From Bacteroidales bacterium (GTDB taxonomy: Bacteria > Bacteroidota > Bacteroidia > Bacteroidales > F082), in contig JAFYJV010000018.1 in assembly GCA_017537965.1 (NCBI GenBank), forward strand, positions 310,001 to 374,000: DNA of 64,000 nt, read 5' to 3'. Below, piece by piece: positions 1-64,000 of this stretch; the stretch's first letter is position 1; every line of letters begins with the position of its first letter. Below the pieces are notes generated by a model that saw nothing but the letters and a program-made list of their open reading frames with translations, did not search any database and was not told the DNA's origin. The translations under genes and the position numbers were made by a program.

Positions 1-273
1 GCAGAAAGGACATTGTGCCGACACGTCGTCGCCGGTTGCCATGGTCTGTGCGCCGCAGCTCGGACATGAAAAGTTCTTTACCTTGGCGAAATCTTGCAGC
101 ACGACCTCTTGCCGCATGCGTTTCCATCGGCGGTATTCGGCTTTTTTGTCGGCATTGCTTGCTTCGGCGCCGCAATGGGAGCAGCAGTATTTTTGTTTGC
201 TGATGTCATAGTATTGGTCGCCGCCGCAGTACTCGCAACGGATCACCAGAGGGTTGTTGATAGTGGTTTCCAT
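1..273 (-). CDS. Zinc-ribbon protein, N-terminal part (cut by window edge)
   Basis: Reading the minus strand from the ATG at 273 gives an open frame of 91 residues that runs off the window start. It begins METTINNPLVIRCEYCGG and contains three CxxC knuckles: C-E-Y-C near residue 13, C-C-S-H-C near 30, and C-P-S-C near 66, with a further C-P-F-C at the edge. These pair into two or more zinc ribbons, like those at the front of many Bacteroidota membrane or helicase-like proteins. The catalytic or membrane part, if any, lies outside the window, so the function is unknown. It follows the M20 gene on the same strand after 15 bases and is probably in its operon. Confidence 0.7.
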   Translation of the reverse strand, partial: METTINNPLVIRCEYCGGDQYYDISKQKYCCSHCGAEASNADKKAEYRRWKRMRQEVVLQDFAKVKNFSCPSCGAQTMATGDDVSAQCPFC

Positions 274-288
274 ATTCACTTTTATCTA

Positions 289-1419
289 TTAACTTTTGAT
301 CTCTTGTCTGATAATTTCCCAAAACATGCACATTCCTGTTTCGAGGATGTCATCGGGGAAGTCGAACTCGGGATTGTGCAAGGCGGGTTGCTCCAAGCCT
401 GAGCCGAGACCGAAGAAACCTACTGGGCAGATGCTGCCCAACCTTCCAAAATCCTCCGACCAGCGGAAGGGCTCATTCAAATGAGCGACCTTCAGTTCCA
501 GGTTTTGTGCTGCTTGCTCAATGTTATGAACACAAGTTGTGTCGCTGTTGGTGGCGGCGAAGGCCTCGTGTTCCGAGAAGCTGAACTCGAAGAGGTGGTC
601 TTTGGCCTTGGCACGGCAGAACTCGATGACCTGCGAGGCCATTAGCTCCAGATTGTGGTCATCATAGCTGCGCAAGGTGAGCCAGATCTCGGCGTGGCCT
701 GGGGCCACGCCGAAAGTCTCCTCGCCCAAGATGGCATGGGTGATGACGAAAGTGGTCAAAGGCTTCACGGCCTGAAGCTGCTCGCGTTTCTTTTCTAAAT
801 TGTGGATGAGCAAAGCCAGCAGTTCTGAAGGGCTGTGACCGGTTTCGGGCTGTGAAGCATGGGCGGTGCGACCATCGAAGCATAGCTTCAAGCCAAAAGA
901 TGCCGCCGCAAAACAGCCTTCGCGCACTACGACTTGGCCTTTTTCAAAGCCAGGCAGGTTGTGCAATCCGTAGGCCACATCGGGCTTGATTTTTTCAAAT
1001 AGCGGATCTTCTATGATGGCCTTCGCGCCTTGTCCCGTCTCCTCTGCAGGTTGGAAGAGCAGCACCACCTCGCCTTGGTCGGGACGCTGTTCCCCAAGCC
1101 ATTGTGCCAATCCGCAGAGGATGGTGGCGTGCCCGTCGTGACCGCATTTGTGCGACACGCCTGGGTTTTGCGAGCGATAGGTGAGGTCGTTCGGCTCAGG
1201 GATGTGAAGTGCGTCAATATCGCCCCGGATCAGAATTCGTTTGCCTGGCTTTGCACCTTTATATAATGCCGCCAAGCCGTAGCCCCCAATCTTCTCGATC
1301 AGCAGATCGGGCTGGGTCTGTTTCACCCATTCATTCAAGATCTTGTTAGTCAGAGCTTCCCTTCCTGACAGCTCGGGATGCGCATGAAGGATATGCCGAA
1401 GTTCGATGAGGTTTTGCAT
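289..1419 (-). CDS. M20-family amidohydrolase / N-acyl-amino-acid hydrolase
   Basis: A 376-residue cytosolic metallohydrolase of the M20D type, which removes acyl groups from amino acids or short amides. Visible motifs, counted from the chosen start, are GDIDALH (66-72), HKCGHDGH (90-97, with the Cys-His metal and catalytic region), EETGQGA (126-132, with the general-base glutamates) and GLHN (151-154). A longer frame opens at a GTG at 1452, but those 11 residues are unlike the family and lie in T-rich repeat DNA, so the ATG at 1419, giving MQNLIELRHILHAHPELSG, is preferred. The gene is divergent from manA. Exact substrate cannot be read from sequence: hippurate, indole-acetyl-amino acids and other N-acyl amino acids are all possible. 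Confidence 0.88.
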   Translation of the reverse strand: MQNLIELRHILHAHPELSGREALTNKILNEWVKQTQPDLLIEKIGGYGLAALYKGAKPGKRILIRGDIDALHIPEPNDLTYRSQNPGVSHKCGHDGHATILCGLAQWLGEQRPDQGEVVLLFQPAEETGQGAKAIIEDPLFEKIKPDVAYGLHNLPGFEKGQVVVREGCFAAASFGLKLCFDGRTAHASQPETGHSPSELLALLIHNLEKKREQLQAVKPLTTFVITHAILGEETFGVAPGHAEIWLTLRSYDDHNLELMASQVIEFCRAKAKDHLFEFSFSEHEAFAATNSDTTCVHNIEQAAQNLELKVAHLNEPFRWSEDFGRLGSICPVGFFGLGSGLEQPALHNPEFDFPDDILETGMCMFWEIIRQEIKS

Positions 1420-1451
1420 GGTGGAATCAGCTTGTTTTGCAAAGGTAATCA

Positions 1452-1486
1452 CTTTTCACTTTTCACTCTTTACTTTTCGCTTTTTT
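1452..1486. repeat. Heptamer array A (five units)
   Basis: Five head-to-tail 7-base units of the type CTTTTCA are visible on the plus strand with period 7. The array fills the space immediately upstream of the manA -7 box and lies upstream of the M20 start on the other strand, where it is purine-rich. Confidence 0.75.
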
Positions 1487-1488
1487 CT

Positions 1489-1496
1489 TATCTTTG
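1489..1496 (+). promoter_or_regulatory. Probable -7 box of manA promoter
   Basis: TATCTTTG matches the Bacteroidota TAnnTTTG -7 element. It sits 23 bases before the manA ATG, leaving a short leader. No convincing -33 TTTG is seen because that area is the T-rich heptamer array. Confidence 0.55.
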
Positions 1497-1519
1497 CCAC
1501 GCAAAAACTACGAGCATCC

Positions 1520-2506
1520 ATGTCAACCATACTTTACCCGCTGAAATTCAAGCCCATCTTCAAAGACAAGATCTGGGGCGGCCGCAAGATTAAAGAAGTT
1601 GTCGGCCTTGACTACGGCCAATTGCCGAATTGTGGCGAGGCTTGGCTGCTCTCGGGACTCTGGGAGGAACAAAGTGTCGTGGCCAATGGCGACTTTGAGG
1701 GCGACGAGATCAACGATCTGGTTGAGACTTTCATGGGCGACCTCGTGGGCGAAGGGGTGTTCGACAAATACGGCGAGCAGTTTCCGCTGCTCATAAAGAT
1801 CATTGACGCCAACGACTGGCTCTCGGTGCAGGTGCATCCCGATGATGAGCTGGCCGAGAAACGCGAGATTGGCAACGGCAAGACAGAGATGTGGTATGTG
1901 ATGCAGGCGGAACAAGATGCTGAACTGGTAACGGGTTTCAACTGCGAGATGAGCCGGATGAAGTACATCAGGATTCTCAAGGACAATGCGATAGAGTCGG
2001 TGCTGAATCACGAGAAAGTACAACAAGGTGATGTGTTCTACATCCCTGCGGGACGCATCCATGCACTTGGCCCGGGCATCATGGTGGCGGAGATCCAGCA
2101 AACCAGCGACGTCACTTATCGTATCTATGACTGGGACCGTATTGACCTCGCTGGAATGCGTCGCGAGTTGCACATCCCCCAATCGCTCGATGCCGTTGAT
2201 TTTGCTCCCGTTGAGAACTACAAAACACCCTACGAGCCCGTTCTCAACAAGACCGTTTCCGTGTTGGATTCACCCTATTTCACTACCAACATGTTGTATC
2301 TCAATGGTGAGATGGCAAAGGACTATTCGGAGCTTGATTCTTTTGTTATTTTGTTCCCCGTGGAAGGAAAGTTTTCGCTGGAATGGGAAAATGGCTCGGT
2401 ATTTGTAAATACGGGTGAGGTCGTTTTGATACCCAATGTTGTCGAGAAGGTGAACATCAAGACGCAAGGCGACTGCAAACTTCTTGAAATATATAATGAT
2501 ATATAA
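1520..2506 (+). CDS. manA: Mannose-6-phosphate isomerase, class I
   Basis: Interconverts mannose-6-phosphate and fructose-6-phosphate, feeding mannose into glycolysis or making precursors for GDP-mannose and GDP-fucose glycans. The 328-residue cupin protein starts MSTILYPLKFKPIFKDKIWGG, typical of the short Bacteroidota and Gram-positive form. Metal ligands are visible in QVHPDD (104-109), KTEMWY (121-126) and the IPAGRIHALGPG segment near residue 180. The frame is open upstream to 1406 but those 38 residues overlap repeat and promoter DNA, so the ATG at 1520, 24 bases after a TATCTTTG box, is chosen. It is followed after 13 bases by the thioredoxin gene. Confidence 0.93.
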   Translation: MSTILYPLKFKPIFKDKIWGGRKIKEVVGLDYGQLPNCGEAWLLSGLWEEQSVVANGDFEGDEINDLVETFMGDLVGEGVFDKYGEQFPLLIKIIDANDWLSVQVHPDDELAEKREIGNGKTEMWYVMQAEQDAELVTGFNCEMSRMKYIRILKDNAIESVLNHEKVQQGDVFYIPAGRIHALGPGIMVAEIQQTSDVTYRIYDWDRIDLAGMRRELHIPQSLDAVDFAPVENYKTPYEPVLNKTVSVLDSPYFTTNMLYLNGEMAKDYSELDSFVILFPVEGKFSLEWENGSVFVNTGEVVLIPNVVEKVNIKTQGDCKLLEIYNDI

Positions 2507-2519
2507 TATTTAAAACATA

Positions 2520-3023
2520 ATGAAAACCATGAAAAAGCTATTTGTTCTCTTATTCGCTGTGCTGATGATCTCTGGTGTTCAAGCCCAGCAGAAGTCTGAT
2601 CTTCCCAATGTCACCATCAAGAACCTGCAAGGCAAGGATGTGAATATCGCCAAGCTGTCGAATAACGGCAAGCCTTTCGTGATGACTTTCTGGGCTACCT
2701 GGTGCGGCCCCTGCATCAAGGAACACAACGCCTTGGACGAGGTCTATTCCGATTGGCAGGACGAAACGGGCGTGAAGATCTACTCTGTCTCCATCGACGA
2801 CTCGCGTTCCACCGCCAAAGTGAAGCCTTTCGTGGAAGGCAAGGGCTGGGATTTTGAGGTGCTGCTGGATGTCAACAAGGACTTGGCACGCGCAATGAAT
2901 GTGAGCAACCCACCCTACACCTTCCTGTTTGACGGCAAGGGCAAAATGGTATATCAACATTCGGGCTATTTTGAAGGAGCCGAGAACGACCTTTATGAGG
3001 AAATCTTAAAACTTAAGAAGTAA
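2520..3023 (+). CDS. TlpA/ResA-like periplasmic thioredoxin-fold protein
   Basis: A 167-residue exported disulfide oxidoreductase. It has a signal peptide (residues 1-22, ending VQA), a redoxin domain, an active-site W-C-G-P-C (61-65) and a cis-proline loop N-P-P-Y-T late in the chain. Proteins of this class reduce or isomerise disulfides in the periplasm, often for cytochrome maturation or envelope protein folding; the partner is not evident here. The last codons and the TAA stop fall inside heptamer array B, which also forms the spacer to the next gene. The gene probably shares a transcript with manA and the DUF6029-like gene. Confidence 0.88.
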   Translation: MKTMKKLFVLLFAVLMISGVQAQQKSDLPNVTIKNLQGKDVNIAKLSNNGKPFVMTFWATWCGPCIKEHNALDEVYSDWQDETGVKIYSVSIDDSRSTAKVKPFVEGKGWDFEVLLDVNKDLARAMNVSNPPYTFLFDGKGKMVYQHSGYFEGAENDLYEEILKLKK

Positions 3024-3047
3024 GAAGTCAGAAGACAGAAGTAAGAA
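3013..3047 (+). repeat. Heptamer array B (five units)
   Basis: Five period-7 units of the form GTAAGAA or GACAGAA run from inside the last codons of the thioredoxin gene to 4 bases before the next ATG (3052). The array is nearly the same as array M at 63581-63615. It encodes the final L-K-K and stop of the upstream gene. Confidence 0.8.
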
Positions 3048-3051
3048 TATT

Positions 3052-4782
3052 ATGAGAAGAGTAATCCTCCCACTATTGATATTGGGCACGCTGTCATTGC
3101 ATGCCCAATCTTTTATTGATAACGCCCAGGTGAACGGCAGTTTCCAAACGGATGCACAATACTATCGCTTGGACCAAGGAATCGACATCACCGACCTTAA
3201 TGGCAAAAAACTTGGCGTCAATGGTTTTGGAAAAATCGGTTATTCCTATGGCGACTTCTCGGCGGGTCTTCGTTTTGAGGCGTTTCTGCCCGAGTTGAAT
3301 GGATTCCGCAACGAGTTGAACGGCGTGGGTATCGCCAACTTTTTCGCCACCTACGACAACGGCTTCATCGGCGTCACCGTGGGCGACATTTACGACCAGT
3401 TCGGTAGTGGTTTGGTGTTTCGCACCTACGAGGAATGGTCGCTTGGCATGGACAACGCCTTGCGTGGTGTGCGCACCATCATCCGTCCTGCTCCTGGAGT
3501 CACTTTGAAAGGAGTCTATGGTCGGCAGCGCTATTACTGGGCACCTTACAACGAACGCGACTTTTCCAGTGATGACTATCGCGGCATAGTTCGCGGTGTG
3601 GATGCCGATTGGGATCTCAACCAAAGCCTTTCATCCATGAGCGAATCCGATCTCAAAATGAGTCTCGGTGGCAGCTTTGTGAGCAAGAAACAATACGACC
3701 AAAGCACGTTCTATAACATCCCCCTGAACGTGAGCGCTGCGGCGGGACGAATCAATTTGGGCTACGGACGCTTTGGCTTCAGCACGGAATATGCCTACAA
3801 GATCAACGACCCGTCGTTCATCAACAACTTCATCTACAAGGAAGGCCAGTCGCTGCTCTCGTCCTTGTCCTATTCACAGAAAGGCTTGGGCGTGGTGTTG
3901 CAGCTGAAACGCACCGACAACATGAGTTTCAAGTCGATGTACACGGGCAAGCAAAACGACCTGGACATCAACTTCATCCCTCCGATCAATTACACCCATA
4001 CGCATAGCTTGCCGTCGATGTACACCTATTCCACTCAGCCCAATGGCGAGATGGCAGCGCAGTTCCAGGTCAATTACACCATTCCGAAAGGCACCGCCCT
4101 TGGCGGAAAATATGGCACCAAGCTTGCCTTGAACTTTAGCCAGGTGAACGACATCGTGCGCGACTCCATCCTGTTCTGTGGCGAGATGGTTTTGGGCCAA
4201 AGCGGCACCAAAGGCTATACTTCGCCCTTCTTTGCCGTCAGCGATCACCGTTTCTTCCGCGACATCAACTTGGAGGTTGACAAGAAGATCAGCAAGGACT
4301 GGCATGTCACAGCACAATACATCAACCTGTATTATGACATCGCCACGATAGAAGGCCATGTCGGGGCTCCCGTCGTGAAAGCCAACATCGGTTTTTTGGA
4401 TGTGACCTACAAGATCGACAAACGACAGAGTCTGCGCTTTGAGGTGCAAGGCCTTTGGGAGAATGAGGTACATGACGGCTATGTGTATGAAGAAAGCGAC
4501 AAGAAAGACTACCAGAAGCGTGGCCATTGGGCAGCGGGTCTGCTGGAATACACCATCACGCCACACTGGTCGTTCTCCATTGCCGACAAATGGAACTATG
4601 GCAATCCGGTCCCCGAGTTCCGCGACCATTATTTCACTGGCACGGTGAGTTATCTTCATGATGCCACCCGTGTCATGTTGAGCGCAGGTCGTCAAAGCGA
4701 AGGCGTGGTCTGTGTCGGCGGCGTGTGCCGTACCGTGCCTGCTTCATCGGGTGTTTCATTGACCGTTTCGACAAGTTTTTAA
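3052..4782 (+). CDS. DUF6029-like outer-membrane protein
   Basis: A 576-residue protein with a clear signal peptide (MRRVILPLLILGTLSLHAQ). The rest is rich in alternating aromatic and polar beta-strands, such as the stretch around GVTVGDIYDQFGSG, and ends in an aromatic residue (TSF). Both features are expected of an outer-membrane beta-barrel. The pattern resembles the Bacteroidota DUF6029 family, whose biochemical role is unknown. It lies between a periplasmic thioredoxin and an Omp28 lipoprotein, so an envelope cluster is likely. The family name is from memory and the barrel call is inference. Confidence 0.7.
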   Translation: MRRVILPLLILGTLSLHAQSFIDNAQVNGSFQTDAQYYRLDQGIDITDLNGKKLGVNGFGKIGYSYGDFSAGLRFEAFLPELNGFRNELNGVGIANFFATYDNGFIGVTVGDIYDQFGSGLVFRTYEEWSLGMDNALRGVRTIIRPAPGVTLKGVYGRQRYYWAPYNERDFSSDDYRGIVRGVDADWDLNQSLSSMSESDLKMSLGGSFVSKKQYDQSTFYNIPLNVSAAAGRINLGYGRFGFSTEYAYKINDPSFINNFIYKEGQSLLSSLSYSQKGLGVVLQLKRTDNMSFKSMYTGKQNDLDINFIPPINYTHTHSLPSMYTYSTQPNGEMAAQFQVNYTIPKGTALGGKYGTKLALNFSQVNDIVRDSILFCGEMVLGQSGTKGYTSPFFAVSDHRFFRDINLEVDKKISKDWHVTAQYINLYYDIATIEGHVGAPVVKANIGFLDVTYKIDKRQSLRFEVQGLWENEVHDGYVYEESDKKDYQKRGHWAAGLLEYTITPHWSFSIADKWNYGNPVPEFRDHYFTGTVSYLHDATRVMLSAGRQSEGVVCVGGVCRTVPASSGVSLTVSTSF

Positions 4783-4811
4783 TGAATTTGTAATCAATCA
4801 TTTAGATCATT

Positions 4812-6149
4812 ATGAAAGGAATAATTAGAATAGGTTCTGTCCTCTTGTCCATCTTGTTTCTTGTTTGCGCATGCGATATCGAAGAAGAGCCCTATATCCA
4901 GGGTGCCGAAAACGAGAAGGCGATTCTTCAGTTTGATGTGGACGACATCATAGGAGTCATCGACGAGGCCGCCAAGACGGTGACGTTGACTTTCCCTGAT
5001 GGGACAGACGTGAGTCATCTGAGGCCTACCGTCAAAGTGTCGCAATATGCCACCGTGGATCCCGCTTCAGGGGTAGAACAGGATTTTAGCGAGCCGGTGT
5101 GTTACACTGTCACGGCTTTCAATGGCACCACTGCGGAATACATGGTCTCGGCCATTGTGTTCGATGCAGAAAACGAGAAAAGCATCCTGTCTTTTAGAAT
5201 TGATGCGCTTGACTGTGAGGGTGTTATTGACGAAACAGGCAAGATGGTTGCTTTGAATCTTCCCGTTGGAACGGATGTCACGCAGCTGGTTCCGACGATC
5301 GTGGTGTCGGAAGGCGCCACGGTGGATCCCGCTTCTGGTGTGGCACAAGATTTCAACAATCCTGTGATCTACACTGTCACTGCGTTAAATGGATCCACAG
5401 CGGAATATACCGTGACTGCCTTGGTGCAGGAAGAACCCATTGTGGCCACGGGGAAGACCGTTCTCATCAAGGACTTCACAGGGGTTCGTTGCAGCAACTG
5501 CCCATCGGCGGCAGAATATGCCCATAACCTGCAACACCAGTTGAGCGAGGACCATATCTTTATCTTGGGTGTCCATGCTGGTTCACTGGCACAACCGGTG
5601 GGTCAGTTCCCTGACTTTACTACTCCCGAAGGTACCGCTTGGTATGCCAACCAAAGCATCAACCCGTTGTTTAACGTGGATTATGTGAGCTTGGATGGAG
5701 GTCATGCCTTGTATTCTGATGAGCTTGACGTGCCTGTGGCCGCTGCCTTGGATGAAAACCAGACCTTTGAGATCCGTATCTCCGATACCTACAATGAGTC
5801 AACCCGTCAATTGGACGTGGCTGCTGTGGCCATGGCCGTCACTGACGTGGAAGGAGATTTCCATGTCACCGCTTGTCTGGTCGAAGACAACATCGTGGGC
5901 ATGCAGCTTACGTTGGGGGGCTTGAATCAGGAATATGTGTTCCGTAACGTGTTTCGCGGCACGCTGAACGGTGCGGAGGGTCAGGCGTTCTTGAACGGGC
6001 AGGCTGGAGAAGGTGAGCTTTTCCACTTCAACTTCAGCACCGAGTTGAATCCCGATTTCAATGCCGATGAATGCTATCTGATGGTCTATGTCTCCGACAA
6101 TAGCCAAGGGGGCAAGATCCTTCAAACAGCGATGAAAAAGATCAAATAA
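4812..6149 (+). CDS. Omp28-like outer-membrane lipoprotein with duplicated DUF5018-like domains
   Basis: A 445-residue lipoprotein. The signal ends in a lipobox L-V-C-A-C with the acylated Cys at about residue 20. Two tandem beta-sandwich repeats follow (about 33-115 and 117-205), each with a T-V-D-P-A-S-G-V core and ending in a Y-T-V-T-A-like strand; they resemble DUF5018-type modules. The remainder (about 210-445) is the Omp28 domain, opening with IKDFTGVRCSNC, which includes a thioredoxin-like C-S-N-C. Omp28 is an abundant surface protein of Porphyromonas with an adhesin or fibrin-binding reputation; its function here is unproven. The stop overlaps the end of convergent trmO by 8 bases. 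Confidence 0.83.
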   Translation: MKGIIRIGSVLLSILFLVCACDIEEEPYIQGAENEKAILQFDVDDIIGVIDEAAKTVTLTFPDGTDVSHLRPTVKVSQYATVDPASGVEQDFSEPVCYTVTAFNGTTAEYMVSAIVFDAENEKSILSFRIDALDCEGVIDETGKMVALNLPVGTDVTQLVPTIVVSEGATVDPASGVAQDFNNPVIYTVTALNGSTAEYTVTALVQEEPIVATGKTVLIKDFTGVRCSNCPSAAEYAHNLQHQLSEDHIFILGVHAGSLAQPVGQFPDFTTPEGTAWYANQSINPLFNVDYVSLDGGHALYSDELDVPVAAALDENQTFEIRISDTYNESTRQLDVAAVAMAVTDVEGDFHVTACLVEDNIVGMQLTLGGLNQEYVFRNVFRGTLNGAEGQAFLNGQAGEGELFHFNFSTELNPDFNADECYLMVYVSDNSQGGKILQTAMKKIK

Positions 6150-6828
6150 CTAAACGTATTTCCAAGACGGTAAGATGCTTTTGCTCCACCTTGAATCTCA
6201 CTTCGAGGTGTGCGAAGGCCATGCCATAGACTCGTTCGGGGTCGTCTTGGTATTGTGGTCTTGGATCATGTTCCAAGATGGCAATCAGGCTCTCGCGCTG
6301 TGTCTCGGGGACTTTTTCAAGACATTCTTCGGGGAATTCTACATCCAGCAGGTATTCGGCTGGTTTTGAGGCAAATCCGCTGATGGCGTCGGGGTGGCTA
6401 TCGGTGTAGGCGATGTAGGGCTTGATGTCGTAGATGGGCGTGCCATCCATGAGATCGGCACCGCTGACGTGCAACACGGAACCAAGCTTGGAATCCATTT
6501 CAATGCCTTCCAGCTTCACCGAGGAGAGTCCTATCGGGTTGGGCCGGAAGGGTGACCTTGTGGCGAATACGCCCTTGCGTGTGTTGCCTCCCAACCGTGG
6601 CGGTCGTACTGTGGCCGACCAGGTGTCATGCTTGGCCTCCGAGAACTCCCAAATCAGCCAAAGATGCGAGAATTCCTCCAAGCCTCGGATGGCTTCGGGG
6701 TTGCGGAACTCAGGCTCAAAGACGATAGTGCCCTGGAGCGTCTCGACAATGCCGCTCTGCCTTGGAATCCCAAACTTCGTCGGGAACTCGGTATGGATGT
6801 GCGCAATTGCTTTCATGTCGGCATTCAA
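6142..6828 (-). CDS. trmO: tRNA t6A37 N6-methyltransferase TrmO
   Basis: SAM-dependent enzyme that adds the N6-methyl group to t6A at position 37 of tRNA-Thr, in the cytosol. The 228-residue protein has the family's beta-barrel core with HLWLIWEF (residues about 53-60), P-P-R-L-G-G-N, and the signature T-R-S-P-F-R-P-N-P-I-G-L near residue 92, plus the usual C-terminal extension. The ATG at 6828 sits 4 bases after an AGGAG provided by the end of lysC, and a second ATG four codons on is possible. It follows lysC after 4 bases and so is probably translated from the lysC message. Confidence 0.93.
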   Translation of the reverse strand: MNADMKAIAHIHTEFPTKFGIPRQSGIVETLQGTIVFEPEFRNPEAIRGLEEFSHLWLIWEFSEAKHDTWSATVRPPRLGGNTRKGVFATRSPFRPNPIGLSSVKLEGIEMDSKLGSVLHVSGADLMDGTPIYDIKPYIAYTDSHPDAISGFASKPAEYLLDVEFPEECLEKVPETQRESLIAILEHDPRPQYQDDPERVYGMAFAHLEVRFKVEQKHLTVLEIRLVI

Positions 6829-6849
6829 CTCCTCACTCCTCGCTCCTCA
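6829..6849 (-). repeat. Heptamer array C (three units) at lysC-trmO junction
   Basis: Three period-7 units TGAGGAG or CGAGGAG on the minus strand encode the last residues (R-S-E-E) and stop of LysC and also supply the AGGAG ribosome-binding sequence of trmO. Confidence 0.7.
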
Positions 6850-8122
6850 CCACATATTGTAGTGTGCTTCTGCTGCTCTGCTTCAGATACACTTTCTTTC
6901 CTTCAAGGAACTTGTCGCCCAAGGTGTAGGCGTTGTCGTAATGTCGGATGGTAAACAAAGTCAAGCCTTGGTTGTATTTCACCTGGAAGGTCTCGCGGAG
7001 CGATCCGACGAGGCCTTTTAGTTTGCGCTCGTCGTGGTCGAAGCAGAACGAGAGCATCAAAGCGGAGGTCTGGATCACGTTGGCATGGATGCCCCATTCG
7101 TCGCAGGCACCGAAGATGAGCTGCAGGTTGTGCTCATTCATGAACGAATAGTCGCGAGGCGAGATGGAGACTAGCGTCTGGTCGTCCTTGACGATATAAG
7201 AAGGGACTTTCTCGATGTTACGATCGGGTTTGCCGTCGATGATGGAGGGCGTGTGTTCGGGATGGAGAAACGACTGCACCTTGAGCGTGATGTTCTTGTT
7301 TTGTAGTGGCTTGATGGTCTTGGGGTGGATGATAGAGGCCCCGTAGAAGGCCAGCTCGATGGCTTCGGAGTAGGTGATGTGTGGCAGTTGGACTGTCTCC
7401 TCGAAGCGTTTCGGGTCGGCGTTGAGCAGTCCGTCCACGTCCTTCCAGATGGTGACTTCATCAGCATCAAGGCAATTGGCGAAGATGGCCGCTGTGTAGT
7501 CGGAGCCTTCGCGGCCCAGGGTGACGTTGTGCTTGCCATCGACGGTGGCCCCGATGAAGCCCTGGGTGATGCACACGATGCCGTGGATGTGCTCGTCGTT
7601 GAGCTTGCTGATGCGCAGTCGGGTCTCGTCCCAGTCAGGCGAAGCAGCACGGAAACGGTCGTCAGTGAGCACGTATTTGCGGGCATCGAGCCAACGGCAA
7701 GGCACATCGCAGTGGTTCAGGTATTCTTGGATGATGGTGGTGGAGATGAGTTCGCCGTAGCTCACCGTCTGGTCGTATTGGTAGTCGTATGGCTGGTCGG
7801 TGTTTTGCAGCTTCTCCCAAAGTTCAATGAACAGTTCTGACACGGATTCAATCACTGGATGTTCATGGTTTTGGTCGAACAAATCCAAGATGATTTTTTC
7901 GTGATAGGACATTACCTCATTGAGTGCGTCAATACCCAATTCCCCGTTGTGTTCGCGGAAGTCCTTGAGCGCTTTCTCCAGCATATTGGTGGTCTTGCCC
8001 ATGGCCGACACCACGAGAAAGATGTCCTCATCCTTGTGTTCCGCCACGATATTTTTGAGATTACGGACGGCGTCGGCATCTTTTACTGATGCACCTCCGA
8101 ATTTATAGATTTTCTTGATCAT
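6833..8122 (-). CDS. lysC: Aspartate kinase (monofunctional)
   Basis: Phosphorylates aspartate, the first step to lysine/diaminopimelate, threonine and methionine. The 429-residue protein starts MIKKIYKFGGASV, with the K-F-G-G substrate/ATP motif at residues 6-9. It has L-G-R-E-G-S-D-Y-T-A in the amino-acid-kinase fold near residue 200, and a C-terminal ACT-type regulatory region (about residues 290-420) beginning near VSISPRDYSFMNEH. The ATG at 8122 is chosen over an upstream in-frame TTG at 8131. No homoserine dehydrogenase domain is fused. A minus-strand TAATTTTG box lies 23-30 bases upstream. The last four residues are written by heptamer array C. Confidence 0.93.
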   Translation of the reverse strand: MIKKIYKFGGASVKDADAVRNLKNIVAEHKDEDIFLVVSAMGKTTNMLEKALKDFREHNGELGIDALNEVMSYHEKIILDLFDQNHEHPVIESVSELFIELWEKLQNTDQPYDYQYDQTVSYGELISTTIIQEYLNHCDVPCRWLDARKYVLTDDRFRAASPDWDETRLRISKLNDEHIHGIVCITQGFIGATVDGKHNVTLGREGSDYTAAIFANCLDADEVTIWKDVDGLLNADPKRFEETVQLPHITYSEAIELAFYGASIIHPKTIKPLQNKNITLKVQSFLHPEHTPSIIDGKPDRNIEKVPSYIVKDDQTLVSISPRDYSFMNEHNLQLIFGACDEWGIHANVIQTSALMLSFCFDHDERKLKGLVGSLRETFQVKYNQGLTLFTIRHYDNAYTLGDKFLEGKKVYLKQSSRSTLQYVVRSEE

Positions 8123-8144
8123 TTGATGCAAACGTTTTCAAGTG

Positions 8145-8152
8145 CAAAATTA
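8145..8152 (-). promoter_or_regulatory. Probable -7 box of lysC promoter
   Basis: TAATTTTG on the minus strand fits TAnnTTTG and lies 23 bases before the lysC ATG. It faces an identical box for moxR on the other strand. Confidence 0.6.
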
Positions 8153-8205
8153 TGAATAAAGACAATAAAATTATTAAATAGGAGTTATTTTTCCTGACAA
8201 AACCC

Positions 8206-8213
8206 TAATTTTG
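8206..8213 (+). promoter_or_regulatory. Probable -7 box of moxR/Bat operon promoter
   Basis: TAATTTTG on the plus strand fits TAnnTTTG, 71 bases before the moxR ATG. The leader it would give contains the CAACTCAACA repeat. Confidence 0.55.
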
Positions 8214-8240
8214 CATACTTTTTGACGGGCGGGTCTCCAC

Positions 8241-8280
8241 CTGAACAACTCAACAAAAAAACAAATCAACAACTCAACAT
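8241..8280 (+). repeat. AACAACTCAACA-type leader repeat before moxR
   Basis: Two copies of AACAACTCAACA separated by an A-rich stretch fill the leader up to 4 bases before the ATG. A close relative precedes coaD at 49701-49735. G is almost absent from the sense strand, so there is no Shine-Dalgarno sequence. Confidence 0.65.
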
Positions 8281-8283
8281 AAA

Positions 8284-9276
<993 letters not shown>

Positions 9277-9281
9277 TTGTA

Positions 9282-9302
9282 GGGGCGCACCGCGTGCGTC
9301 CT
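9282..9302. repeat. Short hairpin in moxR-DUF58 gap, REP-like
   Basis: GGGCGCAC and GTGCGTCC pair over 8 bases (one G-U) around a CGC loop between moxR and the DUF58 gene. The context GTAGGGGCG resembles a dispersed extragenic palindrome. There is no T-tract, so it is unlikely to be a terminator and the operon probably continues through it. Confidence 0.45.
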
Positions 9303-9315
9303 CCGTTGAGAAACA

Positions 9316-10194
9316 ATGGAAGCAAACGACATTTTCAAAAAAGTAAAAAAGATCGAGATCAAGACGCGAGGGCTCTCGAACCACATCTTCTCGGGCCAAT
9401 ACCACAGCGCCTTCAAGGGGCGTGGCATGACCTTCAGCGAGGTGCGTGAATATGAGTACGGCGACGACATCCGCAACATCGACTGGAACGTCACCGCCCG
9501 CTTCAACAAGCCCTTCGTCAAGATCTTCGAGGAAGAGCGTGAGATGACAGTCATGCTGCTCATCGACGTGTCGGGCTCCAACGACTTCGGCTCGCGTGAG
9601 CAGTCGAAACGCGACTTGACCGCCGAGCTGGCCGCAGTGTTGGCCTTTTCGGCCATCCAAAACAACGACAAGGTCGGCGTCATCTTCTTCAGCAGCAAGA
9701 TCGAGAAGTTCATCCCGCCCAAGAAAGGCAGCACCCATATCTTGCGCATCATCCGCGAGATCGTTGATTTCAAGCCGGTGGAAAACGGCACCGATATTGG
9801 CGAGGGACTTCGTTTCCTGACTTCGGCCATCAAGCGCCGTACCACAGCCTTCCTGATCTCCGACTTCATGACGGCCAAGGACTTCGAGCAAGAGTTGCGT
9901 ATCGCCGCTAACAAGCACGACCTGGTGGCTTTGCGCATCACCGACCGTCGCGAGATGGAGATCCCCAAGGTGGGCCTTGTGAAGTTCAAGGATGCCGAGA
10001 CAGGCCGCGAGAAGTGGGTGGACACCTCCAGCCGCGCTTGGCACGACGCTTACCAAAAGATGATCATGCAGGAGTCGCTCGCACTGAATAGGCTCTTCAC
10101 CATGCAAGGTATCGATAACACCTTGATCTATACCGATGAGGACTATGTAAAACCTTTGATGCAACTGTTCAAGAAGAGGGAATCGAGACGATGA
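9316..10194 (+). CDS. DUF58 domain protein of the Bat operon
   Basis: A 292-residue protein with the DUF58 core and a VWA-like fold. The G-R-G-M-T-F-S-E-V-R-E-Y family signature is near residues 36-47, D-I-R-N-I-D-W-N follows, and a MIDAS-like D-V-S-G-S appears near residue 78. No signal peptide or membrane helix is evident, so it is probably cytosolic or membrane-peripheral. DUF58 proteins are encoded with MoxR ATPases in many bacteria and are believed to be their partners. The stop overlaps the start of the next gene in ATGA, implying coupled translation. Confidence 0.9.
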   Translation: MEANDIFKKVKKIEIKTRGLSNHIFSGQYHSAFKGRGMTFSEVREYEYGDDIRNIDWNVTARFNKPFVKIFEEEREMTVMLLIDVSGSNDFGSREQSKRDLTAELAAVLAFSAIQNNDKVGVIFFSSKIEKFIPPKKGSTHILRIIREIVDFKPVENGTDIGEGLRFLTSAIKRRTTAFLISDFMTAKDFEQELRIAANKHDLVALRITDRREMEIPKVGLVKFKDAETGREKWVDTSSRAWHDAYQKMIMQESLALNRLFTMQGIDNTLIYTDEDYVKPLMQLFKKRESRR

Positions 10195-11171
10195 AAAGAT
10201 GGATTTTGATGATCGGTTTTGTGTTTGGGCTTATGGCCATGGCTTCGGCGCAACAGGTCGAGGTCGATGCCAAGGTTCAAGACGAATCCGTTGCCGTGGG
10301 CAAGCCTTTCTCACTTGATTTGATGATGAAGGTGCCATACGGTTATTATGTGGAATGGAATGAGTTTGCCACTGACACCTTGTCAGCACAAATTGACATA
10401 CTGAAACGCGGCGACCTGTTGCGCACCGCCGATGCCGACAGCAACATCATCGTGCAACAACAGCTGACGCTGATGACCTTTGACACGGGTTACGTGCAGG
10501 TGCCGTCTGTCGGACTGGTTTATGCCAAGTCTGCCGACAACGGAATGCGCATGAAAGCCTATACGGATCCTTTGCAACTCTATGTCACTACCATCACGGT
10601 GGACACAACACAAGTTTTCCGCCCGATTGTGGAGCCTATCGCACAACCTCTATCCATGAAGGACTTGTTCCCATGGATTTTGGGTGTCCTGCTTCTGGTG
10701 CTGTTGGGATTTGGCGTATGGTTCTTCCTCAAGCGACGTAAGTCGAGGTTGGATGAGAACGGAGAGCCCATCAAAGGTCCAGTGATCCCGCCTTACAACA
10801 AAGCCATTGGTGACCTTGAGAGCCTGAAGCAACAGAAGTTGTGGCAGGTGGGCAAGGTGAAAGAATACTATTCCAGTCTGACGGATATTGCCCGTGAGTA
10901 TATCGAGGGCCAGTTCAAGGTCAACGCCGTGGAGATGACCACGGACACGATCCTTGAAGAGGTCAAGGAATTGCATTTCGATGAAGTGTTGTATGGTAAG
11001 TTGAAAGATACCATGGAGTTGGCTGATTTGGTGAAGTTTGCCAAGTGTTCGACCTCTCCGTTGGAGAACGACAATGCCATGAGCGACATGACCGATTTCG
11101 TGAATGACAGTTATGCCCACTATCAAGCCATGAAGGCCAAGGAAGAGGAGGAGGCTCGTCAACATGTTTGA
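10191..11171 (+). CDS. Bat-operon single-pass membrane protein (BatD/DUF4381-like)
   Basis: A 326-residue protein with a signal peptide (residues 1-20, ending ASA), an extracytoplasmic beta-rich domain of about 140 residues, one transmembrane helix (about 160-182, rich in L, V, G) followed by K-R-R-K, and a cytoplasmic C-terminal helical region. This layout matches the uncharacterised protein normally found between DUF58 and BatA in Bacteroidota, and resembles DUF4381 proteins. Its job is presumably to link the periplasmic surface to the MoxR/VWA machinery; that is inference. It overlaps both neighbours, by 4 bases upstream and 8 bases downstream. Confidence 0.75.
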   Translation: MKRWILMIGFVFGLMAMASAQQVEVDAKVQDESVAVGKPFSLDLMMKVPYGYYVEWNEFATDTLSAQIDILKRGDLLRTADADSNIIVQQQLTLMTFDTGYVQVPSVGLVYAKSADNGMRMKAYTDPLQLYVTTITVDTTQVFRPIVEPIAQPLSMKDLFPWILGVLLLVLLGFGVWFFLKRRKSRLDENGEPIKGPVIPPYNKAIGDLESLKQQKLWQVGKVKEYYSSLTDIAREYIEGQFKVNAVEMTTDTILEEVKELHFDEVLYGKLKDTMELADLVKFAKCSTSPLENDNAMSDMTDFVNDSYAHYQAMKAKEEEEARQHV

Positions 11172-12162
11172 GAATATCACCTTTGCGAATCCCATCTTTT
11201 TGTGGGGATTGTTGATCATTCCTGCGGCCATTGCCTGGTATGTCATTCGGCATAAGAAGCAGGAAGCCTCGGTGCGTTATTCTGACACGACAGGTTTTGA
11301 CGAGTTGCCAAAGAGCTGGAGGGTTTATGCCCGTCATCTTCTTTTTGCGTTGCAGATGGCAGCCTTGGCTTTGCTGTTGGTAGCGATGGCGCGTCCGCAG
11401 AGTTCTTCCACAAGCCAAAAATCCAATATCGAGGGCATTGATATCATCCTGGCACAGGATATTTCGGGCAGTATGCTTGCCCGTGACTTCAAGCCGGACC
11501 GGCTTGAAGCTTCCAAGAAGGTGGCGGCCGACTTTGTCGAAGGCCGTCCAGGCGACCGCATGGGCCTCGTGGTGTTTGCAGGTGAGTCGTTCACCCAAGT
11601 GCCGCTGACTACCGACCATGGGGTGATGCTGAACATGCTCAAGGAGCTCAAGAGCGGCATGATCGACGATGGCACCGCCATCGGCGACGGACTGGCAACA
11701 GCCATCAACCGCTTGAAAGACAGCGAGGCGGTTTCCAAGGTCATTATCTTGTTGACAGACGGCATGAACAACTCGGGTTCAGTCGATCCTTATACGGCTG
11801 CAGAAATGGCCAAGATCTTCGGAATCAGAGTCTATACCATCGGTGTCGGATCATACGGCACGGCGCCCTTCCCCGTGCAAACCATCTTCGGGACGCAGTA
11901 CCAACAGATGAAGGTGGAAATTGACGAGAGGTTGCTCCAGGCCATCGCCAGCAGTTCGGGAGGCAAGTATTTCCGTGCCACATCCAATCAAAAGCTGGAT
12001 GAGATCTATGCTGAGATCGACAAGCTGGAGCGTTCCAAGATAGAGGTGATGGAGTTCAAGCGTCTCCACGAGGAGTTCTATCCTTTGGTTGCTTGGGCCA
12101 TCGTCCTTTTGCTGCTTGAATTCATTTTGCGTAGGACTGTTTTTAGAACGATATCGGAGTAG
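11164..12162 (+). CDS. batA: BatA, membrane VWA-domain protein
   Basis: A 332-residue membrane protein. It has two N-terminal helices (about 10-26 and 58-78), a VWA domain (about 90-290) with the MIDAS D-I-S-G-S near residue 101 and later T-D-G-M-N-N, and a C-terminal helix (about 305-325). The VWA domain should face the cytoplasm, where it could meet MoxR. In Bacteroides fragilis the bat genes are associated with oxygen tolerance, although later genetic work questioned a direct role. The start overlaps the preceding gene by 8 bases, and the stop shares a base with the next frame's opening. Confidence 0.9.
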   Translation: MFENITFANPIFLWGLLIIPAAIAWYVIRHKKQEASVRYSDTTGFDELPKSWRVYARHLLFALQMAALALLLVAMARPQSSSTSQKSNIEGIDIILAQDISGSMLARDFKPDRLEASKKVAADFVEGRPGDRMGLVVFAGESFTQVPLTTDHGVMLNMLKELKSGMIDDGTAIGDGLATAINRLKDSEAVSKVIILLTDGMNNSGSVDPYTAAEMAKIFGIRVYTIGVGSYGTAPFPVQTIFGTQYQQMKVEIDERLLQAIASSSGGKYFRATSNQKLDEIYAEIDKLERSKIEVMEFKRLHEEFYPLVAWAIVLLLLEFILRRTVFRTISE

Positions 12163-12167
12163 TGGTT

Positions 12168-13229
12168 ATGGAAAACGTATTGAGATTTGAACATCCTGAA
12201 TATTTGTATGGGTTGCTGGTTATCCCATTGCTGATCATCCTCTATATCGTGATCCGTCTATGGCAGGACAAGACCTTCAGACGTTTTGCCGACATGGGGA
12301 TGCGTGAGTATTTGGTGCCATTGCGTTCCGGTCGCCGTGGTGTCTTCAAGTTTGTCGTGTTCTTGCTGGTGATTGCCTGCCTTATTTTGGGTCTTGCCAA
12401 TTTGCAGAGCGGCTCCAAGATGGAGGAGGTCAAACGCGAGGGCATTGATCTTTACATTGCCGTGGACGTCTCCAACTCCATGAATGCCCAGGACATAGTG
12501 CCTAGCCGTTTGGATCGCTCGAAACAAGCCATCAACAATCTTATAGGCAGGCTTCAAGGCGATCGTTTGGGCGTGATTGTCTTTGCGGAAAAGGCTTTCG
12601 TTCAGTTGCCCATCACAACGGATTATGCAGCAGCCAAGATGTTCTTGGCTTCGGTCAGTACAAGCAGTGTGGCTTCACAAGGCACCGCCATCGGTGAGGC
12701 CATCAATCTGGCTGTGAAATCGTTCAACGACGACGAACGGAGCAAGGCTATCATCATCATCTCTGATGGTGAGGACCATGAGAACGAAGCCGCCATGGAA
12801 GCAGCACGTGAGGCTTCCAAGAAAGGCATCCGCATCTATACCATCGGCATGGGACTCCCCGATGGCGCACCCATACCAGAATACAACCAGTATGGAAGAA
12901 TGCTGGGTTATAAAAAAGACAAAAGCGGCAACACCATTGTCACCCGCCTTGATGAAGAGATGTTGCGCCGCATCGCCGATGCCGGTGACGGACTCTATGT
13001 CAGGGCAAGCAACTCCAACGTGGGCTTGGAAAAGATCTATGACGACATCTCTAAGATGGACAAGACTGAGATCGATACCAAGGTGTTCACCGACTATGAG
13101 GACCGTTATCAATGGTTTGTCGGCGCTGCCATTGTCTTGTTGCTGATCGTTATTTTCATGTCATCGGGCAAAAAAGCCTGGGAGACGAGATTCAGTATTT
13201 TTGAAAGGAAAGGGGAGAGCCATGAATAA
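12168..13229 (+). CDS. batB: BatB, membrane VWA-domain protein
   Basis: A paralogue of BatA with 353 residues. Two N-terminal helices are followed by a VWA domain with the MIDAS D-V-S-N-S near residue 97 and S-D-G-E-D-H near 195, then a C-terminal helix near 310-330. The frame opens with a GTG at 12162, but the ATG at 12168 gives MENVLRFEHPEYLYGLLV, matching the family start. It probably forms a complex with BatA and the TPR proteins BatC and BatE. The end overlaps batC by 8 bases. Confidence 0.9.
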   Translation: MENVLRFEHPEYLYGLLVIPLLIILYIVIRLWQDKTFRRFADMGMREYLVPLRSGRRGVFKFVVFLLVIACLILGLANLQSGSKMEEVKREGIDLYIAVDVSNSMNAQDIVPSRLDRSKQAINNLIGRLQGDRLGVIVFAEKAFVQLPITTDYAAAKMFLASVSTSSVASQGTAIGEAINLAVKSFNDDERSKAIIIISDGEDHENEAAMEAAREASKKGIRIYTIGMGLPDGAPIPEYNQYGRMLGYKKDKSGNTIVTRLDEEMLRRIADAGDGLYVRASNSNVGLEKIYDDISKMDKTEIDTKVFTDYEDRYQWFVGAAIVLLLIVIFMSSGKKAWETRFSIFERKGESHE

Positions 13230-14850
13230 GAAGCTTTTGGTAGTGATATTGCTGCTTGCGACTGTCACGTTGTCGGCCCAGACGGTTGAGAAACAGATTC
13301 GAAAAGGGAACCGACAGTATCGGAAAGGCAACTATTCGGAAGCCGAGGTGCAATATAGGAAGGCGTTGGATGCCAAGCCGATGAGTGCGGAGGCACAGTT
13401 CAATCTGGGAGATGCGTTGTATCGTCAAGAGAACTATAAGGACGCCATGGACGCTTTCCAGAAAGTGCTGGAGATGACTCCGGATACCAAGTTGAAATCC
13501 CAAGCCGTCTTTAACATGGGCAACTGTCTTCTGGAACAGGAGAAGTATTATGATGCCTTCAATACCTATAAAATTGCAATCAAATTCAATCCAGAAAACA
13601 AGGATGCCCTGTACAATCTGGAGTATTGCAGGGCACATTTGGTGAAGAGCCATGTGTGGGTCAACCCGCAGATTCCCCATGGCATGGTCGAGGCCAGTGA
13701 GTCGATGGCATTCAATGGCCAGATGGTGACATTGACATCGAAAGCTGAAGGGGAATATGCCTTGTCGCAGTATGTGGTGGTGAAAGCCGACGACCAACAG
13801 GTGACTGTTCCTGTAAGCGGCAGCCGTTTCGAGATGCCGAAGTTCGACGTGATTGTCACGGGTGAGTTCAAGCCACTGCGTACCATTACCATTGACCAAA
13901 AGATAGCCCATGGCAAGATTTCTGCTGATCGCAAAAAGGCCGTTGAGGGTCAGCAGGTGACCCTTCATGCCCAGCCTGATCCGAAGTATATGGTCGATGC
14001 CTATTTTGTCACAAAGACGGGCAACCCTCAAGACACGGTGCCGGTAAACGACACGGTGTTCCAAATGCCGGACTTCGATGTCACCGTGTCGGCTAGGTTT
14101 AGGACGGCCCTCCGTGTCCAGGTGGATTCAACGGAGCATGGACAGATTCAAGTGACTGATTCATTGGCGTTGCCTGGCCAGAATATCGGGGTGATCGTTA
14201 AGCCTGATGCCGGCTATCAATTGAACGAGCTCTATGTGGTGAGCGACAAGGATCCGTCAACAACGGCGCCAGTCTCTGACCTGAACGTTTTCCAAATGTT
14301 GGACGACGATGTCACCGTAAAGGCTTCTTTCGTGGAGGCACAAGAATATTATAAGGTGCTGCCGGACACTTTGGTCGAAGGCGGCCATGTATTGCTGGAT
14401 GTTGAGAAGGCTACACGGGGAGAGACGGTGACGCTTCGTAACGCACCGGAACCAGGATACCAATTCAAGGAATACAAGATCTGTCAGTTGACTGACACTG
14501 CCGTGCAGGTTCAACCTTTGGGCAACTTCTTTACCATGCCGGGCTTCGACGTGATGGTTAGCGCGGTCTTCGAGAAGCAAGAAGGTGAGAACCAGGATCA
14601 ACAGCAAAATCAACAGGATCAGCAACAGGAACAACAGGATCAGCAAGATCAACAACAGGATCAGGATCAACAGAATCAACAGGATCAACAACAGCAGCAA
14701 CAGCAACAACAGAATCCTCAAGATATGTCGAAGGATGATGCACAGCGGATGTTGGATGCTTTGGAGAACCAGGAGAAGAAGACCATGGAAAAGGTGAACG
14801 AACAGAAGATCCGGACCCAACCAAAACGGAAAACGGATAAAGATTGGTAA
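13222..14850 (+). CDS. batC: BatC TPR protein with four inserted InlB-type B-repeats
   Basis: A 542-residue exported protein. In order: signal peptide (1-20); TPR units (about 24-135); four repeats of about 75-80 residues (about 145-222, 223-300, 301-378, 379-452), each built as h-G-x-I, G-Q-x-V-T, a G-Y or K-Y turn, and closing F-x-M-P-x-F-D-V-x-V-x-A-x-F; a Q/D-rich tract (about 455-500); and the usual BatC tail ending K-D-W. The closing motif is that of divergent InlB B-repeat (Flg_new_2-like) modules. A standard BatC is roughly half this size and goes straight from TPRs to the Q-rich tail, so the block looks inserted. The ATG at 13222 overlaps the batB end. Confidence 0.85.
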   Translation: MNKKLLVVILLLATVTLSAQTVEKQIRKGNRQYRKGNYSEAEVQYRKALDAKPMSAEAQFNLGDALYRQENYKDAMDAFQKVLEMTPDTKLKSQAVFNMGNCLLEQEKYYDAFNTYKIAIKFNPENKDALYNLEYCRAHLVKSHVWVNPQIPHGMVEASESMAFNGQMVTLTSKAEGEYALSQYVVVKADDQQVTVPVSGSRFEMPKFDVIVTGEFKPLRTITIDQKIAHGKISADRKKAVEGQQVTLHAQPDPKYMVDAYFVTKTGNPQDTVPVNDTVFQMPDFDVTVSARFRTALRVQVDSTEHGQIQVTDSLALPGQNIGVIVKPDAGYQLNELYVVSDKDPSTTAPVSDLNVFQMLDDDVTVKASFVEAQEYYKVLPDTLVEGGHVLLDVEKATRGETVTLRNAPEPGYQFKEYKICQLTDTAVQVQPLGNFFTMPGFDVMVSAVFEKQEGENQDQQQNQQDQQQEQQDQQDQQQDQDQQNQQDQQQQQQQQQNPQDMSKDDAQRMLDALENQEKKTMEKVNEQKIRTQPKRKTDKDW

Positions 14851-14883
14851 TAGAAGATAGAAGACAGGAGTTAGAAGCAAGAA
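14849..14883 (+). repeat. Heptamer array E (five units) between batC and batD
   Basis: Five period-7 units such as GATAGAA and GCAAGAA begin in the batC stop codon and end 8 bases before the batD ATG at 14892. This is the only sizeable spacer among the overlapping batA-batE genes apart from 16764-16803, which is also repetitive. Confidence 0.75.
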
Positions 14884-14891
14884 GTTTGTAT

Positions 14892-16763
14892 ATGAAGAGA
14901 ATAAGTATTATCGGAATAATCATCGCCTTGTTGACGCAGGTGGCGGTATTCGCCCAAGACGCTAGCATCAAGGTGTCAGTCAAGAAACAGGTGTCGGTAG
15001 GCGAGCAGTTCCGCATCGCCTTTGAGGCGAATGCGGAAGGGAAGAAATTCGTGGCTCCTTCATTTGAGGGTTTTACGGTTGTGGGCGGTCCCTTCAACTC
15101 GTCCAGTTCGAGTGTACAGATCGTAAACGGCTCTATGAGCCGCACCGTAAGCAACACCTATTCTTATGTGCTTCGCGCTGAGCGAGAGGGAACTTTCACC
15201 ATTGGTTCGGCCACGTATGTAGTGGATGGCAACGAGGTGCAAAGTGAGCCGTGTCAGATCACCGTTGTCGCCGGTTCAGCAGATCCGGATCCTGTGGCGC
15301 AAGGTGGACAACAGGGCGGACAACAGGGCGCTTCTGGAAGACAGCAAAACACCAACGACCCTCAAGTGAGCGGGAAGGACCTGTTTCTGAAAGTGATCCC
15401 CTCCAAGCGTTCGGCCTACGTAGGTGAGCCGGTAGTGCTTACCTATAAGATATACACGAGGTTGCCCGTCTCGCAGCTTTCAGTGTCGAAGATGCCCTCG
15501 TATGGTGGCTTCTGGATGAAGGAGGTCAACGACAATAATGCTCTTCGTCAGTCATCGGAGGTGGTTAACGGTATCGAATACTCCACTGCTGAAGTCAAAA
15601 AAGTGGTGGTCATTCCGCAGAAGTCGGGCAAACTCACCATAGAGCCCATGGGCATTGAATGCATTGCACAGATCCAGACCCAGCGGGAGCCGCGTCGCAG
15701 TAACGATCCGTTTGACATCTTCTTTAACGACCCGTTCTTTAATCGCAGCTACACCAACGTTCAGAAGAATGTGGAGACGGCGCCTATCACCATGGATGTC
15801 AAGAACCTTCCGATGGATGGTAAGCCGCTTAGCTTCTCGGGCGCGGTGGGCAATTACAATTTCTCGGCTTCTATTGACCGTAATGAGTTGAGCACCAATG
15901 AGGCAGCTACTTTAACCATTACGGTATCAGGGAATGGCAACTTGGAACTCCTCAACCTTCCCGAGCCTGTGTTCCCGCCCGATTTCGAAGTTTACGATCC
16001 CAAGATCACCTCTTCTGTTGACGCTAACAGTCAGGGTATGAATGGCACCAAGAAGGCGGAGTATCTAATCATTCCACGCAGAGCTGGCGACTTTAGTATC
16101 CCAGCGATTGAATTCTCGTACTTCAATCCCTCCAAAGGGACCTATTCCACGTTGTGTTCCCAGCAGATGGATCTCCATGTAGAAAGAGGCGCTGGCGGCG
16201 AGTCCAACGAAGGCGGAGTCTTCGCTTCCAACCAGGAAGGCATCAAGTATCTTGGCAGTGACATACGGCATATCATGGCCAACGGGAGATTGAAGCCGAC
16301 AAACACTCATTTCTTTGCGTCCATCCCCTATTTCATCATGTTGACGGCATTGTTCCTGCTCTTCATAGTAGCATCAATACTTGTCAAGAAACGCCGCCAG
16401 TATAAACAGGATGTGGTTCTTGTGCGCAACCGTCAGGCGACCAAGGTGGCGAAAGGAAGGCTGAAAAATGCCTTCAAGTATCTGAAAGACAATGATCAGA
16501 ACCATTATTATGAGGAGATGTCGCAGGCACTTTGGGGATACATATCCGATAAGCTTGGCATTGAACGTTCTGTGCTGTCCATGGATACTGTGAAGTCCGC
16601 CATGACGGAGAAGGGTATTGATGAGGCGTTGGCCAACCAGTTTGTCGATACCCTGAACACGTGTGAATTCGCCCGTTTCGCACCGGGAGATGCCACCGCC
16701 AAGATGGAAGACCTTTATCATAAAGGGTTGGATGTCATTATGAAAGTGGAGAAGACCATTTGA
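14892..16763 (+). CDS. batD: BatD, oxygen-tolerance-type membrane protein
   Basis: A 623-residue protein of the BatD family. The signal peptide is MKRISIIGIIIALLTQVAVFAQ, followed by several extracytoplasmic beta-sandwich domains (about 25-460), a G-Q-rich linker (about 138-155, with repeated G-G-Q-Q-G), and one transmembrane helix (about 480-502). The cytoplasmic tail of about 120 residues includes Y-E-E-M-S-Q-A-L-W-G-Y, typical of the family. It likely anchors the BatA-B-C-E assembly on the periplasmic side. The ATG at 14892 is preferred over an in-frame start at 14844 that would lie within batC and the repeat. Confidence 0.9.
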   Translation: MKRISIIGIIIALLTQVAVFAQDASIKVSVKKQVSVGEQFRIAFEANAEGKKFVAPSFEGFTVVGGPFNSSSSSVQIVNGSMSRTVSNTYSYVLRAEREGTFTIGSATYVVDGNEVQSEPCQITVVAGSADPDPVAQGGQQGGQQGASGRQQNTNDPQVSGKDLFLKVIPSKRSAYVGEPVVLTYKIYTRLPVSQLSVSKMPSYGGFWMKEVNDNNALRQSSEVVNGIEYSTAEVKKVVVIPQKSGKLTIEPMGIECIAQIQTQREPRRSNDPFDIFFNDPFFNRSYTNVQKNVETAPITMDVKNLPMDGKPLSFSGAVGNYNFSASIDRNELSTNEAATLTITVSGNGNLELLNLPEPVFPPDFEVYDPKITSSVDANSQGMNGTKKAEYLIIPRRAGDFSIPAIEFSYFNPSKGTYSTLCSQQMDLHVERGAGGESNEGGVFASNQEGIKYLGSDIRHIMANGRLKPTNTHFFASIPYFIMLTALFLLFIVASILVKKRRQYKQDVVLVRNRQATKVAKGRLKNAFKYLKDNDQNHYYEEMSQALWGYISDKLGIERSVLSMDTVKSAMTEKGIDEALANQFVDTLNTCEFARFAPGDATAKMEDLYHKGLDVIMKVEKTI

Positions 16764-16767
16764 TTTT

Positions 16768-16795
16768 GGAATTGGAATTAAGAAATAAAAAGATA
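16768..16795 (+). repeat. Heptamer array F (four units) between batD and batE
   Basis: Four imperfect period-7 units (GGAATTG, GAATTAA, GAAATAA, AAAGATA) fill the spacer ahead of batE. This is more degenerate than arrays B, E and M. Confidence 0.5.
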
Positions 16796-16803
16796 GTGAT
16801 ATT

Positions 16804-17580
16804 ATGAAAAGGATAATGAAGGCAATTGTGTTGCTGGTACTACTTGGCATGTCGGGGTTGTGTGCGTCGCAGGCTTTCGCCAACTCGGAAAAGACTTGGT
16901 TTGAAGAGGCGAATGCAGCCTATAACGATGGCGACTACGAACAGGCGCTTGTCAAATATAGTCAAGTACTGGATCTTGGCCTGGAGTCGGCCCCGTTATA
17001 TTATAACATGGGTAATGCCTATTACAAGATGAAGGACTATCCCCATGCGATCCTTTATTATGAGAAAGCGTTGAAGCTGGATCCGGGCAACGAGGACATC
17101 AGGACGAACCTTGACATTGCCAATATGGCCATTGTGGATAAGATAGAACGTATTCCCCAGCACTTCATTTCTCGCTGGTGGAATGGACTGAAATCGTTGT
17201 TTTCTGTTGACGGTTGGGCATGGGTGAGCGTGATCTCGTTTGCGTTGGTGTTGCTTTGTCTGTTCATGTTTCTGTTGGCTCGTAGGACGGGATGGCGCAA
17301 GGTGGGTTTCTTCATGGGGCTGCCGATGCTTGCCGTGATGGTTCTTTCCATTGTATTCGCCATAGGGAAGTACCGTGATGTGAACACCCAGGACAAGGCC
17401 ATTGTGATGACTCCCACTGTTACCGTAAAGAGTTCTCCGAGCGTGTCAAGTGTGGACTTGTTCGTGCTTCATGAGGGCACCAAGGTGAGGATCCTTGACA
17501 CAGCCAAGGACTGGAACAAAATCAGAATCGCCGATGGCAGTGTGGGATGGATTCAGATGAAGGACGTAACTGCTTTCTGA
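16804..17580 (+). CDS. batE: BatE, TPR and SH3-like membrane protein
   Basis: A 258-residue protein with a signal peptide or anchor (1-26, ending AFA), two TPR units (about 30-105), two transmembrane helices (about 135-155 and 165-185), and a C-terminal SH3-like domain (about 195-258) with V-K-S-S-P-S and G-W-I-Q-M-K. That architecture is diagnostic of BatE. It closes the operon: a strong hairpin terminator follows 65 bases after the stop. The SH3 domain may bind a cell-wall ligand or another Bat subunit. Confidence 0.9.
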   Translation: MKRIMKAIVLLVLLGMSGLCASQAFANSEKTWFEEANAAYNDGDYEQALVKYSQVLDLGLESAPLYYNMGNAYYKMKDYPHAILYYEKALKLDPGNEDIRTNLDIANMAIVDKIERIPQHFISRWWNGLKSLFSVDGWAWVSVISFALVLLCLFMFLLARRTGWRKVGFFMGLPMLAVMVLSIVFAIGKYRDVNTQDKAIVMTPTVTVKSSPSVSSVDLFVLHEGTKVRILDTAKDWNKIRIADGSVGWIQMKDVTAF

Positions 17581-17645
17581 GTTGGAGAGGTTCTTGAGCC
17601 TTCCGTTAATAAAATCACTGAAATCTTCTTTTTTTAGCAAAAAAA

Positions 17646-17682
17646 ATTCTTCCAAAGTATTTTTCTTTGGAAGAATGTTTTA
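17646..17682 (+). terminator. Rho-independent terminator of the Bat operon
   Basis: A perfect 12-base stem (ATTCTTCCAAAG with its complement, loop TATTTTT) is followed by GTTTTAT and preceded by an A-tract, so it could also work on the other strand. It overlaps the upstream edge of the next gene's promoter. Confidence 0.8.
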
Positions 17683-17688
17683 TATTTG
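17681..17688 (+). promoter_or_regulatory. Probable -7 box of the 982-residue T9SS protein gene
   Basis: TATATTTG matches TAnnTTTG, 73 bases before the ATG at 17761 and directly after the Bat terminator. Confidence 0.55.
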
Positions 17689-17760
17689 CAGACTAATACT
17701 TAATAGAGTAAAATCCATTGTTAGTAGTAACGATCTGAAATTCAATCAAAATTACGTAAT

Positions 17761-20709
17761 ATGAAGAAAAGATTTTTACCTTTCAGTTTACTTTTGGTAA
17801 CCATGATCTTAGGCCAGTCTGTCATGGCTGACCAGGGTGGACATTATGTACCACGTGTAAAAGAAACCGCCACGGTTGAAGCAATGATGAGTGTGATGCG
17901 CGCCAATCAACACACTGGGTTGATCGATCCAGCCTGGATGATTGAAGCTTCCCGTCAGGCATCTGCCAGCACCACCAGAGACGAAAACGACATTTATTGG
18001 GTGTCAATGGGTCCGGTGAACATGGGCGGCAGAACCACTTCGGTCCTTTACAACAATCAGAACCAGAATGAAGTTTACATCGGTTCCATGGGAGGCGGTG
18101 TGTTCTATTCTTGGAACAAGGGTATCACATGGCATCAAGTTGGTGATAACCTCATGGTCAGCTGCATGGCTCAGGCTGAGGATGGCACCATCTATGTCGG
18201 CACAGGTGACGGCGTTTCGGCTGTTGACTATAACGGCTTGAGCGACTTGTCATACGGCAACAGTTTTATCGGTTCTGGCCTCTACATGATTCAGAACAAG
18301 GAAATGAGACCTGTGAAGAGCACGCTTCCCACGACTATGAACGAAACCACTGAATGGAGTTTCATCAATGATGTGGCTGTTGATGGGAACAAGATCATTG
18401 TTGCTACGGATAATGGCTTGAGATATATCACGGCTGACCAGATCGGCAATGAAGACGCTGTTTGGAATTACGCTAAGGTTGATGGCGAGGACCTCACTGG
18501 TTTTGTCTATGAAGTGAAGGTGGCTTCCGATCATACTGTGGTTGCCTCTGTTGACGGTGCCCTTTATATTGGCACGCTGGATCAGATGGTTTGCCGTTCC
18601 GACGCTACGGGCCATTTGAACGAGGATAATGTTTACGATACGATCGTAAACGCTGGTGCGTTGATGGATATCGCCATCGCTCCTTCGGATCCCAACGTGA
18701 TCTATGCCGCTGCCATTCATACAACGGGCAACCATACCAGGATTTATGTCACCGAGGACAAAGGTGCTACCTGGAGAATTGCTCTTCCCAATGTGAACAC
18801 TACCAACGGCCATCAGCTTTATGAAACCAGAGGCTTGTTCAACCATGGCTTGGTTGTCTCTCCCGACAATGTTGATTGCGTGTATGTCTTGGGTTATAAC
18901 CTTTGGCGTCTTGACAGGTCAACCACCGATCCCAACGGCTTCTATCTGGCCACCCAACTCTCTGACGGCAACAATGACAACATTTTCTACAACACCTATC
19001 TCCACGCTGGTATTAACGCCATGGCGTTCGATCCCAGAAATGCCGGCAGCGCTTATGTGGCTACCGATGGTGGTATCTTCAAGGCTCAGGCAGATCCTGC
19101 TTCATTGTATTTGACCTATGCCAACTGCAATAGAGGATACACGTCCGCTCGCTGTTTCAATGTGGCTCCCACCAAAGTCATCACCAGCGTCGTCGCCGGT
19201 TTGATGGATCACGGCCCGATCTACGTTGAAGGCCTTGAAAACACGAACCATACAGGGACTGCTGTTCCGCTGTATCCTGCCAACTCGCCTTCTGTGTATG
19301 GTAACTTTGACGACTCCTATCATGGAGGTCCTTGCGCTGTTTCTACCATCAATCCAGAGGCTTTCTTCCTGGTGACCAGAGACGGCTCCATCCAACGTAC
19401 TGAGACAGCAGGTGTGGACTATGACGCATCGAACTTCTTGGCTAATCAATCGTTCTCCTTCTCTGGCTATCGTATGCCGATCGCCTTGTGGGAAAGCTGC
19501 GAGTATGAAAACAGCGTCGATTCTGTCCAATTCAAGTGCAAAAAGGATCAGTCTGCAGGTGATGTCGTGAAGTGCTTCAGCAATAATTCACGTTTCCCGT
19601 TTGACTTCACTGTTCCTTACGATATGCATTACAATGCAGATCATCCTGAATTCAGTGACTCCATCATGGTGAAAGACCCGATCGCGACCAAGTTCTATGT
19701 CGCTGACGGCAGTAGTGTTTACTACACGAGAGATGCTTTGCTCTTTGGCAAGGGCTCCGCTTGGTTCAAACTGGCTACTACCGGTGGCGTTTCTTCTTGC
19801 ATCACGGTCAGCCCCGATGGCGATGTCGTGTTGGTGGGTACCAGAAATGGCCGTCTCATCCGCATTACCAATATGTTGGCTGCTGTTGACTCTGCCACTT
19901 GTGTCCCGACCTCGGAAGACTTCGCTCCCGTCGTCTCAGTCTTTGAGTTGCCTGTCAATGGACAATGCGTGACAAGTGTCTCCATGTCCAAGGATAACAA
20001 GAAGGCGATCATCACCTTAGGCAACTATGGCAACGATAATTATGTGCTGTATTGCAAGAACATGTTAGATGAGAATCCCGAATTCCTCGAGAAGCAGAAC
20101 AACCTTCCGAAGATGCCCGTGTATGCTAGTGTGATTGACATCACTACCGGTGACATCCTTTTGGGTACCGAGCATGGTGTTTATAGAACCACCAACATCA
20201 ACGCCACTCCCACCTGGTCACTTGTTGACACTCACATGGGTGATGTGCCGGTTATGGAGTTGAAGCAGCAGACCATGTATTTTGAAACGCAATATGTCCC
20301 GATGATCATGGACACGATCGTTGTTTATGAGCCCTATCCGGGTGTAAACAACCAGGGTGTCATTTATGCTGCCACTTATGGTAGGGGCTTGTTCCGTTGC
20401 GATGCCTATCGTCTGAACAGTGGTAATAATGTTCCTGAGGTTCCGGCTGTTGCCGCCAAGACAGTTGAAATGTATCCGAACCCTGTTCGCGATGCTGCCA
20501 AGCTCAGCTTTGATCTGAGCCAGAGAGCAACGGTCTCATATCAGGTGTTTGACATGACCGGACGTTTGGTCAAAGTTGAGCAGCTGGGCAACTTTGCCGA
20601 GGGCAACCATGAGGTCTCGGTCTCCATGGAAGGCTTGGCCTCTGGCAGCTACCTCCTCCGCCTCGAAGCAGGCGCGAATACTTCCAGTGTGAAGTTCATG
20701 GTGTACTGA
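17761..20709 (+). CDS. Large secreted protein with beta-propeller-like repeats and T9SS type A sorting domain
   Basis: A 982-residue exported protein. The signal peptide covers residues 1-23 (ending VMA). The body (about 75-890) repeatedly shows short beta-propeller elements of the sortilin/BNR type, such as Y-I-G-S-M-G-G-G-V-F, I-Y-V-G-T-G-D-G, T-E-D-K-G-A-T-W and V-G-T-R-N-G-R-L. The last 85 residues form a Por secretion-system sorting domain, with M-Y-P-N-P-V at its start and a Y-L-L-R-L-E strand before the end. T9SS exports such proteins across the outer membrane and usually anchors them to lipopolysaccharide. No catalytic motif was recognised. It has its own promoter and is flanked by terminators. 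Confidence 0.85.
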   Translation: MKKRFLPFSLLLVTMILGQSVMADQGGHYVPRVKETATVEAMMSVMRANQHTGLIDPAWMIEASRQASASTTRDENDIYWVSMGPVNMGGRTTSVLYNNQNQNEVYIGSMGGGVFYSWNKGITWHQVGDNLMVSCMAQAEDGTIYVGTGDGVSAVDYNGLSDLSYGNSFIGSGLYMIQNKEMRPVKSTLPTTMNETTEWSFINDVAVDGNKIIVATDNGLRYITADQIGNEDAVWNYAKVDGEDLTGFVYEVKVASDHTVVASVDGALYIGTLDQMVCRSDATGHLNEDNVYDTIVNAGALMDIAIAPSDPNVIYAAAIHTTGNHTRIYVTEDKGATWRIALPNVNTTNGHQLYETRGLFNHGLVVSPDNVDCVYVLGYNLWRLDRSTTDPNGFYLATQLSDGNNDNIFYNTYLHAGINAMAFDPRNAGSAYVATDGGIFKAQADPASLYLTYANCNRGYTSARCFNVAPTKVITSVVAGLMDHGPIYVEGLENTNHTGTAVPLYPANSPSVYGNFDDSYHGGPCAVSTINPEAFFLVTRDGSIQRTETAGVDYDASNFLANQSFSFSGYRMPIALWESCEYENSVDSVQFKCKKDQSAGDVVKCFSNNSRFPFDFTVPYDMHYNADHPEFSDSIMVKDPIATKFYVADGSSVYYTRDALLFGKGSAWFKLATTGGVSSCITVSPDGDVVLVGTRNGRLIRITNMLAAVDSATCVPTSEDFAPVVSVFELPVNGQCVTSVSMSKDNKKAIITLGNYGNDNYVLYCKNMLDENPEFLEKQNNLPKMPVYASVIDITTGDILLGTEHGVYRTTNINATPTWSLVDTHMGDVPVMELKQQTMYFETQYVPMIMDTIVVYEPYPGVNNQGVIYAATYGRGLFRCDAYRLNSGNNVPEVPAVAAKTVEMYPNPVRDAAKLSFDLSQRATVSYQVFDMTGRLVKVEQLGNFAEGNHEVSVSMEGLASGSYLLRLEAGANTSSVKFMVY

Positions 20710-20736
20710 TCACAGGAGTAATTGATTAAACATGAA

Positions 20737-20774
20737 TCGGGGCGGCCAGCGGCCGCCCCGACTTCATTTTATTG
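20737..20774. terminator. GC-rich hairpin terminator, probably bidirectional
   Basis: An 11-base perfect stem (TCGGGGCGGCC with its complement, loop AGC) is followed on the plus strand by CTTCATTTTATT. It separates the T9SS gene from a convergent gene pair and could serve both directions. Confidence 0.75.
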
Positions 20775-20789
20775 ATCCGCAAAAGACGT

Positions 20790-21572
20790 TTACTTGTTGA
20801 ACCGAGACCCCCAGCGATAGGCGAGATAAAGGGTCGCGAGGAGGCGCTCAGGCGGGTTTTCGGCCATCATCGGAAGGCCTTGGGGATAGAACTCGCCTAC
20901 GACACCCACCTCAACAGCCTGCATATTAGCCCTGCTGGCACCAATCTCAAAACACATTCCGAGTTTGGCATGGACGCCGGGACGGAATTTGATCTCGTCG
21001 ATTCCATATTTGAGAGGCGCTTTTCCAAGAATCTCCACCCATTGCGACTGGTCCTCGTCGAAAGTATGGCTCTCGACCACCAGGCTGTAAGTCCCGTTGG
21101 ACTCTGGCTGTACGACGCTGACCGTGTAATAATAGGGCTTCAGCAAGGCAAGGGAAGCTCCGCATTCATATACCCATCGCAACTCAACACCGCCCCAATA
21201 GGGCTTGCCATAGATCCGCCTTTCGGCGCCATATCCTACGCGTAAGGCCAATACGTCGTTCAACTTGCCATAGACGAAGGATGATGCACTGAATAGCGAG
21301 GCGTTGATGATTCTGATTTGTTTTAGGGATCGAAGATAGGAGATCTCGAAATCCCAAGTGGTCACCTTTTCCGTGCTCCTGATCTTTCCAAGCTTGAAAC
21401 CGGCTCCGAGACCTCGTGTGTGAAGGGTGACGTCAAGGGCGTTCTCGTGATGGTATAAGATTCGTTCCTCTATTGGCTTGTCCTGATCTGATCCAATAGA
21501 GATCTCCTGCGCCTCGAGGATAACTGGCGCCAGGGCAAAGGTGATCGCGATGAAGAGACGACAGGGTTTCAA
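20790..21572 (-). CDS. Conserved exported protein, probable outer-membrane barrel
   Basis: A 260-residue protein of unrecognised family with a signal peptide (MKPCRLFIAITFALAPVILEAQ). The mature part has amphipathic beta-strands throughout and a final strand L-Y-L-A-Y-R-W-G-S-R-F, which suggests a small outer-membrane barrel. No ATG fits: the frame starts at a TTG (21572) whose last bases form the TGA stop of the small lipoprotein upstream (TTGA overlap). That start keeps the signal peptide intact and implies translational coupling. Confidence 0.7.
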   Translation of the reverse strand: MKPCRLFIAITFALAPVILEAQEISIGSDQDKPIEERILYHHENALDVTLHTRGLGAGFKLGKIRSTEKVTTWDFEISYLRSLKQIRIINASLFSASSFVYGKLNDVLALRVGYGAERRIYGKPYWGGVELRWVYECGASLALLKPYYYTVSVVQPESNGTYSLVVESHTFDEDQSQWVEILGKAPLKYGIDEIKFRPGVHAKLGMCFEIGASRANMQAVEVGVVGEFYPQGLPMMAENPPERLLATLYLAYRWGSRFNK

Positions 21573-21706
21573 TAGCGTGTCTCAATTTGATACTTGCTGG
21601 TCTCACCGTATGCTGGGCATGTGCCGGAAGACCTGCATGATGAAATGAGTCCGGCAACGAATGTTACGAGCAGAGCGATGACGATGATCTTGGCGATTTT
21701 TTTCAT
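21569..21706 (-). CDS. Small lipoprotein (45 residues)
   Basis: A short frame that begins MKKIAKIIVIALLVTFVAG and has a lipobox-like I-S-S-C, so Cys24 would be acylated, leaving a mature peptide of about 22 residues (R-S-S-G-T-C-P-A-Y-G...). Two features support it as a real gene: a textbook lipoprotein signal, and a stop codon that overlaps the TTG start of the downstream envelope gene. Small lipoproteins with a C-P-A-Y motif occur beside envelope genes in Bacteroidota, from memory; the function is unknown. It is absent from ORF lists that use a 60-residue cutoff. Confidence 0.75.
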   Translation of the reverse strand: MKKIAKIIVIALLVTFVAGLISSCRSSGTCPAYGETSKYQIETRY

Positions 21707-21756
21707 TTTTATGAGATTTGACTTGCAAAATAACGGAATTTTACGGAAATTATTTC

Positions 21757-21764
21757 CATCTTTG
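21757..21764 (+). promoter_or_regulatory. Possible -7 box of ung
   Basis: CATCTTTG differs from TAnnTTTG at one base and lies 26 bases before the ung ATG. Confidence 0.35.
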
Positions 21765-21789
21765 CAAAGATTTTTGCAAATGCTGTGAC

Positions 21790-22467
21790 ATGGAAGTTAG
21801 AAAACCTGATATTGACGAAAGCTGGTACCGTGTGCTGAAGCCTCAATTCGAGGCCCCTTACTTCTCGGCATTGAAATCCTTTTTGGTCGATGAGAAGCGG
21901 AAATATGCCGTCTATCCTCCTGGTCCATTGATTTTCAACGCCTTCAACCTGACGCCTTTCGACCGTGTGAAGGTGGTGATCTTGGGTCAGGATCCCTATC
22001 ATGGTCCGGGGCAGGCGCATGGTCTCTCCTTCTCCGTTCCCGCTGGGGTGCCGTTTCCGCCCAGCCTACAGAATATTTTCAAGGAGTTGCATAGCGACCT
22101 CGGCATCCCGATGGCTCACACGGGAAATCTGGAACCTTGGGCGAGACAAGGCGTGCTGTTGTTGAATGCCTCGCTGACGGTGCGTGCCGGTCAGGCAGCT
22201 TCCCACTCGCGTCATGGATGGGAACAGTTCACGGATGCAGCCATCAGGGCCTTGTCGGAGCAGCGCGAGCATCTGGTCTTCCTCCTTTGGGGCAACTACG
22301 CCATCGCGAAGCAAGTCCTCATTGACTCGTCGAAACACTTGATCTTGAAGACCGTGCATCCCTCACCGTTGTCGGCTAGCCGTGGCTTCTTCGGGTGTCA
22401 TCATTTCTCACAGACCAACAATTATTTAATGCAAAATGGAATAGAACCAATTGATTGGAGACTATGA
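21790..22467 (+). CDS. ung: Uracil-DNA glycosylase, family 1
   Basis: Excises uracil from DNA to start base-excision repair. The 225-residue protein has the catalytic [16 protein letters not shown] motif near residues 65-80 (catalytic Asp in QDPYH) and the H-P-S-P-L-S-A DNA-intercalation loop near 195. The ATG at 21790, giving [12 protein letters not shown], is chosen because the upstream extension to 21718 covers probable promoter DNA. Its stop overlaps the rdgB start (ATGA). Confidence 0.95.
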
Positions 22468-23048
22468 AACGAATCGTCTTTGCCACGAATAATAAGAATA
22501 AGCTTCGCGAGATGCGCGAAATCATGGATGGCCTCTACGAGGTCTTAAGCCTTGATGACATTGGTTGTCACGAGGAGATCGTCGAGGATGCCGAAACGCT
22601 TGAAGGCAACGCCAAGATCAAGGCCGACTTTGTTACGAGCCGTTTCGGGATGGACTGCTTTGCCGACGACACTGGCTTGGAGGTGGATGCACTGGGGGGT
22701 GCTCCGGGCGTGTATTCGGCTCGTTATGCCGGAGAGCATTGCAGCTATCAGGACAATGTCAAAAAACTATTGGCGGCGATGCTAGGGAATGAAAACAGGA
22801 AGGCCGCCTTCCGTACGGTGATCGCCTTGAATCTGAATGGCGATTCGCATTGTTTCGAAGGCCGTTGTGATGGACGGATCACAGAGGAGCAGCATGGCAC
22901 CGATGGCTTTGGCTATGACCCGATCTTTCAGCCGGATGGCTTCGACCAAACCTTTGCAGAGATGACTCACGAACAGAAAAATGCCATCAGCCATCGTGGA
23001 AGAGCGACGGAGAAACTCATTGAATTCTTGAAACAAAATCTACTATAA
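22464..23048 (+). CDS. rdgB: Non-canonical purine NTP pyrophosphatase (RdgB/HAM1)
   Basis: Hydrolyses dITP, ITP and XTP to monophosphates, keeping deaminated purines out of nucleic acids. The 194-residue protein opens [17 protein letters not shown], with the T-N-N-x-x-K substrate motif, and carries [10 protein letters not shown] and [10 protein letters not shown] near residues 68-88. The ATG overlaps the ung stop, pairing two functions that guard against deaminated bases. It is followed after 12 bases by the patatin gene. Confidence 0.95.
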
Positions 23049-23060
23049 AAAATTGATATT

Positions 23061-25331
23061 TTGAAACGTATTCTCTTTTTAATGATTGTGTCGTTGCTTG
23101 TGGTGACGGCACAGGCTCAGCGGCAAGTGGATATACCCTCGCCGCGTCCCAAAGTGGGTGTAGTATTAGGTGGCGGCGGCGCCAAAGGCGCCGCCCATAT
23201 CGGGGTGCTTAAATACCTTGAAGAAATAGGTATCCCCATCGACTATGTGGCAGGCACCAGTATGGGCTCCATCATGGCCGGACTCTATGCCATGGGTTAT
23301 ACTCCCGATGAGTTGGCAAAGCTCATCGCCAATGTGAACTGGAGCGAATACATCGGCAACCAAATTGACCGTAACGTGATGTCATACGAGATGCGAAAAC
23401 GCCGTACAACCACTGTGCTGAACGTTCCTTTCAGCTTGGAGAGTCTGATGCATAAGGAATTAAATGGGAGCCTAATGAACGAGTTGCCAAGTGCATACGT
23501 CAATAACAGCTCGCTCATCAACCTTTTCAACAACTTATGTATCGGTTATCAAGAGGACATGGATTTCAACGACCTACCTATCCCGTTTGCCTGTGTCGCC
23601 ACCGATCTGGTCACAGGCGATGAAGTGGTGCTCCGTAGCGGCAATGTCCCTACCGCCATTCGTGCCAGCATGGCCATACCCGGCGTATTTGCACCTGTAG
23701 TGATTGACGACATGGTGCTTGTGGACGGAGGTCTCGTAAACAACTTTCCTGCCGACGTGTTAAAGGCGATGGGCGCAGACATCATCATAGGCGTGGAGAT
23801 TACCAAAGACAAACAATTCACAGCCAACGATCTGAAGTCGTTGCCTCAGTTGATGGGGCGTCTGCTGACCAACACGACCAGCGCCAAAAGAACCGAGAAC
23901 CGTAGCTTGTGCGATATCTACATTGTGCCCGATGTCTCGGGTTACGGGATGCTCAGTTTCACCCCTAGCGCCATTGACACGCTTGTGAACCGTGGCTATC
24001 GGAAGTCGCAGGAATACGAAAACCAGCTGCTTGCCCTTAAGCGTTATGTTGACAAAGAAGCGGGATATCCTGTCGAGAAGACGCTCAACGCGCCGAGAGC
24101 GAAGAACTTCGAGAACGATTCGGTTTTTTTGCGTTCCATCGAAGTGGCTGGGCTTTCCGACCGTCAAAACCGTTGGATGATTCGCAAGGGACGACTGTCG
24201 CCTGGTACGTATTATTCGAAAGATGACATTGAAAGAGCTGTCAACATCTATCGTGGCACAGGAGCTTTCGATGAGATCACCTACACCATCAAGGAGAGTG
24301 ATCCCGCTCATGTCCAAAACAGTGGCATGCTGTCTGATATGTACGACTTGCAAGTCAACATGAAGCCTGCTTCGCCCCATGTGTTTGGCGTGGGACTGCA
24401 TTATGATACCGATGAAGGCACGGGGCTGCTGTTCAATTTGGGATTGAATGAAAAAAAATTCGGTGGCTCGAAGATATATGCCTCAGCCAAACTCAGCTAT
24501 AGTCCTAAAGTCAACTTGACTTATACCTATTCAAGGTCGTCGTTGGCCAACTTTAACCTGTCTTTCGATTACAAGGACGACCATTACAAGTGGTGGGTCT
24601 TGACCGATAAGAGCATGAACATGAGATATTTCCAACGGAAATTGACTGCGTCGATCTCGCAGTTCCATTTGCTCAATCTCAATACTTCGGCGGGTATTTC
24701 GTATGTGGTGACGGGCTATGACCAAACTTCATTGGAGGGCAGCGTTATCGATACGATGATGTTCGGCAAAAGCAAACACTTTGTGCCATACGTCAATGTC
24801 GAGTATGACAATCTTGACGACGCCTATTTTGCCACTCGTGGTTTTTACGCCCGATTCGCTTCCCATCTCTATATGGTTCCGGGACATTTTGACAGGAATG
24901 TTTTCGATTTGTGTTACGCGTTCAAATACTATTATTCGATTGACGAGGAAAACTTCGTAGTCATTCCCCAGATTTACGGACGTTACGCCAAGGACGAGTT
25001 TTATCCTTTCCTGTGGAATTTCTACGGCGGTGAGGTCTATGGCAGGCATTTTGACGAGCAGCTGCCTTTCGTGGGGAGCGATCCTTTGACGTTGACGGGT
25101 TCCAATGTTACTGTGTTGCGTTGCGATTTGAGGTATAATATATACGGAAAGCATTATATCACGGGAACCTACAACATTGCGTGTGACTATAACAGTTTCG
25201 ACTTCAACCAGAGCGGTCTGGGGCTGAAGTATTCCTACAATAGTTTCATCGGTCCCATTTCGTTGACGTTGCAACGGGACGAATTACGGGGAAAAACCAG
25301 TGGATACTTGTCGATAGGGTATTATTTCTAA
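23061..25331 (+). CDS. Patatin-like phospholipase with C-terminal outer-membrane barrel
   Basis: A 756-residue protein. In order: signal peptide (1-20), patatin domain (about 30-300), a POTRA-like segment (about 350-430), and a BamA/surface-antigen type barrel (about 430-756) ending S-I-G-Y-Y-F. The patatin oxyanion loop G-G-G-G-A-K-G is at 37-43, nucleophile G-T-S-M-G at 65-69 (Ser67), and catalytic D-G-G at 222-224. This layout matches type Vd-like autotransported lipases (PlpD class), common in Bacteroidota, and suggests a surface or periplasmic lipid hydrolase. The TTG at 23061 is taken as the start because it keeps the K-R signal N-region; an ATG at 23082 is the alternative. The 3' end overlaps convergent alaS by 4 bases. 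Confidence 0.88.
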   Translation: MKRILFLMIVSLLVVTAQAQRQVDIPSPRPKVGVVLGGGGAKGAAHIGVLKYLEEIGIPIDYVAGTSMGSIMAGLYAMGYTPDELAKLIANVNWSEYIGNQIDRNVMSYEMRKRRTTTVLNVPFSLESLMHKELNGSLMNELPSAYVNNSSLINLFNNLCIGYQEDMDFNDLPIPFACVATDLVTGDEVVLRSGNVPTAIRASMAIPGVFAPVVIDDMVLVDGGLVNNFPADVLKAMGADIIIGVEITKDKQFTANDLKSLPQLMGRLLTNTTSAKRTENRSLCDIYIVPDVSGYGMLSFTPSAIDTLVNRGYRKSQEYENQLLALKRYVDKEAGYPVEKTLNAPRAKNFENDSVFLRSIEVAGLSDRQNRWMIRKGRLSPGTYYSKDDIERAVNIYRGTGAFDEITYTIKESDPAHVQNSGMLSDMYDLQVNMKPASPHVFGVGLHYDTDEGTGLLFNLGLNEKKFGGSKIYASAKLSYSPKVNLTYTYSRSSLANFNLSFDYKDDHYKWWVLTDKSMNMRYFQRKLTASISQFHLLNLNTSAGISYVVTGYDQTSLEGSVIDTMMFGKSKHFVPYVNVEYDNLDDAYFATRGFYARFASHLYMVPGHFDRNVFDLCYAFKYYYSIDEENFVVIPQIYGRYAKDEFYPFLWNFYGGEVYGRHFDEQLPFVGSDPLTLTGSNVTVLRCDLRYNIYGKHYITGTYNIACDYNSFDFNQSGLGLKYSYNSFIGPISLTLQRDELRGKTSGYLSIGYYF

Positions 25332-27937
25332 ACCCTTTCTTTCAGCATTTCCATAGCCTTGGGCAGGCCGTCGGCGTTACGGCCACCTGCCACGCAAAGT
25401 GTGGGCTGTCCACCGCCACCGCCTTGGATCTCCTTGGCCACTTCACGGATGAGTTTGGTGGCGTCAATTCCTTTGGCTTCGACATAGGAGGCAGGCAACA
25501 ACAGGCAGAGTGCGGGTTTCCCGTCGCTGACCGAACCCAGGATGGCGATGGTGGCCTCGTTCATCTGTTTGAGCATCAAGGCGATGTTGCGCAACTGATC
25601 GCCGGTACATTTCAGGGTGTCGGTGACGAGTTGGCAACCCTCATGATCAACGGCTTTCGCAAGGAGTTTTTCAGCGGTGTCCTGGGCTTTTTCTTGCATC
25701 AGGTGTTCCACCTCTTTTTTCAATGCAGAGTTCTGCTCGTTGAGCGAGATCACGCCTTTCACCAAGTCGTTCGACTTGACGGTCTCGCGCAGTTGGCCTA
25801 TGAGGTCGAGCTGTTCGTCGAGGTACTGTTCCACTGCCTCGCCAGTGATGGCTTCGATACGGCGGATTCCTGCTGCAATGGCGCCTTCTGTGACGATCTT
25901 GAAGCTGCCGATGTTACCCGTGGCTGAGGTATGGGTGCCACCGCAGAGTTCCATGGAGTAGTTCTTGTCGAAGACCACTACGCGTACTTTATCGCCGTAT
26001 TTCTCACCGAACAAGGCGGTGGCACCCATGGCCTTGGCTTCCTCTATTGGAATCTCGGCGTAGGTCACGTTAGGGATGTTCTCGCGGATCTTTTGGTTGA
26101 CGATTCTCTCCACCTGTCGGATCTCTTCGGGGGTCATCTTGGCGAAGTGGCTGAAGTCGAAACGCAGCCGCTGGTCGTCCACCATGGATCCTTTCTGCTC
26201 GACATGGGTCCCAAGGACTTGTCTCAAGGCGGCGTGCATGAGGTGGGTGGCGCTGTGGTTGTTGGCGATGCGTTGGCGGCGTTCGGTGTCGATGGCTGCC
26301 GTGAAAGCCGCTTCGGGATTCTGGGGCAGCTGTTCGGTGATATGGATGACCAGGTTGTTTTCCTTGACGGTGTTCACAATCCTGATGGTTTCATTTTCGG
26401 AGGTCAAGGTGCCAGTGTCGCCCACCTGGCCGCCCATCTCGGCGTAGAAGGGCGTGCGGTCGAGAACGAGCTCGAAGTGGGTCTTCTTTTTGGAGACCAC
26501 TTCGCGGAAACGCAGGATGTGGCTCTCACAAAGGGTGTCGTTGTAGCCGACGAAGAGGGTAGGGGCGTCGGTTTCGGTGACAACGACCCAGTCGCCATTG
26601 GCTTTCTCGGCGGCTTTGCGTGAGCGGTTCTTCTGTTCTTCGAGGTTGGCCTTGAAGCCTTCCATATCCACGTTGAGGCCTTTTTCGCCTGCCATCAACT
26701 GGGTGAGGTCGATGGGGAAGCCGTAAGTGTCAAACAGCTCGAAGGCGAAGTTGCCGTCGATGTCCTGATCGGGATGCTGTTCCACATAGCCTTCAAAACG
26801 CTTGATGCCTTGTGCCAAGGTACGCAGGAACGAGGCTTCCTCTTCGCGGATGACTTTGCCGACGAGATCCTGCTGTGCCTTCATCTCGGGGAAGTTGTGC
26901 TCCATCTGTTGCACTAGGATGGGCAACAGCTTGTAAACGAAAGGATCCTCAAAGCCCAAGAACGTGAATCCATAGCGCACAGCGCGACGCAACACACGGC
27001 GGATGACATAGCCGGCTCCGTTGTTGGAGGGCAGTTGTCCGTCGGCAATGGCGAAGCTCACGGCACGCAGGTGGTCGGCGACGACACGCATGGCGACGTC
27101 GGTCTTTTCTGCTTTACCATAGTCGATGCCCGACATCTTGGCGATGGCCTGGATCAGCGGCTGGAACACATCGGTGTCGTAGTTGGAGGTCTTGCCTTGC
27201 AGCACGCGGACGAGACGCTCGAAGCCCATGCCGGTGTCAACGTGTTTGGCGGGCAGTTCCACCAACTGGCCGTTGGCCATGCGGTTGTATTGCATGAAAA
27301 CGAGGTTCCAGATCTCAATCACCTGTGGATCGTCCTTGTTGACGAGGTCGCGGCCTGGGATTTGCTTGCGGGCGGCCTCGTCGCGTAAGTCGATATGGAT
27401 CTCTGAACAAGGGCCGCAGGGACCCGTTTCGCCCATTTCCCAGAAGTTGTCCTTCTTGTTACCGTAGATGATGCGATCTTCGCTGACGTGTTCTTTCCAG
27501 TAGCCGTATGCCTCCATGTCGGCAGGCTGGCCGTCTTTCTCGTCGCCGCCGAACACTGTCACATAGAGCTTGTCCTTGTCGATCTTCACCACCTCGGTCA
27601 AGTACTCCCATGCATAGGCGATGGCTTCTTTCTTGAAATAGTCACCGAACGACCAGTTGCCAAGCATCTCGAACATGGTGTGGTGGTAGGTGTCGTGCCC
27701 CACCTCCTCAAGGTCGTTGTGTTTGCCCGATACACGAAGGCATTTCTGTGTGTCGGCGGCACGGTTCCACTTGGCGGGCTGGTTGCCCAGGAAAATATCC
27801 TTGAACTGGTTCATGCCAGCGTTGGTGAACATGAGGGTAGGGTCGTTTTTGACGACGATGGGTGCGGAAGGCACAATGGCGTGCTCTTTGGAACGGAAGA
27901 AGTCCAAGAAGCTATTTCTGATTTCGTAGGCGTTCAT
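25328..27937 (-). CDS. alaS: Alanine-tRNA ligase
   Basis: Charges tRNA-Ala and edits mis-acylated Ser or Gly. The 869-residue protein has an aminoacylation domain opening MNAYEIRNSFLDFFRSKEH, then a tRNA-recognition region, the editing domain (N-H-S-A-T-H-L-M-H near 555-563 and C-G-G-T-H near 660), and a C-Ala domain with G-G-G-G-G-Q-P near 840. It is full length for the family. A minus-strand TAAATTTG box lies 27 bases upstream, facing the promoter of the M23 gene. Confidence 0.97.
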   Translation of the reverse strand: MNAYEIRNSFLDFFRSKEHAIVPSAPIVVKNDPTLMFTNAGMNQFKDIFLGNQPAKWNRAADTQKCLRVSGKHNDLEEVGHDTYHHTMFEMLGNWSFGDYFKKEAIAYAWEYLTEVVKIDKDKLYVTVFGGDEKDGQPADMEAYGYWKEHVSEDRIIYGNKKDNFWEMGETGPCGPCSEIHIDLRDEAARKQIPGRDLVNKDDPQVIEIWNLVFMQYNRMANGQLVELPAKHVDTGMGFERLVRVLQGKTSNYDTDVFQPLIQAIAKMSGIDYGKAEKTDVAMRVVADHLRAVSFAIADGQLPSNNGAGYVIRRVLRRAVRYGFTFLGFEDPFVYKLLPILVQQMEHNFPEMKAQQDLVGKVIREEEASFLRTLAQGIKRFEGYVEQHPDQDIDGNFAFELFDTYGFPIDLTQLMAGEKGLNVDMEGFKANLEEQKNRSRKAAEKANGDWVVVTETDAPTLFVGYNDTLCESHILRFREVVSKKKTHFELVLDRTPFYAEMGGQVGDTGTLTSENETIRIVNTVKENNLVIHITEQLPQNPEAAFTAAIDTERRQRIANNHSATHLMHAALRQVLGTHVEQKGSMVDDQRLRFDFSHFAKMTPEEIRQVERIVNQKIRENIPNVTYAEIPIEEAKAMGATALFGEKYGDKVRVVVFDKNYSMELCGGTHTSATGNIGSFKIVTEGAIAAGIRRIEAITGEAVEQYLDEQLDLIGQLRETVKSNDLVKGVISLNEQNSALKKEVEHLMQEKAQDTAEKLLAKAVDHEGCQLVTDTLKCTGDQLRNIALMLKQMNEATIAILGSVSDGKPALCLLLPASYVEAKGIDATKLIREVAKEIQGGGGGQPTLCVAGGRNADGLPKAMEMLKERV

Positions 27938-27963
27938 TATAAGTTATTTGCTAAATATGCGTG

Positions 27964-27971
27964 CAAATTTA
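27964..27971 (-). promoter_or_regulatory. Probable -7 box of alaS promoter
   Basis: TAAATTTG on the minus strand fits TAnnTTTG, 27 bases before the alaS ATG. Confidence 0.55.
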
Positions 27972-27982
27972 GGCTTTTTTCG

Positions 27983-27990
27983 TAACTTTG
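27983..27990 (+). promoter_or_regulatory. Probable -7 box of the M23 peptidase gene
   Basis: TAACTTTG fits TAnnTTTG, 14 bases before the ATG at 28004. It is back to back with the alaS box. Confidence 0.6.
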
Positions 27991-28003
27991 TACACTTTTT
28001 AGT

Positions 28004-28975
28004 ATGGCAAAGCAGAAATACATATACAATCACAAGACGCTCAGCTATGAGAAATTTAAGGAGCCGACACGCAAACGCGTGGGGAGAGTGTTCCTTTATC
28101 TGCTCTCTTCTTGTGTCTTTGCCTTGCTTTTCATCATCCTGTTCTACAACTTTTTTGGCTCTCCGAAAGAAAAAATGCAGGCCCGTGAGATCGAGTTTCT
28201 GAAGCTTCAATACGAGATCCTCAACGACCGATTGGACAATATGAACATCCTTCTTGAGGACATGGAACAGCGTGACGACAACATCTATCGAGTGATTTTT
28301 GAAGCGGATCCGATCCCATCGTCGGTGCGCAAGGCGGGCTTTGGCGGTGTTGACCGTTACGAGGATCTTTATGGCTACAAGAGTTCTGACTTGGTGGTAC
28401 GTGTGGCTCGTAAGTTGGATGTCGTGGCCAGCCAACTCTATGTGCAGTCCAAGTCGTATGACGAGGTGTTTGCCTTGGCGAAGAGCAAGGCGCAGATGCT
28501 GGCGTGTATTCCCGCCATCATCCCTGTCAAGGAGTCGGAGATTCGGCAGATTTCCTCCTATTTCGGCTATCGTTCCGATCCCATTTACAAGGTGGCCAAG
28601 TTCCATAGTGGCATGGATTTCGCGTCGGCCATCGGTACTGAGGTCTTTGCCACGGGCGACGGTGTAGTGGAAAAGGTGGAGCAGAACTACTGGGGCTATG
28701 GCAACTTGATCACCCTTAACCATGGGTATGGATATAAGACGCAGTACGCCCATCTCTCGAAGTTCGCTGTCCGTCAAGGGCAAAAGGTGAAACGCGGACA
28801 AGTGATCGGCTATGTGGGCACCACGGGAAAGTCCACGGGATCGCATCTCCATTATGAAGTGCTGAAGAACGGCGAACCCACCGACCCCATCCATTTCTTT
28901 TTCAACGACCTCACGCCGGAAGAGTATGAAACCATTTTGAAACAAGCGGAATTACCATCAATAACAATGGATTAG
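28004..28975 (+). CDS. M23-family (LytM) peptidoglycan endopeptidase, membrane-anchored
   Basis: A 323-residue protein with a basic cytoplasmic N-terminus, one transmembrane helix (about 29-50), a coiled-coil segment (about 58-90), and a LytM domain (about 180-305). Zinc ligands appear in the H-S-G-M-D-F motif (near 203) and H-L-H-Y-E-V (near 282). The family cuts peptide cross-links in peptidoglycan during growth or division, or acts as an activator when ligands are missing; both motifs are intact here. It shares a likely transcript with the MerR-type gene 4 bases downstream. Confidence 0.92.
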   Translation: MAKQKYIYNHKTLSYEKFKEPTRKRVGRVFLYLLSSCVFALLFIILFYNFFGSPKEKMQAREIEFLKLQYEILNDRLDNMNILLEDMEQRDDNIYRVIFEADPIPSSVRKAGFGGVDRYEDLYGYKSSDLVVRVARKLDVVASQLYVQSKSYDEVFALAKSKAQMLACIPAIIPVKESEIRQISSYFGYRSDPIYKVAKFHSGMDFASAIGTEVFATGDGVVEKVEQNYWGYGNLITLNHGYGYKTQYAHLSKFAVRQGQKVKRGQVIGYVGTTGKSTGSHLHYEVLKNGEPTDPIHFFFNDLTPEEYETILKQAELPSITMD

Positions 28976-28978
28976 ACT

Positions 28979-29323
28979 ATGGAAGAAAACACCGGAAAAT
29001 ACTATTACACCATCGGCGAGGTGGCAAAGATGTTCGGGGTCAACACCTCGATGATCCGTTATTGGGAGAATGAGTTCGATGTGCTTCGTCCTCGGAAAAA
29101 CAAGAAAGGCAACCGTCTGTTTACCCAGCGAGATGTCCGCTATGTTCATGTCATATACCACCTTACAAAGGTGAAGGGCTATACCTTGGCAGGAGCGAAG
29201 ATGGCGCTCAAGGAGAAGTTCTCGGAATACGAGGAAAGGGTGATCATGCTGGAGACCTTGGATAAGACCCGTAAGTTTCTCAAAGACCTGGATGCGGCTT
29301 TAGGGGAGAAGATGGCAAAGTGA
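28979..29323 (+). CDS. MerR-family transcriptional regulator
   Basis: A 114-residue DNA-binding protein with an N-terminal winged helix (about 9-78, containing Y-T-I-G-E-V-A-K-M-F-G-V and I-R-Y-W-E) and a short helical dimerisation tail. There is no obvious ligand-binding domain or metal-binding cysteines, so it is the short MerR type often adjoining an M23 peptidase in Bacteroidota. Targets are unknown; autoregulation of the M23-merR pair is plausible. Its stop is 4 bases from the convergent rfaD stop. Confidence 0.9.
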   Translation: MEENTGKYYYTIGEVAKMFGVNTSMIRYWENEFDVLRPRKNKKGNRLFTQRDVRYVHVIYHLTKVKGYTLAGAKMALKEKFSEYEERVIMLETLDKTRKFLKDLDAALGEKMAK

Positions 29324-29327
29324 GGAT

Positions 29328-30293
29328 TTAGAGGTAATTCTTTCCTGAGAGGTAGTTTTTCACGTAATCGGTGACACCGTCTTCGAGTGAGGTGAAGGAC
29401 TCGTCGTAGCCCGCTTTACGCAGTTTTCCAATGTTGGCTTCGGTGAAATACTGGTATTTGTCGCGGATGTCGATGGGAGTGTCGATGAATTGGATGTTGG
29501 TGGCTTTCCCCATGGCTTTGAAGGTGCTGTCGGTGAGGTCGTAGAAGGAACGTGCCTGGCCGGTGCCTACGTTGTACAATCCGTTTTCGGGGCGGTGTTC
29601 CATCAGCCAGAGGATGACTTTGGCGACGTCTTTTACATAGACGAAGTCGCGCAACTGTTGGCCGTCTTCGTAATCGGGACGATGGGAACGGAACAACTGC
29701 ATCTTTCCAGTCTCGTTGATTTGTTGGAAGGCATGGAGGATGACGGAGGCCATGCGACCTTTATGGTATTCGTTGGGACCATACACGTTGAAGAACTTCA
29801 ATCCAGCCCAAAACGGAGGCTGTTGGTCTTGTTGGAGCAGGTATTTGTCGATCTCGTTCTTCGAACGGCCGTATGGATTCAAAGGCTTCAACTTGGCTAC
29901 GATATCGTGCCGGTCGTCGTATCCAAGTTCTCCCAAGCCGTAGGTGGCTGCCGAGGAGGCGTAAATCAAGGGGATTTGATGGATGGAGCAGCATTTCCAA
30001 AGTTGGATGGTGTAATCCACGTTGAGCTGTTGAAACACGCTGTAGTCGAACTCAGTGGTGTCTGTTCGGGCGCCAAGATGGATGATAAAGTCAACACTAG
30101 GATGGTTTTTGTCAAGCCAATCAAAAAAACGGTCCCGATCGATTAATGCAAGATAATTCTTGTCTGTGTAGTTGGCTTTTTTTTCTTCCCTGCTGAAGTC
30201 GTCAACAAGGACAAGGTCATTTTGGCCATGGCTGTTAAGCGCACCTGTAACCACGCTTCCGATGAACCCCGCTGCTCCCGTTATTATTACCAT
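29328..30293 (-). CDS. rfaD: ADP-L-glycero-D-manno-heptose 6-epimerase
   Basis: NADP-dependent sugar epimerase that makes the heptose donor for the lipopolysaccharide inner core. The 321-residue extended SDR protein begins MVIITGAAGFIGSVV (G-x-x-G-x-x-G), has S-S-A-A-T-Y-G near 113-119 and the catalytic Y-G-R-S-K near 140. Similarity throughout to HldD/RfaD is good; other NDP-sugar epimerases are less likely given the ADP-heptose type K-A-N-Y-T-D segment. It is the last gene of the PASTA-T9SS-rluD-rfaD run and is preceded by heptamer array G. Confidence 0.88.
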   Translation of the reverse strand: MVIITGAAGFIGSVVTGALNSHGQNDLVLVDDFSREEKKANYTDKNYLALIDRDRFFDWLDKNHPSVDFIIHLGARTDTTEFDYSVFQQLNVDYTIQLWKCCSIHQIPLIYASSAATYGLGELGYDDRHDIVAKLKPLNPYGRSKNEIDKYLLQQDQQPPFWAGLKFFNVYGPNEYHKGRMASVILHAFQQINETGKMQLFRSHRPDYEDGQQLRDFVYVKDVAKVILWLMEHRPENGLYNVGTGQARSFYDLTDSTFKAMGKATNIQFIDTPIDIRDKYQYFTEANIGKLRKAGYDESFTSLEDGVTDYVKNYLSGKNYL

Positions 30294-30321
30294 CTTCTTG
30301 CTTCTAACTTCTTACTTCTGA
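30294..30321 (-). repeat. Heptamer array G (four units) at rluD-rfaD junction
   Basis: Four period-7 units (TCAGAAG, TAAGAAG, TTAGAAG, CAAGAAG on the minus strand) abut the rfaD ATG. They also encode the last residues (S-E-V-R-S) and stop of the upstream pseudouridine synthase. Confidence 0.8.
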
Positions 30322-31362
30322 TCCAATGTACCTTCTCCATTTCTCCAGTACGGCATTCATGTCGTCGGGGAGTTCCGAGGTGAACAGCATCTCCTTTTTT
30401 GTAGTGGGATGCACGAAGCCCAACTCCTTGGCGTGCAAAGCGTGTCGTGGAAGGAGTTTGAAGCAGTTGTCGATAAACTGACGATATTTTGAGAAGGTGG
30501 TACCTTTCAGGATGATGTCGCCTCCGTAAGTGGCATCGTTGAAAAGGGGATGGCCGATGTACTGGGAATGGACGCGGATCTGATGGGTGCGTCCTGTCTC
30601 CAGACGGTATTCGTTCAAGGTGACATAGCCGAAACGCTCAAGCACTCTCCAATGGGTGATGGCTTCCTTGCCATGGTCGCCGTTGGGATAGACGGTCATC
30701 TTGCGCCTGTCGTTGGGACTGCGCCCGATATTGCCTTCGATGGTGCCTTCGTCTTCGCTGAAGTCACCCCACACCAAGGCGTTGTAGCGTCGATGGATGG
30801 AATGCTCGAAGAACTGGTGTGCAAGGATGGCCTGCGCGGTCTCGTTCTTGGCCACGATCATGAGGCCGGTGGTGTCCTTGTCGATGCGGTGGACCAGATA
30901 GCCGAACTTATTCTCCACCTTCTGGTTGGTCTGCTGGAAATGATAGGCTAGGCCATGAAGCAGCGTCCCCTCGAAGTTGCCGTGTCCAGGGTGGACGACC
31001 AGTCCCGCCTGCTTGTTGATCACGATGACGTCGTCGTCTTCATAGACGATGTCAAGTGGGATCTCCTGTGGCGTGATGTTGATTTCTCTCGGAGGGTAGC
31101 TGAAGACGATGGAGATGACATCGTTGGGCTTGACCTTGTAGTTTTGCTTGACGGCCTTGTCGTTGACGAGGATGTTGCCTGCCTTGGCGGCGTTTTGCAC
31201 ACGGTTGCGCGAGATGTTTTGGATGTGGTTGGTCAGGAAGGTGTCGATACGTTCCATGGCCTGGCCTTTATCGACCACGATGCGGATATGCTCATAGAGT
31301 TCACCGCTTTCGTCTTCGTTGCTTTCGTTGTCCAGGACGTCGTCGAGAAGTTCTTCGCTCAT
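30304..31362 (-). CDS. RluA-family pseudouridine synthase (RluD-type)
   Basis: Isomerises uridines to pseudouridine in RNA, probably 23S rRNA. The 352-residue protein has an acidic N-terminal extension, an S4 RNA-binding domain (about 33-90) and the RluA catalytic domain (about 105-320). The catalytic Asp lies in H-R-I-D-K-D-T-T-G-L near residue 160. The presence of S4 favours RluD/RluC over RluA; the exact target is not readable. The start overlaps the upstream stop (ATGA). The final S-E-V-R-S is encoded by array G. Confidence 0.9.
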   Translation of the reverse strand: MSEELLDDVLDNESNEDESGELYEHIRIVVDKGQAMERIDTFLTNHIQNISRNRVQNAAKAGNILVNDKAVKQNYKVKPNDVISIVFSYPPREINITPQEIPLDIVYEDDDVIVINKQAGLVVHPGHGNFEGTLLHGLAYHFQQTNQKVENKFGYLVHRIDKDTTGLMIVAKNETAQAILAHQFFEHSIHRRYNALVWGDFSEDEGTIEGNIGRSPNDRRKMTVYPNGDHGKEAITHWRVLERFGYVTLNEYRLETGRTHQIRVHSQYIGHPLFNDATYGGDIILKGTTFSKYRQFIDNCFKLLPRHALHAKELGFVHPTTKKEMLFTSELPDDMNAVLEKWRRYIGSEVRS

Positions 31363-33239
31363 GGGGTGACGGTTATTTTTCTACGGATGATGTTGCCGTC
31401 GTCAGTGGTGACTGTCAAGAGGTACATGCCGTTGCTAAGACCTTGCACTGACAGCTCGGAAGTGAAGACCGTTTGAAGCACTTGGCGACCAGTCATGTCA
31501 TACATGACGATGTTCCTGCCATGACTTACCCCTTCGATATGCAGGGTAGTCGAGGCGGGGTTTGGATAGACGATGACGTCATCAACAATGTTTGCTTCCT
31601 CAAGTTCGACAAAGTATCCGGCGCCGACGACGGGGCGAATCATGATGGAACCGTGAATGCTGCTCTGCTGCCATGATCCGTTTGAGTTGAAGAAGTTGTA
31701 TTGGGAGTTGTCATTCGACATGTCCAGTCCGATGTTGATGAGGCCATTGTCACGTTGCACGAGGCCGACATAAAACGTCCCGTTGAGTTTGACGAGCCGG
31801 CTGAAGGGGTAGTAGCTGAACCCAAAGATGCTTTCTTGCCAGACGGGTCGTTTGTTGGGAAGGCGGAAGACTTCCTCTCCAGGCTTGCCGTTGTTGTCTT
31901 TCCAAACGACGATGTCGAAATACTTGTTGTTGGCGTCGTTGAGGGTGTGGTTGAAGAGGATCTGCACGCCGCGAAGGGTGTCCATCTCCGACAGCTCGAA
32001 CTTGACGGCGAAGGCGCTGGATGCGGGTTCCACGCCATAGCCCATCTCAGGGATCCCATCATCGTAGGCGAAATAGTTGTAGAACCCTTGATGGTAAACC
32101 ATCGAGTCAACCAGCGGCGGATTGCAAGTGGAGTCGCTGATGTATTGACGTATGAGATAGGAGGTGGAGTCGCGGTTATAGTCGAGCGAGAACAGTTGCC
32201 CAACGAATGCCCAGCTGAGTTGGCTGTAGGTCTGCGATCCCATCACAACGGGGCTGTTGCTTGCATAGCTGTAGGCTTGGCTGCCATTGACTTGTTCGAC
32301 GGTGTATTGGTGTTTGAGCGTATGCGGTTGGTTGTCAAGGTTGGAGACTTCGTACTCGAACTCTTCAGTGATGCTGGATGTGGGATTGGCGCGGTAGTGC
32401 TTGTAAGGCATGACGCGGTAACGGTTGAGGAACGACGGCGTCGGCCCGGTGAAGCAGATCTTGGGATAGGAGGTGTCGTCAATCGTCCTGTTATAATTGA
32501 GATAGACCACGTCGATGTTCCAATGGTCTTCGTTGCCTCTGCTGGAAGGCTGGCTGTTGTTGGCGATGCTGGCGTAGTTGTAGAAACGGAAGAAGAATTG
32601 GTCGGTGAAGTATTTCAAGTCGGTGATGGGGATCATGACCTGCTTGAAGTAGTTACTGTCGTTTTCTTGAAGGAATTGCGACAGGGTCTGTCCTGGGGTG
32701 CTCCAGATGTGATACCATGTGGTGTCGAAGTCGTTGGGGATGCCGAACTCAAGCACCAGCGAGTCGTTTGTCTCAGGTGGGAGGCCACTGCCTTGAGGTT
32801 GGAAGAAGAAGCTGAGATACAAGGAATCGGCAGGCGTTAAGGCTTTTGGCTCCGGGTCGAACACCGAGTCGAGACGGATCTGGGTAGAGGTCAAATGTTC
32901 AGCGATGAATGGATTGCTGATGGCGTATTCGTAAACGCGACCTTGGGCATCGAGGGCATCAAGGGTGGCGGTGTTGTGGGTGATGGGATTGAGTGGAAAG
33001 CCCGAGTTGACGTAAGCGTTACGATCCAACCATTTGCTGCTGTCGGGCGTGGCCAACGACGAGGAGAAGTCGTCGTAAAACGGCAGTGTCTGCACTTGCA
33101 CCTGCCGGTTTCTGGCCGTTTGGGTGGGGCCTTCGCGATAGAAACCGGTGAGCACTTCCTGTGCGAGGAGGAGGCTCGGAAGCAGGCATAGCACGCAGGC
33201 TAGGCTCCATATTCTAAAATTCGTCTTCATAGATCTCAT
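31359..33239 (-). CDS. Secreted protein with T9SS type A sorting domain
   Basis: A 626-residue exported protein of unknown function. The signal peptide (MKTNFRIWSLACVLCLLPSLLLAQ) begins at residue 4, so the ATG at 33230 is as likely a start as 33239. A jelly-roll-like beta-rich region with many D-S and N-S turns follows. The C-terminal sorting domain (about 550-626) contains V-Y-P-N-P-A-S-T-T-L and M-Y-D-M-T-G-R. No catalytic motif was found. It overlaps the PASTA gene by 26 bases upstream and the pseudouridine synthase by 4 bases downstream, so it is translated within the same operon. Confidence 0.85.
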   Translation of the reverse strand: MRSMKTNFRIWSLACVLCLLPSLLLAQEVLTGFYREGPTQTARNRQVQVQTLPFYDDFSSSLATPDSSKWLDRNAYVNSGFPLNPITHNTATLDALDAQGRVYEYAISNPFIAEHLTSTQIRLDSVFDPEPKALTPADSLYLSFFFQPQGSGLPPETNDSLVLEFGIPNDFDTTWYHIWSTPGQTLSQFLQENDSNYFKQVMIPITDLKYFTDQFFFRFYNYASIANNSQPSSRGNEDHWNIDVVYLNYNRTIDDTSYPKICFTGPTPSFLNRYRVMPYKHYRANPTSSITEEFEYEVSNLDNQPHTLKHQYTVEQVNGSQAYSYASNSPVVMGSQTYSQLSWAFVGQLFSLDYNRDSTSYLIRQYISDSTCNPPLVDSMVYHQGFYNYFAYDDGIPEMGYGVEPASSAFAVKFELSEMDTLRGVQILFNHTLNDANNKYFDIVVWKDNNGKPGEEVFRLPNKRPVWQESIFGFSYYPFSRLVKLNGTFYVGLVQRDNGLINIGLDMSNDNSQYNFFNSNGSWQQSSIHGSIMIRPVVGAGYFVELEEANIVDDVIVYPNPASTTLHIEGVSHGRNIVMYDMTGRQVLQTVFTSELSVQGLSNGMYLLTVTTDDGNIIRRKITVTP

Positions 33240-34122
33240 CTGTATCGGTTGATTCTAAAGTGTCGTTTTTCAAAGCCTCAAGGGAGTCGGTCTCAGCCTG
33301 TCTCTCCATGGCGAATTTCAAGGAATCTTCGAGGAGCATGGACTTGCTTTCCTTGTCGAAATTGAATTTCTTGCTGGAACGGTACCATACATCGACGAAG
33401 GTGCCGGGTCTGACCGATCCGCGGCTGTAAGGAGGATCCATCTTATAGACCTTCATGTACTGGATGCTGTCGCGATCGTCGAAGGTCTCGTTGCCAAGAT
33501 TCAGTCCGTTCATGTTGAGGATATGCTGCACTTCCTCGGCGGGAGTGCCATAGAGTTTGGGCAGCTTCATGTTGCGCTGGTCGGCGCCCAGTCCCACAAG
33601 GAGGGTGATCTTGCTTCCTTTGATGATCTCGGTCCCGGGCTTGATAACAGCTCCGTCATAGCGCTGTTCACAGATGGCGTTGCGGGCAAAATGGTTGATG
33701 TATTTCAACTCTTTCACCAAAAGGCCGTTCGATTCGAGGAGCACCAACGCCTGTCGCAGCGAGAGGTTGTTGAGGTTCGGCATGTTGGTCTTCTCAGGGG
33801 TTTGAGCCACGATGATGTAATAGACGTTGCGGCCATGCTTGACTTTTGCTTGAGGCAGCGGATCCTGTTGGACGATGGTGCCGGGATCCTGTGTCTTTGA
33901 ATACACGCTGTCGATCAAGATGAAGTGATAGTCTTTCCCGTAAGAAGCTTTTACCTCGTCGATGGTCATACCACTGAAGTCGGGCAACTCATATACCTTG
34001 CCGTGTCTGGTGTAAACGTTTAACAAGCGAATCGTTAGCCATAGCAAGACCAAACTGAGCACGATGATGGCCAGCAAGTTCAAGTAGAATTTCTTTTGTT
34101 TTAGGAACTGTAGTTTGCCCAT
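33214..34122 (-). CDS. PASTA-domain membrane protein without kinase domain
   Basis: A 302-residue single-pass protein: cytoplasmic N-terminus, transmembrane helix (about 13-35), three extracytoplasmic PASTA repeats (about 43-110, 111-182, 183-252) with recurring L-P-D/N-L-x-x-x-x-x-x-A/V-x-x-x-L elements, and an acidic tail. In Firmicutes and Actinobacteria, PASTA repeats sense muropeptides or penicillin-binding protein state; Bacteroidota have kinase-less versions beside ddl, as here. A role near cell-wall synthesis is inferred from ddl being divergent across 41 bases. Confidence 0.88.
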   Translation of the reverse strand: MGKLQFLKQKKFYLNLLAIIVLSLVLLWLTIRLLNVYTRHGKVYELPDFSGMTIDEVKASYGKDYHFILIDSVYSKTQDPGTIVQQDPLPQAKVKHGRNVYYIIVAQTPEKTNMPNLNNLSLRQALVLLESNGLLVKELKYINHFARNAICEQRYDGAVIKPGTEIIKGSKITLLVGLGADQRNMKLPKLYGTPAEEVQHILNMNGLNLGNETFDDRDSIQYMKVYKMDPPYSRGSVRPGTFVDVWYRSSKKFNFDKESKSMLLEDSLKFAMERQAETDSLEALKNDTLESTDTDEIYEDEF

Positions 34123-34139
34123 ATTTACTAATTTAGCGG

Positions 34140-34147
34140 CAAAATTA
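34140..34147 (-). promoter_or_regulatory. Probable -7 box of PASTA-T9SS-rluD-rfaD operon
   Basis: TAATTTTG on the minus strand fits TAnnTTTG, 18 bases before the ATG at 34122. Confidence 0.5.
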
Positions 34148-34163
34148 ACAAATAATTTTGAAA

Positions 34164-35138
34164 ATGAAGAATGTGGCCATAGTTTGTGGCGGAGATTCGG
34201 GAGAATTTGAGATTTCCGTCAAGAGCGCCGGGGTTGTGAAACGCAACCTGGATCCTCAGAAATACAATGCATATATCATGGTGGTGTCGAAGAAGGGCTG
34301 GTATTGCCAACTTGACGACGGGAGCCGGATCGATATCGACAAGAATGACTTCTCTATCTGTGTCGATGGGCGGAAGATCGTTTTCGACGTGGCTTTCAAC
34401 GCTGTACACGGCGAGCCGGGTGAGAATGGGCCGTTGTCGGGTTATTTGGAGCTGATGGGCATTCCTTGCACCTCATCCGATTTGACCACTTGTGCATTGA
34501 CTTTCCACAAGGACTTCTGCAAGCGTGTCGTGCAGTCGTACGACGTGAAGGTGTCGCCTTCCATCCTCATTAACAAGGGAGATGAATATGATGCCAAGCA
34601 GATCATCGAGGAATTGGGGCTTCCCTTGTTTGTCAAGCCTACCCGTAACGGATCCAGCGTGGGGGTCTCCAAGGTACATAATGAAGAGGAGTTTGAGCCT
34701 GCGGTCAAGAAGGCGTTGGATGCCGGCGACCAGGTGATGTGCGAGAAGTTCGTCTCGGGACGCGAGTTCGGTTGCGGAGCGATGAAGATCGGACGCCGGA
34801 TGGTCGTGTTCCCATTGACGGAGATCGTTCCCAAGAATGAATTCTTCGACTATGAGGCCAAATACACCGCTGGCAAGTCGGAGGAGATCACTCCCGCCGA
34901 GGTGGACGAGGCATTGGAGATTGAGATCAAGGCGACGACGGCGTTTCTGTATGAGAAGTTGGAATGCAAGGGCTTTGTCCGCATCGACTATATCGTCAAC
35001 GAGGGAGGCGTCTTCTTTATCGAGGCCAACATAGTTCCCGGCATGTCGGAGGCGAGCATCATCCCTCAGCAGGCCAAGTGCTTTGGTTTGTCGTTGGATA
35101 AGCTGTTCGATTTGGCGATTACCAACGCTTTGAGATAA
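34164..35138 (+). CDS. ddl: D-alanine-D-alanine ligase
   Basis: Makes the D-Ala-D-Ala dipeptide for peptidoglycan precursors. The 324-residue ATP-grasp enzyme begins MKNVAIVCGGDSGEFEIS, has L-P-L-F-V-K-P-T-R-N-G-S-S-V-G-V-S near 155-170, and ends in the metal-binding I-D-Y-I and E-A-N-I-V-P-G-M region near 278-298. The ATG at 34164 is preferred over a TTG two codons upstream. A TAATTTTG box ends 3 bases before the ATG; if used as a -7 element the message would be leaderless. The gene ends at a shared terminator with frr. Confidence 0.94.
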   Translation: MKNVAIVCGGDSGEFEISVKSAGVVKRNLDPQKYNAYIMVVSKKGWYCQLDDGSRIDIDKNDFSICVDGRKIVFDVAFNAVHGEPGENGPLSGYLELMGIPCTSSDLTTCALTFHKDFCKRVVQSYDVKVSPSILINKGDEYDAKQIIEELGLPLFVKPTRNGSSVGVSKVHNEEEFEPAVKKALDAGDQVMCEKFVSGREFGCGAMKIGRRMVVFPLTEIVPKNEFFDYEAKYTAGKSEEITPAEVDEALEIEIKATTAFLYEKLECKGFVRIDYIVNEGGVFFIEANIVPGMSEASIIPQQAKCFGLSLDKLFDLAITNALR

Positions 35139-35160
35139 AGCGTCGTAAAAGTCGTAAAAA

Positions 35161-35196
35161 GAAATCGGCGGGCAGCTGCCCGCCGATTTCTTTTTA
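35161..35196. terminator. Bidirectional terminator between ddl and frr
   Basis: A perfect 30-base palindrome (15-base arms, GAAATCGGCGGGCAG and its complement) is flanked by A5 on the left and T5 on the right, so either strand yields hairpin plus U-tract. The right T-tract reaches into the frr stop codon. Confidence 0.88.
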
Positions 35197-35757
35197 TACC
35201 GTAAGGATATCTTTGGATTTGAGCTCCGTCAGGTCATCAATCTTCTTGATGTACTTGTCGGTGAGTTTCTGGATCTCTTCCTGAAGGAGTTTCGACTCGT
35301 CTTCCGAGATGGTGTCCTTCTCCAGTTTCTTGGCTTCGTCGTTGGCGCTGCGGCGGATGTTGCGGATGCCTACCTTGGCATCTTCGGCAGCCGTCTTGGT
35401 GCGTTTGACAAGCTCACGGCGGCGTTCCTCGGTCAAAGGCGGAACGGAGATACGGAGCAACTCGCCGTTGTTCATCGGGTTGAATCCCAAATTGGCATTC
35501 AGGATGGCCTTGGCGATGTTGTTGAGTGCGCTCTTGTCAAAGGGGACGACGACGATCATACGGGCATCGGGACAGCCGATGTTGGCGGTCTGCTCGATGG
35601 GTACCGTGGCGCCGTAGTATTCAACCATCACGCCATTCAACATGGCAGGACTGGCTTTTCCTGCTCTGATGCCCTGGAACTCATGCTCCAGGTGCTTGAT
35701 GGTATTGTCCATGCTTTCAGAGGCTTCGTCTAATACAAATTGGGATTCGTCTGTCAT
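35194..35757 (-). CDS. frr: Ribosome recycling factor
   Basis: Splits the post-termination ribosome together with EF-G. The 187-residue protein matches the family's length and shows the diagnostic G-I-R-A-G-K-A-S-P-A-M-L near residues 30-41 and the helical C-terminus with D-D-L-T-E-L-K-S-K. It ends in the bidirectional terminator. A minus-strand TATTTTTG box is present 20 bases upstream, so it can be transcribed separately from pyrH and the intervening glycosyltransferase gene. Confidence 0.96.
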   Translation of the reverse strand: MTDESQFVLDEASESMDNTIKHLEHEFQGIRAGKASPAMLNGVMVEYYGATVPIEQTANIGCPDARMIVVVPFDKSALNNIAKAILNANLGFNPMNNGELLRISVPPLTEERRRELVKRTKTAAEDAKVGIRNIRRSANDEAKKLEKDTISEDESKLLQEEIQKLTDKYIKKIDDLTELKSKDILTV

Positions 35758-35776
35758 AGGTCAAAAGATTTGAAGG

Positions 35777-35784
35777 CAAAAATA
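35777..35784 (-). promoter_or_regulatory. Probable -7 box of frr
   Basis: TATTTTTG on the minus strand fits TAnnTTTG, 20 bases before the frr ATG. Confidence 0.55.
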
Positions 35785-35824
35785 CGGAAATGTTATAATA
35801 CTCGATGTTTATTGTCAAAAAAAA

Positions 35825-37708
35825 TCATAAAGGTTGATACAGTCCGGTGAGTCTGGTGTTGAACCGAGTGCTGTAATAATCCATCTTTGTTACAATCATC
35901 GTGCCTTTATCTTGATTCCAAAGGAATGTCTTGATGATTTTTCCATGGATCGGGAAATGTTTCTCATCGAAACGCACTGCATTCACCAGTTGATGGGGCC
36001 CAGGCGCCATGGCGTTTCCTTGGTCGCTGCCCTGCCATAACAGCAAGGAGTCGGTCGCTTGGTCGTGTATTTCCATGACGAGGATGCATCGGCTGAGGGT
36101 GTCGATGGCTTGAAGGGTGGCTGTGATGCCCACGACATCGGTGTCGGCATCGAGTGAATCGCCGTAGAGGACCAAGGGCTTTCCCCATTCCATTTCGACA
36201 AAAGGCATGGGCTCATGCGACAAGGGCTGAAGCAGCGGCTTCGCGCCAGGGACGGAGTCTCTCGAAAGGGTGAGGTAGCGTGAGGTGAACCAGGTGTTCT
36301 CGTGGATCAGCCAAGGGTAGTAGGCGACGGCTTGCGTCTCCCAAACGGGATTGGCATAGTCGGTCCAGCCGAACCCGATTTGCTCGCTGTCACCGTTTTC
36401 GAGCCATTGACGCATGTCGGAGAGGTCGTTGTCGTAATCGAAGATGACGCGGTTGGTGACGTTGGCCTTTGCTTGATAGTATTCGGGCACCTTAGCCGAC
36501 TCGGTGAAGGTGGCGAAACGGATGCAGGGGATGCTGTCGCTGTCTTGCTTCATCCGCTGGGCGATTTGGTCATAACCTTGATGGTACATCAAATCGTAAT
36601 GCTGACGGTTGACAATCAAGGAGCTGGCGCCTATAAAAAGGATCGCAGCCACGGCGATGACGGTCTGCATTTTGGTCATTGTGTTGTTTCGGAATAGTGA
36701 AAAGGCCACCATGACAAAGAAGGGATAGCAGAAGATCATCGTGCTGTATTGGATGATGGGTTCGCGGAGCAGGGAATAGACGAAGGCCAGCGCGAAGATG
36801 ACAAGGAACCAGACGATGCCAGCCCAACGGATGGGTTTGCGGCGTTTTTCCCATTTGCCGAGGATAAGGGGCAAGATGATGATGAGACCGACAGCGAACA
36901 TGAAGAGCGGTGCGTAATTCATCGAATAGCGCAGGAATTGGATGATGAAGTCGTTGTCGGGTCGGGCCAGCCATCCGCCGATGCCACCGTTTACAAAGGT
37001 TTGCTGATAGAACACGGGCAAGTGGGGCGAATAAAGCACGATGGCACCGATGCCGCTGAGCCAATAGGCCTTGCGACGTTCTTTCTTAAGGTAAAACAGT
37101 CCCGTCAAGAAGATGAGTCCCGCCTGGGCGGCAGAGAAATTGTGTGCCAAGGCAGCCAGACAAGCGGAGACAGCAAAGCCGATCACCGTGCCGACAGAAG
37201 GTTTTTTCGGGTCGAAGAGGATCTTGTTCCAGAAATAGGTCAACAGCAGCACGAAGAACAGCCCAGCGGCATAGGGACGGGCGAGTTGGCTGTAGAATAC
37301 CGTGAGTTGGCTGACGGCAAAGAAGGCGGCGGAGAGCAACCCGACTTTGCGGTTGAACCATTGTTTCCCGATGACATAGATTAGGTAAACGGAACCGATG
37401 CCCATCAACGCAAACGGCAGTTTTACCCAGAATTCGTTCCAGCCGACCAATTTAGTCCAATAATACAGGAAGACTTGCACCCCGGCTGGATGGGAGTCGT
37501 TTTCGCTGACACCGTACTGGATGAGATCGTGGAAGTTGTCGAACCTGAGTCGGAACAAGGCGCTAAACTCGTCGTGCATGAAAGGCACTTTCCCGAGTTT
37601 CCATAGACGCAACAAGGCAGCTACCAGCAGAATTACTCCCAACAGGACATAATCCAACTTGACGCTGGTTTTGTTTCTCACCTTGCGTAAATGATGCTTC
37701 CTCTCCAT
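35825..37708 (-). CDS. Glycosyltransferase family 39 (PMT/ArnT-like) membrane protein
   Basis: A 627-residue integral membrane protein with about ten or more hydrophobic helices in the first 400 residues and a soluble C-terminal domain. The catalytic acidic pair of the GT-C fold is seen after helix 1 (F-M-H-D-E-F-S-A-L near 43-51). Such enzymes move sugars from polyprenyl phosphates to proteins or lipids in the periplasm. Substrate is unknown; protein O-mannosylation of secreted proteins is plausible in Bacteroidales. It sits between pyrH and frr, with heptamer array H in front. Confidence 0.82.
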   Translation of the reverse strand: MERKHHLRKVRNKTSVKLDYVLLGVILLVAALLRLWKLGKVPFMHDEFSALFRLRFDNFHDLIQYGVSENDSHPAGVQVFLYYWTKLVGWNEFWVKLPFALMGIGSVYLIYVIGKQWFNRKVGLLSAAFFAVSQLTVFYSQLARPYAAGLFFVLLLTYFWNKILFDPKKPSVGTVIGFAVSACLAALAHNFSAAQAGLIFLTGLFYLKKERRKAYWLSGIGAIVLYSPHLPVFYQQTFVNGGIGGWLARPDNDFIIQFLRYSMNYAPLFMFAVGLIIILPLILGKWEKRRKPIRWAGIVWFLVIFALAFVYSLLREPIIQYSTMIFCYPFFVMVAFSLFRNNTMTKMQTVIAVAAILFIGASSLIVNRQHYDLMYHQGYDQIAQRMKQDSDSIPCIRFATFTESAKVPEYYQAKANVTNRVIFDYDNDLSDMRQWLENGDSEQIGFGWTDYANPVWETQAVAYYPWLIHENTWFTSRYLTLSRDSVPGAKPLLQPLSHEPMPFVEMEWGKPLVLYGDSLDADTDVVGITATLQAIDTLSRCILVMEIHDQATDSLLLWQGSDQGNAMAPGPHQLVNAVRFDEKHFPIHGKIIKTFLWNQDKGTMIVTKMDYYSTRFNTRLTGLYQPL

Positions 37709-37713
37709 TCTAA

Positions 37714-37748
37714 CTACTTACTTCTGTCTTCTGACTTCTCACTTCGTC
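37714..37748 (-). repeat. Heptamer array H (five units) at pyrH-GT39 junction
   Basis: Five period-7 units such as TCAGAAG and ACAGAAG (minus strand) run from the last pyrH codons to within 6 bases of the GT39 ATG. The TGA stop of pyrH is part of one unit. Confidence 0.78.
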
Positions 37749-38446
37749 ACCAGAGTCCCAATCTCTTCCCCTTTGAGAACTTTGAGCAAATTCCCCCTAG
37801 TGTTCATGTCGAACACATACATGGGCATGTTGTTCTCCTTGCACATCGTGAAGGCCGTCATGTCCATGACCTTGAGGTTGCGTTGGTAGGCCTCGTCGTA
37901 GGTGATATGGTCGAACTTGGCCGCTGTCGGGTCTTTCTCGGGGTCGGCGGTGTAGATGCCATCGACGCGGGTGCCTTTGAGGATGATGTCGGCCTTGATC
38001 TCCACGGCGCGGAGAGTGCTGCCGGTGTCGGTGGTGAAGAAGGGGTTGCCAGTGCCGGCACCCATGATGACGATATGGCCTTCTTCGAGCAGACGGATTG
38101 CTTTGGCGGAACTCATGGTGTCGGCAATGCGGTCGATATATAGGCCTGAAAGCAAGGTGGCTTTTTGGCCTTTGCCTTGCAGAGTCGATTGCATGGCCAT
38201 GGAGTTGATGACGGTGGCGAGCATGCCCATGTAGTCGCCTTGGATGCGGTCCATGCCTTTGGAGGCGCCTTGCAGTCCGCGGAAGATGTTGCCTCCGCCG
38301 ATGACGATGCCGATCTGCACGCCGGTCTGGGCAGCCTCGATGATTTCGTCGGCATATTCGTTGAGTCGTTGCGGGTCGATGCCGTATTGCTGGCTGCCCA
38401 TCAGGGCTTCGCCGCTAAGCTTTAATAATACTCTTTTGTATTTCAT
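37739..38446 (-). CDS. pyrH: UMP kinase
   Basis: Phosphorylates UMP to UDP, feeding RNA, DNA and UDP-sugar synthesis. The 235-residue amino-acid-kinase-fold protein begins MKYKRVLLKLSGEALMG and has G-G-G-N-I-F-R-G near 51-58, D-Y-M-G-M-L-A-T near 71-78, and G-T-G-N-P-F-F-T-T-D near 132-141. It is full length. Upstream lies the OPT transporter with array I in the spacer. Confidence 0.96.
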   Translation of the reverse strand: MKYKRVLLKLSGEALMGSQQYGIDPQRLNEYADEIIEAAQTGVQIGIVIGGGNIFRGLQGASKGMDRIQGDYMGMLATVINSMAMQSTLQGKGQKATLLSGLYIDRIADTMSSAKAIRLLEEGHIVIMGAGTGNPFFTTDTGSTLRAVEIKADIILKGTRVDGIYTADPEKDPTAAKFDHITYDEAYQRNLKVMDMTAFTMCKENNMPMYVFDMNTRGNLLKVLKGEEIGTLVTK

Positions 38447-38479
38447 AGTAATTCAGTTAATTATTCATAATTAATAAAA

Positions 38480-38518
38480 CTCCTCACTCCTCATTCCTAA
38501 TTCCTCATTCTTCACTCG
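38480..38518 (-). repeat. Heptamer array I (five to six units) at OPT-pyrH junction
   Basis: Period-7 units (TGAGGAG, TTAGGAA, TGAAGAA on the minus strand) begin inside the coding end of the OPT gene, where they encode S-E-E and the TGA stop, and continue into the spacer. The remaining spacer to pyrH is AT-rich. Confidence 0.78.
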
Positions 38519-40511
38519 CTTTCGCCCTTTTCGAATCCCAGATCATATAGATGATGATAATGATGTACATGGCCAGGGCGATGAGGCCTGCCAGCGGGGT
38601 CTCGTTAAAGAAGCCGCCTTCGGCGGTACGTGCCATGATATCGACGTTGGCGAACTTAAGGATGGCACTCACCACACCCATCAAGGCACCGCCGGCGATG
38701 AAGCCAGAGGCGATGAGGGTGCCGCGGTTATAGCGGGCGTCGTTGAGTTTCTTGTCCTTGCTGCGTGTGGTGACAAACCATGAGACGGCACCGCCAATGA
38801 GCAACGGGATGTTGAGGTCGATGGGGATGAACATACCCAAGGCGAACGGCAAGGCTGGGATCTTGCAGAAGTTGAGGATCAAGGCGATGGCGGCGCCTAT
38901 GCCGTAGAGCAGCCAGGGTGCGTTGCCGCCCGACATCATCGGTTCGATGACGGCCGACATGGCGTTGGCTTGCGGAGCCACCAACGCACCTTCGCCCACG
39001 AAACCGTATGCCTTGTTGAGAATCATGATGACGCCTGCCACGGTGGCGGCTGCCACGGCGACACCGATGAACTTCCATGTCTCTTGTTTCTTAGGTGTCG
39101 TGCCGATCCAGTAGCCCACTTTCAAGTCGGTGATGAAGGCGCCTGCAACAGCCAGGGCGGTACAAACCACGCCGCCGATGATCAAGGTGGCGGTCATGCC
39201 CTGCGGTCCAGAGAGGCCTGCGGCCACCATCACGATGGAAGCCAGGATCAAGGTCATCAAGGTCATACCGCTCACGGGGTTGCTGCCCACGATGGCGATG
39301 GCGTTGGCGGCTACCGTCGTAAACAGGAAGGCGATGACGGCCACGACGAGGATGCCGATGAGGGCGTGCCAAACGTTGTTGACTACAAACAGCCAGAAGA
39401 AGAGGAAGGTGATGATGAGCACGGCGACGATGCCGATGACCACGGCTTTCATCGGGATGTCCTGCTGGGTGCGTTCTACGGTCTGCTGAACGCCTTTCTT
39501 GCCTTTGAATTCGTTGGCAGCAAGACCTACTGAAGATTTGATCACGCCCCATGACTTGATGATGCTGATGATGCCGGCCATGGCGATGCCACCGATGCCG
39601 ATATGGCGTGCATAGTCCTTGAAGATCTGCTCGGGTGCCATGTCTCCAATGGTCTGCAACACGCCAGTGTTCATCAAGTCGATGATCTGGTCGCCCCAGA
39701 TAAGGTTCATGCCTGGGATGATGATAAACCACACCAGCATGGAGCCGCAGCAAATGATGAAGGCATATTTCAGTCCGATGATGTATCCCAAGCCTAATAC
39801 GGCGGCGCCGGTGTTCACCTTGAACATCAGCTTGGCTTTGTCGGCCACGGCGGCGCCCCAGCCCATCATGCGGGTGGTGATGGTCTCCGACCACCAACCG
39901 AAAGTGGAGACGATGAAGTCATACAAACCGCCGATCAAGCCGCTGACGACGAGCAGTAGTGAGTCCTTGCCCTTTTTCTGTCCGCTGACCAATACCTGTG
40001 TGGTGGCGGTGGCTTCAGGGAATGGGAACTTGCCGTGCTGTTCTTTCACAAAATATTTGCGAAATGGGATGAGGAACAGGATACCTAGGATGCCGCCTAA
40101 CAATGAGGCGATGAACACCTGCCAGAAGTTGATCTCGATCTGGTAGCCTTTGCCTTGTAGGATATAGAGGGCGGGCAGGGTGAAGATGGCACCTGCAACC
40201 ACACCGCCTGAGCAGCCACCGATGGACTGGATGATGACGTTTTGCGACAGGGCGTCGTTCTTGCGTGTCAGTCCCGTTAAGCCGATGGCGATGATGGCGA
40301 TAGGGATGGCGGCCTCAAACACCTGTCCGACTTTCAGGCCAAGATAGGCTGCAGCGGCCGAGAACAGGATGGTCATCACCAAGCCGATGCATACCGACCA
40401 TGCCGTGACTTCCTTGTACCTCTTGTTTTTCGACAGGATGGGTTCGTACTCCTCGCCCGGCTTCAGCTCACGCTGTGCGTTTTCGGGCAGTTTGAATGAT
40501 TCGTTTTCCAT
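38505..40511 (-). CDS. OPT-family oligopeptide transporter
   Basis: A 668-residue inner-membrane transporter with about 14-16 hydrophobic helices and a short soluble N-terminus. Diagnostic stretches include L-G-L-K-V-G-Q-V-F-E-A-A-I-P near residue 60 and F-P-E-A-T-A-T-T-Q-V near 160, typical of bacterial OPT proteins that take up small peptides or metal complexes. The gene belongs to the run DUF2851-OPT-pyrH on the minus strand. A weak TAATATTG box lies 41-48 bases upstream. The C-terminal S-E-E is encoded by array I. Confidence 0.92.
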   Translation of the reverse strand: MENESFKLPENAQRELKPGEEYEPILSKNKRYKEVTAWSVCIGLVMTILFSAAAAYLGLKVGQVFEAAIPIAIIAIGLTGLTRKNDALSQNVIIQSIGGCSGGVVAGAIFTLPALYILQGKGYQIEINFWQVFIASLLGGILGILFLIPFRKYFVKEQHGKFPFPEATATTQVLVSGQKKGKDSLLLVVSGLIGGLYDFIVSTFGWWSETITTRMMGWGAAVADKAKLMFKVNTGAAVLGLGYIIGLKYAFIICCGSMLVWFIIIPGMNLIWGDQIIDLMNTGVLQTIGDMAPEQIFKDYARHIGIGGIAMAGIISIIKSWGVIKSSVGLAANEFKGKKGVQQTVERTQQDIPMKAVVIGIVAVLIITFLFFWLFVVNNVWHALIGILVVAVIAFLFTTVAANAIAIVGSNPVSGMTLMTLILASIVMVAAGLSGPQGMTATLIIGGVVCTALAVAGAFITDLKVGYWIGTTPKKQETWKFIGVAVAAATVAGVIMILNKAYGFVGEGALVAPQANAMSAVIEPMMSGGNAPWLLYGIGAAIALILNFCKIPALPFALGMFIPIDLNIPLLIGGAVSWFVTTRSKDKKLNDARYNRGTLIASGFIAGGALMGVVSAILKFANVDIMARTAEGGFFNETPLAGLIALAMYIIIIIYMIWDSKRAKASEE

Positions 40512-40599
40512 ATTGCTTTGGTTTAATGTTGCTTCAGAGCCATAAAACTTGCAATATTAAGGAAATTATCGTTTCCGTCTGATGCCGAGCGGAATTATT

Positions 40600-41856
40600 T
40601 TAGGTGGATCGGAGCAGCACGTTTCCTATCTGGCATTCGAGGCAGCGTTTCTTTCGGCAGTATTGCTGATACAGGTGTAGTTGCGCTTGTGAATGCATGG
40701 CGTTTTGTGCCCGCATCCCGTTGGCGGTGAAGTTGTGCGTGATGCTGTTGACTTCGGCGGCGGTCTCTTCCAGAAAACGCAGCGCCTTCTCGCAGTAGGT
40801 CGCTTCCTTGTGCGCTTTGCCGTAACAGAAGAGTAGAGGCACCACGGCGTTGATGAGCAGCACGTCGGCGGTGGCCTCGCCCAGGTGTTTGGGTTTTGGC
40901 TCCGTCGAGGTCTCAAAACGGTAATGGCTGTCCCAATAGTTTGATGCAGTCACGTTGAACAGGCTTTTCACCTCGTTGGCGTTGCTTGCTTCCTTGACGT
41001 TGGAGAACGGATTGTTGTGCTGGTGGATCATCATCGCCAGTTGTGCCAAGCGTACGGTAGGGAAGTTGACAGGCCTCATGCGCATATAGCGCCACTGCGA
41101 CGATGGCATGACGGAGAGGTTGAATTTGGCCCGCATCGCCGTGAATTCCCGCTGTAGCAGTTGTGGATAGGCCTCTTTGAATGGATGTTCCAGGAATCCG
41201 GCACAGCCTATCAGCATGGCTTCCAGTTGTGTCAGGTTGTCGGCGTGTTTCCTAAGGATCTTGTATGGCAGGAAGGCTGCCAGTGTCTCGAAGGCCTCGT
41301 TGTTGACTTTCATTCCGAAATAGCGCATCATCAGTCTATAGAACACGTCTTCCCAGTCGAATTGGCACGACTTGGCAATTCTTGTCACGTAGTCAGCCTT
41401 GGTCTCCAGTCTCTCCACGGCCATGCGTTCCATCCAGGATAGACGGGTGAGTGGATTGACGCAATGCAGGTCGCGTTGGCATGGGATCCAGTTCTTGGAG
41501 GCGAGAAACTGTTCGTATTGCGCGAACAGCCTTTCGTCGAAATGTCCTTTCAGCGAGAGGGTCGGGATCTCGTTGACAGTGGCGTCGTGCTCATATACCA
41601 CATGGAGGATGACATTTCGGTACGCCTTGTCGTTCTGATGCCCGTGCCGGTTCCAGTCGGAAGTCTTCACGTGGATCTCGACATGTCCTGCCCAAATCTC
41701 ACCGTCGATCTTGATCTTTGCCTCCAGGTAATCGGGACCTGAGTTCTGGTTGCGGTAACCAGTCTGAACGATCTCCACGGCTTGTCCCTCGGTGGTGTTC
41801 AGCGTTCCTGTGATGAGCCGGTTTTCCCACAAATAATACAAAAATGCTTCTTTCAT
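40600..41856 (-). CDS. DUF2851 family protein
   Basis: A 418-residue protein starting MKEAFLYYLWENRLITG, the typical opening of the Bacteroidota DUF2851 family, with the conserved N-S-G-P-D-Y-L-E-A-K-I and G-H-V-E-I-H motif within the first 70 residues. These acidic and histidine residues resemble a restriction-endonuclease-like (PD-(D/E)xK) core, but that is my inference; function is unknown. The ATG at 41856 is preferred to one ten codons upstream on family grounds. There are several cysteines near the C-terminus (C-R-K-K-R-C-L-E-C), which may bind zinc. Confidence 0.82.
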   Translation of the reverse strand: MKEAFLYYLWENRLITGTLNTTEGQAVEIVQTGYRNQNSGPDYLEAKIKIDGEIWAGHVEIHVKTSDWNRHGHQNDKAYRNVILHVVYEHDATVNEIPTLSLKGHFDERLFAQYEQFLASKNWIPCQRDLHCVNPLTRLSWMERMAVERLETKADYVTRIAKSCQFDWEDVFYRLMMRYFGMKVNNEAFETLAAFLPYKILRKHADNLTQLEAMLIGCAGFLEHPFKEAYPQLLQREFTAMRAKFNLSVMPSSQWRYMRMRPVNFPTVRLAQLAMMIHQHNNPFSNVKEASNANEVKSLFNVTASNYWDSHYRFETSTEPKPKHLGEATADVLLINAVVPLLFCYGKAHKEATYCEKALRFLEETAAEVNSITHNFTANGMRAQNAMHSQAQLHLYQQYCRKKRCLECQIGNVLLRST

Positions 41857-41945
41857 GGTCGTAGTTTTATGATTCTTTCCGACCATGATGTAGTCACCAG
41901 CACTGAAATGTTACATCTTTGCAGACATTTTTTTTGCATCTATTG

Positions 41946-41975
41946 AAAAAAAAGGCCGCCCGAACGGGCGGCCTT
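41946..41975 (-). terminator. Rho-independent terminator of rny
   Basis: On the minus strand, an 11-base perfect stem (AAGGCCGCCCG and complement, 2-base loop extended by the closing pairs) is followed by eight T residues, 36 bases after the rny stop. Confidence 0.88.
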
Positions 41976-42010
41976 CCTCATCAATATAAAGATTCTCTCG
42001 TCTTATCTTG

Positions 42011-43573
42011 TTATTTTGCGAAGCTCACGGCGCGGGTCTCGCGGATCACCGTGATCTTGATCTGGCCTGGATAGGTCATCTCGTTTTGGATCTGCTTCGA
42101 CAAGTCGTAGGCGATGCGGTCGGCGTCGGCGTCGGTCACCTTGTCGGCTCCCACGATGACGCGCAGTTCACGGCCGGCTTGGATGGCGTAGGTCTTCACG
42201 ACGCCGGGATAGCTCATGGCCATCTCTTCCAGCTTGTTGAGGCGCTGGATGTAGGCTTCGACGACCTCGCGACGGGCTCCCGGACGTGCGCCGGAGATGG
42301 CGTCGCACACTTGAACGATGGGGGCGATGAGGGTCTCCATCTCGATCTCGTCGTGGTGGGCACCGATGGCGTTGCAGACGTCGGGTTTCTCCTTGAACTT
42401 CTCGGCGACCTTCATGCCGAGGATGGCGTGCGGCAGTTCCTCTTCGTTCTCAGCCACCTTGCCGAGGTCGTGGAGCAGGCCGGCGCGCTTGGCAGTCTTC
42501 GGGTTGAGGCCGAGTTCGGCAGCCATGGTGGAGCTGAGCTTGGCCACCTCGATGGAGTGCTGCAGCAGGTTCTGTCCGTAAGAGGAGCGGTATTTCATGC
42601 GTCCGATCATCTTGATCAGGTCGGTGCTCATGTTGTGGATGCCCAGGTCGATGACGGTGCGTTTGCCGGTCTCGATGATCTCTTGTTCCACCTGTTTCTC
42701 AACCTTGTGGACCACCTCCTCGATGCGGGCGGGGTGGATGCGGCCGTCGGTGACCAGTTTCTGGAGCGACAGCCGGGCGATCTCGCGGCGAATCGGGTCG
42801 AAGCCCGAGAGCAGGATGGCGTCGGGGCTATCGTCGATGATGATCTCCACGCCAGTGAGAGCCTCCAAGGCGCGGATGTTACGTCCCTCGCGTCCGATGA
42901 TGCGGCCCTTGATCTCGTCGTTCTCGATGTTGAACACGCTCACGGTGTTTTCGATGGCGATTTCGGTGGCCGTGCGTTGGAGGGTCTCGAGGACTACCTT
43001 CTTGGCGACTTGGTTGGCGCTCATCTTGGCGTCTTCTGTGATCTCTTTCACGTAAACCATGGCCTCGGCCTTGGCGTCGTCCTTGATGAGCTCGATGAGT
43101 TGTTCCTTGGCGTCTTTGGCTGAGAGTCCGGAGATGGTCTCCAACTTCTTGCTCTCTTCCTCGTAGATATGGTCGAGTTCGGCCTTGCGCTTGGTCACGG
43201 CCTCCTGTTGGGCGTTCAGCTTTTCCTGGACGGTCTGGATCTCCTTGCTCTTACGTTGGATCTCCTCCATCTTCTGGTTGGCTTGCTGCTGCATCTGGTT
43301 GACCTTGTTTTCGGTTTTCTGCAGCTCGCGTTTCCGATCGTTGCATGCCTTCTCGTGCTCGTCTTTCATCTGCAGGAACTTCTCCTTGGCTTGAAGAATG
43401 CGCTCTTTCTTGATGACTTCGGCCTTCTCCTTGGCTTCCTCCAGATAGGCGTTCGCTTCTTTGGTGACGGCTTTCCTCAACAGGGTGGCTGTGAGAAAAT
43501 AGCCTATGGCAAGACCTACTACTAGGCCTGCAATTGGGAGGATAACGGTTAAATTGACTGTGAGTAATAACAT
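42011..43573 (-). CDS. rny: Ribonuclease Y
   Basis: Membrane-anchored endoribonuclease that initiates mRNA decay. The 520-residue protein has an N-terminal transmembrane helix (about 7-29), a long coiled coil (about 35-200), a KH domain with [13 protein letters not shown] near 232-244, and an HD domain with L-L-H-D-L-G-K near 365. This is exactly the family order and size. It lies downstream of the probable 6S RNA and ends in a strong terminator. Confidence 0.96.
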
Positions 43574-43610
43574 TTTACTTCTGTTTTACTCGGGCTTGGG
43601 CGGGGAGAGA

Positions 43611-43806
43611 AAAAAAGATCTGTCTGTCCTGAGGGATGAGAATAAACCCCAAATGATACGCTTATGGTTTCCGCGTTGCGCAAACGTCCACCGGCACCAA
43701 AGTGCTCCCTCGAAAGGGATGAGGCCTGTTTTTGCAGGACACGAGTAAACCGAATGATGTTGTGTTTTATGTTGAGTTTACCTGATGCGTTCGGACAGAC
43801 AGAATC
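43611..43806 (-). ncRNA. ssrS: Structured RNA, probable 6S RNA
   Basis: Between zapA and rny the minus strand holds no gene but folds into a rod. The two ends pair perfectly over 11 bases (43794-43804 with 43620-43630, core CTGTCTGTCC), inner pairings include TAAAC/GTTTA, GGTTT/AAACC and GTCC/GGAC, and the tip has small hairpins with TTCG and TTTG loops. The 3' strand of the closing stem is followed by ATC and seven T residues, a natural terminator. About 195 bases, a long closing stem with bulged centre, and position just after zapA all fit 6S RNA, which binds RNA polymerase; in Proteobacteria ssrS also neighbours zapA. A Rfam covariance search would settle it. Coordinates may be off by a base or two. 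Confidence 0.65.
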
Positions 43807-43814
43807 TATGTTTT

Positions 43815-44111
43815 TCAAAGAACAGTTATCATGTGTTCGCTCAGCAAAGAGTCCAATTCGTGGAGCTTTTGTTCCAAGTTCTGATCGCGAAAAGCAAGCT
43901 CTGACTCATATTTCACCGTGGAAGTGGCAAACTGGAGTGCGGTCATCGACAATAAATCCTGCGCATCCTTGAAGGCGTAATGCTTCGAATAGGACTTCAC
44001 CCTTTCGTTAATCAAAGCCGCCGCCTTTCTCACCTTCTCCTCGTCAGCTCGGGCTACCGTCAATTTGTAGGACCTGTCGGCGATAACAATATTAATCGCA
44101 ATCTCTTCCAT
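43815..44111 (-). CDS. zapA: Cell-division protein ZapA
   Basis: A 98-residue FtsZ-ring stabiliser. It has the small N-terminal alpha/beta ZapA domain (I-N-I-V-I-A-D-R-S-Y-K-L-T-V near 6-19), with the A-A-L-I-N-E-R-V segment typical of the family, and a C-terminal coiled coil (about 60-95). It follows a small coiled-coil gene by 21 bases and precedes the structured RNA directly. Confidence 0.9.
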   Translation of the reverse strand: MEEIAINIVIADRSYKLTVARADEEKVRKAAALINERVKSYSKHYAFKDAQDLLSMTALQFATSTVKYESELAFRDQNLEQKLHELDSLLSEHMITVL

Positions 44112-44132
44112 TTTGACGCCCCTTTATCTAGC

Positions 44133-44429
44133 TTACTCTTTCGTGTTCAAAATCGAAACGCACTGATCAATCTCCTTAATCAGCTCCTTGATGAGCCTTC
44201 TTCCTTCTTTTATCTCTTCCTCGTTGTTACCGAGTGCGTTAACAATTGTTGTTTTATTTATTTTATCTTGCAACTCCTGTCCAGATCGAATCAATGCCTC
44301 GTTCCTTTCACGCAGTGCCTGGTTCTCGCCGGCCAATTGCCTGTTCTCTTCAATGAGCCGATGTTGTGCATCAATGAGTTTCCTCAGCTTGACCTCTATT
44401 TCGGACAATATGATGCTCGTGTCAGCCAT
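44133..44429 (-). CDS. Small coiled-coil protein upstream of zapA
   Basis: A 98-residue, highly charged protein (MADTSIILSEIEVKLRKLIDAQ...) predicted to be one continuous coiled coil through about residue 60, with E-N-x-x-L heptads, followed by a short helical tail. The frame extends to a TTG at 44468, but a TATTTTTG promoter box lies inside that extension, so the ATG at 44429 is chosen. Its place directly ahead of zapA, with a ZapB-like coiled-coil design, suggests a divisome partner. That is inference only; no family was recognised. Confidence 0.78.
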   Translation of the reverse strand: MADTSIILSEIEVKLRKLIDAQHRLIEENRQLAGENQALRERNEALIRSGQELQDKINKTTIVNALGNNEEEIKEGRRLIKELIKEIDQCVSILNTKE

Positions 44430-44456
44430 CAGGTATTCAGACTTGGAATTGTGCCA

Positions 44457-44464
44457 CAAAAATA
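44457..44464 (-). promoter_or_regulatory. Probable -7 box of coiled-coil-zapA-6S-rny transcript
   Basis: TATTTTTG on the minus strand fits TAnnTTTG, 28 bases before the chosen ATG. Confidence 0.6.
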
Positions 44465-44584
44465 GCAAAAAATTCCCAATGCAGGGGCTGTTTTTTCAAA
44501 AAAAACCTTGGGTATTTGTCAAATATTTGATATTCAATTATATATTTATTTCTCAAACCACATCTCCTCTGTTTGAAAAAGTGC

Positions 44585-44592
44585 TATCTTTA
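44585..44592 (+). promoter_or_regulatory. Possible -7 box of the 5'-nucleotidase gene
   Basis: TATCTTTA differs from TAnnTTTG only in the last base and lies 20 bases before the ATG at 44612. It supports that start over the earlier TTG. Confidence 0.4.
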
Positions 44593-44611
44593 CCGCCTAA
44601 TTGTTTATCTG

Positions 44612-46177
44612 ATGAGACCAACGGCTATTGCTATGCTTCTTGTTACGCTACTGGGAACTGCCTGTTCCCCCAATGAGACCACCTTGACTTTTGTTGAATC
44701 CACTGATACGCATGGGTCGTTTGTTGAGTTCGCCAACGATGCGGCCGTCATACGTCAATTGAAGAGTAAACTTGGCGACAGGCTTCTTCTTCTTGACAAC
44801 GGGGATAATCTGCAAGGTTCTGTATATCAGTATCTTTCAAACAAGGACTCATCGCATCCAAACATTGCATCCGCCTTTTTGAATTTCTTTCCCTACGATG
44901 TCGCCTGTGTCGGCAACCATGACATTGAGGCGGGACGTGCGGTGTTCGACCGTCTTTATTCTGAAGTGACGATGCCTGTTGTATGTGCGAATGTCATTGA
45001 TGAGACTTCCGGGAAGCCTTATTTCACGCCGTATGTTGTGCTGAACCGTGATGGGTTCAAGATTGCCGTGTTGGGCTTGTTGACTCCTTACGTGGTGACA
45101 TGGGTGCCAGAGCGTTTGCGTCCCGGCTTGCGCTTTGAACAGGTGGAGTCGGCGGCAGCGCAATGGGTGAGCCTGATCTGCGAGCGGGAGCATCCCGACT
45201 TGATGGTGGGACTTTTCCATTCGGGATGGGAGCCTCAGGAGCAGAACCTGCCCGAGGATGCGCCTCTTGGACGGGAGAACGCCACCAAGTGGATCGCCGA
45301 GAATGTGCCTGGTTTCGACTTGATCTTCTTTGGACATGACCATCGTGCCAAGGCGGAAAAGGTCGTGAACAAGGTGGGCGACACAGTGTGTGTGCTTAAC
45401 TCTGGATGTCGCGGCGCCGGTTTGGCCTTTGCCGAAGTGAAGCTGTCGAAGCGTTCCCGCCCGAAAATCCAGATCGGGTTGATGCCGACCGAAGAGCAGG
45501 AGGCCGATCCCGAGTTCATGGCCATGCTTCAGCCGTACCTCGACCGTGCGGAGAGCTATCAGCAAGAGGAAGTGGCCGTGTTGCCGGTGGACATTTGTTC
45601 CGACGACGTCATGAAAGGCTCTTGTCTCTGGGTTGACGAGATTCACCGATGCCAGTTTGACTTGGCAGCATCCTGGGGGATGAAGGCCGACATCTCGTTG
45701 GCTGCGCCGCTTTCCAAGTATAAGACGCTTGATGCCGGGATGCTTCGCGTAAAGGATTTCTTCATCTGGTATCCCTTCGAGAACTCCTTGGCAGTCATGG
45801 AGATGACGGGCCGCGACGTGAAGGCGCATCTCGAGTATTCGTTCCAGGTGAGGAACACTATTTATAACTACGACTGTGCTGCCGGGATCCTCTATCAGAT
45901 TGACTCGAAGAAGCCGTATGGCGACAGGGTGACTATCTTCAGCATGGCAGATGGCACACCTTTTAATATGGATGGCACTTATCGTGTGGTGATGAATTCC
46001 TATCGGTCCATGGGGGGAGGCAACCATTTCGTGAACGGCATGGGATGGGATCCTGCTTCCATGGCATCCCATCGTATTTGGAACAGTGAGGAAGATCTCC
46101 GATCGCTTTTTATCGGGTGGGCGCGCGCCAAAGGAACCCTTGACGATACCCCACTCAACAATTGGATCGTCAAATAA
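44612..46177 (+). CDS. 5'-nucleotidase / UshA-type metallophosphatase lipoprotein
   Basis: A 521-residue lipoprotein starting MRPTAIAMLLVTLLGTAC, with lipobox L-G-T-A-C and acylated Cys near residue 18. The N-terminal calcineurin-like domain shows the metal motifs D-T-H-G (near 33), L-D-N-G-D-N (near 63), G-N-H-D (near 105) and G-H-D-H-R (near 240). The C-terminal nucleotidase domain (about 315-510) carries W-Y-P-F-E-N and Y-R-S-M-G-G-G-N-H. It should release phosphate and nucleosides from extracellular nucleotides. An in-frame TTG at 44573 would add 13 residues but lies upstream of the promoter box. Confidence 0.9.
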   Translation: MRPTAIAMLLVTLLGTACSPNETTLTFVESTDTHGSFVEFANDAAVIRQLKSKLGDRLLLLDNGDNLQGSVYQYLSNKDSSHPNIASAFLNFFPYDVACVGNHDIEAGRAVFDRLYSEVTMPVVCANVIDETSGKPYFTPYVVLNRDGFKIAVLGLLTPYVVTWVPERLRPGLRFEQVESAAAQWVSLICEREHPDLMVGLFHSGWEPQEQNLPEDAPLGRENATKWIAENVPGFDLIFFGHDHRAKAEKVVNKVGDTVCVLNSGCRGAGLAFAEVKLSKRSRPKIQIGLMPTEEQEADPEFMAMLQPYLDRAESYQQEEVAVLPVDICSDDVMKGSCLWVDEIHRCQFDLAASWGMKADISLAAPLSKYKTLDAGMLRVKDFFIWYPFENSLAVMEMTGRDVKAHLEYSFQVRNTIYNYDCAAGILYQIDSKKPYGDRVTIFSMADGTPFNMDGTYRVVMNSYRSMGGGNHFVNGMGWDPASMASHRIWNSEEDLRSLFIGWARAKGTLDDTPLNNWIVK

Positions 46178-46180
46178 ACC

Positions 46181-46201
46181 CTTCTAACTCCTAACTTCTA
46201 T
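46181..46201 (-). repeat. Heptamer array J (three units)
   Basis: Three period-7 units (CTTCTAA, CTCCTAA, CTTCTAT on the plus strand; purine-rich on minus) fill the 25-base gap between the convergent nucleotidase and folE genes and end at the folE stop. Confidence 0.65.
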
Positions 46202-46202
46202 T

Positions 46203-46793
46203 TTAAGGTTTCCATTCCTTGATATAGGACATGAATTCGTTTCTAACGCGAAGGTCCGACTTGAATACGCCGGTAAGATAGGTGGAGATCATGTAGCCTT
46301 CTTTGCGTGCGCCGCGACTCTCCTTGCACATGTGTCGGCCTTTCATCATGAGGGCCATGCCGCGCGGTGGGTTCTCGTCGCCAAGTGCCTCCGTGAGCAC
46401 CTCGACGACCTCTTGCACCAGACGTTCCTGGACTTGGAGCTTGGAAGAGCAGTAGTCGATGACACGTCCTATCTTGGAGAGTCCGAGAATGCGGCCTTTC
46501 TTGTTGGGGATGTATGCGAACCAGTATTCTCCGAAGAAGGTGCGGCAATGGTGTTCACAGACGGAGTAGAATGGGCCATTGTCGATGACCATGTTGTCGT
46601 AGATGATGCCGTCTTGTCCGTTGGGGAAGGTGGTGATGACCGGCTTTTGTGCCGGGTCGTAGCCACGAAACATCTCCTTGAACATCCGAAGGATACGGTC
46701 GGGAGTAGCTTGGAGTCCGACGCGGTTGGGGTCGTCTCCGATGTACTCGATCAACTCACGGATGTCTTGTTTTGCTTGTTCCTCAGTGATCAT
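46203..46793 (-). CDS. folE: GTP cyclohydrolase I
   Basis: Converts GTP to dihydroneopterin triphosphate, the entry to folate or queuosine-type pterins. The 196-residue protein has the zinc ligands in S-V-C-E-H-H near 87-92 and the later H-M-C-K-E-S-R-G-A-R (Cys near 158), plus I-G-R-V-I-D-Y-C-S-S-K-L-Q-V-Q-E-R. The canonical P after C-E-H-H-x-x is replaced (C-R-T-F-F-G), which also occurs in some members. It follows the T9SS-tagged gene after 2 bases. Confidence 0.93.
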   Translation of the reverse strand: MITEEQAKQDIRELIEYIGDDPNRVGLQATPDRILRMFKEMFRGYDPAQKPVITTFPNGQDGIIYDNMVIDNGPFYSVCEHHCRTFFGEYWFAYIPNKKGRILGLSKIGRVIDYCSSKLQVQERLVQEVVEVLTEALGDENPPRGMALMMKGRHMCKESRGARKEGYMISTYLTGVFKSDLRVRNEFMSYIKEWKP

Positions 46794-46795
46794 TC

Positions 46796-47545
46796 TTATT
46801 TCTTCACAATGAATTTTTCGGTTTTCACCATCTCGCCGTCCATGAAGAAGCTGCAGAAATAGATGCCAGACTGGAAGTCATCCAGCGTGATGACGACTTT
46901 GCCTTGAACGCCGTTGACGATCGTTGACTTGACTTCTTGTCCGAGGAGGTTGTACACCACCGCTTTGATGTTGTTGTGAAGCTGGCCTTTGAAGTCGAAC
47001 TGTATCTGTGTCGAAGCCGGGTTGGGGTAGGCTTTGCCGATTTGGACATTGTTTTCGGCTACGTTCTCGGGGTTGTAGCGGAAGTGGACCTCGATGCACG
47101 TCTTGTCGTCGGGATTGGATGCCGGATAAGCGTAGTATTTGATGATGGTGGTTCCAACGAGAAGATCCGTTCCCGAATAGGTCGGATCCAACTGGTAGTG
47201 GAACGAGAGTATTCCATGTTCGGAAACGGCTCCTGCCTCAAGTTCGTAGGGCCTTGGGCTGATGAAGACGGATTCATCGAAGCAGAGTCCCCAGCAGAAG
47301 GAGTTCGAGGTGCCTTCAACGATGTCAATGTACTCTTTTTCAACGATGACCTGCAGGGCTTCCGAGGTAAGGTTGCGCAGCTGCATCTCCATGACCATCT
47401 CGCCAATGCTGTTTGGAGCCGCTTCGCATAAGACGACTTCGTTGTTGGCATACACGGTGCCATCGTATTCAAACTGAAGCGATTGGGCGGAGAGGATTCC
47501 GACCAAGGCGAACAAAGCGGTTGAAAGTAATACTTTTTTAAGCAT
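46796..47545 (-). CDS. Small secreted protein with T9SS type A sorting domain
   Basis: A 249-residue exported protein: signal peptide (1-20, ending LSA), a beta-sandwich of about 145 residues with paired cysteines (C-E-A-A, C-W-G-L-C, T-C-I-E), and a sorting domain (about 168-249) starting I-G-K-A-Y-P-N-P-A-S-T and ending F-I-V-K-K. No enzyme motif was seen. It probably forms a bicistronic unit with folE, although the functions look unrelated. Confidence 0.83.
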   Translation of the reverse strand: MLKKVLLSTALFALVGILSAQSLQFEYDGTVYANNEVVLCEAAPNSIGEMVMEMQLRNLTSEALQVIVEKEYIDIVEGTSNSFCWGLCFDESVFISPRPYELEAGAVSEHGILSFHYQLDPTYSGTDLLVGTTIIKYYAYPASNPDDKTCIEVHFRYNPENVAENNVQIGKAYPNPASTQIQFDFKGQLHNNIKAVVYNLLGQEVKSTIVNGVQGKVVITLDDFQSGIYFCSFFMDGEMVKTEKFIVKK

Positions 47546-47594
47546 ATCTGTATCTATTTTTTATTTTACCAAAAACATTTACCCATTGAGTATG

Positions 47595-47602
47595 CAAAGA
47601 TG
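47595..47602 (-). promoter_or_regulatory. Possible -7 box of T9SS protein-folE unit
   Basis: CATCTTTG on the minus strand (one base off TAnnTTTG) has a TTG 21 bases upstream that could be the -33 element, and lies 50 bases before the ATG. Confidence 0.4.
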
Positions 47603-47637
47603 CAAATATTATTCCAATTCTCGCAAGAAAAAAAGCG

Positions 47638-47645
47638 TAATTTTG
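47638..47645 (+). promoter_or_regulatory. Probable -7 box of birA
   Basis: TAATTTTG fits TAnnTTTG, 13 bases before the birA ATG. Confidence 0.55.
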
Positions 47646-47658
47646 CGAAAAAATAGTC

Positions 47659-48393
47659 ATGAACATCAATTATTTGGATCGGGTAAGCTCCACCAATGCC
47701 TATTTGTTGGAAAAACCTGAGAAGGATCGGGTGGGTTGTGTGGTTTGGGCAGGTGAACAAACGGCTGGCAAAGGCATGGGCTCCAATGTCTGGGAGAGTG
47801 CTCCTGGAGCCAACTTGACGTTCAGCATGGGTGTGGACATGTCGTTCATGAAAGCTGCCGACCAGTTCCTTTTGTCGCAAGCGGTGCCGCTCGGCTTGCT
47901 CGATGTGCTTGATGGGATGCTTCCTTCCGATGGTGGTGCGGCGTTGACCGTGAAATGGCCTAACGACCTTTACTATGGGAACAGAAAACTTGGTGGCATC
48001 CTTATCAACAGTGCCATTCATGGCATGGACATGGGGGTTTCAGTGATTGGCATTGGATTGAATGTGAACCAGATGCGATTCCTTGACTGGCCGGTGCAAC
48101 CTGTTTCGCTGAAGATGGTTTTGGGAGAAGACTTGGCCTTGGAGCCTTTGTTGAGACGACTCGTGGAGGCTGTGGGACGACGTGTGTCGATGCTTCAGAC
48201 GGAAGAAGGGGTCACGAGTATCAGACAAGATTACCTTTCCCGTCTATATCGTTACCATGTCTGGGCGGATTATGCGGTAAATGGGTTGAAAGTGAGGCGG
48301 TTCATCACGGGGATTGATGCCTTTGGACGTTTGGAGACCCTTGATGAATCAGGAGAGAGACACATCTACGACATCAAAGAGATCCGATTCTGA
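47659..48393 (+). CDS. birA: Biotin-[acetyl-CoA-carboxylase] ligase
   Basis: Attaches biotin to carboxyl-carrier proteins. The 244-residue protein starts directly with the catalytic domain (MNINYLDRVSSTNAYLLE), with A-G-E-Q-T-A-G-K-G near 31-39 and K-W-P-N-D-L-Y-Y near 100-107. There is no N-terminal helix-turn-helix, so it is the monofunctional, non-regulatory form. The biotin-AMP loop is atypical (G-K-G-M-G rather than G-R-G-R-x-G). It ends 4 bases from convergent pyrE. Confidence 0.9.
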   Translation: MNINYLDRVSSTNAYLLEKPEKDRVGCVVWAGEQTAGKGMGSNVWESAPGANLTFSMGVDMSFMKAADQFLLSQAVPLGLLDVLDGMLPSDGGAALTVKWPNDLYYGNRKLGGILINSAIHGMDMGVSVIGIGLNVNQMRFLDWPVQPVSLKMVLGEDLALEPLLRRLVEAVGRRVSMLQTEEGVTSIRQDYLSRLYRYHVWADYAVNGLKVRRFITGIDAFGRLETLDESGERHIYDIKEIRF

Positions 48394-48397
48394 ATCC

Positions 48398-49042
48398 TCA
48401 ATGGTTTTCCGACCATGCTTGCGGGTCCTTGCGCCATTCAAGCAGCGACTGCTGGTCTTCCTCGCTGATGTATTTCTCTTCGATGGCCTTGTAGATCAGC
48501 GTCTCGTAGTTGGTGAGGGTGAACAAAGGGCATTCTTTTGCGTTGAAGTTCTCCTCGGCCACTGGCAACTGGTAGGTGAAGATGGCCAACATGCCTTTGA
48601 CGATGGCGCCCGCCTCGCGCAACGCATCGACGGCAAGCAGACTCGACTTGCCAGTGGAGACGAGGTCTTCGATGACGATGACCGACTGTCCCGACTCGAT
48701 GGTGCCCTCGATTTGGTTCTGCATGCCGTGCGATTTCTTCTCGGAGCGGACATACACAAACGGCAATCCCAGTTCTTGGGCCACCAACGCGCCTTGTGCG
48801 ATGCCTCCAGTGGCCACACCAGCGATGACATCGGGCTTGCCGAAGTGCTGCACGAGTTTTTCGACAAACTGTTGGCGGATGAAAGTCCTCACGGCAGGGT
48901 ACGAAAGGGTGACCCGGTTGTCGCAGTAGATGGGGCTGTGCAGGCCTGAAGCCCAGGTGAATGGCTGTTTCGGACTAAGTTTGACGGCTTTAATTTGCAA
49001 AAGATGCATTGCCAACATCAAGGCTGAATCGTCGTATTTCAT
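48398..49042 (-). CDS. pyrE: Orotate phosphoribosyltransferase
   Basis: Makes orotidine monophosphate from orotate and PRPP in pyrimidine synthesis. The 214-residue protein has the PRPP-binding motif V-I-V-I-E-D-L-V-S-T-G-K-S-S near 120-133 and the S-G-L-H-S-P-I-Y-C-D-N-R substrate region near 32-43. It is full length. The promoter box TACATTTG lies at 49089-49096 on the minus strand, overlapping the first codons of the divergent Nudix gene. Confidence 0.94.
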   Translation of the reverse strand: MKYDDSALMLAMHLLQIKAVKLSPKQPFTWASGLHSPIYCDNRVTLSYPAVRTFIRQQFVEKLVQHFGKPDVIAGVATGGIAQGALVAQELGLPFVYVRSEKKSHGMQNQIEGTIESGQSVIVIEDLVSTGKSSLLAVDALREAGAIVKGMLAIFTYQLPVAEENFNAKECPLFTLTNYETLIYKAIEEKYISEEDQQSLLEWRKDPQAWSENH

Positions 49043-49052
49043 AATTAATGTT

Positions 49053-49060
49053 TATTTTTG
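49053..49060 (+). promoter_or_regulatory. Probable -7 box of Nudix-coaD transcript
   Basis: TATTTTTG fits TAnnTTTG, 31 bases before the Nudix ATG at 49092. Confidence 0.55.
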
Positions 49061-49088
49061 CGGTTGGAAACACTTCGTTTTTCTGCTA

Positions 49089-49096
49089 CAAATGTA
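49089..49096 (-). promoter_or_regulatory. Probable -7 box of pyrE, inside the start of the Nudix gene
   Basis: TACATTTG on the minus strand fits TAnnTTTG and lies 46 bases before the pyrE ATG. It contains the complement of the Nudix start codon. Confidence 0.5.
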
Positions 49097-49718
49097 CAAG
49101 ATTTTCTATGAACAGCGCGCATTGATTTTTCCGAATATCGAGGAAAAAAGTCTGGTATTGGATGCAACTGCCCCACAATTAGAGACATACGAGGTGGAAA
49201 AAATCCACAATTTTTTTCGTCAGTGGCTGGTGACGTCCCTGCGCGAGGACGTCGTGATCGACGGTATCGACCCGGAGGTGCTTTCGGCTGCGTTATGTCG
49301 CACTTTTGTCATGGCGCCTGCTGCAGGCGGTGTGGTCGTGAAAGACGGAGCCGTGGCAGTTATCGAGCGTCATGGGATCCCCGACCTGCCCAAAGGGCAT
49401 GTCGAGGAGGGCGAGTCGGTCGTCGAGGCTGCTGTGCGAGAGGTGGAGGAGGAGACAGGCCTTACAGGGCTTCAGGTCGTCAGCCAGCTGCCCTCGTCGT
49501 GGCATTGCTATCTGCTCGAAGAAGAATGGAGGCTCAAGCAGACCTCTTGGTTCCTGATGGCGTCTGACGACACCAGCCATCTGCAACCGCAACGGGAGGA
49601 GGGCATCACCGAAGTGGTCTTCCTCGACGTAGGGCAGCTGGATTGGTTCCTGGGTAACACCTACCGTTCCATCGCAGATACCCTTGGAGAAGAAATCAAA
49701 CAACAACTCAACAAATAA
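49092..49718 (+). CDS. Nudix hydrolase
   Basis: A 208-residue protein. An N-terminal region of about 75 residues (MYKIFYEQRALIFPNIEEKS) of unknown function precedes a Nudix domain. The Nudix box, G-x5-E-x7-R-E-x-x-E-E-x-G, runs from G-H-V-E-E-G-E near residue 98 to E-E-E-T-G-L near 120 and is intact. It should hydrolyse a nucleoside diphosphate linked to some moiety; the substrate is unknown. The long frame opens at 48930 but only the ATG at 49092 lies after the promoter box. The last residues (Q-Q-L-N-K) and stop are part of the repeat ahead of coaD. Confidence 0.88.
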   Translation: MYKIFYEQRALIFPNIEEKSLVLDATAPQLETYEVEKIHNFFRQWLVTSLREDVVIDGIDPEVLSAALCRTFVMAPAAGGVVVKDGAVAVIERHGIPDLPKGHVEEGESVVEAAVREVEEETGLTGLQVVSQLPSSWHCYLLEEEWRLKQTSWFLMASDDTSHLQPQREEGITEVVFLDVGQLDWFLGNTYRSIADTLGEEIKQQLNK

Positions 49719-49735
49719 CAACTCAACAATTCAAC
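49701..49735 (+). repeat. AACAACTCAACA-type repeat between Nudix gene and coaD
   Basis: Two copies of AACAACTCAACAA plus a third partial copy, spaced 7-8 bases per half-unit, span the end of the Nudix gene and abut the coaD ATG. The same motif precedes moxR at 8241-8280. Confidence 0.7.
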
Positions 49736-50203
49736 ATGAAAAGAATCGCCGTTTTCCCAGGATCTTTCGATCCGATCACTCTTGGGCACCGCTCCATCGT
49801 GTTGCGCGCCCTTCCGATGTTCGACATCATCTACGTCGCTGTCGGCGTCAATATGGAGAAGCGTTCCACCTTCCCACTGGAGAACCGCATCAAATGGGCT
49901 CAAGCCGTCTTTGCCGACTATCCCAACGTCATCGTGGAGAGCTATGACGGACTTACCGCCGACTTCTGCAAGAAGGTGGGTGCCAGGTTCATCATCCGTG
50001 GCCTTCGCAGCGGCAGCGACTTCGAATATGAGAACATGATTTGCCATGCCAACAAGCGGCTGCATCCCGAGCTGGAGACAGTGTTCCTGCTGACAGAGAG
50101 CGAGTTGGTCGGTGTCAGCTCCAGCGTGGTGCGCGACATCTACAAGAACGGCGGAGATACTTCCAAATTTGTACCTGAGGAGGTGGAGTTGACTGACAAA
50201 TAA
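49736..50203 (+). CDS. coaD: Phosphopantetheine adenylyltransferase
   Basis: Penultimate step of coenzyme A synthesis. The 155-residue nucleotidyltransferase has F-P-G-S-F-D-P-I-T-L-G-H near residues 6-17 (the T/H-x-G-H motif), R-G-L-R-S-G-S-D-F-E-Y-E near 86-97 and the S-S-S-x-V-R motif near 127-132. It is full length. It is followed after 30 bases by the thioredoxin-fold gene. Confidence 0.95.
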   Translation: MKRIAVFPGSFDPITLGHRSIVLRALPMFDIIYVAVGVNMEKRSTFPLENRIKWAQAVFADYPNVIVESYDGLTADFCKKVGARFIIRGLRSGSDFEYENMICHANKRLHPELETVFLLTESELVGVSSSVVRDIYKNGGDTSKFVPEEVELTDK

Positions 50204-50233
50204 TAATACGAGGATTTTCCCGTTTATTGCATT

Positions 50234-51535
50234 GTGAAAGCTTTACGTAACCTCATTGTGTTCTTGCTCCTGCTTCCGACCATCTTGGCCGTGGCGAGCA
50301 ATGACGTCACCGTCGCGGGTCGTGTCAACAGGCCCCAGACCTTGGTGCGCCTGATGGTCTATGACGATTTGTTGAATATGCATGAGACTGAGGTGGCACG
50401 TGCCTATTCCGACGGTCAGGGCTTTTTCCTCCTGGAAGGGAAGGTCGATTGCATCATGCCGGCTCGCATTTTGGTAGGACTGGAGAGCGTGGATCTGTTT
50501 GTCACCCCAGGTGCTTCGTACGATATTGTGATTACCGTCCCAGATGTCGATCCGTCTGCCTCATACTTCGAGCGTCGTTCCCCGTCGATCAGGGTCAAGA
50601 CGGCCACCGACCATGGGATCTATCGTCAGATCATCGTGTCGGAACAGATCATCAACAGCTATGTGTTGGAGTATTTCGATGCCTTGTATCGTAAGCGTCA
50701 GTACCGCTATATTGACTCCATCAAGGAGACCATCCGTGAGGAGCTGGACATCCGCGACGACTATGTGAAGCAGCAGAACGACTATAAGATTGCATCGGTG
50801 CGGATGGCGGTGGATGCGGATGGCGGCAAGAAAGTGATTGCTGAGCTGTATGACGGCAAGCCGGTGCTATTCCGCTGCATGGCCTATATGGATCTGTTCA
50901 AGGACCTCTTTAAAAACTACGAGTTGAGCGATGAGTTTTCCCGTCGTAATCCCGAGTTGTCCGATTTGGTCACCATCTATCAATTGCGTGGCTTGTACTA
51001 TGAAGACTACCAAAGTCGCGGTTGGGTGAAAAAACAGCTTCAGTCTATCGGTCAAAAGAGCAAATCGGCAGAGATAAAAAAACTGGTTGCCAACACATTG
51101 AATCGTTTTGATCGTTTTGCCCAGGGTGCCGATGCTCCCGACTTTGAACTCCAATCCTCGGACGGCTCAACGGTGAAATTGTCAGAATATAAAAACACTA
51201 TGGTTTTATTGCAGTTTGTTGACGGATCATCACCCACGGTGGAGCATCAATTTGAGGTGCTTTCAGATCTGCATCAGCAGTGGCAGGACAGCGTGCAACT
51301 CATCACCGTCAGCACCAAAGACCAGATTGCCAGTCACCGCAAACGCTTCGAAGAGCACCGTTACGACTGGCCTTTGCTTAACTTGGGCAACGACATCCTC
51401 TTGTTGGAACGTTACGAAGTCCGCACCTTCCCGGAATATTTCCTCATCCTTCCAGACACCAAAATCGGTCTGGCTCCCGCTCCCAATCCCGACCGTACGC
51501 TCCGCGAGAACGTCACGAAGCTGTTGAAAAAATAA
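50234..51535 (+). CDS. Exported thioredoxin-fold protein lacking the active-site cysteines
   Basis: A 433-residue protein that starts at GTG (MKALRNLIVFLLLLPTILAVAS is a signal peptide; no nearby ATG preserves it). Residues about 25-115 form a beta-rich domain like the DUF4369 front part of Bacteroidota redoxins, and about 120-285 is helical. The C-terminal part (about 297-433) has the redoxin opening G-A-D-A-P-D-F-E-L and the cis-proline segment F-P-E-Y-F-L-I-L. Where a TlpA-type protein has W-C-x-x-C it reads V-D-G-S-S-P-T-V-E-H, so the redox centre is absent. It may be a binding or scaffold protein. Confidence 0.78.
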   Translation: MKALRNLIVFLLLLPTILAVASNDVTVAGRVNRPQTLVRLMVYDDLLNMHETEVARAYSDGQGFFLLEGKVDCIMPARILVGLESVDLFVTPGASYDIVITVPDVDPSASYFERRSPSIRVKTATDHGIYRQIIVSEQIINSYVLEYFDALYRKRQYRYIDSIKETIREELDIRDDYVKQQNDYKIASVRMAVDADGGKKVIAELYDGKPVLFRCMAYMDLFKDLFKNYELSDEFSRRNPELSDLVTIYQLRGLYYEDYQSRGWVKKQLQSIGQKSKSAEIKKLVANTLNRFDRFAQGADAPDFELQSSDGSTVKLSEYKNTMVLLQFVDGSSPTVEHQFEVLSDLHQQWQDSVQLITVSTKDQIASHRKRFEEHRYDWPLLNLGNDILLLERYEVRTFPEYFLILPDTKIGLAPAPNPDRTLRENVTKLLKK

Positions 51536-51589
51536 TCTTCACTAATTCTGACTTTTTGACATAGATTTCCATATTTCATGGAAAATCCG

Positions 51590-51597
51590 TACCTTTG
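51590..51597 (+). promoter_or_regulatory. Probable -7 box of secA
   Basis: TACCTTTG fits TAnnTTTG, 62 bases before the secA ATG. The leader then contains heptamer array K. Confidence 0.6.
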
Positions 51598-51618
51598 CAC
51601 GAATTTTGCCCAAGTGGC

Positions 51619-51653
51619 AATCTCTAAATTCTAAAATCTTAATTCTAAATTCT
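51619..51653 (+). repeat. Heptamer array K (five units) in secA leader
   Basis: Five period-7 units (AAATTCT, AAAATCT, TAATTCT and similar) fill the secA leader up to 6 bases before the ATG. Unlike most arrays, the purine-rich strand is antisense to the gene. Confidence 0.75.
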
Positions 51654-51659
51654 ACATAA

Positions 51660-54959
<3,300 letters not shown>

Positions 54960-54979
54960 GGAAGGATGTTTTCGTAGTT

Positions 54980-55014
54980 GCATCCCTTAGGGATGCTAGC
55001 TCGGTAGAAAACCG
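54980..55014. repeat. Small palindrome pair after secA, REP-like
   Basis: GCATCCC-TTA-GGGATGC forms a 7-base hairpin and is followed by CGGT-AGAAA-ACCG. Neither has a T-tract and both precede the real terminator. The style suggests an extragenic palindrome family; other genome copies would confirm it. Confidence 0.4.
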
Positions 55015-55027
55015 CATCTCTAAAAAT

Positions 55028-55066
55028 AAATCCCGCGCGAGCAAAGCGAGCGCGGGATTTCTATTA
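55028..55066. terminator. Terminator between secA and pepT
   Basis: An 11-base stem (AAATCCCGCGC with its complement, loop near GAGCAAAGCGA) followed by CTATTATT lies between the convergent secA and pepT genes and touches the pepT stop. Confidence 0.7.
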
Positions 55067-56281
55067 TTCTGCGAATAGTTTAATGATATTAAGAATGACC
55101 TCTGCCGCTTTCTCCATGCTTTCGAGCGGCACGTATTCCAGTTTGCCGTGGAAGTTGTGCCCGCCAGCGAAGATGTTGGGGCAGGGCAGTCCCATGAACG
55201 ACAGGTTGGCGCCGTCGGTGCCGCCACGGATGGGTTGCACCTTGGGTTTCACTCCCGCCATCTCGATGGCCTTGATGGCCTTCTCCACGATGAAGAAGTG
55301 CGGCTCCACCTCCTGGCGCATGTTGTAGTATTGGTGCTTCAGCTCCAGCTTCACCACCTTGCCGTATTTTTGGTTGAGGAACTTTGCAATGGAGGTCATC
55401 AAGGCCTTCTTTTCCTCGAACTTGGCGCGGTCGTGGTCGCGGATGATGTAGCTCATGTCGGTTTCTTCCACGGTGCCGTTGATGCTGGTGAGATGGAAGA
55501 ATCCCTCGTAGCCTTGGGTGTAGCGCGGACGTTGCTCTTGAGGAAGCATGGCATCAAGTTCCATGGCGATGAGCATGGAGTTCACCATCTTGTCCTTGCC
55601 GTAGCCGGGATGGATGTTGCTTCCCTGGATATGGATCTTGGCAGCAGCGGCGTTGAAGTTCTCGTATTCCAGCTCGCCGATCTCGCCGCCATCCATGGTA
55701 TAGGCATAACGGGCGCCGAACTTCTTGACGTCGAACTTGGCCACGCCGCGTCCGATCTCCTCGTCAGGGGTGAAGCCGATCTTGATCTCACCGTGCTTGA
55801 ACTCGGGATGTTCCATCATGTATTGGGCAGCCCACATGATCTCCGCTACGCCGGCCTTGTCGTCGGCGCCCAGCAGCGTGGTGCCGTCGGTGGTGATCAT
55901 CGTCTGGCCTTTGTATTGCTTCATCTCGGGGAACTCAGCCGTTCGGAGGACGATGTTTTTCTTCTTGTTCAGGACGATGTCTTCTCCGTCGTAGTTCGGG
56001 ATGATCTGCGGCTTGATGTTCTTCCCGGAGGCGTCGGGCGACGTGTCAACATGGGCGATGAACCCGATGGCAGGGATCTTCTTCCTTGTGTTGGCAGGGA
56101 TGGTGGCCATCACGTAACCATATTCGTCCAATTCGGCTTTGATGCCCATCTGCTGCAGCTCGTCACGCAACATTCGAAGCAAGTCGAACTCGCACTTGGC
56201 ACTGGGTTGGGTTTCTGATTCCTCGTTCGAGGTCGTCTCAACGGCGACATACCTCAAGAATTTGTCTAATAGCTTTTCCAT
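55064..56281 (-). CDS. pepT: Peptidase T (tripeptidase)
   Basis: Cytosolic zinc aminotripeptidase of the M20B family. The 405-residue protein shows F-I-A-H-V-D-T-S-P-D near 76-85 (first zinc His), T-L-L-G-A-D-D-K-A-G near 135-144 (bridging Asp), F-T-P-D-E-E-I-G-R-G near 173-182, and R-G-G-T-D-G-A near 352-358. It is full length. It lies downstream of the PHP and GT39 genes, with array L upstream. Small peptides imported by OPT-type transporters would be its natural substrates; that link is inference. Confidence 0.95.
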   Translation of the reverse strand: MEKLLDKFLRYVAVETTSNEESETQPSAKCEFDLLRMLRDELQQMGIKAELDEYGYVMATIPANTRKKIPAIGFIAHVDTSPDASGKNIKPQIIPNYDGEDIVLNKKKNIVLRTAEFPEMKQYKGQTMITTDGTTLLGADDKAGVAEIMWAAQYMMEHPEFKHGEIKIGFTPDEEIGRGVAKFDVKKFGARYAYTMDGGEIGELEYENFNAAAAKIHIQGSNIHPGYGKDKMVNSMLIAMELDAMLPQEQRPRYTQGYEGFFHLTSINGTVEETDMSYIIRDHDRAKFEEKKALMTSIAKFLNQKYGKVVKLELKHQYYNMRQEVEPHFFIVEKAIKAIEMAGVKPKVQPIRGGTDGANLSFMGLPCPNIFAGGHNFHGKLEYVPLESMEKAAEVILNIIKLFAE

Positions 56282-56300
56282 TGTTTATTTTATTTAATGA

Positions 56301-56349
56301 ATCTATTCTATCTTCTGTCTTCTGCCTTCTATCTTCTGACTTCTTCCAA
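56301..56349 (-). repeat. Heptamer array L (six to seven units) at GT39-pepT junction
   Basis: The longest array: six clear period-7 units such as CAGAAGA and TAGAAGG (minus strand), running from inside the end of the GT39 gene, where they encode E-V-R-R and the TAG stop, toward the pepT start at 56281. Confidence 0.82.
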
Positions 56350-57882
56350 CGTCGGCGGCCCATAAACGAGCCCTTTGCATTCGTAAACGAAGATGTTGCG
56401 GACGGTATTGCCGCAACGTGTGATGGGGATGATACCCACCAACTCGATATCCTTGAAGTTGACGTAGGCGTATGCTTGTTCCGGGTCAATGAAGAAATGG
56501 CTGTCGGCGAGGTACCAATAGTTGGTTCCGATCTTGAAACCACCTCTTTTTTCATTGATCCATTGATATTTATGGATGCGGTTGAGGGGGCCGTAGCCTA
56601 GCACCTTCAATCCCAGTGGCCGGGCTGCATAGTAGTCGATGTTGGCCGTTGGGAACCAGTTGTTGCCGATGATGCCGTCCTCTTCTTTCATCTTTCCCGC
56701 GGCGATTTCTTGGGCGCGTATCTCTTCGAACTTCGGTCCGAGCTGTCTCCATCCGTACATGTCCAAGGTGAAATCGTCTTTGCCCAATTCCCTGGCATCG
56801 GTGTGACGATCCAAAGGGATGAAGCCCGTCTTGATCTCAGCGACTCCGACCGCTAAGGTGATGGCTAGCAAGGCAAGTGCGGCTATTAGCAACGGCTTCC
56901 GACTGTTCTTGTTGGGCGTTCCTATCCAGCAGGCGCTGAGCAGGATCAGCAGGTTGTAGGCTGGTCCCGACCAATGCGGCAGGGTGGGTCTCGTCATCGA
57001 GAAGAAAAGGAAGAGTCCGATCATGGGCAAGGCAGTGAGGAGGATGAGCCTTTGCATCTGGCGGTCGATGGAAATCCGTTTGCGGAAGGCGGCAATCACA
57101 GCAAGGATGGCGAAGACGAAGTTGACGGGGTTGTTATAGAAGCATTCGCCTGCCAGCTCGGTGAAGAAGCTGCTCGGGTTGAAATGTCCGAACAGACCGA
57201 CACGGTCGCCATGGAAACGGAAGCTGATGAAGTCGTTTTGGATGTTCCAGATAAGGATCGGAAGACAACATAGGGCGGTGATCAGCAAGGATAGATACAG
57301 ACACGGACGCTTGAATGTCTTGCGGTCGTAAAAAAGGAGATAGAGCAGGGCGCCCACCCAAAGGAAGACACCGGTGTATTTCGAGAGGATGCTGAGTCCA
57401 GCGAACAAGCCAGCCAGGAGCAAGTCGCCGCTGCTTCCTCTTTTAAGGTATCTGACAAACATCCAGAAGGAGAGCAGCCAGAAGAGACTCAGCGGGGTGT
57501 CGGGCAGGATGAAGATGCCAGTGATGACAAAGGCGTAAACAGAGGCGGTGTAGAGGAGGGCGGCAACGAGGCCGGTGCGATCGTCCTTGAGCTCTTTGCC
57601 GATGCGGTAGATGATCCAGGTGCAGAGCGTCATGGACACTACCGATGCGAGGCGCAGGAAGAACTCGCTGTCGAAGTGCAGGTTGAGGCTGAAGAGTTGA
57701 ATCATCCAACCTACCATGCCGGGATGGTCGAAATGACTCCAGTCGGGGAACATCGCGTAAGTCCAATAATAGACCTCGTCGTTGCCCAATTCCATCCATC
57801 CAGCCAACAATGCGCGGATCAGTGCGCTGACCGTGAGGAGAAGGAAGATGGGCTTTATCCGCCGAGGTTGATTCGTCTCCAT
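56329..57882 (-). CDS. Glycosyltransferase family 39 membrane protein (second copy)
   Basis: A 517-residue multi-helix membrane protein of the ArnT/PMT class. The catalytic pair is visible after helix 1 in L-G-N-D-E-V-Y-Y-W (near 33-41), and W-S-H-F-D-H-P-G-M-V-G-W, a family hallmark, follows. It should transfer a sugar from a polyprenyl carrier in the periplasm. The ATG at 57882 is preferred to one 11 codons upstream, because it begins 3 bases after the stop of the PHP gene. Distinct from the pyrH-adjacent GT39, which is longer and not closely similar by eye. Confidence 0.86.
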   Translation of the reverse strand: METNQPRRIKPIFLLLTVSALIRALLAGWMELGNDEVYYWTYAMFPDWSHFDHPGMVGWMIQLFSLNLHFDSEFFLRLASVVSMTLCTWIIYRIGKELKDDRTGLVAALLYTASVYAFVITGIFILPDTPLSLFWLLSFWMFVRYLKRGSSGDLLLAGLFAGLSILSKYTGVFLWVGALLYLLFYDRKTFKRPCLYLSLLITALCCLPILIWNIQNDFISFRFHGDRVGLFGHFNPSSFFTELAGECFYNNPVNFVFAILAVIAAFRKRISIDRQMQRLILLTALPMIGLFLFFSMTRPTLPHWSGPAYNLLILLSACWIGTPNKNSRKPLLIAALALLAITLAVGVAEIKTGFIPLDRHTDARELGKDDFTLDMYGWRQLGPKFEEIRAQEIAAGKMKEEDGIIGNNWFPTANIDYYAARPLGLKVLGYGPLNRIHKYQWINEKRGGFKIGTNYWYLADSHFFIDPEQAYAYVNFKDIELVGIIPITRCGNTVRNIFVYECKGLVYGPPTLEEVRR

Positions 57883-57884
57883 CG

Positions 57885-59087
57885 CTATTGTTTTTTGAAG
57901 ATTCTGATCACGCACAGAAGGATCACGATGCCATAGACGATGTAAAACAGATAGGTCTGAGGGCGGTTGATTTCGGCGGTGCTTTGGTCGTCCGGGGTTG
58001 GGCCGTGGTGACGGGTGATCGGGTTGAGATAGAAGTAGGTCTGATGGGGCAGGCGAAGCTTCACGCGGACATAGGGATCGTTAGGCTGGATGACATATTG
58101 GGCCTGGTTGACCCGTTCTTCGTGCTTCAGTACCTTGCCGTCCTGACCGATGAAGTCGGCCACCTCGATGATGGGGGCATTGGTCTCTACCACCAGGGTG
58201 TCTCCGATGAGTTCGCAGCGGGTGAGATGTGGCAACTCATGCATCCGCTCCACCTTCAATTCAAAGGGTTTGTCATAGTATGAATGGAAATCCACGGTGT
58301 AGGCGCATCCGCTGTCGAGGGCTTCATACACGCTGTCGGCCTGCATGTCGGCAACGTTGATCATGGTGAAGAATCTTCCCACTTCGTTGGCGTTCAAAAC
58401 GTTGTGGGTGTCGTCGTCACCGATGCCATAGACGCGGTGACCTGTCGATAGGGCGGCGTCCCAATGTTCCAATGCGTCACCGTAGGGATTGCAGATCTCA
58501 AGGAGTCGATAGCCGCTGAGATAGTGCATGTCATTCACCTTGTAACCCTTGGTATAGGAAGCATGTGCCGGGACGGCGAAACGACAGTGTTCCTGGAGCT
58601 TCTCCAGCATGTACTGCTTCATGTCGAGGCTTTGGACGAAAGGCAAATCGGCATGGACCACCAACTCTGCGCCGATACAGAGCTGGTGCGTCTTCCTGAA
58701 GAAACCGTAGCCGTGCTCGTAGGACGGGATATAATCGCGACGGTCGCTGCCATGCGGGTTGATGCGCATATAGTCGGAGATGCCGTAATGGTCATAGCCA
58801 AGGGTTTGGTAGATGCTGTCGATGTTCTCTTCCTTGCTCAGCCTGCCGTTGGTGATGCCAAGGTATTTGCGCGAATGGCAGTGGAAATTATATTGCTTCC
58901 ATTGGCTGGAATCCATGTGCTGGTATGGGTTGTAGAGGTATTCGCCGCTGAAGGGCCGCCCTTCCTTGAAATGATAACGCGGCACCATCAGATACAACAC
59001 CATCCAATAGGCGATCAACAGCCCGAAGAGGCAGGTGAGTGCGATCAAGACCCATCGGAAAAACCTGTTCTTTACCCTTTTGTACAT
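57885..59087 (-). CDS. Membrane-anchored PHP-domain protein
   Basis: A 400-residue protein with an N-terminal transmembrane helix (about 11-35), a PHP-type metal-dependent phosphoesterase core (about 65-290), a small beta domain and a C-terminal helix (about 375-395). Metal-ligand motifs are N-F-H-C-H-S near 66-71, G-Y-D-H-Y-G-I-S-D-Y near 96-105, and G-I-G-D-D-D-T-H near 222-229. The first motif has F-H-C-H where most PHP proteins have H-x-H. Direct coupling to the GT39 gene (3 bases apart) suggests work on a glycan or lipid-phosphate intermediate. That is inference. Confidence 0.75.
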   Translation of the reverse strand: MYKRVKNRFFRWVLIALTCLFGLLIAYWMVLYLMVPRYHFKEGRPFSGEYLYNPYQHMDSSQWKQYNFHCHSRKYLGITNGRLSKEENIDSIYQTLGYDHYGISDYMRINPHGSDRRDYIPSYEHGYGFFRKTHQLCIGAELVVHADLPFVQSLDMKQYMLEKLQEHCRFAVPAHASYTKGYKVNDMHYLSGYRLLEICNPYGDALEHWDAALSTGHRVYGIGDDDTHNVLNANEVGRFFTMINVADMQADSVYEALDSGCAYTVDFHSYYDKPFELKVERMHELPHLTRCELIGDTLVVETNAPIIEVADFIGQDGKVLKHEERVNQAQYVIQPNDPYVRVKLRLPHQTYFYLNPITRHHGPTPDDQSTAEINRPQTYLFYIVYGIVILLCVIRIFKKQ

Positions 59088-59103
59088 GCTATTAAAATTA
59101 TTG

Positions 59104-59111
59104 CAAATGTA
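59104..59111 (-). promoter_or_regulatory. Probable -7 box of PHP-GT39-pepT operon
   Basis: TACATTTG on the minus strand fits TAnnTTTG, 17 bases before the ATG at 59087. Confidence 0.55.
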
Positions 59112-59148
59112 ATTCTTTCTTTTTGATTGCCAATTCCTAATTTATGGT

Positions 59149-59156
59149 TATTTTTG
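59149..59156 (+). promoter_or_regulatory. Probable -7 box of suf operon
   Basis: TATTTTTG fits TAnnTTTG, 36 bases before sufB. The leader then has AGGAG 6 bases before the ATG, one of few clear Shine-Dalgarno sequences in the window. Confidence 0.6.
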
Positions 59157-59191
59157 CACCCTAATTTAAAATTATTCTTAATAGGAGTAAA

Positions 59192-60643
59192 ATGGATTCA
59201 AATCCAAAGGAAAATATCATCAATGAAGTCACTAACAAGGACTATGAGTTTGGTTTTGTGACTGATATTGAGACCGATTTTGTGCCGAAGGGCTTGAACG
59301 AGGACATCATCCGCTTGATCTCCGCCAAGAAGGAGGAGCCGGAATGGCTGTTGGAGTTCCGCCTGAAGGCTTTTCGCCATTGGCTGACGCTGAAGCAACC
59401 CAACTGGGGCCATCTCGACTTGCCCGAGATCGACTATCAGGACATCATCTACTATGCCGCTCCACGCAAGCGTCAGGAGAAGCAGAGTCTTGACGAGGTG
59501 GATCCCGAGTTACTAGCCACCTTTGACAAGTTGGGCATCTCGTTGGACGAACAAAAGAAACTCTCCGGCGTGGCCGTGGATGCCGTCATGGACAGCACCT
59601 CGGTGAAGACCACTTTCCAGGAGACCCTCTCGAAGCATGGCGTCATCTTCATGTCGTTCAGCGAAGCGGTGAAGCAGCATCCCGACTTGGTGAAGAAATA
59701 CCTCGGCAAGGTGGTGCCATACACCGACAACTTCTTTGCTGCCTTGAACTCGGCTGTGTTTAGCGACGGCTCATTCTGTTACATCCCCAAGGGTGTGCAT
59801 TGCCCCTTGGAGCTGTCCACCTATTTCCGTATCAATGCGGCCAATACGGGTCAGTTTGAACGCACCTTGATTGTTGCCGATGAAGGGGCATACGTGAGCT
59901 ATATGGAAGGCTGCACCGCTCCGATGCGTGACGAGAACCAGCTTCACGCCGCCATTGTGGAGATCATCGCGGAGACAGATGCCGAGGTGAAGTACAGCAC
60001 TGTGCAGAACTGGTATCCCGGCGACAAGGAAGGCCGTGGCGGCGTGTATAACCTCGTTACTAAGCGCGGCTTGTGCCGTGGCGACCGCTCCAAGATCTCG
60101 TGGACGCAGGTGGAGACGGGCTCTGCCATCACTTGGAAATATCCAGGATGTGTGCTGATGGGCGACAACTCCGTTGGTGAGTTCTATTCCGTAGCTGTCA
60201 CGAACAACTACCAGCAGGCCGACACAGGCACCAAGATGATCCATCTAGGCAAGAACACCCGCAGCACCATCATCTCAAAGGGCATTTCGGCAGGCCATAG
60301 CCAAAACAGCTACCGTGGACTGGTGCGTGTCGCTCCGAAGGCCGTCAACTCGCGCAACTACTCGCAATGCGACTCCCTGTTGATGGGCGACCAATGCGGC
60401 GCACACACCTGGCCTTACGTGCAGTGCGGCAATGAGTCAAGTATCCTCGAACACGAGGCCACCACCTCCAAGATCTCCGAGGACCAGCTCTTTTATTGTC
60501 AGCAGCGCGGCATCCCCACTGAGAAGGCCATCGGCCTCATCGTCAACGGCTACGCCAAGGATGTTTTGAACCGTCTGCCGATGGAGTTCGCCGTCGAAGC
60601 CCAGAAACTATTGTCAATCACCCTGGAGGGTAGCGTAGGATAA
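59192..60643 (+). CDS. sufB: Fe-S cluster assembly scaffold SufB
   Basis: Core subunit of the SufBC2D scaffold that builds Fe-S clusters. The 483-residue protein is full length, with [11 protein letters not shown] near 195-205, M-E-G-C-T-A-P near 239-245, and the C-terminal E-H-E-A-T-T-S-K-I near 425-433. It uses a clear AGGAG ribosome-binding site. A 132-base gap separates it from sufC, unlike the overlapping genes downstream. Confidence 0.96.
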
Positions 60644-60741
60644 AAACAATGCTGCGGTTTTTTACCAAGAAGGTTGGTTCTTCCCCATTTCGTGAAATCC
60701 GCAACGAAGTTGCTAAATTCAAAACCAAAAGGAAAACATAA

Positions 60742-60759
60742 AATTCGTGTAATTCGTAG
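60742..60759 (+). repeat. Nonamer tandem pair in sufB-sufC gap
   Basis: AATTCGTGT and AATTCGTAG stand head to tail with period 9, 16 bases before the sufC ATG. The rest of the 132-base gap holds an imperfect AAGAA/TTCTT hairpin and no recognisable gene. Confidence 0.4.
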
Positions 60760-60775
60760 TTAAAAAACAACATAT

Positions 60776-61528
60776 ATGTTACTGAATATCAAAAATCTAC
60801 ATGTCTCTGTTGGGGGAAAGGAAATCCTGAAAGGCCTCAACCTTGGCGTCAACGAAGGTGAAGTCCACGCCATCATGGGTCCCAACGGAACGGGAAAGAG
60901 CACCTTGGCGGCAGCCATCACGGGACGTGAGGGCTATGAGATCACCGAAGGCGAGATCTGGTACAAAGGCAAGAACATCGTCGGGATGTCGCCCGAGGAC
61001 AGGGCCAACGAAGGCATCTTCCTCAGCTTCCAGTACCCCGTGGAGATCCCGGGCGTGAGCATCCAGAACTTCATGCGCACCGCAGTCAATGCCAAGCGCG
61101 AATATAAGGGCCTTCCCGCTCTTTCCACCATCGAGTTCATGAAACAGATGAGAGAGAAGCAGGCCATGGTGGAGATCACCGAGAAGCTACAGAACCGTTT
61201 CGTCAACGTGGGCTTCTCCGGCGGCGAGAAGAAGAAGAACGAGATCTTCCAGATGGCCATGCTGGAACCCAGCCTGGCCATCCTCGACGAGACCGACTCG
61301 GGCTTGGATATCGATGCCTTGCGTATCGTGGCCAACGGCGTCAACCAGCTTCACAACAAGGAGAACGCCTTCGTGGTCATCACGCACTACCAGCGGCTGT
61401 TGGACTATATCGTGCCCGACTTCGTCCATGTGATGTACGACGGCCGTATCGTCAAGAGTGGCGGCAAGCATCTCGCCATCGAGCTGGAGGAGAAGGGTTA
61501 TGAATGGATCAAGGAAATGAACCCGTAA
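60776..61528 (+). CDS. sufC: Fe-S cluster assembly ATPase SufC
   Basis: ABC-type ATPase that drives conformational change in SufBC2D. The 250-residue protein has Walker A G-P-N-G-T-G-K-S-T near 36-44, the ABC signature F-S-G-G-E-K-K-K-N near 149-157, Walker B L-A-I-L-D-E-T-D-S-G-L-D near 169-180, and the switch His in V-I-T-H-Y near 203. Its TAA stop overlaps the sufD ATG (TAATG). Confidence 0.97.
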   Translation: MLLNIKNLHVSVGGKEILKGLNLGVNEGEVHAIMGPNGTGKSTLAAAITGREGYEITEGEIWYKGKNIVGMSPEDRANEGIFLSFQYPVEIPGVSIQNFMRTAVNAKREYKGLPALSTIEFMKQMREKQAMVEITEKLQNRFVNVGFSGGEKKKNEIFQMAMLEPSLAILDETDSGLDIDALRIVANGVNQLHNKENAFVVITHYQRLLDYIVPDFVHVMYDGRIVKSGGKHLAIELEEKGYEWIKEMNP

Positions 61529-62364
61529 TGCACACGACGATGGAATTTCTTGAGAACAATATCGTGGTGGAGCCCAACCAGTACCGTCAGCTGGTCGTGA
61601 TCGACGATACGGAGCATCTTCAAGCCAACGAGGAGCATTGCGACATCGTGGTGGGTGAGAACGCCAGCTTGGAGATGTACCGTATCCAGAACCTCGACAA
61701 CAACGCGGACCTGGTGACCAACATCCATATCCATCAGCAGCGCGACAGCAGGGTGCATTTCGTGGTCGTCAGCTTCAATGCAGGCGTGCTCCGCAACAAC
61801 ATCGTGGTCGATATCGACGGCGAGGGCTGCGAGACCCAGGTCTATGGCCTCTATCTGGTGGACAAGAAACAGCATGTGGAGAACTATTTGAAGATCAACC
61901 ACAACGTGCCTCATTGCTCAAGCGACACCCGTTTCAAGGGCATCATCGACGACGAAGCTTCGGCGGTGTTCAACGGTCATGTGTATGTGGCTCCTGGAGC
62001 GCAAAAGACCGATGCCCAGCAAAACAATGCCAACATTATCCTGACCTCCACGGCCAAGATCGACACCAAGCCGTTCCTGGAGATCTATGCCGACGACGTG
62101 AAGTGCTCGCATGGTACCTCTACCGGCCAGCTCGACCAGGAAGCCATGTTCTATATGAGGCAAAGAGGCATCAGTCAAGCCAACGCCAGGATGCTGTTGA
62201 TGTATGCCTTCGCCGCCGACATCAGCAACCACATCAAGATCGACAGCCTGCATGTGACCATCGACGACATGATCAAACGCCGTCTCCGTGGCGAACTTTC
62301 GGCTTGTGACCACTGTGTGCTGCAATGCAAAAACCCTGTGGGACACCATAAAGCTTTACGGTAA
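61528..62364 (+). CDS. sufD: Fe-S cluster assembly protein SufD, short form
   Basis: Partner of SufB in the scaffold. The C-terminal core is complete: a right-handed beta-helix ending K-C-S-H-G-T-S-T-G-Q-L-D near 200-211, with the conserved His, and M-Y-F/Y-M-R-Q-R-G-I soon after. At 278 residues from the TAATG-coupled ATG (286 from 61504), it lacks the roughly 130-150 residue N-terminal helical region of typical SufD proteins. Reading frame and spacing show no sign of damage, so the short form appears genuine. The stop overlaps sufS, again as TAATG. Confidence 0.9.
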   Translation: MHTTMEFLENNIVVEPNQYRQLVVIDDTEHLQANEEHCDIVVGENASLEMYRIQNLDNNADLVTNIHIHQQRDSRVHFVVVSFNAGVLRNNIVVDIDGEGCETQVYGLYLVDKKQHVENYLKINHNVPHCSSDTRFKGIIDDEASAVFNGHVYVAPGAQKTDAQQNNANIILTSTAKIDTKPFLEIYADDVKCSHGTSTGQLDQEAMFYMRQRGISQANARMLLMYAFAADISNHIKIDSLHVTIDDMIKRRLRGELSACDHCVLQCKNPVGHHKALR

Positions 62365-63584
62365 TGGATATCAACGAAATAAGAAAGCAGTTTCCGGTCC
62401 TCGACCAGCAGGTCTATGGCAAACCTTTGGTCTATCTCGACAACGCGGCGACCACCCAAAAGCCCCTTTGCGTGATTGAGCGTGAGCGCGACTATTACCT
62501 GCACGAGAACTGCAACATCCATCGCGGGGTGCATTACCTCAGCCAGATGGCCACCGAGGCATACGAACACGCCCGTCAGACCGTGGCACGATTCATCAAC
62601 GCCCCTGAGGCCCAAGAGATCGTCTTCACCCGTGGCACAACGGAATCGCTGAATTTGTTGGCAACGTCATTATTGGGGACACATTCAATGTGTCCTTGCA
62701 ACCCAACCGTGCTGGTGACTGCCATGGAACACCATTCCAACCTCGTTCCTTGGCAGCAGATGGTCCAGCGTCAAGGTGGCAAATTATTGGTGGCCCCGAT
62801 GGACGATAGCGGCGTGCTTGATCTTCATGCCTACGAAGACCTTCTGAAACAAGGCCCTCAAATCGTGTCCATGGCCCATGTGTCGAACACCCTCGGCACG
62901 GTGAATCCTGTGAAGGAAATGATTCGCCTGGCCCACCAATATGGCGCTTTGGCCGTAGTCGATGGTGCCCAGTCGATGGCGCATCTGCCGATCGATGTTC
63001 AGGATTTGGATTGCGATTTCTTCGTCTTTTCCGGTCATAAGATGTATGCTCCGATGGGCATAGGCGGCTTGTATGGCAAGACCGAGTGGCTTGAAAAGTT
63101 GCCGCCTTATCAGTTCGGCGGCGAGATGGTGGATACGGTGAGTTTCGAGAAGACCACTTTCAACAAGCTGCCCTTCAAGTTTGAGGCTGGTACGCCCAAT
63201 GTGGGCGCCGCTTTGGGCCTGGAGACGGCCATCCATTATATTGAGAGCTTCGACCGGAACGAAGTCTTAAAGCATGAAGATGCTTTGGTGGCTGCGACCA
63301 TCAAGGGTCTATCGAAGATCGAAGGGATGCGTTTCATCGGTCAGGCGCCCGTGCGCAGTGGCTTGGTGAGTTTCATCATCGATGGCATCCATCCTTACGA
63401 TCTTGGCACCATTATTGACAAGATGGGCGTGGCCGTCCGCACCGGTCACCATTGCGCCGAGCCCGTGATGACCCGTTTCGGCATCCCTGGCACGGTGCGC
63501 GCCTCTTTTGCGATGTATAACACCTTGGAAGAAGTTGAGGTTTTGGTGAAGGCGGTAAACAAGGCTGCAAATATGTTGAGATAA
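62364..63584 (+). CDS. sufS: Cysteine desulfurase SufS
   Basis: PLP enzyme that takes sulfur from cysteine for Fe-S synthesis. The 406-residue class V aminotransferase-fold protein has Y-L-D-N-A-A-T-T-Q-K-P near 29-39, the PLP lysine in F-S-G-H-K-M-Y-A-P near 224, and the persulfide Cys in R-T-G-H-H-C-A-E-P near 363. The TAATG overlap with sufD gives coupled translation. Heptamer array M begins within its stop codon. Confidence 0.96.
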   Translation: MDINEIRKQFPVLDQQVYGKPLVYLDNAATTQKPLCVIERERDYYLHENCNIHRGVHYLSQMATEAYEHARQTVARFINAPEAQEIVFTRGTTESLNLLATSLLGTHSMCPCNPTVLVTAMEHHSNLVPWQQMVQRQGGKLLVAPMDDSGVLDLHAYEDLLKQGPQIVSMAHVSNTLGTVNPVKEMIRLAHQYGALAVVDGAQSMAHLPIDVQDLDCDFFVFSGHKMYAPMGIGGLYGKTEWLEKLPPYQFGGEMVDTVSFEKTTFNKLPFKFEAGTPNVGAALGLETAIHYIESFDRNEVLKHEDALVAATIKGLSKIEGMRFIGQAPVRSGLVSFIIDGIHPYDLGTIIDKMGVAVRTGHHCAEPVMTRFGIPGTVRASFAMYNTLEEVEVLVKAVNKAANMLR

Positions 63585-63615
63585 GAAGTCAGAAGAAAGA
63601 AGACAGAAGTAAGAA
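63581..63615 (+). repeat. Heptamer array M (five units) between sufS and sufE
   Basis: Five period-7 units (GTCAGAA, GACAGAA, GTAAGAA and similar) start in the sufS stop and end 6 bases before the sufE ATG. Seventeen consecutive bases, from GACAGAAG through AATAT, are the same as in array B, 60 kb away. Confidence 0.82.
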
Positions 63616-63621
63616 TATACT

Positions 63622-64000
63622 ATGACAATAAAAGAGATTCAAGACGGCATTGTCGAGGACTTCTCGATGTTCGACGATTGGATGGACCGTTACGCCATGC
63701 TGATCGAGATGGGGAAGGAATGCCCGATTATTGACGACCAATATCGCAACGACCAATACCTAATCAACGGCTGTCAATCACGTGTGTGGCTGCATGCCGA
63801 GCTCAAGGATGGGAAGGTGTATTATACTGCCGACAGCGATGCTGTCATCACCAAGGGCATCATCAACCTGCTGATCAAGGTGTTTTCGAGTCAGACCCCC
63901 GAGGACATTTTGTCAGCCGATCTGTCGTTCTTGGATGAGATCGGATTGAAAGAGCATTTGAGTCCGACCCGTTCAAACGGCTTGGTCTCAATGGTGAAAC
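63622..64000 (+). CDS. sufE: Sulfur acceptor SufE (3' end beyond window)
   Basis: Accepts the persulfide from SufS and passes it to SufB. The frame from the ATG at 63622 gives 126 residues (MTIKEIQDGIVEDFSMFDDW...) and runs off the window. The catalytic Cys is at position 51 in L-I-N-G-C-Q-S-R-V-W, the same number as in Escherichia coli SufE. Family members are about 140 residues, so nearly all of it is present. Confidence 0.93.
   Translation, partial: MTIKEIQDGIVEDFSMFDDWMDRYAMLIEMGKECPIIDDQYRNDQYLINGCQSRVWLHAELKDGKVYYTADSDAVITKGIINLLIKVFSSQTPEDILSADLSFLDEIGLKEHLSPTRSNGLVSMVK

What the first reader, a model, noticed from the sequence alone, without database searches (positions are those of the whole stretch)
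1452..63615. A dispersed family of 7-base-period repeat arrays at gene junctions
Thirteen short arrays with strict 7-base period lie at gene junctions or starts: 1452-1486, 3013-3047, 6829-6849, 14849-14883, 16768-16795, 30294-30321, 37714-37748, 38480-38518, 46181-46201, 51619-51653, 56301-56349, 63581-63615, and a related leader before moxR. Units are degenerate (GTAAGAA, GACAGAA, TGAGGAG, AAATTCT) but the period holds. In most cases the purine strand is the sense strand of the flanking genes and the array ends 4-8 bases before the next ATG, where a ribosome-binding site would be. They could be translation enhancers, slippery spacers that tune expression, binding sites for a sequence- or period-reading protein, or relics of a mini-element. 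Heptameric repeats are known in cyanobacteria; I know of no named family in Bacteroidota.
Basis: partly seen in the sequence, partly recalled or inferred. Interest (0 to 1): 0.8.

Follow-up and report, generated by a model that had tools for sequence, protein, structure and literature searches.

The report
Seven-base repeat arrays at gene ends
Between their genes this bacterium and several of its relatives carry short DNA stretches that repeat every seven bases; from species to species the letters often change while the seven-base rhythm, the place and mostly the direction stay, which points to a rule about repeat length rather than a fixed signal sequence.

Summary
A sequence-blind period-7 scan (15 of 21 matches) recovers 10 of the 12 listed arrays; at 16 of 21 there are 9, against 0.05 per 64 kb simulated. 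16768 is weak, 46181 short, the moxR leader has period 8. In 464 kb of this genome 40 of 49 arrays are noncoding (noncoding DNA 9.5%). In relatives, array presence at orthologous junctions is shared (58 both, 79 one, 368 neither), but 38 of the 58 differ by two or more heptamer bases; secA leaders have lag 7 as best period in 35 of 39. Arrays attached only to a 3' gene end are G-rich on the coding strand in 63 of 67 (background 274:273); 35 of 38 neighbouring pairs run G-rich then C-rich. Best explanation (0.4): spacer DNA made in 7-nt steps by slippage, its units renewed, kept as leader, spacer or 3' hairpin; a new variant of known bacterial heptamer repeats.

The parts
1449..1489 (.). ACTTTTN-type array between divergent starts and promoter-like motifs; ACTTTTN-type arrays in the orthologous junctions of G034 and G023
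3001..3047 (+). AGAAGNN array, contains the stop codon of 2520-3023, ends 4 nt before ATG 3052
6829..6849 (-). TGAGGAG array (3 units), overlaps the stop of 6833-8122(-)
14849..14883 (+). AGAAGNN array, overlaps the stop at 14850, ends 8 nt before 14892; AGAAG arrays also at the orthologous junction of G034, G023 and G020
16768..16795 (+). weak array (12 of 21 lag-7 matches), not recovered by the scan
30294..30321 (-). AGAAGNN array, overlaps the stop of 30304-31362(-), abuts the start of 29328-30293(-)
37708..37748 (-). AGAAGNN array between the AA_kinase (pyrH-like) gene and a PMT_2 gene; other heptamers or no array at this junction in relatives
38479..38518 (-). KAGGART-type array, overlaps the stop of 38505-40511(-)
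46181..46201 (-). three AGAAG-like units filling a convergent gap, not recovered by the scan
51618..51657 (+). AAATTCT array in the secA leader; the cited stretch ends 6 nt before ATG 51660
56300..56349 (-). AGAAGNN array, overlaps the stop of 56329-57795(-)
63578..63619 (+). AGAAGNN array, overlaps the stop at 63584; the cited stretch ends 6 nt before ATG 63622; AGATAAR units at the orthologous junction in G034 and G020
8244..8279 (+). period-8 array directly before the moxR-like gene 8284-9276; related, not a heptad

Best explanation
The arrays are spacer DNA produced in seven-base steps at gene junctions. A replication or repair polymerase slips or re-primes by one unit of about 7 (sometimes 8) nt; the product is tolerated mostly outside reading frames, so arrays come to occupy the interval between one gene's end and the next. 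Existing arrays are now and then overwritten by other units, partly the same units as in arrays elsewhere in the genome, so the unit turns over while period, place and usually orientation persist. Selection keeps arrays that work locally: little-structured leaders in front of starts and, after stops, a G-rich sense array that in about a third of cases has an inverted partner that could form a 3' hairpin. Shown: period, position, stop contact, orientation at 3' ends, unit differences at the same junction, shared vocabulary within a genome. Inferred: slippage, copying between loci, the local uses.
For: Period 7 dominates noncoding DNA and other periods are rare there. At the pyrH-PMT junction (the same downstream gene follows in 20 of 30 loci read, by eye) 11 have an array, with AGAAG, ACGGAAA, GTGGAAA, AGGTGAA or AGTTAGG-type units, and 9 have none. 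Array presence at orthologous junctions is shared, odds ratio 13.8 over 505 non-independent comparisons. Same purine-strand orientation in 47 of 54 orthologous pairs; unit consensus within one mismatch in 34% of 58 orthologous pairs, 22% of 2025 pairs of loci in one genome, 12% of 5601 pairs between genomes, 5.5% of scrambled controls. Loci in one genome share a 14-mer in 192 of 2013 pairs, between genomes (orthologues included) in 235 of 5613, phase-scrambled control 0.004-0.007. 22 of 67 arrays at 3' ends have an inverted partner; permuted mean 5.5, maximum 12 of 200. Array-bearing co-directional leaders are less structured than array-free ones, mean -4.1 (62) against -6.4 kcal/mol (172).
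Against: Array-bearing gaps are not simply lengthened: against the array-free orthologue the median gain is 7 nt, quartiles -6 and 36.5, longer in only 48 of 79. Copy number looks stable: the 4 arrays found in 41 orthologous regions of G149 and G150 differ in gap length by -1, -1, +4 and +6, not by sevens. Some leader arrays are identical between species 85% alike at fourfold sites. Within arrays a core (AACT, AGAAG) is constant and two or three positions vary, which simple slippage does not predict. Array leaders are no less structured than shuffles of their own letters (z -0.01), so composition, not repetition, gives the openness. Slippage does not explain the 63:4 orientation at 3' ends. 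No polymerase was identified.
Confidence: 0.4

Rival explanations
1. RNA-level elements selected as such: G-rich arrays after stops, with their inverted partners, are terminators or 3' stability hairpins, and arrays before starts are leaders for SD-independent initiation; the period is a by-product of how such elements evolve.
For: 63 of 67 3'-only arrays G-rich in sense against 274:273 background; neighbouring arrays G-rich then C-rich 35, reverse 1, both C-rich 2; 25 of those 35 have units within one mismatch of complementary. secA leaders keep lag 7 as best period in 35 of 39.
Against: 45 of 67 3' arrays show no inverted partner under the test used; 10 of 35 G-then-C pairs are not complementary; orientation at 5' ends outside secA (15:6, 2 equal) does not differ from background 509:292. 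In other Bacteroidales the pair order is 6 against 2. It gives no reason for seven.
Confidence: 0.27
2. A protein or ribosomal component reads the 7-nt period on RNA or single-stranded DNA with weak sequence preference (S1-like, cold-shock-like or RRM-like), docking once per unit.
For: Period and position outlast the letters; constant core with variable spacer, e.g. AACTNNN. MacGregor 2015 proposed S1, Csp or Csr for TAACTGA (PMC4679880, abstract).
Against: Arrays lie in both orientations, at 3' ends and in convergent gaps; very different units (AGAAGNN, AACTNNN, AATGCGG, AGATAAA) would have to be read by one factor. No candidate protein was tested here.
Confidence: 0.13
3. Scars of DNA-end extension: broken ends are extended outward with G-rich heptads, telomere-like, by a reverse transcriptase or similar enzyme and then joined, leaving G-rich then C-rich arrays.
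For: The 35:1 G-then-C order and units such as TTAGAGG and AGTTAGG.
Against: No RVT_1 match in G000, G010 or G036, which are array-rich (G010 and G036 judged by the AGAAG pattern alone; G000 is 93.8% complete); 10 of 18 genomes do have one. Ku in 0 of 18. It does not predict that single arrays follow the nearer gene's 3' end.
Confidence: 0.07
4. One reading: purine-rich sense arrays as ribosome landing sites.
For: 6 of 12 window arrays end 4-8 nt before a start.
Against: Many arrays have the other orientation or no start nearby; convergent arrays; non-purine secA leaders. Adding or omitting an SD did not affect the reporter level in Prevotella bryantii (PMC3155529, passages).
Confidence: 0.06

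Closest known systems
GGGAATC (Xanthomonas) and GGGGA(C/T)T (Nostoc/Anabaena) heptameric repeats, PMC4692102 (passages; sections 13 and 16)
   Same: Period 7, mostly intergenic, close to ORF ends and overlapping stop codons, G-rich strand coding downstream and non-coding upstream of ORFs, most sites shared between two species with length and sequence variation.
   Different: There one G-run heptamer per group, studied as a quadruplex former; here many units per genome, mostly without such G-runs, and different units at the same junction in different species.
TAACTGA direct repeats of Beggiatoaceae, cyanobacteria and five Bacteroidetes, PMC4679880 (outline with abstract and passages)
   Same: Heptamer direct repeats mostly just upstream of start codons; AACTGAT, a rotation of it, is one unit in secA leader arrays of relatives.
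   Different: One fixed heptamer, related heptamers rarely or never repeated there; here degenerate units of many kinds, also at 3' ends.
Heptanucleotide simple sequence repeats and cyanobacterial STRR (surveys recalled, or known here only as cited in PMC4679880 and PMC4692102)
   Same: Heptamers over-represented among longer bacterial tandem repeats; polymerase slippage proposed.
   Different: Degenerate units at this density in gut and rumen Bacteroidales; the surveys themselves were not read.
REP/BIME-type extragenic palindromes (recalled; PMC3733652 seen as a search listing with the start of its abstract)
   Same: Inverted array pairs after genes resemble 3' palindromes.
   Different: Arms are heptad arrays of varying unit, and most arrays are unpaired.

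Membership tests
bacterial heptameric tandem repeats (kind) | unit of 7 nt in tandem, far above chance | tested here: met
bacterial heptameric tandem repeats (kind) | mostly intergenic | tested here: met
   40 of 49 arrays in 9.5% of the sequence; 36 of 266 counted as coding in the wider set
Xanthomonas/Nostoc GGGAATC-type repeats | G-run heptamer able to form a quadruplex | tested here: not met
   The cited window arrays have at most two adjacent G (read); no folding test was done.
Xanthomonas/Nostoc GGGAATC-type repeats | G-rich strand coding at 3' ends and non-coding at 5' ends | tested here: inconclusive
   3' side 63:4, met; 5' side outside secA 15:6, not above background. Other Bacteroidales, period 7: 3' side 10:0, 5' side 7 C-rich, 1 G-rich, 2 equal.
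TAACTGA repeats | fixed heptamer TAACTGA | tested here: not met
   None of the cited window arrays is built of TAACTGA; it occurs as one unit among others in relatives.
Shine-Dalgarno leaders | AGGAGG-like sense sequence before starts | tested here: not met
   Not general.
MITE / mobile mini-element | common ends or shared flanks at different loci | tested here: not met
   By eye, flanks of 20 array stretches in G149 show no common ends apart from one sequence present twice; target duplications were not examined.
phase-variable simple repeats | copy number changes by whole units between strains | tested here: inconclusive
   4 arrays compared between two species, no 7-nt steps; no within-species data.

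The most novel reading that the evidence does not exclude
A sequence-independent heptad rule: some factor or polymerase in these bacteria writes or reads DNA or RNA in steps of seven at gene ends, with the G-rich strand pointing away from the 3' end of genes, so that a junction can exchange its whole heptamer for another and stay functional. The resemblance to Xanthomonas and Nostoc would then reflect one shared mechanism unrelated to quadruplexes.
Probability: 0.15. Interest if true: 0.88.

Novelty: new variant of a known kind. Interest (0 to 1): 0.6.

Why it matters
In the two studies seen here, bacterial heptamer repeats were described one unit at a time and without an established function. 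A group where period, place and 3' orientation persist while the unit differs between species separates period from sequence, so slippage, period-reading and RNA-structure models can be told apart by comparison and by simple leader-swap assays. It also shows that one conserved heptamer is not needed for the phenomenon.

Tried and rejected
Purine ribosome landing pad: rejected as general. Frame-independent stop arrays: units such as ACGGAAA or AATGCGG carry no stop codon (read). One genome-wide core set by one trans factor: not supported for AACT/AATT, since the three genomes whose matches were printed (G160, G149, G158 of 12 searched) carry both cores in different arrays; in one of the 12 (G153) the reversed control (56) exceeds the matches (52). 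Genome-wide copies of one exact secA cassette: its 26-mer was found once each in G021, G030 and G034 of 89 genomes, so no support. Reverse transcriptase or Ku dependence: not supported. Phylum-wide generality: one period-7 array in 353 kb from 20 other Bacteroidota, none in 200 kb of E. coli K-12, although the AAYT heptad pattern matches in 76 of 118 phylum genomes, with reversed-control matches equal or higher in some. Literature: nine searches, some with listings capped at 10 or 15 of many papers, showed no description of multi-unit heptad arrays in Bacteroidales; most subscription papers are outside that library. Limits: own simple gene caller, start choices uncertain; thresholds chosen by me after first looks; orthologous loci are not independent. 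First counts of the orientation rule and of array pairs counted some contigs twice and are replaced, which drops L022, L023, L041, L057 and L029 but still holds orthologous loci; only the row for other Bacteroidales, not touched by this, is used. Of the 266 arrays, coding (36), contig-edge (14), convergent-gap-filling (22) and unattached (19) ones do not enter the orientation counts.
Full report
Observation. The window lies at G000:C17:310001-374000 of a 2.32 Mb, 41-contig genome. Its nearest secA homologues (95-96% identity) lie in uncultured Bacteroidales genomes, many with rumen or gut isolate names; a partial match at 88% is labelled Candidatus Limimorpha equi, a genus of Bacteroidales. 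TRF and direct reading confirm period-7 arrays at the cited places. A scan blind to sequence finds 10 places at 15 of 21 matches, all among the 12 cited; at 16 of 21 it gives 9 arrays against a mean of 0.05 in 20 Markov simulations, period 14 gives 7 and other periods 0 to 3. 16768-16795 is weak (12 of 21), 46181-46201 has three units, and the leader before the moxR-like gene has period 8.

Genome scale. In 464 kb (window plus 20 stretches) my gene caller gives 90.5% coding; at 16 of 21 matches 40 of 49 period-7 arrays are noncoding, while periods 4-6 and 8-13 give 0 to 6 each in noncoding DNA. Lag-7, 14 and 21 excesses appear in co-directional gaps, lag 7 and 14 also in convergent ones, not on average in divergent ones. 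Relative to genes the rise begins about six bases before the stop codon and is stronger just after stops than just before predicted starts. In the window 8 of 12 arrays overlap a stop codon, 2 more lie within 4 nt of one, and 6 of 12 end 4-8 nt before a start. Other chunks of the genus give, at 17 of 21, 29 noncoding arrays in 260 kb (G034), 23 in 139 kb (G023), 17 in 200 kb (G020), 5 in 188 kb (G048) and 2 in 119 kb (G149). Other Bacteroidales fetched with secA (680 kb, 37 loci) have 26 period-7, 22 period-8 and 10 period-9 arrays, coding included. Controls: E. coli K-12 0 in 200 kb; 20 other Bacteroidota 1 in 353 kb, at 16 of 21. So the trait is lineage-bound. The AGAAG pattern likewise is abundant in some species of the genus and absent in others (44 of 149 relatives have a match).

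Same place, other letters. In 39 secA leaders (window plus the 38 loci examined, all of them loci that hold the secA start; the loci of more distant Bacteroidales, L061-L077, L079-L081 and L083-L100, were not examined for this) lag 7 is the best of lags 4-13 in 35; mean lag-7 match is 0.604. The ten sequence clusters have mean 0.577 and best lag 7 in 8, against a shuffle mean of 0.335 and maximum 0.42 of 500. Units include AAATTCT, AACTNNN, AATTNNN, TAACCCC and AATCTTN. L044 and L050, 95% alike at fourfold sites, have leader arrays only 69% alike, while L036 and L048, 85% alike, have identical ones. Downstream of pyrH in 30 loci (own included), the same next gene follows in 20 by eye; 11 of these have an array, with AGAAG, ACGGAAA, GTGGAAA, AGGTGAA or AGTTAGG-type units, and 9 have none. 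Over 505 orthologous junction comparisons in six pairs of four species: both arrays 58, one only 79, neither 368; Fisher odds ratio 13.8, the comparisons not being independent. Array-bearing gaps exceed their array-free orthologues in 48 of 79 only, median +7 nt, so arrays are not simply added length. Of the 58, the unit consensus differs by 0, 1, 2, 3, 4 bases in 6, 14, 15, 21, 2, and the purine strand is the same in 47 of 54 scorable. Orthologous units are within one mismatch in 34%, different loci of one genome in 22%, loci of different genomes in 12%, scrambled in 5.5%. Loci of one genome share 14-mers about twice as often as loci of different genomes, 192 of 2013 against 235 of 5613, and both far exceed the scrambled control. 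So units turn over, memory of the locus is modest, and genomes have a partly shared vocabulary.

Orientation. After removing contigs counted twice (266 arrays at 15 of 21 in 2.06 Mb), arrays within 20 nt of only a 3' gene end have more G than C on the coding strand in 63 of 67; array-free 30 nt after stops give 274 G-rich, 273 C-rich, 71 equal. In this genome alone it is 12 of 13. Arrays near only a 5' end are C-rich in 15, G-rich in 6, equal in 2 outside secA, like the background (509:292:110), so the 5' half of the rule is not shown. Neighbouring arrays within 60 nt are G-rich then C-rich in 35, the reverse in 1, both C-rich in 2; 25 of the 35 have units within one mismatch of complementary. 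22 of 67 3' arrays have an inverted partner within 90 nt against a permuted mean of 5.5 and maximum of 12. In other Bacteroidales the 3' rule is 10 of 10 for period 7 and 3 of 4 for period 8; their pair order is weaker, 6 against 2. The same strand preference is reported for GGGAATC and GGGGA(C/T)T repeats of Xanthomonas and Nostoc (PMC4692102, sections 13 and 16), where quadruplexes were considered; the window's units lack such G-runs.

Mechanism. I commit to slippage-made spacer with unit turnover and local use (0.4). Seven-base preference in bacterial tandem repeats and the polymerase-contact idea are in print as quoted by PMC4679880 and PMC4692102. Against simple slippage stand the lengths of the four arrays compared between G149 and G150, whose aligned stretches are 90-96% alike, the constant cores with variable spacers, and the orientation rule. 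RNA-level selection is the main rival and may act together with it. Leaders with arrays are less structured than leaders without, but not less than shuffles of themselves, so openness comes from composition. An end-extension model fits the G-then-C order but lacks an enzyme: no RVT_1 in three array-rich genomes, though 10 of 18 have one, and no Ku in 18.

Place among known things. It belongs to the loose kind of bacterial heptameric repeats, differs from TAACTGA and from the quadruplex heptamers by unit, and adds exchange of units at fixed sites. Nine literature searches, some with capped listings, showed no description of it in Bacteroidales; the library omits most subscription papers.

Noticed in passing
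window 14593-14711: CAA/CAG-rich, glutamine-coding repeat (TRF periods 21, 18, 9) near the end of the TPR gene 13222-14850 in the Bat/MoxR cluster.
   Followed up: no
window 8244-8279 and 49701-49736: Period-8 arrays; other Bacteroidales show about as many period-8 as period-7 arrays.
   Followed up: partly
window 1449-1489, 14852-14886 and 63583-63615: TRF also reports period 14 for these arrays, so units may alternate in pairs.
   Followed up: no
L054 6549, 13287, 22506: Three inverted AATGCGG array pairs within 16 kb with a similar loop (AACCTATCGGAGT or its complement), like a dispersed bidirectional hairpin.
   Followed up: partly
L160 and L162: The printed array and flanks are identical on two contigs of G149, so that genome bin may hold a duplicated stretch.
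   Followed up: no
L113, L115-L118 and L121, 3' of the pyrH-like gene: A longer inverted element (TCACTGCGAGG...CCTCGCAATGA) follows the gene in these relatives, apparently another dispersed palindrome.
   Followed up: no
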